Assembly (NCBI GenBank): GCA_013813565.1
Contig: JACCRK010000290.1
Span: 1 to 35,074, forward strand
Length of the DNA: 35,074 nucleotides
Direction: 5' to 3'
DNA from: Herpetosiphonaceae bacterium
GTDB lineage: Bacteria > Chloroflexota > Chloroflexia > Chloroflexales > Herpetosiphonaceae
A program made the translations under genes and the position numbers. Within the stretch, counting starts at the first letter, position 1. Every line of letters starts with the position of its first letter. Shown piece after piece: positions 1-35,074 of this stretch. The notes under the pieces are model-generated. The model was not told the DNA's origin. It did not search any database and worked only from the letters and a program-made list of their open reading frames with translations.

Positions 1-3000
1 CAGGTGCACCTGCGCCGCCTGATCGTCGCGGACGGCGGGGGTATCAATGCGTACAAATTCCTGATCGGGGATCAGGCTGACCGTGTAGTTGCCGGTGGCA
101 AGCATAAAGCCGGCCTGGTCAACCGCCAGCACCTGACGCTGGCTGGGGAATGTCGTGGCCGGCTGGGCACCGTAGAGCGTTCCCCGCAACAACAGCTGCC
201 CGCGGGCACGGACATCATCGGCCAGCGCAGGGTTGAGCATCGCATAATCGAGGCTGATCGGATCAGCGCCGCTGACCGGAAGCCAGTTTTCGCGCAGCAG
301 AGTGGCAAACCCAAGACTGCGGATCGTGTGATTATCACTATCGACGATCAAGGCCAGCGTGCCGTCAGCGCTGATGGCGATGCTCCGTGGGCGGCGGAAA
401 CGAGCCTGATCGCTGATGCCATCGGTGCTGCCGGCCAGGCCGGCGGATCCGGCAACCGTGGTGACTCGCCGGGTTGAAATATCGAGGCGGCGAATCGTAT
501 GATTGGTGGTATCGGCGACCAGAGCGGTCTTGCCATCCGGGGTGATCGCCAGCCCCTGTGGTGCTGAGAAACGCGCCGTGCCGCCGACGCCATCGATGCT
601 CCCAAAGTTGCCCGCCCGCCCTGCCAGCGTCACAACATAGCCGGTGGCGACGGTAACCCGCCGAATGGTCGCGTTGTTGGTGTCGGCGACCAGCGCAAAG
701 GTTCCATCGCTGCTCAGGGCGATGCCCTGGGGGGCGTTGAAGCGGGCCGAGCTGCCAGCGCCGTTGGTGCTGCCAGTCTGCCCGGCCAGCCCGGCCAGGG
801 TGCTGACCGCCCCAGTGGCAAGCTCGATCCGGCGAATTGTGTGATTGCCATTGTCGGCCACCAGCGCGAAGGCGCCATCGCCGCTGATGACAACATCATC
901 GGGATACGTAAAGCGGGCGGCGGCACCGACCCCGTTGGTGCTGCCAGAGACACCGGGACTGCCGGCCAGCGTAGTCACCTCGCCATTCGACAGCGCGATG
1001 CGCCGAATCGTATGATTGTTGGTGTCGGCGACCAGAGCAAACGTACTGTCACTGCTCACCGCAACCCCGCGGGGGCGGCTAAATCGCGCCAGGGTTCCGC
1101 CGCCGTTGGCATTGCCGCTTGCGCCAGCTGTGCCAGCCAGCGTGCTCACCACCCCGGTGGCGATCTCGGCATAGCGGATGGTGTGATTGTAGCTGTCGGC
1201 GATCAGGGCAAAGCGACCGTCGCCGCTCAGTGCTGTGGCATATGGCCAGTAGAAACGGGCGCTGCTGCCCACACCATCGCTGGCGCCCTGAGCGCCGGCC
1301 GTGCCCACAAAGGTCGCAACGTCCGGGATCGTGCCATTGCCCAGCCGCAGAACCTGCAAACGCAGCCAGGCATCGCTGAGCGGCGCACTGGTTGAAATCG
1401 TCGTGGTGGCGGTGATCGCCTCGTGGACCAGATAGGTTGGGCGCTCGGTTTGGGTCTCCAGCTGAACTGTCAGCCCAGGGACAAAAACCGGCAGGCGCCC
1501 CCGCCACTCGTCAGGGCTGGCGGCGATCTGATAGCGCAGACTATAGCGCGAGCTGGTCGCCTGATTTCCGGGCAAGGTCAGGGTGTAGGCATGCGAGGTA
1601 GCCGCGTGGGTGTTCGCCGCCGCTCGATCAAGCGTCCCTGAGACCGGCATACTGGCGATGACGCGCTCGGCGCCATCCAGCAGCTCGACGGTGGTGCTGT
1701 AGCTGGTACTGACGCCGCCAATATTCCGCACCACAAAGGGCAGGCCGGTCTCCGAGGCGCTGCCGGCGAGCGCCACATCCATGTGGGGCTGGGGCGGAAT
1801 AACCCGCAGCCAGATCTGATTCTCGGTCAGCAGCGCGCCGGTTGCGGCATTGCTGGCGCGAATCCGCAGTGGCGCACTGATCAAGCTCGCGCTAATCGAG
1901 AGGCTGCTGGTGACCGAGAGCGGCGATCCTGGGGTCAGAGTCACGGTGAGCGGGGTCAGCAGCGGCGGCTGGCTTTCGAGGCGAACCTGGATCGTCTCGC
2001 TGAGCAGGGCGGTCGGCTGGAGCTGGATCGCCTGGTCGATGCTATCGCCAACCCAGTGAACGCGGGTATCAAACGGCATCCGCAGGCGCACCGGGGTCGC
2101 CCGCGCCTGAATATTGAGCGGCAGGAGGCCATCAACCACCCGCCCGTTGGTCTGCGGATTGACCAGGCGGAAGCGCAGCGAGCGACCAATCACCGCCTCG
2201 GTGGCCTGCAGCGTGGCAGTTTTCGTCACCACCACCCCTGGCTCCAGGGTAACGGCAACCGGCGGCAGCACATCGCCCAGCACCTTCAAGGTCAGCGATC
2301 GGGTGGTGGTCAGCGCCGGGGTGGGCGAGAACACCGTGGTAATCTGCACGATGTCGTCCAGCCAGTAGGCCGCCTGATCGGTGCTGATGCGCATCTGCGC
2401 CGGCAGGGTGTACTTGAGGCCGGCATCGACCTGGTAAAGATCGGCTGGCTGGCCGCGCACGCCAATGCGGTGGAAGCCTGGGGCTGGCAGGGCCGGGAAC
2501 GTCACCGCAACCACTCTGGTCTCCCCAACGGCCAGCGGCGGCGAGAGGGAAACGGTGGCGGCGTGAATAGTCGAGTGGAAAACATCGCTGTCATCGTAGT
2601 GAATGCGGTAGCGCCACATATCGGGCGAGACCCCGGCGGAGATATCCGAGGTGACCTGGGCATAGCGCAGCGGCAGCCGCCCATTGTTGGTGATGGTGAC
2701 CGGGACGATCGGGTCATCGTTGAGGCCAAGCTTTTTGACCAGCGGCGCCTCGGTGGCCTCGCGCCAGGCCTGGAGGAAGAACGAGCGGGCAAACGCCATA
2801 TCTTCCGCCGACTGCGAGCCATTGACCGGCGCAAAGTCGGGGAAGAGGCTGGTGGCGATCACCTTGCCGGCGCCGTGGGGATACTCGATCATCGCCGGCA
2901 TCACGTTGCCGGTGCGGCGCTTGAGCAGCACCCTGGTGGCGGCAGGGTACTGGGTAAAGCTGCCGTCAAGCTGGAGGCTCGGCCGCTCTTTGACCATCCC

Positions 3001-5343
3001 GGCCAGATACGGCGACTCGCCGACCACGTCAACCGACTCTTCGCGGCAGAAGATATCTTCTTCGTAGCCAAGGCCGCGCACCTCGCCGCCGGGCAGCCAC
3101 TCCCAGTTGCGCCCGTAGGGCTGGGATAGAACAACCAGGGTGCCGCCGGAGGTGGTGTACTGATCCAGCCACAGCTTGATCGTTGGAAAGTTGCGATAGG
3201 CTTCGAGGGCGCCTGAGGGCACCACCAGAACCGGCGGGGCCGCGAAAGGCGAGTCCTTGGTCGGGTCAATCAGCTGTGACGCGGCCCCGGAGTAGCTCAT
3301 GGTCGACGCCGCCCAATTGGAGAGCCCACCAGTCAGAAGGCCAACCCCGGTGGTTTTAAGCTGCCGCTCGATCTGGGTCACTTCAACCATCGAAGCATTC
3401 CCATCGGCGGCTATTTCGTCATATTGGGCGGCAATTTCCTCAAACGGTTGCATGAGAGTAGCGTACTGCTGACCTAAAGGTGAGTCTCTCCACGCTTGCA
3501 TGATTGGGTCGTTCTCAATTGTTGTTTCCCAATGCTCCCTGATCTCCGCTTCAGTGGCTGGAAGCCCATTCCTGGTTTGATTGAGCAGCTCGGAAGCCTG
3601 CTGGTCGGTTAAGTCTACCTGCTGACTAATCATTTGGGTGAAGCGATCTCGATCTGCATCCGTCCAGTTAAGGGCAGTTTGGGGAGGATTTGCCAGCATA
3701 GTATTGATGCTTTCCATCAATTGATAGTAGCGCATTGCTTCTGGCTTATTTTGATCCTGGGCAAGCTCCTTGCGGGACTGGATCGATGCGTCGAATTGGG
3801 TTAGCCAGGCCGGTGAGTAGGGTTCAAGCGATGGATCTTGAATGTAATCGTTGAAAAGGCTGTTGGTCTCGGCGGCCTGGTTATGCGTCCACGGTGCTTC
3901 ATAATCGTCAGGCTGGCCCTGCGGCGGGTTAACTGGGGCCGGGGCTGGCTGAGGACACCCTTCATCCTTGGTGATATGGCCAATATTGGTAAAACATGGC
4001 GTAGCTAATTGCCATTTATCGTCAGGGATCATATCCCCCATCAAGTGGTTAGGATTAAACTCACCGTCGGGCAGATCTCTTTTGGGGCCGCAGTCGGGCG
4101 CGTAGCCCCCTAAATAATTAAGCGTGTTAATACCTTCAAAAGGTATAGATTTCTGGCTAAGTGCCGAATTATAGTAGATATAGGTCGGATAATGGACATT
4201 GATCATGGTTTCATGCCACTTCTTGCCATAAACCGAAGAGTGATAGGGATCGTTGTAGCTAACGCTGCTGCGTAATCGGGCAATCAGCTTCAGTTGGGAA
4301 AAAATCAACATAATGCCATAATCAAGACTAGTATCTTGAATGTAATTAAACGTGTATCCCATCGCAAGACCTAGCCCATAGTGCGACACTGAGGCTTGGG
4401 CAATATATGAAAAAATCCTGAGAGATATCTGGATTGCGATGATCGCCATGATTTGACCAATGATAACAGGGATCATCCCCACGCCTAAAAGAGGAACCAG
4501 ATCGCGTTCTTCTCGTATTGCATAAATACTTTTCCAATCATCAGCAAGTATACCGTTGAAAGGATTTAAGTTTCTGCGAGCGGAATTAAAATCAAGATGC
4601 GATCCGGCAATAATAGCACCTGTTTTAATTCCATGAGTAAGAAAAAGGTATCCTAATCGTGTGTATGGATTATCGCCACGAGCAATAATATTTTGAGAGG
4701 TATTACCACCCTGGCTGTGTCCGGTAAAGATTATTTCTGCGCCTTCTGGAATAAGCGGCTGGACTCCATTATCGGGATTGCCATCGGTATCATATGTTAG
4801 CGCGTCAATGAGACTTTTTTCAGTGAAATCCATGTAGGCCGAGCCACTATCGGCCTGGTTAAGCAAAGCCTCATAAATGCTGTTGACAAACGTAGTATTA
4901 CTTTTAAAGAATGATTCGGGGTTTCGGCCCTCTGAACCAGCGATTGAGACAACAAATCTATTGAAATCATTATAGCCGCGAAAAATTTGAACTTTAGCCC
5001 CTTCTTTGCTGGAGGCGTGGATTGTCTCGCCCAGAGGATTTTCGTAGTTCCGATAATAGGGTCGATACATAACTTCTCGGTTAAATTCAGCAAGGTTCGA
5101 CGTATTTACAGGCAGTCCTTTATTTTCGCTAGTGTAGAGAATCTGGCATGGTGTACCCTCAATGCGTGGGATCCATCCCTTGGGGATCCATCCATCGACT
5201 AATTGGCCCAGCGCTCGTACCTCTGGAACCAAATCTAAAGGCGCAGCCTGGATTTCCTGAGCACGGGGCAGAACTGTTCCCAGGGTAAACACGAGCAGCA
5301 CCATGCTCACACGCCTGATCCAACGCTGAAGGGAAGGGGACAT
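1..5343 (-). CDS. Secreted lipase-like / NHL-propeller giant protein (partial, C-terminus off window)
   Basis: The frame is open without a stop from the ATG at 5343 to base 1 (1781 codons read), so the gene continues beyond the left edge. The N-terminus is a signal peptide (Arg-rich start, hydrophobic VSMVLLVFTLGTVL, likely cleavage near IQA-AP). Residues about 60-340 look like a class 3 lipase-type alpha/beta hydrolase: GHSQGG puts the nucleophile at Ser210, DLVP gives Asp281 and SHYG gives His321 as a possible triad. A very hydrophobic stretch (about 285-306) lies between Asp and His. Residues about 690-840 resemble a glutamine-amidotransferase-like fold (GGTLVVLSQPYG), probably non-catalytic. 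Beta-rich repeats follow, then six NHL repeats (about 1342-1683). AAGGAG sits 8 nt before the ATG. The gene lies 58 bp downstream of the 7519-residue gene, probably in the same operon. The lipase part is AT-rich. The lipase call rests on motifs only; the substrate is unknown. Confidence 0.85.
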   Translation of the reverse strand, partial: MSPSLQRWIRRVSMVLLVFTLGTVLPRAQEIQAAPLDLVPEVRALGQLVDGWIPKGWIPRIEGTPCQILYTSENKGLPVNTSNLAEFNREVMYRPYYRNYENPLGETIHASSKEGAKVQIFRGYNDFNRFVVSIAGSEGRNPESFFKSNTTFVNSIYEALLNQADSGSAYMDFTEKSLIDALTYDTDGNPDNGVQPLIPEGAEIIFTGHSQGGNTSQNIIARGDNPYTRLGYLFLTHGIKTGAIIAGSHLDFNSARRNLNPFNGILADDWKSIYAIREERDLVPLLGVGMIPVIIGQIMAIIAIQISLRIFSYIAQASVSHYGLGLAMGYTFNYIQDTSLDYGIMLIFSQLKLIARLRSSVSYNDPYHSSVYGKKWHETMINVHYPTYIYYNSALSQKSIPFEGINTLNYLGGYAPDCGPKRDLPDGEFNPNHLMGDMIPDDKWQLATPCFTNIGHITKDEGCPQPAPAPVNPPQGQPDDYEAPWTHNQAAETNSLFNDYIQDPSLEPYSPAWLTQFDASIQSRKELAQDQNKPEAMRYYQLMESINTMLANPPQTALNWTDADRDRFTQMISQQVDLTDQQASELLNQTRNGLPATEAEIREHWETTIENDPIMQAWRDSPLGQQYATLMQPFEEIAAQYDEIAADGNASMVEVTQIERQLKTTGVGLLTGGLSNWAASTMSYSGAASQLIDPTKDSPFAAPPVLVVPSGALEAYRNFPTIKLWLDQYTTSGGTLVVLSQPYGRNWEWLPGGEVRGLGYEEDIFCREESVDVVGESPYLAGMVKERPSLQLDGSFTQYPAATRVLLKRRTGNVMPAMIEYPHGAGKVIATSLFPDFAPVNGSQSAEDMAFARSFFLQAWREATEAPLVKKLGLNDDPIVPVTITNNGRLPLRYAQVTSDISAGVSPDMWRYRIHYDDSDVFHSTIHAATVSLSPPLAVGETRVVAVTFPALPAPGFHRIGVRGQPADLYQVDAGLKYTLPAQMRISTDQAAYWLDDIVQITTVFSPTPALTTTRSLTLKVLGDVLPPVAVTLEPGVVVTKTATLQATEAVIGRSLRFRLVNPQTNGRVVDGLLPLNIQARATPVRLRMPFDTRVHWVGDSIDQAIQLQPTALLSETIQVRLESQPPLLTPLTVTLTPGSPLSVTSSLSISASLISAPLRIRASNAATGALLTENQIWLRVIPPQPHMDVALAGSASETGLPFVVRNIGGVSTSYSTTVELLDGAERVIASMPVSGTLDRAAANTHAATSHAYTLTLPGNQATSSRYSLRYQIAASPDEWRGRLPVFVPGLTVQLETQTERPTYLVHEAITATTTISTSAPLSDAWLRLQVLRLGNGTIPDVATFVGTAGAQGASDGVGSSARFYWPYATALSGDGRFALIADSYNHTIRYAEIATGVVSTLAGTAGASGNANGGGTLARFSRPRGVAVSSDSTFALVADTNNHTIRRIALSNGEVTTLAGSPGVSGSTNGVGAAARFTYPDDVVISGDGAFALVADNGNHTIRRIELATGAVSTLAGLAGQTGSTNGAGSSARFNAPQGIALSSDGTFALVADTNNATIRRVTVATGYVVTLAGRAGNFGSIDGVGGTARFSAPQGLAITPDGKTALVADTTNHTIRRLDISTRRVTTVAGSAGLAGSTDGISDQARFRRPRSIAISADGTLALIVDSDNHTIRSLGFATLLRENWLPVSGADPISLDYAMLNPALADDVRARGQLLLRGTLYGAQPATTFPSQRQVLAVDQAGFMLATGNYTVSLIPDQEFVRIDTPAVRDDQAAQVHL
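295..1320 (-). repeat. Six tandem NHL repeats (one beta-propeller) in the lipase-like protein
   Basis: Six consecutive units of 57 residues (171 bp) share the pattern V-T-LAG, then NG-G--ARF, P-G-A-S-DG, ALVADT-NHTIRR. Unit length and the V(A/T)D-x-NHTIRR core are typical of NHL beta-propeller blades, so six units should close one propeller. The loop between LAG and ARF differs from the GDGGPAT type used by the neighbouring giant protein, so the two propeller families are not recent copies of one another. Confidence 0.85.
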
Positions 5344-5351
5344 AGCCAGAA

Positions 5352-5357
5352 CTCCTT
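5352..5357 (-). promoter_or_regulatory. Ribosome binding site of the lipase-like gene
   Basis: AAGGAG lies 8 nt upstream of the ATG at 5343 within the 58-bp gap between the two giant genes. No promoter or terminator-like hairpin is evident in that gap, which supports cotranscription with the gene ending at 5402. Confidence 0.7.
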
Positions 5358-5401
5358 GTAATGATCACTTTAGAACCTGAAAGGGCCTCGTTCGTGGATC
5401 G

Positions 5402-8400
5402 TCAGCGTCCCCGACCTGAGGGGGCTGGATCGCGGCTGGCCAGCAGCTGCAGCGGGCGGCTGGCGGTGGGTTCTGGCTTGCCCGCCGAGCTAGGCGGCTG
5501 ATCGACCAGGCGAACCCGCCGATTATCGCTATCGCCAAGGTAGAGGCGGCCGTCTGGCGCTACGGCCAGCCCGATATAGGCCGAGATCCGAGCCTGGGCG
5601 GGATCTCCGCCATCGCCGGCGAACCCGTAGCTGCCGTTTCCGGCCACAGTGTGGATGAGGCCGTCCGGCGTGACGCGGCGGACGCGATAGTTGCTGTAGT
5701 CGTTGATATACACGCTGCCATCGCGGCCAACCGCCAGATTGTATGGTCCGGCCAGGCGGGCCTCGGTCGCCAGGCCGCCGTCGCCAGCAAACCCGTAGCT
5801 GCCGGTGCCGGCGACGGTTGTGATGATGCCGGCTGCGTCGATCCGCCGAATGCGGTGGTTGTCCCGATCGGCAATATACAGATTGCCGAGGGAGTCAAAG
5901 CCCAGCCCACTCGGCTGCGCCAGTGTTGCGGCGATTGCCGGGCCGCCATCGCCAGCAAAGCCATAGTAGCCCGTGCCGGCAACCAGCGTAATCCGGGAAT
6001 TCCGGCTCATTCGATAGACCTGATTGTCCCGGCTGAAGTACACGCTGTCATCGCTGCCGATCGCCAGGCCGGCAATGAGCGAATACCCGATTACTGGCGA
6101 TGTAATGATCCCGTTGGGGTCGATGCGCCGCAGGCGCGTGTAGTCGGCGATATACAGGCTGCCATCGTTGCCAAAGGCCAGCGCATTCAGCTGGCTGAAG
6201 CCTGCCGCAGCGGCCGGGCCGCCATCGCCACTCGAGCCATAGGCGTTCATGCCGGCAACCGTGGTGATCACCCCGGTCGCGTCGATCCGCCGAATGTGCT
6301 GGGTGGAGCGGTCAGCGATATACACGCGGCCGGCCTGATCAATCGCGAGTCCAACCGGGCTGCCAAGCTGCGCCGCTGGGGCCGGGCCACCATCGCCGGA
6401 AGATCCGTAGGTGCCATTCCCAGCAAGGGTATTGATCACGGCCCCGCTAGCCGGCAGATCGGTGGCGTCGAAGGTGCGCTGATTGACGCTGTTCGCGGTC
6501 AGCAGGCCAACGCTGGGGGTGAAGATTTCGCCGCCGGCCAGCAGGTTGACCGCCGGGGTGCTGCCGTGATCGGCGCGCAGAATGGCGTAAAGCCGGTAGC
6601 GGCCCGCCTGATCGGTATAGCCATGGGTCGTCAGGTACACATCGTCGCCGGCCAGCCGAACCGGGTAGTTGGTCAACGTGATGCCGGCGCTGCTGGATAG
6701 CGTGCCACTCAGCTCAAGCGTGGTTGGGCTGATCGCCAGGTCGTGGTTGAAGGTTAGGTGCTGCAGCGTCGATGTGACAATCTCGACCACCTGGCTGCCC
6801 CACGGACCGTCAAGGGTGTACTGGATCTGCAGCTCGCCCACGGCGGCCTGGTGGTTGACGGGACAGGCGAACGACCCGGAGCGGCCCGTGGCGGTGGTGC
6901 AATACTCCCCTGCGTTGAGCTTGATGGCGATAGTTGTCTGCTGGTTGTCATCAAGGACGAGCTGTGGAATGCCGGCGTGGCGAACCTGGCCCTGGATTCC
7001 CAGGCCGCCGATCGCGTGGGTCCGCTGATTCAGCGCCAGAGGCGTGAGGTCGCTGAAGACCGCGCTATCAACCAGCAGGCCGTCGTCTGTGGCAACGGTG
7101 AAGGTTAGGCGCGTGGTTGCGACCGGATTGAGCGTCGCAGTGATGACATACCGGCCCTGTTCATCACTGTAGCCCTCAATATCAGCGTAGGGATCTGCGC
7201 TGACAACCTCGATCGTGGCATCCTGAACGGGTTCGCCAGTGGCGCTGCGAATAGTTCCACTAACCTCAAGCGTCGTCATCGTTACCGGCAGATAGGTATA
7301 GATATACTCAAAGCTGCCTAGATCACCGGCGGCAATGGTCGCGGTAACTGCTGCGGTGCCCCACTCGCCGCTGTAGGTGTATTCGGCCTGGGTGGCGGCG
7401 GTGGGAAGGTTGATTTCAGCACAGCTGTAATAGCCACTGGTCGCAGCGGTTGCGCACACCTCCTCGCCGGCGATCCGCACCGCAACCGCCGTCTCGACCC
7501 CGCCAAGGCTGCCACCACTGAACTGATTGATCACGCTGCCTTCAAGGACAATCGTCCGGCCATCAAGGATGATATCGTGGTCGGCCACACTGGGGATGTG
7601 CGGATGGAGGTTGATCGAGACCGTCTTCGATACAATGGCGGTATCTAGCTTGGCAACTAAGCTCAGGGTGCCGGTGATCGGTTGCATAATCCAGGGATAG
7701 ATCGCATAGCGGCCATTTTCAGCGCTTTGAGTGCGGTATGGGTGGGCGAGCCGGGCGCTATGCGCCTCCACGGTCACCGACTCAACCGGGACGCCGGCTG
7801 GGTCAAGCGTGCGTCCGGCCAGCACAACCTGGGGTGCGCCGACGCGGCGGATGCCGCTGGTCTGGGAATCACCGATCAGTAAGGCGCCATCGCCGGCAAT
7901 GGCCAGGCTTTGCGGCTGCACCGCCGCAGCGATGGCAGGAATACCATCGTTGTGCGGATAATCCGCGCTCATAATGCGCCAATCGCCACCGCCGCCGCCA
8001 GGGTAGGAGCGCCCATCGCCGGCAACGGTGTGAACGACTCCGGCCGGGGTCAGACGGCGCACGCGGTAGTTATAGGTATCGCTGATATACAGGCTGCCAT
8101 CCGGCCCAAGCACCACATCGTTGGGGTCCGCCAGCGTTGTTTCGCTGCCAGCCAGGCCCTCGCCGTTGTAGCCATAATCGCCATTGCCGACCAGCGTGGT
8201 GATGTTGCCATCGGGCGCCACCTGGCGGATGCGCTGATTATACCGATCGGCGATGTACATCGTTCCATCGGCTGCGATCGCTACGCCATAGGGGTAGTAC
8301 AGCGCTGCCTCAGTGGCCGGCTGATCGTCGCCGTCAAAGGAGTAGCCGCCATCGCCAGCCACCGTGGTGACGATACCATCGGGCGCGATCCGCCGAATCC

Positions 8401-11400
8401 GGCGGTTACTTGTGTCGGCCAGATACAGGCTACCGTCCGGGCCAAAGGCCAGCCCTTCAAGATAGGTAAAGCTGGCGTTGAGGGCGGGTCCGCCATCGCC
8501 GGAAAATCCGTACTGGCCATTTCCGGCAACGGTGAAGATGAGCCCGTTCGGCGTGATGCGGCGCACGCGATACCCTGCCGCAACATACAGGCTGCCATCG
8601 GGGCCAAGCGCCAGATCCCTGACATTGGCCAGCTGGGCAGCGAGCGCCGGGCCGCCGTCGCCGCCATCGCCATACTGACCGTTCCCGGCGATGACAGTCT
8701 GGCTGCCATCGGGCGCCAGGCGCAGGATCTGGGTGTTGGTCGAGTCAAAAAGGTAGCTGGAGCCGTCAAGCCCGGCGGCCAGCGCCACCACGGTCGAGGT
8801 AAATGGCCTGGTATCGATAACGTGGTTGACCGCATAGGTGCTGGTCAGCGCAACCGTCCGCTCGTTGAGGGCGTTTGGCGTCAGGCCAGCCAGATTGAGC
8901 GGCTGAAACGCGCCACCAACCGTGATATTGAGCAGCGGACTGACAACTCCCACCCTGAGCAGGCCCTCGATCCGATAGTCTCCAGCTTCATCGGCGTAGC
9001 CGCTGAGGGGCAGATGCAGCCCGGCGCCGGTCACCTGGATCAGCGCGTTGGCCTGCGGGGTGCCATCGGCGGCATTGACGGTGCCTTGCAGGCGCAGGGT
9101 TGTCGGCGCAATCGCCAGATCATAGGCATACATGCCGCCTGGGTCGGTTGCTGTGACAACGCTGGTATAAACAGCGCTGCCCCACGACCCGCTGACGGTG
9201 TACTGGAGATTCAGGGGCAGCGTGGAGGTCAGGTTGTGGCCTGGGCAGAGATAGCTGCCAAAGCTACTGAAGGTGGTTGTCTCGCACAGCGTTGTCGTGC
9301 CGGTTTTGATCACAACCTGGGTGTGCCCATAGTCGCCAACGGCTGCGCCGGCCAGGGCTGTGTTGGTCACCTGGCCGCGAAACCCGATCGGCGTGAAGTC
9401 GTAGGTTCGCTGATTGAGGGTGTTGAGGTCAAGATCGCTGAAATTCGCGGCGCTTTCAAGCTGAATGCCGCTGCCAGACAGCTGATACTGTAGCGCAACG
9501 GCGCTGATATTCGCCCGCAGCACAACATCAACACTGTACCGGCCGGCTCCGGCGCTGGTTCCCTGCCCCATCTGGAAGACGTCCGCGCCGCCAGCCTGCA
9601 CCAGCACGCCGTTGACCGGATCGTTGCTGGCATTGCGGATGGTACCGCTGAGGCGCAGCATGGTCGGAGTTACGTTGATTGGCTGGTTAGGCGAAAGATA
9701 GCTGCCAATCGCCCCGGCCGGGATCGTCGCATCGGTGGTGGCACTGCCCCAGGTTCCGCTCACGACGTAGGTTACCGCAAATGCTTGCGCGGTGGCCTGA
9801 ATTTGCGGGCAGCCATAGACGCCTTCGTGACTGGTGGTGACACGACACAGAACCTCAGCGCCCCGGCGAACTTCGACCAGGCTTGGCGGCCCCTGGAGCG
9901 GCTTCCCGACCAGCGTGTTGCTGAGGATACCGCTAAACGCGATCAGGCGATTATCCAGCGTAAAGGGCACCGTAATCTGCTGGAATGTCAGCGGGGTGAC
10001 AAAGCGCTCGACCGACTGGCTCAGCCAGGTGTTGCCAACTGATGCCTGCATGGTAAAGGTGACGGTCTGGGGCTGAGTGATGATTAGCTGTCCATAGGCG
10101 CTATAGCGACCTTGAGCATTGGTGCTGGTACTGACGCTACGCTGTAAGCTCCAACTGCTGGCCGAGACACTAACGCCGCTCAGCGGGGCGCCCTGGCTAT
10201 CTACGACGCTGCCGCTGAAGATGACGCCAGGCGCAAAGAGGCTGCGGATGCGCTGGTTGCTGTAGTCGGCAACCGCGATCCGTCCGTCGGCGCCAACGCC
10301 TAAGCCTTGCGGGGAGGAAAGCCGCGCTGCAGTGGCGGAGCCGCCATCGCCAGCGTACCCATTGGTTCCCGAGCCGGCGACGGTGGAGATAGCGCCTGAC
10401 GGGCTAACGCGCCGGATCACCCCATAGCTACTATCGGTGAGATACAGGCTGCCATCCGGCCCAGTCACGACATCGATTGGATTCGCAAGGCGGGCGCTGG
10501 TGGCCGGGCCGCCATCGCCGGTATAGCCCGACGTGCCGGTGCCAGCGATAGTGCTGATGATCCCGTTTGGCGCAACTTTCCGAATGCGCCGATTCGAGGT
10601 GTCGGCAATGAAGAGACTGCCATCGGCGCCGACTGCAACCCCGCTGGGGTAGTAGAGGCGGGCCGCCGTCGCCAGACCGCCGTCGCCGAGATACCCGGCG
10701 GAGGCGGTGCCGGCCACGGTGGTGATAATGCCATCGGGCGCGATCCGGCGGATGCGCTGGTTGGAGTAGTCGGCAACGTAGACGCTGCCGTCCGGGCCGA
10801 CGGCGATCCCAGACGGAGAGTACAGCTGGGCGGTGGTTGCCAGGCCGCCATCGCCGCTGTAGCCACCGGTTGTGCCGGCTACGGTGGTGATAATGCCATC
10901 GGGCGCGATCCGCCGAATGCGATGGCTATTATAGTCAGCAATGTAGATGCTGCCGTCAGGTCCAACGGCAATGCTATATGGGTACAGGCTGGCGCTGGTC
11001 GCCGGGCCACCGTCGCCGCTGTTGCCGGAATAGCCGTTCCCGGCCACGGTGGTGATTACGCCGTTGGGCGCAATCTTGCGCACCCGGTAATTCGAGCTGT
11101 CGGCAACGTAGAAGCTGCCATCGGGGCCAAACGCAACATCGCGGGGATAGTAGTGGCGGGCGTTGGTCGCCTGCCCGTTATCGCCAGCCATGCCGGCGCT
11201 GCCATTCCCGGACACCGTTTGAATCAGGCGGCCGATCGTTGGCGCACTGTTGATATCGAAGCTGTGCGTGTTCAGCGCGTTGAGGGTCAGGGGTGCGACC
11301 CTGGTGGCATAGACCTCGCCACCAACCAGGAGCGACAGGTCCGCGGCGGTTTGGCCTTCCGCCAGGATGAGATCGAGGGTGTAGCGCCCATTGTCGTCGG

Positions 11401-14400
11401 TGTAGCCGCCAACCGGGTTGTGGACACCCGGCCCGCTCACATCGACGTAGGTGCTGAGGATCGGATTGTTGCCGGCGTTGCGCACAATGCCGCTGATGCG
11501 CAGCGTGGTTGGGGCAACCGTAATATCACGGACGAAGCTGCCATTCAGCGTGCCCGGATCAAGCGTTGCGCTGACAGTCTGGCTGCCCCACGGGCCATTC
11601 AGCGCATAGCGAACATCGAACGGCTCGAAGGTGCCGGTCGCGCTGATCACAGCGCTACAGCTGTAGGAGCCGGAGAACTGATAGGTTGTGGTGGAGCAAA
11701 GGGTTGTCGCATCACGCTGAAGCGTAATCTGGGTACGGCCGAAATCTGCCAGGAGTTGATTATCCGCGTTGCTGTTGCGAATCCGTCCCTGGAAGAAGAT
11801 CAGCCGCTCTTGAGCCCCAAGATCGTGGGAAACCGGATTAAGTTGCCGCTGGATCAGCGTAACGCTGCGGCTAGCGTCAATCGTCGTCCCATTGGCTTGC
11901 ACGCTATAGCGCAAGGTTGTGCTGGCGGCATTGGCGCGGGCGGTCACATAGAAGGAGTAGTGGCCCTGCGCGTCGGTGTAGCCGCTGACTGGGTTCAGTA
12001 GCTCGGGGGCGCTGATCTGGACATAGGCCCCGGCCAACGCCGAGCCATCGTAGCTGCGGATGGTGCCGGTCAGGTGGAGCGTGGTCGGATACACCAGCAG
12101 ATCAAAGGGCACATTGATGGCTGTGCTGCCTGCTCCGGCCGGAATTGTGCCCGTAACCGTCTGCGTGCCCCAGGCCCCAGCCGGGCGGTAGCTCACCGAG
12201 ATCGCCTGGGTGGTGGTGATGAACCCGGTACACGAGTATGAGGTGCTGCCGTTCCACGCATTGCTGCACAGGACGCCCTGCTCGGGAACGCCAACCGCTA
12301 CCGTATCTACGGGCAGGAGCAGGCTGGCGGCATAGCCATTGCGGATGCTGCCGGTCAGGTTGGTGCGCCGCTTGTCAAAGACCAGCCCGGTGGTAATAAC
12401 ATTGAGCGTGCCGCTGATGACATCAACCGCTATCGGCGCCGTGAAATCCATGCTGTTGCGGCTGTAGTGGAGGTTCAGCGTGCCGCTGGTGAAGCCGGAC
12501 CGCACGATCGCGTGCATGACGTACTCGCCACTGGCATTCGTGGACGTCGATTGGAGGTTGACGCTATTTCCCGACAGCATGGTGCCGCTGGTCGAAAGGC
12601 TGACGCTGGGCGCTGGCGTTCCATCCTGATCCGTGACCGTCCCAGCCAGGCGGACCGTGGTCGGGCTGATCGTCAGATCGCGGCTGAATGAGGTCGCGCT
12701 GCCGACGGTGCCGGCAGGGGCGGTGGCCGCGTTCAGCAGCAGGCCCCAGTCGCCGTAGATGGCGTAGGTGACGCTGAACGGCGCCGTCGTCAGGACAGTT
12801 GCCGAACATGAATAGTAGCTGTTGTACCAGTACACATTGGCCTGGCACAGCTGGTTGCCCTGGCTATCGCGCACCTGGATTTGATTGGCTTGGATATTCC
12901 AGTCCGGCACCAGGTTATTCTTGACATAACCATAAAACTGTACCGTGCGCAAATCGAAGGTGACGGTGCGGGTGATCGTGGTCAGCGCGTTGGCCGGGGC
13001 CGCCACGACGATCGCCTGGCGCAGCTCGCTGTTCAGGTTGACGATCAGATCAAGCGTGGCGGTGGTGATAGTGTTCCTCAACACCCCATAGAAGCTGTAC
13101 TCGCCGTTGGTATCGGTGGTATCGGTTTGCAGGTTGTAGGTCGAGAAAATAGAGCCCTGAGCGGACGTGCCGGCATTGGCCAGGCGGCGCCCGGCTGAAT
13201 CCTGCACAACGCCGGCCAGGCGGACCGTCGTTGGCTGCACCCCAAGATCATAGTTGACGGTTTGGCTGCCGCCGGCCGGCACCGTGCCGGTCACGATCGC
13301 GGTGCCCCAGTCGCCCTGAATGGTGTAGGTGACCGAGAAGGCAGCGCTGTTTTGAACGGTCGCGGCACAATCGTAGTAGGTATAGTAGCCATACCAGGGA
13401 TCATACAGATACGTGTCGCTGCACAGCGCGCCGGTGCCGGCGGCGCTGATCGCGACACTGTTTGAGTTCAGGCGGGCATTTTCGGCCAGCGTATTGCGCA
13501 CATACCCGGTAAACGTGATCTGGCGATTGCTGATGGTGAAGTTCTTGGATACCGTCGTTAGCGCTCCAGCGCTGGCAGTGAACGTGGCGGTGTCATTGAG
13601 CGTGACCCCGTTGTGGACCACCCGGTAGCTGAGCGCTCCCTGGCTTTCGTTGAGCTTCAATCCGGCCGGCACGGTGTAGGCGCCGGTCGCATTGGTGGTT
13701 GTCTCGACAAAACCGGGCGCCAGCAGCCGGGCGCTCTCGATTCGCACGGTTGCGCCGCTCAGGGGCGCGTCGATGCCATCGCGCACCGAGCCGGTGAGCA
13801 GCAGCGTGGTTGGGGCTACCAGCAGATTGTTGACCGCCGCGGTCGTCGTGCCGGTTGCGCCTGGCGCGACCGTCCCCGTGACCGTCGCGGTACCCCAGTC
13901 GCCACTGAGATCGTAGAGGATCGCCAGGCTTTCGGTATCGAAGACCTGCACGTTGCAGCTATACCCGCTGCTCGTCGTGGCCACCGAACACAGGCGGCCA
14001 AGGCTGGATGAGCGAATAATCACCTGGGTGTTGGCGATATTCATCTGGGGGTACAAACTGTTCAGCACGCGCCCTGAGAACGCGACCGTCCGCGAGCTCA
14101 GCGTAAGGTTCCGGCTGATCGGGGTGAGCTGGCTGGCCGCCGCGCTGAAGTTAACCGACTCGGTGCTTTGAATCCCCTGGTAGTTGACCCGATAAGAGAG
14201 CACTCCGCTGCTGACTCCGCTCTTCAGGACCAGCGTAGCGCTGTAGAAGCCCTGGGCGTTGGTGGACAGCGCTACGGTTTCACTGCCGTGCAGCAGCGTG
14301 CTTTCGATGGTGACAGTTGCGCCGACCAGCGGGGCGCTTTGGCCATCGCGGACATAGCCGTTGACCAGCAGGGTGGTTGGGGCAATCAGCAGGTTCTTAG

Positions 14401-17400
14401 GCAGGGCGGTGGTGCTGCCGGGGGCGCCGGCCGGCACGGTGGCGGTGATGACGTCGCTGCCCCAGCCGCCGCTCAAGCTGTAGGTGCCGACAAAGCTGCC
14501 GCTCTCGAAGACCTGGCGGCTGCAGCTGTAGGAGCCATCGCTCCACGTGGTTGGCGTACACAGGGTTCCGCTGGCCGGCGTGCTAATCGCCACCTGGGTG
14601 CTGTTCACGCCCTGCCCGGTCAGGCGGTTGATGACCCGCCCGCTCCAAGTTACCGTGCGCGCCGTGAAGCTGATGTCGCGGCTGATCGGGGTCAGCGCCT
14701 GGGCGGCGGCGCTGAAGGTTGTATCAAGCGTGGCCTGGCCGGCGCTGTAGCTGACCGCGTAGTGCAGATTGCCGCTGGTCACGCCATTGCGCAAGATCAG
14801 CGTGAGGGTGTAGGCGCCCTGGGCGTCACTCAGCGCTGTGGTGCCGGCGTTGGCATTCGAGGCACCGGCGGTGCTGACGGCCACGCTGGCGTTGCTAATT
14901 GGATTGCTGGCGCCGTCGTGAACCCGGCCAGTCAGCCGCAGTGTGGTTGGGGCAACCCCAAAGTCGCGGCTGATCGTGGTCAGGCTGCCGAGCGCCCCCA
15001 TTGTGACACTTTGCGTGAAGCTGCGCGTGCCCCAGTCGCCGCTGACGTTGATGGTCGCCACGAAGGTGCCGCTGTCGCTGATCGAGGTTTGACAAACGTA
15101 CTGGCCCAGCGCGTTGGTCTGGGGCGAGCAGGCGTTCGGGTGATTGGGCGTGCTGATGCGTACCTGGGTTTGGGCCAGGGTGGCGCTCGGCACCAGCGTA
15201 TTGTGGATCACGCCGCGCATATCCAGGCTGCGGTTGGTGAAGCGGAAATCCTGATTGACTGGCGTCAGCGCATTGAGCGCCACCACTTTCTGCTCTTCCA
15301 GGGTCATCTCGGCCGCAGCGTAGGCGACCTGGTAGCGCAGGGTCGGGTGGGTAATCCCAGCCTTGAGGATCACCGCTCCGTCGTAGGCACCCTGGGCGTT
15401 GCTGGTGATGCTGGCGCTTGGGACTGCGTTGGACAGCGAGTTGCTGGCAACCTCAACCGTGGCGCCGGCCAGCGGGGCGTCGCTGCTCTCGCGAATGACG
15501 CCGCGCAGCAGAACCGTGGTCGGCCGCGCCTCCAGGCTGCGGGCGACACTGCTGGTGCTGCCTACCGAGCCAGGTGGAATCGTGCCACTGACCACCAGCG
15601 TGCCCCAGTCGCCGCTGGCGGTGTAGGTCACATCAAGGCTGCTCTGGCTCAGCACCTGGGCGCGGCAGCTATAGTTGCCGGTTGCGTTGGTCGCGGCGAC
15701 ACAGAGCTGATCGCCGCCGGGCAGGCTGACCTGCACCTGGGTATTGCGCAGCTGCATGTATGGCGCAAAGGCATTGCTGATCTGTCCGCCGAAATCAATA
15801 TTCCTGGTGGTAAAGCGAATTCGCTGGCTGACCGGGGTCAGCTGCTCGGCCTGGGCGCTGTAGCTGCCGCCGATGGTTGCAGCGATGCCGTTATAGGTAA
15901 CCCGATAGCTGATCGTCCCGGCCAGGCTGTTGGCTTTCAGAACCACGGTGCCGCTGTAGGTGCCCTGGGCCGTGGTGACCAGGCTGAGGCTGTTGGCTGT
16001 GGTCGAGAAGCCGCTGCTGCTGAGCGCGATGGTCGCGCCGCTCAGCGCCTGATTGGTGCCATCCTCAACGATGCCGGTGAGCAGCAGCGTCGCCGGGGCC
16101 ACGCCCAGGGTCTGGGGCACATTTGTCGTCGAGCCGGCCGCGCCCGCCGGGATGCTGCCAGCCAGGGTCTGGCTGCCCCAGTCGCCGCTAATATGGTAGC
16201 GGATTGGGATCGCCGCCATGTCCAGAACCCGCACGGTGCAGCTGTAGCTGCCGTTGCTCAGGCTGCTCACGGCGCACAGCTCGCCGCCGCCAGCGTCGGT
16301 GACCTGAATCCGGTTGCTGCCCAGCGGGCGGTTGCCGGTCAGGCGATTGCCAACAATCCCGCTCAGCTGCACCACCCGCTCGGTGAAGGTGATATCCCTG
16401 GTGACAACGCTGAGCTGATCCAGCGGCACGGCGAAGGGCACCAGCGCCGTGCCGCTCGAGTCGCCGTAGGTGATCGCGTAGTTCAGGGTGCCGGTTGGCA
16501 CGCCGCTCTTAAGGATAATGGTGCCGGTATACACGCCCTGGGCGTTGGTGCGAATCGCCAGCGGCGGCTGCGAGGCGGAGATGTTGTTGCCGCCAACCTG
16601 GATCAGCGCCCCAGCCAGCGGTGTGCCAACGCCGTCGCGGATAACCCCGGACAGGCGCAGGGTGGTTGGCGAGACCGGCAGATCCTTGGTCGTGGTGACG
16701 ACGCTGCCGACGGTGCCAAACTGAATCTCGTCAGTCCAGGTGGCGCTGCCCCAGTCGCCGCTCAGCCGATAGCTGACGGTAAATGGATCGGTGGTTACGC
16801 CTGGGGCAATACAGGTATACTCGCCGACATACAGCTCTGGGTTGTACTGGTGCCCGCTGCCATCGTCGATCGCGGCGGTACAAAGCGCGCCGCGGCTGGG
16901 ATTGCTGATCGTCAGATCGCCCAGCATACCGATCCCCGGCGCGTAGGTGTTGCGCGCCCGGCCAACAAAGACCGCCTTGCGGAAGGAGATCTCCAGATCC
17001 TGGCGGCTGAAATTGAGCGCATTGCGGTTGAGGCCAAAGAAGTGCCGCGTGAAGCTCTGCTTGATGTTGTAGTACGCAACCTCGAACTCAAGATCGCCCT
17101 GGGTAACGTTCGGGCGCAGCACGATATAGGCGTTGTAGTTGCCCTGCGCGTCGGTGTAGACGGTGAAGCCGCGCACGCCGCCCTGCCCGGTGTGCCCTAC
17201 ATAGTCGCCCCGCACGGTGATTGCGGCGTTGGCCAGCCGTTTGCCATACGGATCGGTGAGGGTTCCTTGCAGGTGCAGGGTGGTTGGCGTCACGGTGAAG
17301 TCACGCTCGACCAGGGTTGTCTGCCCAACCCCAAGCACATTGGTCACGACGCCGGTGCGGTCGCTCAGCCCCCACTCACCGTTAATCCGATAGTTGATAT

Positions 17401-20400
17401 CGATCGGGTCGCCATCATCAAGCAGGGCATCGCATGTGTAGTAGCCGGTCTGCACGTCCATCTCGGCGTCGCAGAACTGGCTGCTCCAGAAATCCGGCGA
17501 GGTGATGTACATCAATCCTGGCACGCCCAGGCCTGGGACGAAAGCGTTGGTCACGCGCCCGACAAAGCGCACGCGCCGCCGCTCGAACGGCCAGGTCTGC
17601 CAGACCTCGTTGATCTGGCGCTGGCGGAAGCTGCGGTTTGGCAGCCGATACTCGGTCACAATCCCGTCCACGGTGATCGTGTACTCGACATCGATCAGGC
17701 CCTGGAGCCAGGGCGAGATGTTGATGTAGAGGTCATAGATGCCATTCTGGTCGGCGACATCGCTGGCTGCCCCAACGACCAGGCCGTTGATCTTCAGCTT
17801 GGCCGCAATCTGGGCCAGCCCGATCGGCGGGCCATTGGGCTGGGCGATAACCCCGGCCAGGTGGAAGGTCGTCGGTGTCAGCTGCACGTCTTCGAAAATC
17901 GTGCGCGACCCGCCAATCGCCGGAATGTTGGTCACCTCGAAGACGCGCTCGGCCATGCCATGCGGGCCCCAGGCGTTGACGGTGACTTCAAATGGCTCGG
18001 CGTTGTCGACCACGACCACGCAGTTGAAGTTGTCGCGCACAATCCCGTACTCTTTCAACGGGCCGCCCTGATTCTCATCGTAGTAGCAGATCTGGCCGTG
18101 GGTTGGCGAGGACAGCTGGTACCAGGCCACGGTGTCCGCCTCGCCGATCGCCGGGGCCAGCGAGTTGCGGAAGTTGCCGCGCAAGATAATTGTTCGAGCG
18201 GTGCTTGGCTCGATATAAGGCTTGACCAGCGTGAACGATCCCATGTCAACCAGGTTGAGCTGACCCTCCAGCGCGGTGAAATGGACGGTCTTGGGCAGGC
18301 GCGGGCTGGTGGCGAAGACAAGACTCAGGGTCCCCGATAAGGACTGGTTCGTGTCGCGCAGGATCACATACACATCGAAGTTGCCGCTGGCGTTGGTGCT
18401 GGCCGTGCGCCACAGCGATGAGACCAGCGGCGAGCTGGCGATGCCGGGCCAGGCGGTCGTAATGCCGGTGTTGGCCAGCGGCCCCACCTCGCCATCAGCC
18501 TCGTAGTCGGCCTGGCCCTGGATCCGTAGCATGGTTGGGCTGACCGCCAGGTTTTTGTCCCAGTAGCCAAGCTGGCCGGGGGCAGGTAGAAGATCGATGT
18601 GGTCGGTGATCACCGCCGTGCCCCAGTCGGCGTAGATCGTGTAGACCACATCGAAGGGGCTTGCGCTGGCGAGCTGGGTGGCGCAGGAGTAGCTGCCGCC
18701 AAGGTTGTTGATCAGACAGAGCCGCCCGAGGGTGGGCGAGGCGATCACCAGCTGATTATTGCTCGACCATGTCCCCGGCCCCGCCAGCAGGCTGTTGACC
18801 AGCGACCCCCGAAACACCAGGTTGCGCGCCGAGATTTGAATGTCATTCGTCGCGGTCGAGCGCTGATCGTACACGCCGAGCTCGAAGTTCTTCTCCGCGA
18901 TGCTGCTGATGCCATTGACCTGAATGGCGTAGCGCACGCTGATCCGGGTCACATCCGCCCCCAGCACCACGGTGGTGCTGTAAAAGCCGCTGGCATTGGT
19001 GGCGGCCCGCACGGTCACAAAACCTTCATGCACAATCGAGTAGCTGGTCATGGTGAGGCTGGCGTTGGGCAGCGGCGAGCCGTCGCTGGAGGTTAGGGTG
19101 CCGTTGAGCGAGACCACCCGCGGGAGCGCCGGCAGATCCTGCACCACCATAGTCGCCCCGGCCGGGGCCGTCTGGTTGTTGAGCCGGAACTCGCCCCAGT
19201 TGCTCTCGCCATAGTACTTGAATGGATCATTAAATCCTTGGTTGCGGAAGATCGGGCAGCCCGATCCACCCAGCCCCGGTCGGCAGAAGCGGCCTTCCAC
19301 CCGGTAGTTGAGCACCAGCGGCTCGTCGCTATCGACCAGCGCCGCACACTCGTAGTCCTTTTCGGTGTCGATAAACTCGCTCCCCGCCGCTGGAATGCGG
19401 CAGAGGGCGCGATTCACCGTCGGCGACACGATCAGCAGGGTGCCTTTGATGCGATTATTGGGCGAGGTGGCATTCTGGAGGCGGCCCTTGAAGGCGACTT
19501 TGCGATAAGGATAGGCGAAGTTGGCCCGCAGGATCGTCAATTCAGCCGGGGCCGTTTCCAGGGAGGCTGTTTTGGTCAGCGCGTAGGTCTGATCGCCAAA
19601 GGCATACTTAACCATGTAGTCGAGGCTGGTCGCGCTCAACCCCTGGCCAAGCACGGCATGGGCGGTGTAGTAGCCGGTCGCGTCGGTCGTGACGCTGACC
19701 GTGTGCTCCAGCCGATCATCGACATAGTGGGGCAGAAACGCGCTCCCATCGACGATAATCTTCACTTCCTTGATCGGCTGGCCATCACGATCGCTCACCC
19801 GGCCGTTCAGCTGCACAGTCGTCGGCCGCACCGTCAGGTCTTTGGCGAAGGTGATCTGGCTGCCCGGCCCTGGCAGATGGGTTACCGTATCGGTCAGGAT
19901 CGCCGTGCCCCAGTTGCCGCTCAGATCGTAGCGGACCTCGAAGCTTTGATCGGTGAAGATCCGCGCACTGCAGGAGTAGCTGGTCTGGCGGTAGCGGTCC
20001 AGGACGGCGTACTCGCACAAGTAGCCGATGCTCGGCGCGGTCACAACCACGCGGGTGCCATAGATGCCGCTGTCGCTGCGGTTGGGGGCAACCCAGCCAT
20101 TTTTCACCGCGCCGCTAAATGTCACCACGCGCATATTCAGGATGAAATCCTTAGTGAGCGGGGTCGCCTGGTTGACTTGGGCGCTGAAATCGACGTTGTG
20201 AATTCGGCCCTCTTCGCCATAGCCAATGAAATAGTTCAGCACGCCGCTGAGCTGTCCGCCGCCACGGGGCTTCATCACAACATAGAAGCTGTAGTCGCCG
20301 CTGGCGTTGGTCTGGCCAGGGCTGATTCGGTAGACATCGTCGCCACTGATGCGGATCTCGACGTTGCGCAGCGGATCGCCCGCCGGTGTCGAGACGCGGC

Positions 20401-23400
20401 CGTAGGCGTGAATAACGGTGAGATCGATCCGGATATCGCGGGTGTGGTTGACGATATCTTGCGAGCCGTCAATCGTGGCCAGCTCGCTGAAACGCTGGCT
20501 GCCCCACAGCCCGCTGAGGTCGTAGGTGACGCTGATCGCGCCGACTGAGCGGGTGGTGCCGACGCAGACATAGGTTCCGTCAAGGGCGGTTTGCGTGACA
20601 CAGGACGTGCCCAGCGCCGTGATGATCTGGTCGGACTGAATCGCAACGATCGTCAGGGGCGTCTCGGTGTTGTAGTCATTGGTGACATCGCCGCGGAAAT
20701 AGACCGTGCGGGGCGTATAGATCAGGTCGGTTTCAAGCGGGGTCGCTTCGTACAGCGTCGCGCTAAACGGTCGGGTCTCCAGCACATCGACGTTGCGGTA
20801 GGTCACCCGATACTGGAGGGTGCCCGACAGCACGCCGTACGGCAGGATCACGCCCATCCGGTACATGCCCTCGTTGTTGGTGCGCACCGTGCTGGTTTTG
20901 CCGGCCACCTGCACCTGCACCGTGGTATTGAGCATGGGCGCCCCGGAAGGCCGGGCGACAAAGCCGCTCAGGTCAAGCGCGGTCGTGCGCACCAGCAGAT
21001 CCTGGGGCACCCAGCGGCGGCCGCCGAGCGGCGCCAGCGGGGTGGTGTGGGTGAACACGTCGACGCCTGACTCAGTGGTTACCTCGTAGACCAGCACCAG
21101 CGTGGTCGGCGCCACGCTATCGACCTCGGCGCGACACTCGGTGGTGCCGCCGCCAGGGACCCGCACGCGGTAGGCGTCCGGCTGATAGTAGTCGATCCCG
21201 GTCTGGGCCTCGCACAGCAGCCCCAGCCCTGGTGACGAGATGCGCACCAGCGCATTGGTGATTGGCAGATCGAGCCGTTCGTCGATCACGCGCCCGACTG
21301 GAATAATCATGCTGCCGCGTACCGTGAAGGTGCGGCTGACGTTCAGCGGAGCGCCAACCTCGGCGCCGGCGAAGGGGAAGCTGCCGCCGGTAGTGACGTT
21401 GAGGTACCGAACGGCATACTCCAGCGTGCCGATCGAAATACTGTCGTCCAGCGGCAGATACATGGTGTACTGCCCGGTCACGTCGGTCAGCGCCGTGAGC
21501 TCGGTCAGCGCCTGCGGGCTCTTAACCGCGACATCAGCCCCGGCGACCGGCTGGCCATCTGGCCCGCGCACGTAGCCGTTGAGGTACAGCACAGGGGTGG
21601 CCAGCCGTAGCGGGGTGACCACGCGGAAAAGCTCGCCTGCGCCCCGATTGCGCGGGTCGACCGTGACAACTGTGGAGGTCAAAATGGTCGTCGGATCACG
21701 GCCGACCAGGTCGATGCGCACATCGAATGGCGTCAGATCTTCGATCGGCGCCTCGCAGCTGTAGGTGCCTTCGCGCAGCCGATCGGTGGTCTCCTTGCGG
21801 GGATCGATCGTGCGAATCACGGTGCCGAACTCATCGACCAGCGCTTTTGGATCGACATACACCAGCGTGGTCACATCGCACGAGTTAAACTGCGGATGGG
21901 GCTGGACCGGCTCGATCAGGACACGGGTTCCCGGCGCAGGCCTGGCCTCATCAAACAGAAACGACACCCGGCCCTGGAAGGCGAGCAGCACGCCGGTCAG
22001 CACCAGGTCGTGGGAAACCACATTCAGGGCGTTCTGGTTGAGACCGCTGTACGGCCGGCTGCGAATCGCATGCACCATGAGGGCGTTGGGATCGGTGCGG
22101 AACTCGGGGTTGAACGAGATTCGATAGGTGAGCGTGCCGTCGACAATCGCGTTGTCGAGCATCATATAGGTGGTGTAGGCGCCAGTGCCGGTGGTGGTCG
22201 TGTACACGCTGGTAAAGCCCGCCGCCGTCTGGGCGTTAATCCGCAGCTCGGCGTTGTACAGTGTCTGGCCGGTCTGGTCGCTCAATTTGCCGACCAGCTG
22301 GAGGGTCGTCGGGGCGACCGCGAAGTTCTGCTCCAGCACGGCGATCCCGCCGGCCGGCGGCAGGCTCGTGATGCGAATCTCCTCGCTGGCGGCGCCGCGG
22401 CCGCTAATGGCAACCTGGAGGGTGCCGGTCTGCCCATTCGATGGCACCCGACAGATATAGCGCCCAAAACGGTCGGTCCAGGTAGTGCATGCGGCCAGCT
22501 CGCTGGACATGATCGTAATCTTGGCGCCCGGAACCGGCAGCCCTGGCACAAGGCTGTTGCTGACGACACCCATCACATTGTAGAAACAGATCCCGCTATC
22601 GATAACCTGTTGGGCGCTGCGGCCCAGGAACAGCTCGATCGCAACATTGCGAATCGCGATCTCGTCGAGGTTGCTGGCGTCACAGGTGTTTTGCAGCAGA
22701 ATGGTGGCCTGCTCCATATATGGGGCCAGCTCGGTGCGGCTGGGCGGCTCCCAGTCCTGGCGCTTGTTGTAGCTCCACGGGCCTTCGCCGAGGTCGTAGG
22801 TGAAGAGCGATTTGGCGGTCTCCGTGATGCGCCAGCCATTGGCCAGATCAAAATCATCGAAGGCCAGGGTGCCGTCAGGCATCGCGGTATCATCGGCGAT
22901 CAGGCCGTTTGGCCGCCCCATCATGCCAATGTGGGTGTCGTCCTGGGGTACCAGCGCCTCGAGGTTGAGCCACTTGCCATACATTTCATCGATGCGCAGC
23001 CGATACTGGCGATAGCTGATCTCGATCACCGTCGGGCTGTTAACTTTAAGATCCACCTCGCCAAAGCTGTACACACCTGGGCGCAGCTCGCTCATTGCCA
23101 GGTGGTTGATCAGCGGTCGATTGAGCGTTCCGGCGCGGAACTCAAAGATCATGCCATCGAGCTCGATCGCGAAGGTCGTGTTCCAGGCGGCCCACTCGGC
23201 GGTCTGAATGGTATCGGTGATCAGCAGAGTGTTGGTGATCTGCTCATGGCGCGCCTGGACGGTCACGCCGCCATGCTCAAAGCCGGGCCGTGGGCCGAGA
23301 TACTGGAACTCGCCGAGCGCAAAGCTGTCAAAGCGCCGGCCATCCATTGTCGAGATATGCGGGTCGTTCTCGACCTTCCAGTAGCAGGTGCCCTTGCTGA

Positions 23401-26400
23401 TTCGCTCGTAGGCGCGCCAGCCGCTGCTGCTATCCCAGACAATCACCCCGACGCTGCTGTCGGGGTCGGGATATTCCCAGTGCCCGGAGAAGATGTTCTC
23501 TTCCAGAATGCGTTCGCAGAGCGTCTCGCGCGTGCGGGTGTCCCGGCGCTCCAGCGTATCGCAGGTTCGATAGCGCAGCGTGAACGGCACCTCCACCCGC
23601 CGAACCCGTGGATACTGGCCCTGCGCGTTGGGCAGGCCAGCCCGCGCCTCCACCCAGATCAGCTGACGCTCAGCGGACCCAGAGCGAAATTCGTGGCTGA
23701 GCGCGGCGGTCAGCACCCCGCCGGTGCCGGTCACAACGACGGTCTCATCGCTGAAGAACAGGACCATCTCGGCGAGATTGCCCTGGCTGTCCATCGCCTG
23801 AGCGCTGACTGCAAGCGTCAGCAGATCGAGCGGATCGGTGACGACGTCACAGGCCCAGATCAGCGGCGCCCCATAGCTGTCGCGAAACGGCGTGTTGGCA
23901 AGCACGGACGGCAGGGTGATCTCAAGCTTAAGCTCGTTGCAGGTCGCCTGAAGCTGGCCCAGGTAGCTGCTGGCCGTCAGCTCGGCGTACATTCGGTTGA
24001 AGCCGACCAGGTGGAAGGAGATTTCTTTATCGGCCAGGTTGCACATCTCGGCGTCAGGAATCAGCGTGCCGACCAGCTGGCCGCCGACGACCGCCAGCTC
24101 GGCAACCGGTCGAATGGTGAAGTCGATGTCTTCATCGTCGAGATAGTACAGGCGGGCGCCGGTCAGCGGGTACGCCAGATTGGCGCTCAGCGCAGCCGTC
24201 ACGCGAATCTGGTCGCCAACCCAGATTTCGCTGGTTGGCGCGCCGTTGAGGCTCAGGCTGATGCTGGCCCGATCCAGCGCCTGGTACAGATCGGTCGTTG
24301 CCGAAGCGGCAGCCGGTAGATCGAACGTCGCTGCTGTCGCAACGCCCAGCGAGCGCAATACCTCGGTCAGCCCGGCGGGGTGCAGGGTACCGGTCTGTTC
24401 GGTCTGGGTTTGCCCAAGCGGGACGAATTTACGATCATCGGGGTCAAGGATATTCGACCAGACGACCTCGTCGCTGCTGGCCCAGCGGGTACGCCAGCCG
24501 AGCTGTGACTGGGCCTCAAGCGTGGTGTCGGTCACAGCGGCGATTAAGGTTTGGTGGCGGGCGGTGATGGCCGGGAACTGTGCGCTGAGGCCGGGATTGT
24601 GCAGCACATCGAATAGCCCGCCCAGCTGCTCGATGGCGACGGCGCCGTCTAAGCGCCAGCTAAGGCTGCTATCAACCCGCCAGCGGACATCCGCAGGTAT
24701 CTCGGGCATGCTTGCCGCAACGTTGAGCGCGCCAAGGCTGGCCTGCCACGTCGAGAGATCACGCACCGCCAGGGTGGTGTTGACGCGCTGGAAACTAAAG
24801 CCAGCCGCCAGATCGCCCGACCCATTGCCGCCCTGCACGGTGAGACGCAAGCCCGGTTGCCCATCGATCTCCATGCGCCCCGCCAGGCCCAGCGCCAGCT
24901 TGACCTGTGGCCGCGGGGTGAGGTGGAAAAACGCCGGCAGGGTTGTTGGCAGCTCAATGGCGGCGGGAGCTTCTGCCGCCACGCACTCAAACCCGCCGAT
25001 CCCCTGGGCCGCAGCCAGCAGGTCGAATGAAGACCAGGTTAATTGCGGCTGAGCGCCGGCCAGGAATCGCCCCGCCTGAATCTCGCCGGCGCTGATCCGC
25101 AGGCCGGCTTCCATCCTGGTGTGCGGGGTGAGGGTGGCGGCCCCAATAATCATGTGCCCCCACTGACCAGCGGTCTTGGCGACACAGGTGGCTAGCGGCG
25201 CGGCGTCGGCGTCATCCAGGCCCGTGACCAGGCGCAGCTGCGCGGTGTTGCCTTTGGCCGCTGTCTCGAGCTTGAGATAGGTTGAGATCGGATAGCTTGA
25301 CGTAATGCCGGACTCGGCGAGCCGATCAAGGCTCAGATAAAGATCGAGGTTGTGAAACACCTGATCGAGGGCCAGGGTTTCGAGCTGGACGAGCGTGCTA
25401 TCGCCACGGCTGGTGATCGCCCGGACCCGGCCGAGGATCTGCGAACCACCCATGCCAACCAGCAGCGAACCTACCGGTGGGGCGGCGCCGCGCACAACGA
25501 TCGGGAAGGTGGCGCTAATCGCTTCGGTATGGTCGAAGGTCTGGTAGAGCGGCAACAGATCGGCCTCGGTGAAGTCGCCAATCACGAGATGGCCGGCGCT
25601 ATCAAGCGGATAGCGCGTCAGTGGATCGATGTGGGGTGGCACGCCGGTCGGCGGATAGATCACGGCGCTATCTGCCAGTGGAATGGCGCCCGGCACCAGA
25701 TCGGCTACAACAACTGGCACCAGCGGCGCTTGCATGGCAGGGATATCGCGATTGCGGGCGCTGATCAGCGCGCTGCCGACCATGCCATTGCCCCGGACAA
25801 CGATCTCGCGCGGGCTGATCTGAGTGAAACTAACCACGGCAGTTGCTGTCAGCCAGCTGGACTGGACGATCATCCATTCAAATTGAATGCCGGCTGGATC
25901 TATCTCGCGGCCCTGGCTATCGTAGGCCACCACCCGCAGCGTTTGGGTCATTGCTGGGCTGGTCAGCAGAACGCTGGCCGGCTCAACCTGAAACGTCACG
26001 CGCTGATCGACGATGCTTACCAGCGCAACGGCGCTGCCGCCACGCCCATCATCAACGCGATAGCGCAGCTGATCCGGGCCACGATAGCCATTGTTGCGGG
26101 TGTAGGTCAAGATCGTACCGTTCAGCCCGGTAACGCCTTGAGCCGCCGGCTCGCTGATCGTCAGACTGAGCGAATCACCATCTGGATCGGCGCTGAATGC
26201 CGCCAGATCGATGCTACCGCTCGATGCATCGCGCAGGATAATCGTGGCGCCATAGGCAACTGGCGCCCCATTGGAGTGTGCGCCAACCTGAATCACGCTT
26301 GTGGCGCTGGCGGATCCACCGCGCCCATCGAACACGCGCAGCAGCGCGGAATAGGTGGCGGAGTGGTGATAGACGTGCTGAATTGCCAGCGTTTGCGAGA

Positions 26401-27961
26401 TCGGCCCGTGCTGGCTGGTTCCATCGCCGAAGTCCAGGGTATAGGTCAGCGGATCAGCGTCGGCATCGCTGGCAGTGATGCTCAGGGTGGTTGTTAGTGG
26501 GGCCGAACCGCTGGCCGGTGTCGCAGCTAGCGTGGCGGCTGGCGCGGTATTGGCAGGCGCCACGACCGTGATCGTGATCTGGTCGGTCGCGGTTGCCCCG
26601 TGGCCGTCGCCGACAACAACCTGGGCGCTGAACGATCCGGTGCTGGTGTAGGTATGCGCGTACAGGAAGCTGGCGGTAAGCAGATCGCCCGAAATCCAGG
26701 TTCCATCGCCGAGATCAAGGGTATAGGTCAGGGGATCGCTGTCTGGATCGGCGGCGGTAAAGGTCAGGGTCGTGCTGAACGGCGCCTGGCCGCTGGCCGG
26801 CTGGGCGCTCAACGCCACCGTGGGCGGAAGGTTCTCGGCTGGGGTATCGCTGACGATAATGGTCTGCTGCCGTGTGGTCACGCCTTGATGACCATCGCCT
26901 ACCGTTATGCGCGCCAGATATGTTCCATTCGACGTGTACTCATGGCTTGTGGTAAATGGCGTATGGGCGACGATTCCCTGGGTGCTTAGCCCATCGCCAA
27001 AATCCAAGGTATAGGTTAATGGATCAAGGTTGGGATCGCTGGCTGTGGTCACCAGTGCCACCAGCAGCGGCGCCCTACCCGTGGCTGGCTGCGCGGTCAG
27101 GGTCACCAATGGCGGCAGGTTTGTGCCGCCACTGGTGACCTGAATCAGCTGGTGCGCAGTCGCCGCGCCGCCCTGGGCGTCGGAAACGATCACTGTGGCG
27201 GTAAACGTCCCCGTCGAGGTATAGATATGGGTTGGGAGCCACCCGTTAGTCGGCGTGGTACCATCGCCAAAATCCCATTCCGCCGTAAGCTGATCGGCGT
27301 CAACATCGCTAGCCGCTGCGCTAAAGGCAACACTGAGCGGCGCAGCGCCGGCTGTCGGCTGCGCACTGATCGTCACCGTTGGATCATCGTTGACTGGCTT
27401 GACGACGAGATTGACGCGACCGACATAGGTTTGTTGCGGGCTGGTGATTGTATAGTCGAGACGATCGGTGCCGCTAAAGTTCAGGGTTGGCGTATAGATC
27501 ACCACCTGATCGCGCAACGTGGCGCTGCCATGGCTCGGAAGTATTTGAATGCTGTAGGTAAGCGGGGTTGTCGAACTCAAAGGGCTGGTCGGCAGACCGA
27601 TCTGCGCACTGTGATCTTCATCGATGTCGATCGTACATGCTGGCAAATCCGTGGAGGGCGCTGCCAACAATCCCCCGGCAGTAGGCTGCTCCAGGAGCCG
27701 GGCTGCCCCACTATTGGACATGACTAAGGGCAGATAGAGCTGGTTGATTGGAAACGCTGAACAAGGGATTACGGTCTGAACGTTCTGGGCAGATCCATCT
27801 TCTGTCAGGGCTGGCGCTGGATTGAAGGCCGTGTCACGTGGGGTTTGGGCGGATATCACCGCTGGCCACTGTGGAACAAGCATTGTCAGAAGAAGGAGTG
27901 CATGGATAACTCGCCGCAAACGACTTGGACGCAGCGATAGCCCAGATCCCACAACCGGCAT
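5402..27961 (-). CDS. Giant secreted modular protein, 7519 aa (PKD, VWD-like, A/B modules, three NHL propellers)
   Basis: Start chosen at ATG 27961: it follows GGGAGG and gives an N-terminus with Arg residues, then a hydrophobic core (VIHALLLLTMLVPQWPAVISA), a clear signal peptide. The frame also allows a TTG at 27973, but the ribosome site would then lie inside the coding region. Approximate residues: cadherin-like 108-188; PKD domains 188-278, 280-368, 373-468 and 468-560 (W/LDFGDG or LDLGDG cores); cadherin-like 561-650; unassigned 651-1521; VWD-like 1524-1711; alternating A (carboxypeptidase-regulatory-like) and B (Cys-pair, SGxWG) modules from about 1790 to 5576; then propellers at 5577-5912, 6385-6708 and 7175-7488 separated by A-B-A-B-A sets. 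The tail is short, polar and rich in Pro and Arg, with no membrane anchor or sorting signal seen. No catalytic motif is visible. Likely an extracellular adhesin or matrix protein; that role is inference. Confidence 0.95.
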   Translation of the reverse strand: MPVVGSGLSLRPSRLRRVIHALLLLTMLVPQWPAVISAQTPRDTAFNPAPALTEDGSAQNVQTVIPCSAFPINQLYLPLVMSNSGAARLLEQPTAGGLLAAPSTDLPACTIDIDEDHSAQIGLPTSPLSSTTPLTYSIQILPSHGSATLRDQVVIYTPTLNFSGTDRLDYTITSPQQTYVGRVNLVVKPVNDDPTVTISAQPTAGAAPLSVAFSAAASDVDADQLTAEWDFGDGTTPTNGWLPTHIYTSTGTFTATVIVSDAQGGAATAHQLIQVTSGGTNLPPLVTLTAQPATGRAPLLVALVTTASDPNLDPLTYTLDFGDGLSTQGIVAHTPFTTSHEYTSNGTYLARITVGDGHQGVTTRQQTIIVSDTPAENLPPTVALSAQPASGQAPFSTTLTFTAADPDSDPLTYTLDLGDGTWISGDLLTASFLYAHTYTSTGSFSAQVVVGDGHGATATDQITITVVAPANTAPAATLAATPASGSAPLTTTLSITASDADADPLTYTLDFGDGTSQHGPISQTLAIQHVYHHSATYSALLRVFDGRGGSASATSVIQVGAHSNGAPVAYGATIILRDASSGSIDLAAFSADPDGDSLSLTISEPAAQGVTGLNGTILTYTRNNGYRGPDQLRYRVDDGRGGSAVALVSIVDQRVTFQVEPASVLLTSPAMTQTLRVVAYDSQGREIDPAGIQFEWMIVQSSWLTATAVVSFTQISPREIVVRGNGMVGSALISARNRDIPAMQAPLVPVVVADLVPGAIPLADSAVIYPPTGVPPHIDPLTRYPLDSAGHLVIGDFTEADLLPLYQTFDHTEAISATFPIVVRGAAPPVGSLLVGMGGSQILGRVRAITSRGDSTLVQLETLALDQVFHNLDLYLSLDRLAESGITSSYPISTYLKLETAAKGNTAQLRLVTGLDDADAAPLATCVAKTAGQWGHMIIGAATLTPHTRMEAGLRISAGEIQAGRFLAGAQPQLTWSSFDLLAAAQGIGGFECVAAEAPAAIELPTTLPAFFHLTPRPQVKLALGLAGRMEIDGQPGLRLTVQGGNGSGDLAAGFSFQRVNTTLAVRDLSTWQASLGALNVAASMPEIPADVRWRVDSSLSWRLDGAVAIEQLGGLFDVLHNPGLSAQFPAITARHQTLIAAVTDTTLEAQSQLGWRTRWASSDEVVWSNILDPDDRKFVPLGQTQTEQTGTLHPAGLTEVLRSLGVATAATFDLPAAASATTDLYQALDRASISLSLNGAPTSEIWVGDQIRVTAALSANLAYPLTGARLYYLDDEDIDFTIRPVAELAVVGGQLVGTLIPDAEMCNLADKEISFHLVGFNRMYAELTASSYLGQLQATCNELKLEITLPSVLANTPFRDSYGAPLIWACDVVTDPLDLLTLAVSAQAMDSQGNLAEMVLFFSDETVVVTGTGGVLTAALSHEFRSGSAERQLIWVEARAGLPNAQGQYPRVRRVEVPFTLRYRTCDTLERRDTRTRETLCERILEENIFSGHWEYPDPDSSVGVIVWDSSSGWRAYERISKGTCYWKVENDPHISTMDGRRFDSFALGEFQYLGPRPGFEHGGVTVQARHEQITNTLLITDTIQTAEWAAWNTTFAIELDGMIFEFRAGTLNRPLINHLAMSELRPGVYSFGEVDLKVNSPTVIEISYRQYRLRIDEMYGKWLNLEALVPQDDTHIGMMGRPNGLIADDTAMPDGTLAFDDFDLANGWRITETAKSLFTYDLGEGPWSYNKRQDWEPPSRTELAPYMEQATILLQNTCDASNLDEIAIRNVAIELFLGRSAQQVIDSGICFYNVMGVVSNSLVPGLPVPGAKITIMSSELAACTTWTDRFGRYICRVPSNGQTGTLQVAISGRGAASEEIRITSLPPAGGIAVLEQNFAVAPTTLQLVGKLSDQTGQTLYNAELRINAQTAAGFTSVYTTTTGTGAYTTYMMLDNAIVDGTLTYRISFNPEFRTDPNALMVHAIRSRPYSGLNQNALNVVSHDLVLTGVLLAFQGRVSFLFDEARPAPGTRVLIEPVQPHPQFNSCDVTTLVYVDPKALVDEFGTVIRTIDPRKETTDRLREGTYSCEAPIEDLTPFDVRIDLVGRDPTTILTSTVVTVDPRNRGAGELFRVVTPLRLATPVLYLNGYVRGPDGQPVAGADVAVKSPQALTELTALTDVTGQYTMYLPLDDSISIGTLEYAVRYLNVTTGGSFPFAGAEVGAPLNVSRTFTVRGSMIIPVGRVIDERLDLPITNALVRISSPGLGLLCEAQTGIDYYQPDAYRVRVPGGGTTECRAEVDSVAPTTLVLVYEVTTESGVDVFTHTTPLAPLGGRRWVPQDLLVRTTALDLSGFVARPSGAPMLNTTVQVQVAGKTSTVRTNNEGMYRMGVILPYGVLSGTLQYRVTYRNVDVLETRPFSATLYEATPLETDLIYTPRTVYFRGDVTNDYNTETPLTIVAIQSDQIITALGTSCVTQTALDGTYVCVGTTRSVGAISVTYDLSGLWGSQRFSELATIDGSQDIVNHTRDIRIDLTVIHAYGRVSTPAGDPLRNVEIRISGDDVYRISPGQTNASGDYSFYVVMKPRGGGQLSGVLNYFIGYGEEGRIHNVDFSAQVNQATPLTKDFILNMRVVTFSGAVKNGWVAPNRSDSGIYGTRVVVTAPSIGYLCEYAVLDRYRQTSYSCSARIFTDQSFEVRYDLSGNWGTAILTDTVTHLPGPGSQITFAKDLTVRPTTVQLNGRVSDRDGQPIKEVKIIVDGSAFLPHYVDDRLEHTVSVTTDATGYYTAHAVLGQGLSATSLDYMVKYAFGDQTYALTKTASLETAPAELTILRANFAYPYRKVAFKGRLQNATSPNNRIKGTLLIVSPTVNRALCRIPAAGSEFIDTEKDYECAALVDSDEPLVLNYRVEGRFCRPGLGGSGCPIFRNQGFNDPFKYYGESNWGEFRLNNQTAPAGATMVVQDLPALPRVVSLNGTLTSSDGSPLPNASLTMTSYSIVHEGFVTVRAATNASGFYSTTVVLGADVTRISVRYAIQVNGISSIAEKNFELGVYDQRSTATNDIQISARNLVFRGSLVNSLLAGPGTWSSNNQLVIASPTLGRLCLINNLGGSYSCATQLASASPFDVVYTIYADWGTAVITDHIDLLPAPGQLGYWDKNLAVSPTMLRIQGQADYEADGEVGPLANTGITTAWPGIASSPLVSSLWRTASTNASGNFDVYVILRDTNQSLSGTLSLVFATSPRLPKTVHFTALEGQLNLVDMGSFTLVKPYIEPSTARTIILRGNFRNSLAPAIGEADTVAWYQLSSPTHGQICYYDENQGGPLKEYGIVRDNFNCVVVVDNAEPFEVTVNAWGPHGMAERVFEVTNIPAIGGSRTIFEDVQLTPTTFHLAGVIAQPNGPPIGLAQIAAKLKINGLVVGAASDVADQNGIYDLYINISPWLQGLIDVEYTITVDGIVTEYRLPNRSFRQRQINEVWQTWPFERRRVRFVGRVTNAFVPGLGVPGLMYITSPDFWSSQFCDAEMDVQTGYYTCDALLDDGDPIDINYRINGEWGLSDRTGVVTNVLGVGQTTLVERDFTVTPTTLHLQGTLTDPYGKRLANAAITVRGDYVGHTGQGGVRGFTVYTDAQGNYNAYIVLRPNVTQGDLEFEVAYYNIKQSFTRHFFGLNRNALNFSRQDLEISFRKAVFVGRARNTYAPGIGMLGDLTISNPSRGALCTAAIDDGSGHQYNPELYVGEYTCIAPGVTTDPFTVSYRLSGDWGSATWTDEIQFGTVGSVVTTTKDLPVSPTTLRLSGVIRDGVGTPLAGALIQVGGNNISASQPPLAIRTNAQGVYTGTIILKSGVPTGTLNYAITYGDSSGTALVPFAVPLDQLSVVTRDITFTERVVQLSGIVGNRLTGNRPLGSNRIQVTDAGGGELCAVSSLSNGSYSCTVRVLDMAAIPIRYHISGDWGSQTLAGSIPAGAAGSTTNVPQTLGVAPATLLLTGIVEDGTNQALSGATIALSSSGFSTTANSLSLVTTAQGTYSGTVVLKANSLAGTISYRVTYNGIAATIGGSYSAQAEQLTPVSQRIRFTTRNIDFGGQISNAFAPYMQLRNTQVQVSLPGGDQLCVAATNATGNYSCRAQVLSQSSLDVTYTASGDWGTLVVSGTIPPGSVGSTSSVARSLEARPTTVLLRGVIRESSDAPLAGATVEVASNSLSNAVPSASITSNAQGAYDGAVILKAGITHPTLRYQVAYAAAEMTLEEQKVVALNALTPVNQDFRFTNRSLDMRGVIHNTLVPSATLAQTQVRISTPNHPNACSPQTNALGQYVCQTSISDSGTFVATINVSGDWGTRSFTQSVTMGALGSLTTISRDFGVAPTTLRLTGRVHDGASNPISNASVAVSTAGASNANAGTTALSDAQGAYTLTLILRNGVTSGNLHYAVSYSAGQATLDTTFSAAAQALTPISRDISFTARTVTWSGRVINRLTGQGVNSTQVAISTPASGTLCTPTTWSDGSYSCSRQVFESGSFVGTYSLSGGWGSDVITATVPAGAPGSTTALPKNLLIAPTTLLVNGYVRDGQSAPLVGATVTIESTLLHGSETVALSTNAQGFYSATLVLKSGVSSGVLSYRVNYQGIQSTESVNFSAAASQLTPISRNLTLSSRTVAFSGRVLNSLYPQMNIANTQVIIRSSSLGRLCSVATTSSGYSCNVQVFDTESLAILYDLSGDWGTATVTGTVAPGATGTTTAAVNNLLVAPTTLLLTGSVRDGIDAPLSGATVRIESARLLAPGFVETTTNATGAYTVPAGLKLNESQGALSYRVVHNGVTLNDTATFTASAGALTTVSKNFTISNRQITFTGYVRNTLAENARLNSNSVAISAAGTGALCSDTYLYDPWYGYYTYYDCAATVQNSAAFSVTYTIQGDWGTAIVTGTVPAGGSQTVNYDLGVQPTTVRLAGVVQDSAGRRLANAGTSAQGSIFSTYNLQTDTTDTNGEYSFYGVLRNTITTATLDLIVNLNSELRQAIVVAAPANALTTITRTVTFDLRTVQFYGYVKNNLVPDWNIQANQIQVRDSQGNQLCQANVYWYNSYYSCSATVLTTAPFSVTYAIYGDWGLLLNAATAPAGTVGSATSFSRDLTISPTTVRLAGTVTDQDGTPAPSVSLSTSGTMLSGNSVNLQSTSTNASGEYVMHAIVRSGFTSGTLNLHYSRNSMDFTAPIAVDVISGTLNVITTGLVFDKRRTNLTGSIRNGYAASLLLPVDTVAVGVPEQGVLCSNAWNGSTSYSCTGFITTTQAISVSYRPAGAWGTQTVTGTIPAGAGSTAINVPFDLLVYPTTLHLTGTIRSYDGSALAGAYVQISAPELLNPVSGYTDAQGHYSFYVTARANAASTTLRYSVQANGTTIDASRSVTLIQRQLNPVSHDLGAQERLIFFQGRIRNSNADNQLLADFGRTQITLQRDATTLCSTTTYQFSGSYSCSAVISATGTFEPFDVRYALNGPWGSQTVSATLDPGTLNGSFVRDITVAPTTLRISGIVRNAGNNPILSTYVDVSGPGVHNPVGGYTDDNGRYTLDLILAEGQTAADLSLLVGGEVYATRVAPLTLNALNTHSFDINSAPTIGRLIQTVSGNGSAGMAGDNGQATNARHYYPRDVAFGPDGSFYVADSSNYRVRKIAPNGVITTVAGNGYSGNSGDGGPATSASLYPYSIAVGPDGSIYIADYNSHRIRRIAPDGIITTVAGTTGGYSGDGGLATTAQLYSPSGIAVGPDGSVYVADYSNQRIRRIAPDGIITTVAGTASAGYLGDGGLATAARLYYPSGVAVGADGSLFIADTSNRRIRKVAPNGIISTIAGTGTSGYTGDGGPATSARLANPIDVVTGPDGSLYLTDSSYGVIRRVSPSGAISTVAGSGTNGYAGDGGSATAARLSSPQGLGVGADGRIAVADYSNQRIRSLFAPGVIFSGSVVDSQGAPLSGVSVSASSWSLQRSVSTSTNAQGRYSAYGQLIITQPQTVTFTMQASVGNTWLSQSVERFVTPLTFQQITVPFTLDNRLIAFSGILSNTLVGKPLQGPPSLVEVRRGAEVLCRVTTSHEGVYGCPQIQATAQAFAVTYVVSGTWGSATTDATIPAGAIGSYLSPNQPINVTPTMLRLSGTIRNASNDPVNGVLVQAGGADVFQMGQGTSAGAGRYSVDVVLRANISAVALQYQLSGSGIQLESAANFSDLDLNTLNQRTYDFTPIGFRGQVTNTALAGAAVGDYGHTQVVIKTGTTTLCETTTFSSFGSYLCPGHNLTSTLPLNLQYTVSGSWGSAVYTSVVTATDPGGMYAYDLAIAPTTLRLQGTVNAADGTPQANALIQVTGAGLHLPLSGYADEAGDYRIEGLLRVGVVSPLLNITVGGAFQPLNLAGLTPNALNERTVALTSTYAVNHVIDTRPFTSTVVALAAGLDGSSYLFDSTNTQILRLAPDGSQTVIAGNGQYGDGGDGGPALAAQLANVRDLALGPDGSLYVAAGYRVRRITPNGLIFTVAGNGQYGFSGDGGPALNASFTYLEGLAFGPDGSLYLADTSNRRIRRIAPDGIVTTVAGDGGYSFDGDDQPATEAALYYPYGVAIAADGTMYIADRYNQRIRQVAPDGNITTLVGNGDYGYNGEGLAGSETTLADPNDVVLGPDGSLYISDTYNYRVRRLTPAGVVHTVAGDGRSYPGGGGGDWRIMSADYPHNDGIPAIAAAVQPQSLAIAGDGALLIGDSQTSGIRRVGAPQVVLAGRTLDPAGVPVESVTVEAHSARLAHPYRTQSAENGRYAIYPWIMQPITGTLSLVAKLDTAIVSKTVSINLHPHIPSVADHDIILDGRTIVLEGSVINQFSGGSLGGVETAVAVRIAGEEVCATAATSGYYSCAEINLPTAATQAEYTYSGEWGTAAVTATIAAGDLGSFEYIYTYLPVTMTTLEVSGTIRSATGEPVQDATIEVVSADPYADIEGYSDEQGRYVITATLNPVATTRLTFTVATDDGLLVDSAVFSDLTPLALNQRTHAIGGLGIQGQVRHAGIPQLVLDDNQQTTIAIKLNAGEYCTTATGRSGSFACPVNHQAAVGELQIQYTLDGPWGSQVVEIVTSTLQHLTFNHDLAISPTTLELSGTLSSSAGITLTNYPVRLAGDDVYLTTHGYTDQAGRYRLYAILRADHGSTPAVNLLAGGEIFTPSVGLLTANSVNQRTFDATDLPASGAVINTLAGNGTYGSSGDGGPAPAAQLGSPVGLAIDQAGRVYIADRSTQHIRRIDATGVITTVAGMNAYGSSGDGGPAAAAGFSQLNALAFGNDGSLYIADYTRLRRIDPNGIITSPVIGYSLIAGLAIGSDDSVYFSRDNQVYRMSRNSRITLVAGTGYYGFAGDGGPAIAATLAQPSGLGFDSLGNLYIADRDNHRIRRIDAAGIITTVAGTGSYGFAGDGGLATEARLAGPYNLAVGRDGSVYINDYSNYRVRRVTPDGLIHTVAGNGSYGFAGDGGDPAQARISAYIGLAVAPDGRLYLGDSDNRRVRLVDQPPSSAGKPEPTASRPLQLLASRDPAPSGRGR
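5500..6440 (-). repeat. NHL propeller 3 of the giant protein (six blades)
   Basis: Six blade-like units; four carry SGDGG/AGDGG loops followed by a DGxxYIAD-type strand and RIRRI/RVRRV. Blade 3 is degenerate (no GDGG loop; SDDSVYFSRDNQVYRM). The block is followed only by a tail of about 30 residues and the stop codon. Confidence 0.85.
6441..7837 (-). repeat. A-B-A-B-A module set before propeller 3
   Basis: Five modules of about 90-95 residues. A modules carry a conserved G-RY core (ENGRYAIYP, EQGRYVITA, QAGRYRLYA) as in carboxypeptidase-regulatory-like sandwiches. B modules carry a Cys pair (VCATAATSGYYSC; YCTTATGRSGSFAC) and the WG motif (SGEWGTA; DGPWGSQ). The order and individual sequences match the set before propeller 2. 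Confidence 0.75.
7838..8810 (-). repeat. NHL propeller 2 of the giant protein (six blades)
   Basis: Six units. The first is short (GLDGSSYLFDSTNTQILRL). Blades 2 and 3 keep GDGGPAL with DGSLYVA/DGSLYLAD; blades 4 and 5 have diverged loops (FDGDDQPAT, NGEGLAGS). The sixth has an enlarged Gly-rich insertion (SYPGGGGGDWRIMSADY) before its strand. Confidence 0.85.
8811..10224 (-). repeat. A-B-A-B-A module set before propeller 2
   Basis: Same order as the set before propeller 3. B modules read VLCRVTTSHEGVYGC with SGTWGSA, and LCETTTFSSFGSYLC with SGSWGSA. The last A module (GAGLHLPLSGYADEAGDY) is clearly related to the last A modules before propellers 1 (GPGVHNPVGGYTDDNGRY) and 3 (GDDVYLTTHGYTDQAGRY). 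Confidence 0.75.
10225..11235 (-). repeat. NHL propeller 1 of the giant protein (six blades)
   Basis: This is the most regular of the three propellers: six units of about 55 residues with SGDGGPAT-type loops, GPDGSxYxAD strands and RIRRIAPDGIITTVAG linkers. The regularity makes it the best template for defining blade boundaries in the other two. Confidence 0.9.
11236..22595 (-). repeat. Long alternating A/B module array (about 19 A and 19 B modules)
   Basis: The array alternates strictly. A modules start after PTTLxLxG, contain TNAQGxY or a variant, and end in LTPVxRDIxF. B modules start with VxNxL, contain a Cys pair around GxYSC, then SGDWGxx, a PAGA-type turn, and end at the next PTTLxLxG. 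One A+B pair is about 190-200 residues. The first three B modules (near the VWD-like domain) are divergent and lack the WG motif; those from about 20600 downward are more regular. Copies differ widely at DNA level, so the expansion is old. Confidence 0.8.
22830..23395 (-). other. Von Willebrand factor type D-like domain within the giant protein
   Basis: The segment begins at GTCYWKVENDPHISTMDG, which matches the GDPHxxTFDG opening of VWD domains, continues with RRFDSFALGEFQYL, and ends with a GMMGRPNGLIADD / PDGTLAFDDFDLANGW stretch equivalent to the closing GxxGNxNGxxxDD...NSW element. VWD domains bind calcium and mediate assembly of extracellular polymers in animals. The bacterial role is not known from this sequence. 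The usual C8 Cys-rich follow-on domain is not seen. Confidence 0.75.
26285..27400 (-). repeat. Four tandem PKD domains
   Basis: Four units of about 90 residues, each with a P-x-x-L/F-T/S opening (SGxAPLTTTL type), a D-x-D-P-LTYTLDFGDG core and a closing strand ending in V-DG-GG. WDFGDGT, LDFGDG, LDLGDGT and LDFGDGT are the four cores. PKD domains are common rigid spacers or surface-binding modules in secreted bacterial proteins. The array is flanked on both sides by cadherin-like Ig folds (NFSGTDRLDYTI before it, GYRGPDQLRYRVDDGRGG after it). Confidence 0.85.
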
Positions 27962-28282
27962 AAAACCTCCCAAACAGCGTTAAGGTAACAGTGAGTCTCC
28001 ACCGCGTGACATGCAGTAGCATCGATGTGGCAAACGAGACGTCTTGTGGCCCCAACCTGTGGCGGCGTGCCACGAAAACTGGGGGTATTTCAAGCGGATG
28101 GTATTGTGGTGTGAATACTTTGGCAGGATGCCCTTGTTTTTCACGCTAATTGAGGAGACATCATGGTTCGATCTCGCCATCCTGCGAATCAGACCACGAA
28201 TTCAGCCCCGCAGGGATGACGATGTTTTAGGGCAGACAATAAAGTTGACTTGGGTTATTTAGGGATCGTATGGATTAGGCGC
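27962..28282 (-). other. Long 5' leader of the giant operon
   Basis: About 315 nt lie between the predicted start of transcription (near 28276) and the giant gene's ATG. I recognise no known riboswitch core. An 8-bp perfect inverted repeat (GCAGGATG at 28123-28130, CATCCTGC at 28178-28185) could close a 47-nt loop in the leader, and a small GTGGC/GCCAC hairpin lies at 28059-28073. No convincing leader-peptide start with a ribosome site was found on the minus strand. Confidence 0.4.
27966..27970 (-). promoter_or_regulatory. Ribosome binding site deciding the start of the giant gene
   Basis: GGAGG lies 4 nt before the ATG at 27961, a tight but usable spacing. It overlaps the codons that would follow the upstream TTG at 27973, so it argues for the ATG as the real start. 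Confidence 0.6.
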
Positions 28283-28310
28283 ATTATACGAAGTTTAACT
28301 TTTTTGTCAA
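28283..28310 (-). promoter_or_regulatory. Consensus housekeeping-sigma promoter for the giant operon
   Basis: On the minus strand, TTGACA (28310-28305) and TATAAT (28288-28283) are separated by 16 bp: both hexamers match the sigma-70/SigA consensus perfectly. The spacer is AT-rich. The local sequence is much more AT-rich than the coding regions. Transcription would start near 28276. A perfect double match is rare by chance in GC-rich DNA, though activity is inferred only from sequence. Confidence 0.8.
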
Positions 28311-28363
28311 AATTAGGTCGGGGGGTGCCAGGGCATGGCGACGTTGGATCTTCAGAAATTGCC

Positions 28364-28392
28364 GTGACAAAATCATCAATCGCGTAGATAAT
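28364..28392 (+). promoter_or_regulatory. Promoter candidate for the XRE/NB-ARC/TPR regulator
   Basis: GTGACA (28364-28369) and GATAAT (28387-28392) each match the consensus at five of six bases and are 17 bp apart. The predicted start near 28399 gives an 88-nt leader. The -35 boxes of this and the giant-operon promoter are 53 bp apart and back to back, enough room for a shared operator. Confidence 0.6.
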
Positions 28393-28486
28393 TCCCCAAC
28401 TTGCTTCAGACCTGACAACCGCGCTGCGCCTCCCGCGCTGTCGCCAGAGCAGCGGTCGGCACGGCCGCTGAGATCGGGTAACGCCT

Positions 28487-30973
28487 ATGCCGGACCTTTC
28501 GTTTGGTCAATGCCTGAAAGCCTATCGCATCAGCCAGAGCCTGACCCAGGCGGCGCTGGCCGAGCGGGTTGGCTGCGCGGTGGAAAGTATCCGCAAAATG
28601 GAGGCCAACAAGCAGCGCCCCTCGCACGCATTTGCCACCCGGCTGGCCGATATGCTGGCGATTCCCGATCAGGATCGCCATTCCTTTATCACGCTGGCCC
28701 GCGCCATCTTCACCCCGGCGCAGATCGACCAGCCAGCCAGCGGGCCGCCACGCCTGCCGCCCCAGGCCACCCCGCTGATTGGCCGCGGTGAGCAGAGCGA
28801 CCAGGCCTGCGGGCTGCTGCGCCAGCCGACAGTTCGCCTGCTGACCATCACCGGGCCGGGCGGCATCGGCAAAACCCGACTGGCGCTGCATATCGCCAGC
28901 CAGCTGGCTGGCGACTTCGCGGCCGGCGTGGTCTTTGTGCCGCTTGAATCGCTGACCGACCCCGCCCAGATTGCCGCCCCGATCGCCCAGGCGCTCCAGA
29001 TGCAGGGAATTGGCCCCAAATATGTGATCAAGCACCTCAAAACGTATCTGCGCAGCGCCCACCTGTTGCTGGTGCTGGATAATTTCGAGCATCTCCAGTC
29101 GGCCGCGCCCCTGATCGGCGATCTGCTGGATGGCTCGATCAATCTGAAGATTATTGTGACCAGCCGGACTTTGCTGCGCCTGGCGGCCGAGCAGGCCTTT
29201 CCACTGCCGCCGCTGGCCGTGCCCGACCTCAAACAGCTGCCGCCGGCCGATCAGCTGCTTAGCTATGCCGCGATCCAGCTATTTGTCCAGCGCACCCAGG
29301 CGGTCAAGCCCGACTTCACCCTTGACGCTGGCAATGCGGCAACGATCGCCATGATCTGCTGCCGACTGGAAGGGCTGCCGCTGGCGATCGAGCTGGCGGC
29401 GGCGCGCATGCGGCTGCTTTCCGCCGCGACGATCCTGGGCTATCTCCAGCAGCGCCTGGCGCTGCTGGCCGGCGGGCCGCTCGATGCCCCGCTGCGCCAC
29501 CAGACCCTGTATCGATCGATCGAGTGGAGCTATGACTTGCTGGCGGCGCCTGATCAGGCGGTGTTGCGGCGGCTGGCGGTGTTTGCCGATGGCTGTAGCC
29601 TGGCGGCAGCGCAGGCTGTCTGCGGGTCCTCAGCGGCTGGTGAGCCTGCGCCCGACGCTCAGCTCCTGCCACCAATCCTCGATCAGCTGACGCTGCTGGC
29701 CGACCAAAGCCTGCTGCGCTCAGTGCCTGGGCGAGATCACACGCAGCGCTTTACGCTGCTGGAGATGATCCGCGACTATGCCGCCGAGCAGCTCCAGCGC
29801 TCCGGCGAGCTGGCCGCTGCGCGCGATCGCCACCTGGCCTTCTATCTGGCGCTGGCCGAGCAGGTCGCCCCGGATCTGGCCAGCTTCAACAAGCGGGCGC
29901 AGCTTGAGCGGCTGGCCTGGGAGCGGGCTAATCTGCGGGCGGCGATCGAATGGGGGCTGGACCGGCACAACGGCGAAGCGGTGATCCGCCTGTGCGCCGG
30001 GCTGGAGACCTTCTGGTATGTCTCTGGCGACCCGGCCGAGCTGCACCGCTGGCTGACCACATTGCTGGGGCAGGATCAGCCGGATTCGGTGCGGGCGAAT
30101 GCGCTTGGCATGCTGGGCTATGTGCTGGCGTTTATGCAGAGCGATTATGCGCAGGGCCGGCGCTGCTATCTGGAGGCGGTGGATCTGTGGCGAAGGCTCG
30201 CTGACCAGACCCGCCTGACCGATGGGCTGGCCCGGCTGGGCGAGATTGCGATGGAGCAGGGCTGGTATGCCGAGGCGCATGGCTGGTATGCCGAGGCGCT
30301 GCTGCTCCGCCAGGCGAGCGGCGACCACGAGGGCGTGATTGGCCTCCAGGACTGCGTGGGGCTGGTGCTGCTCCGCCAGGGCGAGTTTGCGCGCGCCCGC
30401 AGTGGTTTTGCCGAGAACCTGCGCTGGTGGCAGCGGCGCAAGCAGCCGCGGGCAGTGGCCTTTGCGCTCAACGCCCTGGGGATGATCGCGCTGTACGAGG
30501 GGCGCTGGGTTGACGCACAGCACTTTCACGAGCGGGCGATCGTGGTCTGGCGCGAAAGTGGCGACACTCGCGGGGTCTCATCGGCCCTGAATGCGCTTGG
30601 GCCAGCCTTGCTGTACCAGGGCCAGCTTGGGCCGGCGCGGTTATGTCTCAGCGCCAGCCTGCGCCTGCGCTGGGAGTTTCACGACTACGACGGGATCGCC
30701 TGGAACCTGGAGCGGCTGGGCGAGGTTGCGCTGGCTGAGGGGCGGCCAGGCCACGCCGCCCGGCTCTGGGGCCGCGCCGCCGCGCTGCGCGACGAGCTGG
30801 GCATTCCGCTTTTTCCAGCCGAGCGGCTGCGTCTGGCGCCGATTATGGCCGGCGCCGAGGCCCGGCTGGCGCCCGCCGACTGGTTGCGCAGCTGGACGCT
30901 CGGCACCGATCAGGTCCTGGCCGAGGTCGTGGCCGGCGAGCTGGCCGGCGCCAGCACGGGCTCCAGCGGCTGA
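28487..30973 (+). CDS. XRE-HTH / NB-ARC-type NTPase / TPR transcriptional regulator
   Basis: Likely a signal-responsive DNA-binding regulator of the STAND class. Residues about 5-60 form an XRE-type helix-turn-helix (LTQAALAERVGCAVESIRKM). An NB-ARC-type P-loop NTPase follows: Walker A GPGGIGKT at 123-130, Walker B LLLVLDNFEH with Asp198, the VTSR sensor segment, and GLPLA at 296-300. A winged-helix-like piece (IEWSYDLL...LRRLAVF, from about 341) leads into a helical TPR region from about 500 to 760, rich in Ala, Leu and Arg. There is no BTAD or LuxR output domain, so the N-terminal HTH is presumably the DNA-binding part. In this class ligand or protein contact by the TPRs usually controls nucleotide-dependent assembly. 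It is divergent from the giant operon and a plausible regulator of it. The ribosome site is weak. The last 64 bp overlap the convergent GH16 gene. Confidence 0.9.
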   Translation: MPDLSFGQCLKAYRISQSLTQAALAERVGCAVESIRKMEANKQRPSHAFATRLADMLAIPDQDRHSFITLARAIFTPAQIDQPASGPPRLPPQATPLIGRGEQSDQACGLLRQPTVRLLTITGPGGIGKTRLALHIASQLAGDFAAGVVFVPLESLTDPAQIAAPIAQALQMQGIGPKYVIKHLKTYLRSAHLLLVLDNFEHLQSAAPLIGDLLDGSINLKIIVTSRTLLRLAAEQAFPLPPLAVPDLKQLPPADQLLSYAAIQLFVQRTQAVKPDFTLDAGNAATIAMICCRLEGLPLAIELAAARMRLLSAATILGYLQQRLALLAGGPLDAPLRHQTLYRSIEWSYDLLAAPDQAVLRRLAVFADGCSLAAAQAVCGSSAAGEPAPDAQLLPPILDQLTLLADQSLLRSVPGRDHTQRFTLLEMIRDYAAEQLQRSGELAAARDRHLAFYLALAEQVAPDLASFNKRAQLERLAWERANLRAAIEWGLDRHNGEAVIRLCAGLETFWYVSGDPAELHRWLTTLLGQDQPDSVRANALGMLGYVLAFMQSDYAQGRRCYLEAVDLWRRLADQTRLTDGLARLGEIAMEQGWYAEAHGWYAEALLLRQASGDHEGVIGLQDCVGLVLLRQGEFARARSGFAENLRWWQRRKQPRAVAFALNALGMIALYEGRWVDAQHFHERAIVVWRESGDTRGVSSALNALGPALLYQGQLGPARLCLSASLRLRWEFHDYDGIAWNLERLGEVALAEGRPGHAARLWGRAAALRDELGIPLFPAERLRLAPIMAGAEARLAPADWLRSWTLGTDQVLAEVVAGELAGASTGSSG

Positions 30974-31806
30974 TACTCGATCCAGTCAACGGCGGCCGCG
31001 ATCCTGGTCTGCGGGCAGGCCAGCGCCTGGGGCTGGGCCTCAGGCGCCCAGGTGTTGCTGTGCCAGATATTGACCATCGTGTAGGCTGGGATCTGCGGGA
31101 TGCACTGCCCGCGGTAGTGCCACAAAACAATCCGCTGGCCCGTCTCTGGGTGGACAATCCACCACGTCACCGACTGTGGCGCCCAGTGAAAGCCGTACTC
31201 GTAGAAGCGGGCGGACGCATCGTAGCTGGCGATCGCCGGGATCTGCGCCGGCTGGCTGGCCTCAGGCTCACTGGCGAGATCGCGGTGGGTGGCCGGGTTG
31301 AAGTCGGTCCCAAAGCGGGTGTACTCGATCGTCCCGCTGGCCAGGTTGATCTTGCGATAGACCCGGCGGCTGCCCTGGGTGGCCAGGTCGTAGCTGGTCC
31401 ACACGCTGAGGTAGATCGACTGCGGCTCGGCGGCCAGCCACTCGATATCGATCTCGCTGTTGTCGGCCATGCCGCTGGCGTCGCTGTCGCTGCCGTCGTT
31501 GAAGTAGGTGAAAAAGCCGCTGATCACGCCCTCCTGCCTGGTTGAGCAGGCGGCTGCCCGGAGTCGCGCCGCGTAGGTGCCGTAGAGATAGCGCTGGCGC
31601 GACTTGAGATTGGCGCCCTGATCGGGGCTGGCGGCGTGGCCAGCGCTCAGCTCCAGCCGCACGACCCGGCCATTCAGGGCCAGCGGTTCGGCGCAGTTGG
31701 CCCGGACCTGGGCGCTGGCGCTGGTCGAATACCAGTCGAAGGCTGGCGAACAGTGGAGATCGCGAGCGAAATCTTCTAAAAAACCTACCGATTCGACGTA
31801 GCTCAT
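30910..31806 (-). CDS. GH16 family beta-glucanase-like protein lacking a signal peptide
   Basis: A 298-residue catalytic-domain-only protein of the GH16 (laminarinase/lichenase) family, which cleaves beta-1,3 or beta-1,3-1,4 glucans by a retaining mechanism. The catalytic motif EIDIE gives the predicted nucleophile Glu118 and acid/base Glu122, with Asp120 between. It is very similar to the catalytic domain of the neighbouring GH16 gene (shared GVISGFFTYFNDGSDS, EPQSIYL, RKINLASGT), so the two are tandem paralogues. The start at ATG 31806 is supported by GAGG 8 nt upstream; a TTG at 31824 would include that site. The N-terminus (MSYVESVGFLEDFARDL) enters the domain almost at once and has no signal peptide. 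The C-terminal tail after DWIEYQPL is Ala/Ser/Pro-rich and overlaps the regulator. Either cytoplasmic, exported by another route, or a decaying duplicate. Confidence 0.88.
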   Translation of the reverse strand: MSYVESVGFLEDFARDLHCSPAFDWYSTSASAQVRANCAEPLALNGRVVRLELSAGHAASPDQGANLKSRQRYLYGTYAARLRAAACSTRQEGVISGFFTYFNDGSDSDASGMADNSEIDIEWLAAEPQSIYLSVWTSYDLATQGSRRVYRKINLASGTIEYTRFGTDFNPATHRDLASEPEASQPAQIPAIASYDASARFYEYGFHWAPQSVTWWIVHPETGQRIVLWHYRGQCIPQIPAYTMVNIWHSNTWAPEAQPQALACPQTRIAAAVDWIEYQPLEPVLAPASSPATTSART

Positions 31807-31814
31807 GCTGCTTT

Positions 31815-31818
31815 CCTC
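31815..31818 (-). promoter_or_regulatory. Ribosome binding site of the signal-less GH16 gene
   Basis: GAGG (extended as GAGGAAAG) is 8 nt before the ATG at 31806. Its presence argues that the short N-terminus without a signal peptide is the real start and not an annotation artefact. Confidence 0.55.
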
Positions 31819-31845
31819 GGACAATTACCTCACTCCAAGCGTTGC

Positions 31846-31875
31846 GGCGGAGCCCAGCAAGCGCCACGCTCCGCC
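31846..31875 (-). other. Inverted repeat between the two GH16 genes
   Basis: GGCGGAGC (31846-31853) and GCTCCGCC (31868-31875) form a perfect 8-bp GC-rich stem with a 14-nt loop, starting 9 bp after the stop of the upstream GH16 gene. No T-tract follows, so it is not a good intrinsic terminator. It may stabilise or partly separate the two messages. Confidence 0.4.
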
Positions 31876-31883
31876 CGACCGAC

Positions 31884-33797
31884 CTACTGGCCGTAGACCT
31901 CGAACTCCCACAGCGAGTAGCCCCACTGAGTGCCGCGGGCGGTGCCGTAGAGCCGGATGTAGCGCCCGCTGCCGCTCACCGCCAGGTCGTCGCTGCCGCC
32001 ATCGCCGGTCGTGGTGCTGTAGATCGGCGTCCAGCTGCTGCCGTCGGCCGAGGTCTGAATCTGGTAGGCCCGCCCGTAGGCCGCCTCCCACTTGAGCACA
32101 ACCCGGCTGATCGAGCGGGTGGCGCCAAGATCGATGCGAATCCACTGGGGGTCGCTGTAGGCGCTGGCCCAGCGGCTGGTGCCGCTGCCATCGACCGCCC
32201 GGCCGGCTTCCAGGCCGCTGCCCTCAACTGACGCGGCCAGCGCCGGTCGCCCGAGCGCCAGATTGCTCACAACCGGCCCGCCGGAGCACGGCTGGCCGTT
32301 GATCAGACAGTTGCTTGGCGCGCTCCAGGCGCCGCTGTAGCTGGCGGTGTAGCCAAACTCGCGCGACTGGCCGGGATCGATCCGGCGGTTCCACTCGACG
32401 TTGCGGAAGGTGTAGTGGTTGCCGCTCCTGGTCCGGGTCGAGTCCCAGGAGGAGTCGATCGTCGCCGTTGCCGGCAGGTCGATATCCAGCGCCCAGCCAT
32501 CGACTGCGGCCGTGCCATTGTTGGTGATGCGGTAGATACCAACGTAGCCGGTGCCCCAGTCGTCGTATCTGCCGAAGGTCGCGCTCAGTCCGCCGGCGGG
32601 CGCCGGGTTGGTCGTGACGCTGAGCGGGGCGCTGAGCGGCGAGCGATTGCCGGCGGCGTCGCGGGCGCGGACCGTAAAGCTGTAGGATGTGCTGGGATTC
32701 AGGCCGCTGACCGTGGCGCTGGCGCCGCCGACCGTGGCGACCGGCGTGCTGCCGCCGTTCTGAAACACCTCGTAGCCGGTGACGCCGAGGTTGTCAGTGG
32801 CGGCGGCCCAGCTCAGGCTGACGCTGGAGCTGGTTTTTGACGGCGAGCTCAATCCGCCCGGCGTACTTGGCGGGGTCGTGTCGGTCGGGCTGGTCACGGG
32901 CGAGTAGCGCAGCCAGTCGATATCGAGGCTGCGGGTGGCCGACGGCGGCTGGAGCGCCGCCGGGCAACACTCGGGCGCCCAGGCGCTGGTGTGCCAGACA
33001 TTCGCCATTGCGTAGGCTGGCACTTTGCTGATCCGGGCGGACGGCCCGCGGTAGTCCCACAAGATAATCCGCTGGCCGCTGGCCGGGTTGATCGCCCACA
33101 GCACAATGCTGGTGGCGCTCCAGCTGAAGCCGTACTCATAGTAGGCCGCTGCGGAGTTGTAGCCAGGCAGCGCCGCCACGGTCGTCGGGCTGGCCTCGGT
33201 CGCGCTGCCGGCCAGGTCGGTAAAGGCGCCGCCGAAGTTGGTCGAGTAGCGGGTGTACTCGACCGTCCCGCTGGCCAGGTTGATCTTGCGGAAAACCCGT
33301 CGGCTCTCCTCGGTGCTGGGGTTATAGTCGGTCCACAGGGTCAGGTAGATCGACTGCGGCTCGGCGCAGAGCCACTCGAAGTCGATCTCGCTGTTGTCGG
33401 GCAGCCCGTTGCCGTTGCTGTCGCTGCCATCGTTAAAGTAGGTGAAGAAGCCGCTGATCACGCCCTCGCTGGTTGGGCAGGTCGGGGTTTTCAGGCGCGC
33501 TTCGTAGGTGCCGTAGTCGTACAGCTGCTTGGAGATGATGTTGGCGCCGTTGCCAGGGTTGGCCGGCTGCCCGGCGCCGATCTGCAGGCGCAAGATCTTG
33601 CCGTCGCTGGCCTGGGCCGCGCTGACGTTGGCCGTGCCGCGCGGCAGCGCCGACTCGGAGGTCCACGCGAAAATTGGTGAGGTGGCCAGATCGCGGTCGA
33701 ACTGTTCGGTGAAGGCGGGGGCGGCCTGGGCAACGGTGATAACAAAAAGTAAAGATAGCAGTACAAGGCCTGAGAGCCAGGAAGGATAACGGTGCAT
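31884..33797 (-). CDS. Secreted multidomain GH16 beta-glucanase (GH16-FN3-CBM2-F5/8C)
   Basis: A 637-residue secreted glycoside hydrolase. The start at ATG 33797 follows GAGGAG by 7 nt; a TTG at 33812 lies upstream of that site and is rejected. Signal peptide: LSGLVLLSLLFVITVAQA, cleavage before AP. GH16 catalytic domain about 27-298 with EIDFE: predicted nucleophile Glu137, Asp139, acid/base Glu141. Fibronectin type III about 306-393 (TPGGLS...SVSLSWAAATDNLGVTGYEV). CBM2-like domain about 403-506 (GYVGIYRITNNG, DIDLPATATIDSSW, and two Cys near its end). F5/8 type C (discoidin, CBM32-like) domain about 510-637 (ALGRPALAAS, RWASAYSDPQWIRIDLGA). The family breaks down beta-1,3/1,4-glucans such as laminarin or lichenan; the CBM2 suggests binding to cellulose or chitin-like surfaces. 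Exact specificity cannot be read from sequence. Confidence 0.93.
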   Translation of the reverse strand: MHRYPSWLSGLVLLSLLFVITVAQAAPAFTEQFDRDLATSPIFAWTSESALPRGTANVSAAQASDGKILRLQIGAGQPANPGNGANIISKQLYDYGTYEARLKTPTCPTSEGVISGFFTYFNDGSDSNGNGLPDNSEIDFEWLCAEPQSIYLTLWTDYNPSTEESRRVFRKINLASGTVEYTRYSTNFGGAFTDLAGSATEASPTTVAALPGYNSAAAYYEYGFSWSATSIVLWAINPASGQRIILWDYRGPSARISKVPAYAMANVWHTSAWAPECCPAALQPPSATRSLDIDWLRYSPVTSPTDTTPPSTPGGLSSPSKTSSSVSLSWAAATDNLGVTGYEVFQNGGSTPVATVGGASATVSGLNPSTSYSFTVRARDAAGNRSPLSAPLSVTTNPAPAGGLSATFGRYDDWGTGYVGIYRITNNGTAAVDGWALDIDLPATATIDSSWDSTRTRSGNHYTFRNVEWNRRIDPGQSREFGYTASYSGAWSAPSNCLINGQPCSGGPVVSNLALGRPALAASVEGSGLEAGRAVDGSGTSRWASAYSDPQWIRIDLGATRSISRVVLKWEAAYGRAYQIQTSADGSSWTPIYSTTTGDGGSDDLAVSGSGRYIRLYGTARGTQWGYSLWEFEVYGQ

Positions 33798-33804
33798 GGT
33801 CAGT

Positions 33805-33810
33805 CTCCTC
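33805..33810 (-). promoter_or_regulatory. Ribosome binding site of the secreted GH16 gene
   Basis: GAGGAG lies 7 nt before the ATG at 33797, fixing the start and giving a textbook signal peptide. Confidence 0.7.
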
Positions 33811-33876
33811 AACTAAAAAATGACGGGTGCAGCGCGATGTGGCTGCCGATCCTGGCGGCGATTGCCAGATGCGCGT

Positions 33877-33905
33877 ATTACACTCGATCTCAGGGGCGGG
33901 GGAAA
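33877..33905 (-). promoter_or_regulatory. Weak promoter candidate for the GH16 genes
   Basis: On the minus strand TGTAAT (33882-33877) matches five of six -10 bases; 17 bp upstream is TTTCCC, a poor -35 (three of six). T-rich tracts directly upstream could act as an UP element or activator site. Predicted leader about 70 nt. Confidence 0.35.
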
Positions 33906-33925
33906 GGGTAAAAAAAGGGTAAAAA
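33906..33925. repeat. Helically phased direct repeat in the GH16/methyltransferase intergenic region
   Basis: GGGTAAAAA occurs twice (33906-33914 and 33917-33925) with an 11-bp period, about one helical turn. It lies between two divergent genes and immediately upstream of the weak GH16 -35 box, a suitable place for an operator. Confidence 0.4.
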
Positions 33926-33964
33926 CCGGGGGAGATCAGGCACAGGCGCTGGGTCGCCGGGGTG

Positions 33965-33973
33965 TGCGATAAT
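33965..33973 (+). promoter_or_regulatory. Extended -10 promoter candidate for the methyltransferase gene
   Basis: TGCGATAAT fits the extended -10 pattern TGnTATAAT with one mismatch. No -35 hexamer is seen at 16-18 bp upstream, which extended -10 promoters can tolerate. The leader would be about 23 nt and includes the strong ribosome site. Confidence 0.4.
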
Positions 33974-33988
33974 GCCGAAGCACAACGT

Positions 33989-33994
33989 AGGAGG
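33989..33994 (+). promoter_or_regulatory. Ribosome binding site of the methyltransferase gene
   Basis: AGGAGG lies 8 nt before the ATG at 34003, the strongest ribosome site in the window. Confidence 0.75.
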
Positions 33995-34002
33995 AACCAG
34001 CC

Positions 34003-35052
34003 ATGACCATCTCGGTGACCGCAGCCGCCAGCCTGGCGCCCACAGGCACGAATCTTCAGCGCCAAACCACGATCCTGCTCAGCCCTGAAACCTCCTATGG
34101 CGAGCTGTTTCAGACAGTTGCGACGCTCTACCAGTGGTTTGCCCAGCTGACGGCGATCCAGGAGGATCCCAGCCAGCTTGAAAAATACCATGACTCCTTC
34201 GCCGCCTCCGGGAAAATGATCTCAGCGCTCGGGGCGGCCCGCTGCATGGGCGATCCGCTGCGCACGGCGCGCTTTATCCAGGGAGTTGCGGCGGCGCTGC
34301 AGGTGGCCCAGGAGCGCTTTCCCAACCAATGTCTGCGGGTGCTCTATGCCGGGACTGGCCCGTTTGCCGCGCTGCTGCTGCCACTGCTCACCCGATGGAC
34401 GCCCGCGCAGCTGCAGGTGACGCTGATCGATATCCATCAAGAGTCGCTGGATGCGGTCGCCTGTCTGCTGGACCACTTTGGGCTGGGAGCATTGGTGGAG
34501 ACGCTGGTGTGTGGCGATGCGACCGCCTACCGCCATCCAACCGACCAGAAGTTCCATCTCCTGGTAAGCGAAACGATGCAGAAAGCCCTGGAGCACGAGC
34601 CACAGGTCGCCATCACGCTGCGGCTGGTCTCCCAGCTGCATCCCCAGGGGCTGCTGGTCCCTGAGCGGATCACCGTGCAGGCGTGTCTGGCCGATACCAG
34701 CAAGGAGTTTGCCTTTGTGGATGCTGAGGGAGGCGTGCTGCTTGAGCGCGCACGGGTGGAGCTGGGAACATTGATCGACCTGACCGTTGAGACTGCCCGA
34801 ACACCAGCCGCGCTGCTCGCCCCACGCACCGTCCACATCCCGCATGATGTCCCCGCCAATTTGCGGACTCTGCTGCTGCGGACGCAGATTGTCACCTTTG
34901 GCGGCATCGTGCTGGACGACTATGACTCAGGGCTGACCTATCCGACCATCCTTCAGCCGGCGGAGCCAATCACGCCAGGCGCCACGATCACGTTTGCCTA
35001 CGCGATGACGGCCCAGCCTGGATTTCGAATCATAGCTGATGCAGCCCGGTAA
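34003..35052 (+). CDS. Class I SAM-dependent methyltransferase, PRMT-like
   Basis: A 349-residue soluble protein with a Rossmann-type SAM-binding core. Motif I is VLYAGTGPFA (Gly117, Gly119), followed by the acidic strand VTLIDIHQESLDA and then VCGDATAY. The next element, SETMQKALEHE, places Glu190 and Glu199 nine residues apart, the same spacing as the double-glutamate loop of protein arginine methyltransferases (SExMxxxLxxE). It is followed by LHPQGLLVPERITVQACLAD, like the PRMT strand after that loop, and a beta-rich C-terminal half ending in a GATITFAYAM-type strand. No THW loop is visible. An N-terminal helical part (about 1-110) has no recognised family. It may methylate a protein arginine or a small guanidino compound; the substrate is not indicated by the neighbours. 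It is divergent from the GH16 pair and complete in the window. Confidence 0.85.
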   Translation: MTISVTAAASLAPTGTNLQRQTTILLSPETSYGELFQTVATLYQWFAQLTAIQEDPSQLEKYHDSFAASGKMISALGAARCMGDPLRTARFIQGVAAALQVAQERFPNQCLRVLYAGTGPFAALLLPLLTRWTPAQLQVTLIDIHQESLDAVACLLDHFGLGALVETLVCGDATAYRHPTDQKFHLLVSETMQKALEHEPQVAITLRLVSQLHPQGLLVPERITVQACLADTSKEFAFVDAEGGVLLERARVELGTLIDLTVETARTPAALLAPRTVHIPHDVPANLRTLLLRTQIVTFGGIVLDDYDSGLTYPTILQPAEPITPGATITFAYAMTAQPGFRIIADAAR

Positions 35053-35074
35053 AGCTACAGCCACATCTACAGCG

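What the first reader, a model, noticed from the sequence alone, without database searches (positions are those of the whole stretch)
5402..27961. 7519-residue secreted protein with an unusual domain order
One uninterrupted frame of 22.5 kb with a clear signal peptide combines cadherin-like, PKD, VWD-like, about 48 A/B sandwich modules and three NHL propellers. I know of no named family with this order. If extended it would be a very long fibre, a candidate for adhesion, gliding, sheath or prey contact. The absence of a membrane anchor or sorting signal leaves its attachment unexplained.
Basis: partly seen in the sequence, partly recalled or inferred. Interest (0 to 1): 0.72.

Follow-up and report, generated by a model that had tools for sequence, protein, structure and literature searches.

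The report
Giant bacterial stalk protein with propeller heads
A 7,519-residue secreted protein from an uncultured relative of Herpetosiphon is a real, intact gene whose nearly 50 building blocks are kept in the same order in a second genus, and it belongs to a rare family of giant proteins with a shared base and stalk but different heads, most likely used to bind surfaces or neighbouring cells.

Summary
One minus-strand frame (27961-5402) encodes 7,519 aa (793 kDa) with a Sec-type signal peptide, cadherin/Big and PKD domains, a ~880-aa unmatched region, a VWD domain, 38 alternating sandwich modules, then NHL-ABABA-NHL-ABABA-NHL: 25 A + 23 B modules and three 6-bladed propellers. It is not an assembly join: OHK22 ('Ca. 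Anthektikosiphon siderophilum', another Herpetosiphonaceae genus) has a 7,764-aa ortholog, 51% identical over 7,452 positions, with the same module order and the same downstream gene; nearly all of its modules 1-42 best-match the same position in the window protein. The order is not unique either: it defines a small family (VWD plus BA array) found in 5 of 82 genomes of the order, with five members in OHK22. Base and stalk are shared; C-terminal heads differ (NHL, LVIVD/PD40 propellers, HYDIN-type Ig, none). The NHL heads resemble those of bacterial teneurin-like proteins but lack the YD shell and toxin. Best explanation: a secreted, fixed-length adhesive fibre with interchangeable binding heads. 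The six same-family genomes that look like Herpetosiphon lack it, so a general predation role is unsupported. Attachment remains unknown. New variant of a known kind.

The parts
5402..27961 (-). Giant gene, 7,519 aa, 793 kDa, pI 5.0
   Evidence: Open frame; ortholog 7,764 aa in OHK22, 51% identity over 7,452 columns
27966..27970 (-). Ribosome-binding site GGAGG, just upstream of ATG
   Evidence: Sequence read
27848..27961 (-). Sec-type signal peptide, aa 1-38 (RLRR / VIHALLLLTMLVP / AVISA|Q)
   Evidence: Read by eye; most hydrophobic 19-mer of the protein starts at aa 18
26012..27568 (-). Cadherin/Big_9 + four PKD + Big_9, aa 132-650
   Evidence: Pfam PKD_4 E 1.3e-45, Big_9 E 3.3e-24, Cadherin_5; same order in ortholog
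23369..26011 (-). Middle region aa 651-1531, mostly beta, no family match; 47% identical to ortholog
   Evidence: No Pfam hit, no PDB sequence relative; AlphaFold pLDDT 51 with only 3 sequences
22580..23368 (-). VWD domain aa 1532-1794
   Evidence: Family profile vs FCGBP VWDs E 6.7e-40; Pfam VWD in 7 of 9 relatives; 67% identical to ortholog
23357..23365 (-). Asp1533-Pro1534-His1535 of the VWD GDPH motif (NDPH here; GDPH in most relatives)
   Evidence: D, P, H invariant in all nine aligned members
11276..22573 (-). Stalk: 38 alternating B/A beta-sandwich modules, aa 1797-5562
   Evidence: Module HMMs; 2 Cys in 22 of 23 B modules and 0 in all A modules of the whole protein; model pLDDT 86 for BABA-NHL
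10220..11203 (-). NHL propeller 1 (6 blades)
   Evidence: TEN_NHL/NHL; bacterial teneurin-like protein 9ifo E 1.5e-140; 60% identical to ortholog
8909..10219 (-). A-B-A-B-A spacer 1
   Evidence: Module HMMs
7835..8794 (-). NHL propeller 2 (6 blades)
6533..7828 (-). A-B-A-B-A spacer 2
5495..6415 (-). NHL propeller 3 (6 blades)
5405..5494 (-). 30-aa tail; the ortholog instead has one more A module and a proprotein-convertase P domain
1..5343 (-). Downstream partner gene (runs off the contig): lipase-like GHSQGG N-terminal region, Ig-like parts, its own NHL propeller; conserved next to the giant in OHK22
   Evidence: 50% identity over all 1,781 aa to the gene 88 bp downstream of the OHK22 giant; NHL by Pfam; the lipase reading rests on the motif only

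Best explanation
A secreted fibre protein of fixed length. Shown: signal peptide; conserved N-terminal part (PKD/cadherin, unmatched region, VWD); alternating BA beta-sandwich rod with a conserved Cys pair in B modules; three NHL propellers at the C-terminal end, separated by equal ABABA spacers; a family in which base and proximal stalk are shared while the C-terminal ends differ. Inferred: the N-terminal part is the base that holds the fibre to the cell envelope or extracellular matrix (no covalent anchor seen), the B-module cysteines form one disulfide per module and stiffen the rod (roughly 150-190 nm if fully extended at 3-4 nm per module), and the propellers are binding heads held out from the cell to stick to a surface, matrix glycan or neighbouring cell. 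The VWD Asp-Pro-His site may self-cleave and remain tethered by disulfide, but cleavage is unproven here.
For: Same order and count in the ortholog; its modules 1-42 all best-match the same position (in the reciprocal test 22 of 25 A and 21 of 23 B modules do), although modules within the protein are only about 30% identical to each other (max 49%). So the array was in place before the genera split and its length and order have been kept. Paralog C169 matches positions 1-19 of the stalk one to one, and C196 matches 10 of its 12, then the C termini diverge. Different heads: NHL (window, C62, G022), LVIVD/PD40 propellers (G020), HYDIN/ASH-type Ig (C169), none (C240, C126). VWD profile and BA profile occur in exactly the same 5 of 82 genomes (the VWD genomes first found). 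BABA-NHL model pLDDT 86, separate beta domains, low pTM 0.55 as expected for a flexible chain.
Against: No binding partner, expression or localisation data. No anchor, so cell attachment is unexplained; it could be released into the matrix. The middle region was not modelled well. The orientation (N-terminal base, C-terminal heads) rests on conservation pattern only. NHL propellers can also be enzymatic or scaffold domains.
Confidence: 0.5

Rival explanations
1. Structural component of an extracellular matrix or filament sheath, not a cell-bound adhesin: several giants cross-link each other through VWD, PKD and propeller domains.
For: No anchor; several paralogs per genome (five in OHK22); VWD is the assembly domain of mucins and VWF (general knowledge); the OHK22 source was a mineral-encrusting biofilm (PMC7511795).
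Against: No C8 or TIL domains that complete the D assembly of mucins/VWF were found by Pfam; variable heads on a common stalk look more like ligand-specific binding than like a uniform matrix polymer.
Confidence: 0.25
2. Predation or contact-killing device related to teneurin-like toxins (NHL superfold delivering a toxin).
For: NHL propellers are closest to those of a bacterial teneurin-like protein, a family described as surface-exposed accessory toxins (PMC13018210); Rhs/YD proteins are encoded elsewhere in the same genomes.
Against: No Rhs/YD shell in the giant and no toxin C-terminal domain; a 30-aa tail or a P domain ends the protein; six Herpetosiphon-like genomes lack the family.
Confidence: 0.12
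3. Secreted enzyme scaffold: the propellers or the downstream lipase-like/NHL protein process polymers, the stalk only spaces them; two GH16 genes lie nearby.
For: Conserved downstream neighbour with GHSQGG motif and its own NHL; GH16 genes at 30913-33803.
Against: No enzyme family matched in the giant itself above cut-off with a plausible active site; the GH16 genes are on the far side of a divergent regulator gene and no GH16-like frame appears beside the OHK22 ortholog in the stretch read.
Confidence: 0.1
4. Assembly join or in-frame fusion artefact of the metagenome.
For: The window comes from a fragmented MAG (417 contigs) and its contig ends in a strain-variable overlap.
Against: Collinear ortholog in an independently assembled genome, module by module.
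Confidence: 0.01

Closest known systems
Bacterial teneurin-like proteins (TLP; PDB 9ifo, PMC13018210)
   Same: Six-bladed NHL propeller of the same subtype (sequence E 1.5e-140); transthyretin/carboxypeptidase-regulatory-type sandwich upstream; Ig-like adhesion domains; secretion signal.
   Different: No FN-plug/YD shell, no toxin C terminus; three propellers rather than one; a 38-module stalk and VWD not described for TLPs.
VWD proteins: FCGBP, gel-forming mucins, VWF (PMC10880436)
   Same: VWD with the Asp-Pro-His motif in the first turn; FCGBP is the best PDB match of the family profile (E 6.7e-40).
   Different: No C8/TIL/E domains found; Gly of GDPH is Asn in the window protein and its ortholog, Ser in C169; the GLCG cysteine is absent (GMMG).
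Giant extracellular proteins of Apilactobacillus (Giant1-5, PMC12863079)
   Same: Families of 3,000-8,000-aa secreted, elongated surface proteins in one lineage.
   Different: Those have beta-solenoid N termini and alpha-helical repeat rods (Giant1-3); this one is all-beta modules with propellers.
Carboxypeptidase-regulatory-like / Big domain repeat proteins (PF13620, PF02369)
   Same: A modules match PF13620, some also Big_1.
   Different: The alternation with a distinct Cys-paired B module and the link to VWD are specific to this family in the order searched.

Membership tests
VWD + BA-array giant family (defined here) | PKD/cadherin N terminus, VWD, alternating B-A array directly after VWD | tested here: met
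   Window, five OHK22 proteins, C196, G022, G020
VWD + BA-array giant family (defined here) | VWD and BA profiles found in the same genomes and no others | tested here: met
   Same 5 of 82 genomes of the order
Teneurin-like proteins | NHL propeller of teneurin type | tested here: met
   PF25021 E 5.1e-106; 9ifo E 1.5e-140
Teneurin-like proteins | Rhs/YD shell after the NHL | tested here: not met
   No RHS/YD hit in the protein; genome-wide PF05593 listing shows none in contig C118 (list truncated at the weak end)
Teneurin-like proteins | C-terminal toxin domain | tested here: not met
   30-aa tail after NHL3; ortholog ends in a P domain
Mucin/VWF D-assembly proteins | VWD domain | tested here: met
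Mucin/VWF D-assembly proteins | C8, TIL, E domains after VWD | tested here: not met
   No Pfam C8/TIL hit
Mucin/VWF D-assembly proteins | GDPH autocleavage motif | tested here: inconclusive
   D-P-H invariant in nine members, Gly replaced by Asn in the window protein; Asp and His were essential in FCGBP (PMC10880436), Gly was not tested in the section read; cleavage itself needs an experiment
Sortase-anchored (LPXTG) surface proteins | C-terminal LPXTG, hydrophobic segment, basic tail | tested here: not met
   Only an internal LPITN at aa 2232; no C-terminal hydrophobic segment
RTX/type I secreted giant adhesins | RTX calcium repeats near the C terminus, no N-terminal signal peptide | tested here: not met
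   No RTX Pfam hit; N-terminal signal peptide present
Apilactobacillus-type giants | N-terminal beta-solenoid and alpha-helical repeat rod | tested here: not met
   Modelled stalk is all-beta; N terminus is Big/PKD

The most novel reading that the evidence does not exclude
A bacterial fixed-length fibre family in which an Asp-Pro-cleaving VWD joins a conserved base to a disulfide-stiffened rod, with propeller heads exchanged by domain swapping: a bacterial counterpart of mucin/VWF-type VWD processing combined with teneurin-type heads lacking the YD shell.
Probability: 0.25. Interest if true: 0.68.

Novelty: new variant of a known kind. Interest (0 to 1): 0.5.

Why it matters
It turns an odd giant frame into a defined, testable family. 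A stalk of about 48 weakly similar modules kept position by position between genera argues that exact length and order matter. The family also places a VWD with the Asp-Pro-His site in bacteria next to an extended rod, so autocleavage can be tested outside animals, and it shows teneurin-type NHL propellers used without the toxin shell, which bears on how teneurin parts were assembled. Reannotation matters too: fragments of such genes are easily split in draft genomes (G022 and G019 carry broken frames).

Tried and rejected
Assembly join: rejected by the collinear ortholog. Recent tandem amplification: rejected, modules are about 30% identical within the protein and TRF finds only a short array inside NHL1. 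Virus or plasmid carriage: no viral relative by the VWD patterns; plasmid hits are only distant VWDs in Calx-beta proteins of Azospirillum and Nostoc at 25-26%. Teneurin toxin: no YD shell. Sortase anchor: none. Fold identity of aa 651-1531: AlphaFold with 3 sequences gave pLDDT 51, and its Foldseek hits (alpha-2-macroglobulin, RbmA and other Ig-type proteins) are not trusted. A named-genome scan found only the two closest OHK22 members; its two peptide patterns are too strict to prove absence elsewhere. A first module alignment (A6) was misaligned and not used.

Full report
OBSERVATION. The window is one whole contig (C118) of a 4.17-Mb, 417-contig genome. On the minus strand a single frame runs from ATG 27961 to the stop at 5402-5404, with GGAGG upstream. 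The product is 7,519 aa, 793 kDa, pI 5.0. By chance such a frame has a probability near 10^-96 at this composition. The N terminus reads as a Sec signal peptide (basic RLRR, hydrophobic core, AVISA|Q; read by eye, no predictor was available). After it come Big_9/cadherin and four PKD domains, then about 880 residues without any family match, then a VWD.

VWD. Pfam misses the VWD in the window protein, but 7 of 9 relatives match PF00094, and the family profile matches FCGBP VWDs at E 6.7e-40 and VWF and mucin VWDs at lower significance. Asp-Pro-His of the GDPH motif is invariant in nine members, while the glycine is Asn in the window protein and its ortholog and Ser in C169. In FCGBP, Asp and His of this motif are needed for autocleavage (PMC10880436). 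Cleavage here is therefore possible but unproven. Cys1526 before the motif and Cys1760 and Cys1792 at the VWD end are conserved, so fragments could stay disulfide-linked (inference).

STALK AND HEADS. HMMs trained on the protein itself show 38 alternating B and A modules (aa 1797-5562), NHL propeller 1, ABABA, NHL 2, ABABA, NHL 3: 25 A + 23 B modules and 18 blades. A modules are CarboxypepD_reg-like. B modules carry two cysteines (one B module, with a split match, counts one) and A modules none, in the window protein and nearly always in relatives, which suggests one disulfide per B module. A model of B-A-B-A-NHL1 has pLDDT 86 and is all-beta. The NHL closest to a solved structure is that of a bacterial teneurin-like protein, 9ifo. 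No Rhs/YD or toxin domain is present.

ORTHOLOG AND FAMILY. Its 7,764-aa protein aligns over 7,452 positions at 51% identity with almost no large gaps; the main difference is an extra A module plus a P domain at the end. All 42 of its first 42 modules have their best match at the same position in the window protein; in the opposite direction 22 of 25 A and 21 of 23 B modules do. Modules within the protein are about 30% identical to one another, so the array is old and has not been homogenised. Conservation is highest in VWD and the first half of the stalk (67% and 64%) and lower towards the C terminus, NHL1 excepted. The neighbour downstream is also conserved: 50% over 1,781 aa, adjacent in both genomes. 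OHK22 has four further members, of 5,972, 5,592, 6,068 and more than 2,707 aa; the window's genome has a second, cut by a contig end. A VWD tree groups window + C62 (99/99), then C169 (96/98), with C196 and C240 outside, so duplications predate the split of the genera. C169 shares stalk positions 1-19 in register. Heads vary: NHL, HYDIN/ASH Ig, LVIVD/PD40 propellers, or none.

DISTRIBUTION. Within the order, VWD and BA profiles hit the same five genomes of 82. In a 400-genome sample of the phylum, 7 genomes have a VWD match, the rest beyond the order being weak and partial. This does not favour a core role in Herpetosiphon-type predation or gliding.

MECHANISM. Shown: export signal, domain order, long-term conservation of module number and order, common base and stalk, variable ends. 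Inferred: rod-like shape (150-190 nm if extended), disulfide stiffening, N-terminal base, C-terminal heads as binders, possible VWD self-cleavage. The closest working analogy is a giant fibrous adhesin with exchangeable heads. Membership in teneurin-like proteins or in mucin/VWF D-assembly proteins fails on defining features (YD shell and toxin; C8/TIL domains), although single domains are related to both. Attachment is unexplained: no sortase motif, no membrane segment, no RTX system.

LIMITS. Both key genomes are metagenome assemblies of uncultured organisms. There are no expression data. The middle region is unsolved. Searches outside the phylum were limited to one pattern-based named scan, viral contigs and plasmids, so relatives in other phyla may exist. 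No paper describing this family was found in the open-access library searched, which does not hold most subscription journals.

Noticed in passing
window 1-5343 and L051 (G000:C7) 5913-6037: The downstream gene runs off the contig; contig C7 overlaps the window end by 125 bp at 92.8% identity and carries a 1,041-aa frame that looks like its continuation with a C-terminal part like the OHK22 protein (Calx-beta there). Probably a strain-variant break in the assembly.
   Followed up: partly
window 4001-5000: GC drops to 0.43 in the lipase-like N-terminal part of the downstream gene, against 0.62-0.65 around it.
   Followed up: no
window 30913-33812 (-): Two adjacent GH16 glycoside hydrolase genes, one with fn3, CBM2 and F5/8-type C domains.
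   Followed up: partly
window 28487-30973 (+): Divergent HTH + NB-ARC-type ATPase + TPR regulator upstream of the giant.
   Followed up: partly
window 34003-35052 (+): 349-aa frame that reads like a SAM-dependent methyltransferase.
   Followed up: no
G022:C140 (L032, L053): Related giant in a sister family, interrupted by an apparent frameshift in its NHL part; the following frame carries more NHL propellers and a weak P-domain match.
   Followed up: partly
G019:C250 and C142: Further VWD-BA members with broken frames (966, 1,776, 1,135 aa pieces).
   Followed up: no
G049:C169 (L024 1571-5647): This paralog's C-terminal 1,359 aa are HYDIN/ASPM-type Ig domains, a family better known from cilia proteins.
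   Followed up: partly
G049:C62 79591-82083: A 2,260-aa Rhs/YD-repeat frame lies about 8 kb from the OHK22 giant on the same contig.
   Followed up: no
G000:C3 5105-8671 (L031): 1,189-aa frame with a membrane-enzyme-like N terminus fused to an NHL propeller.
   Followed up: no
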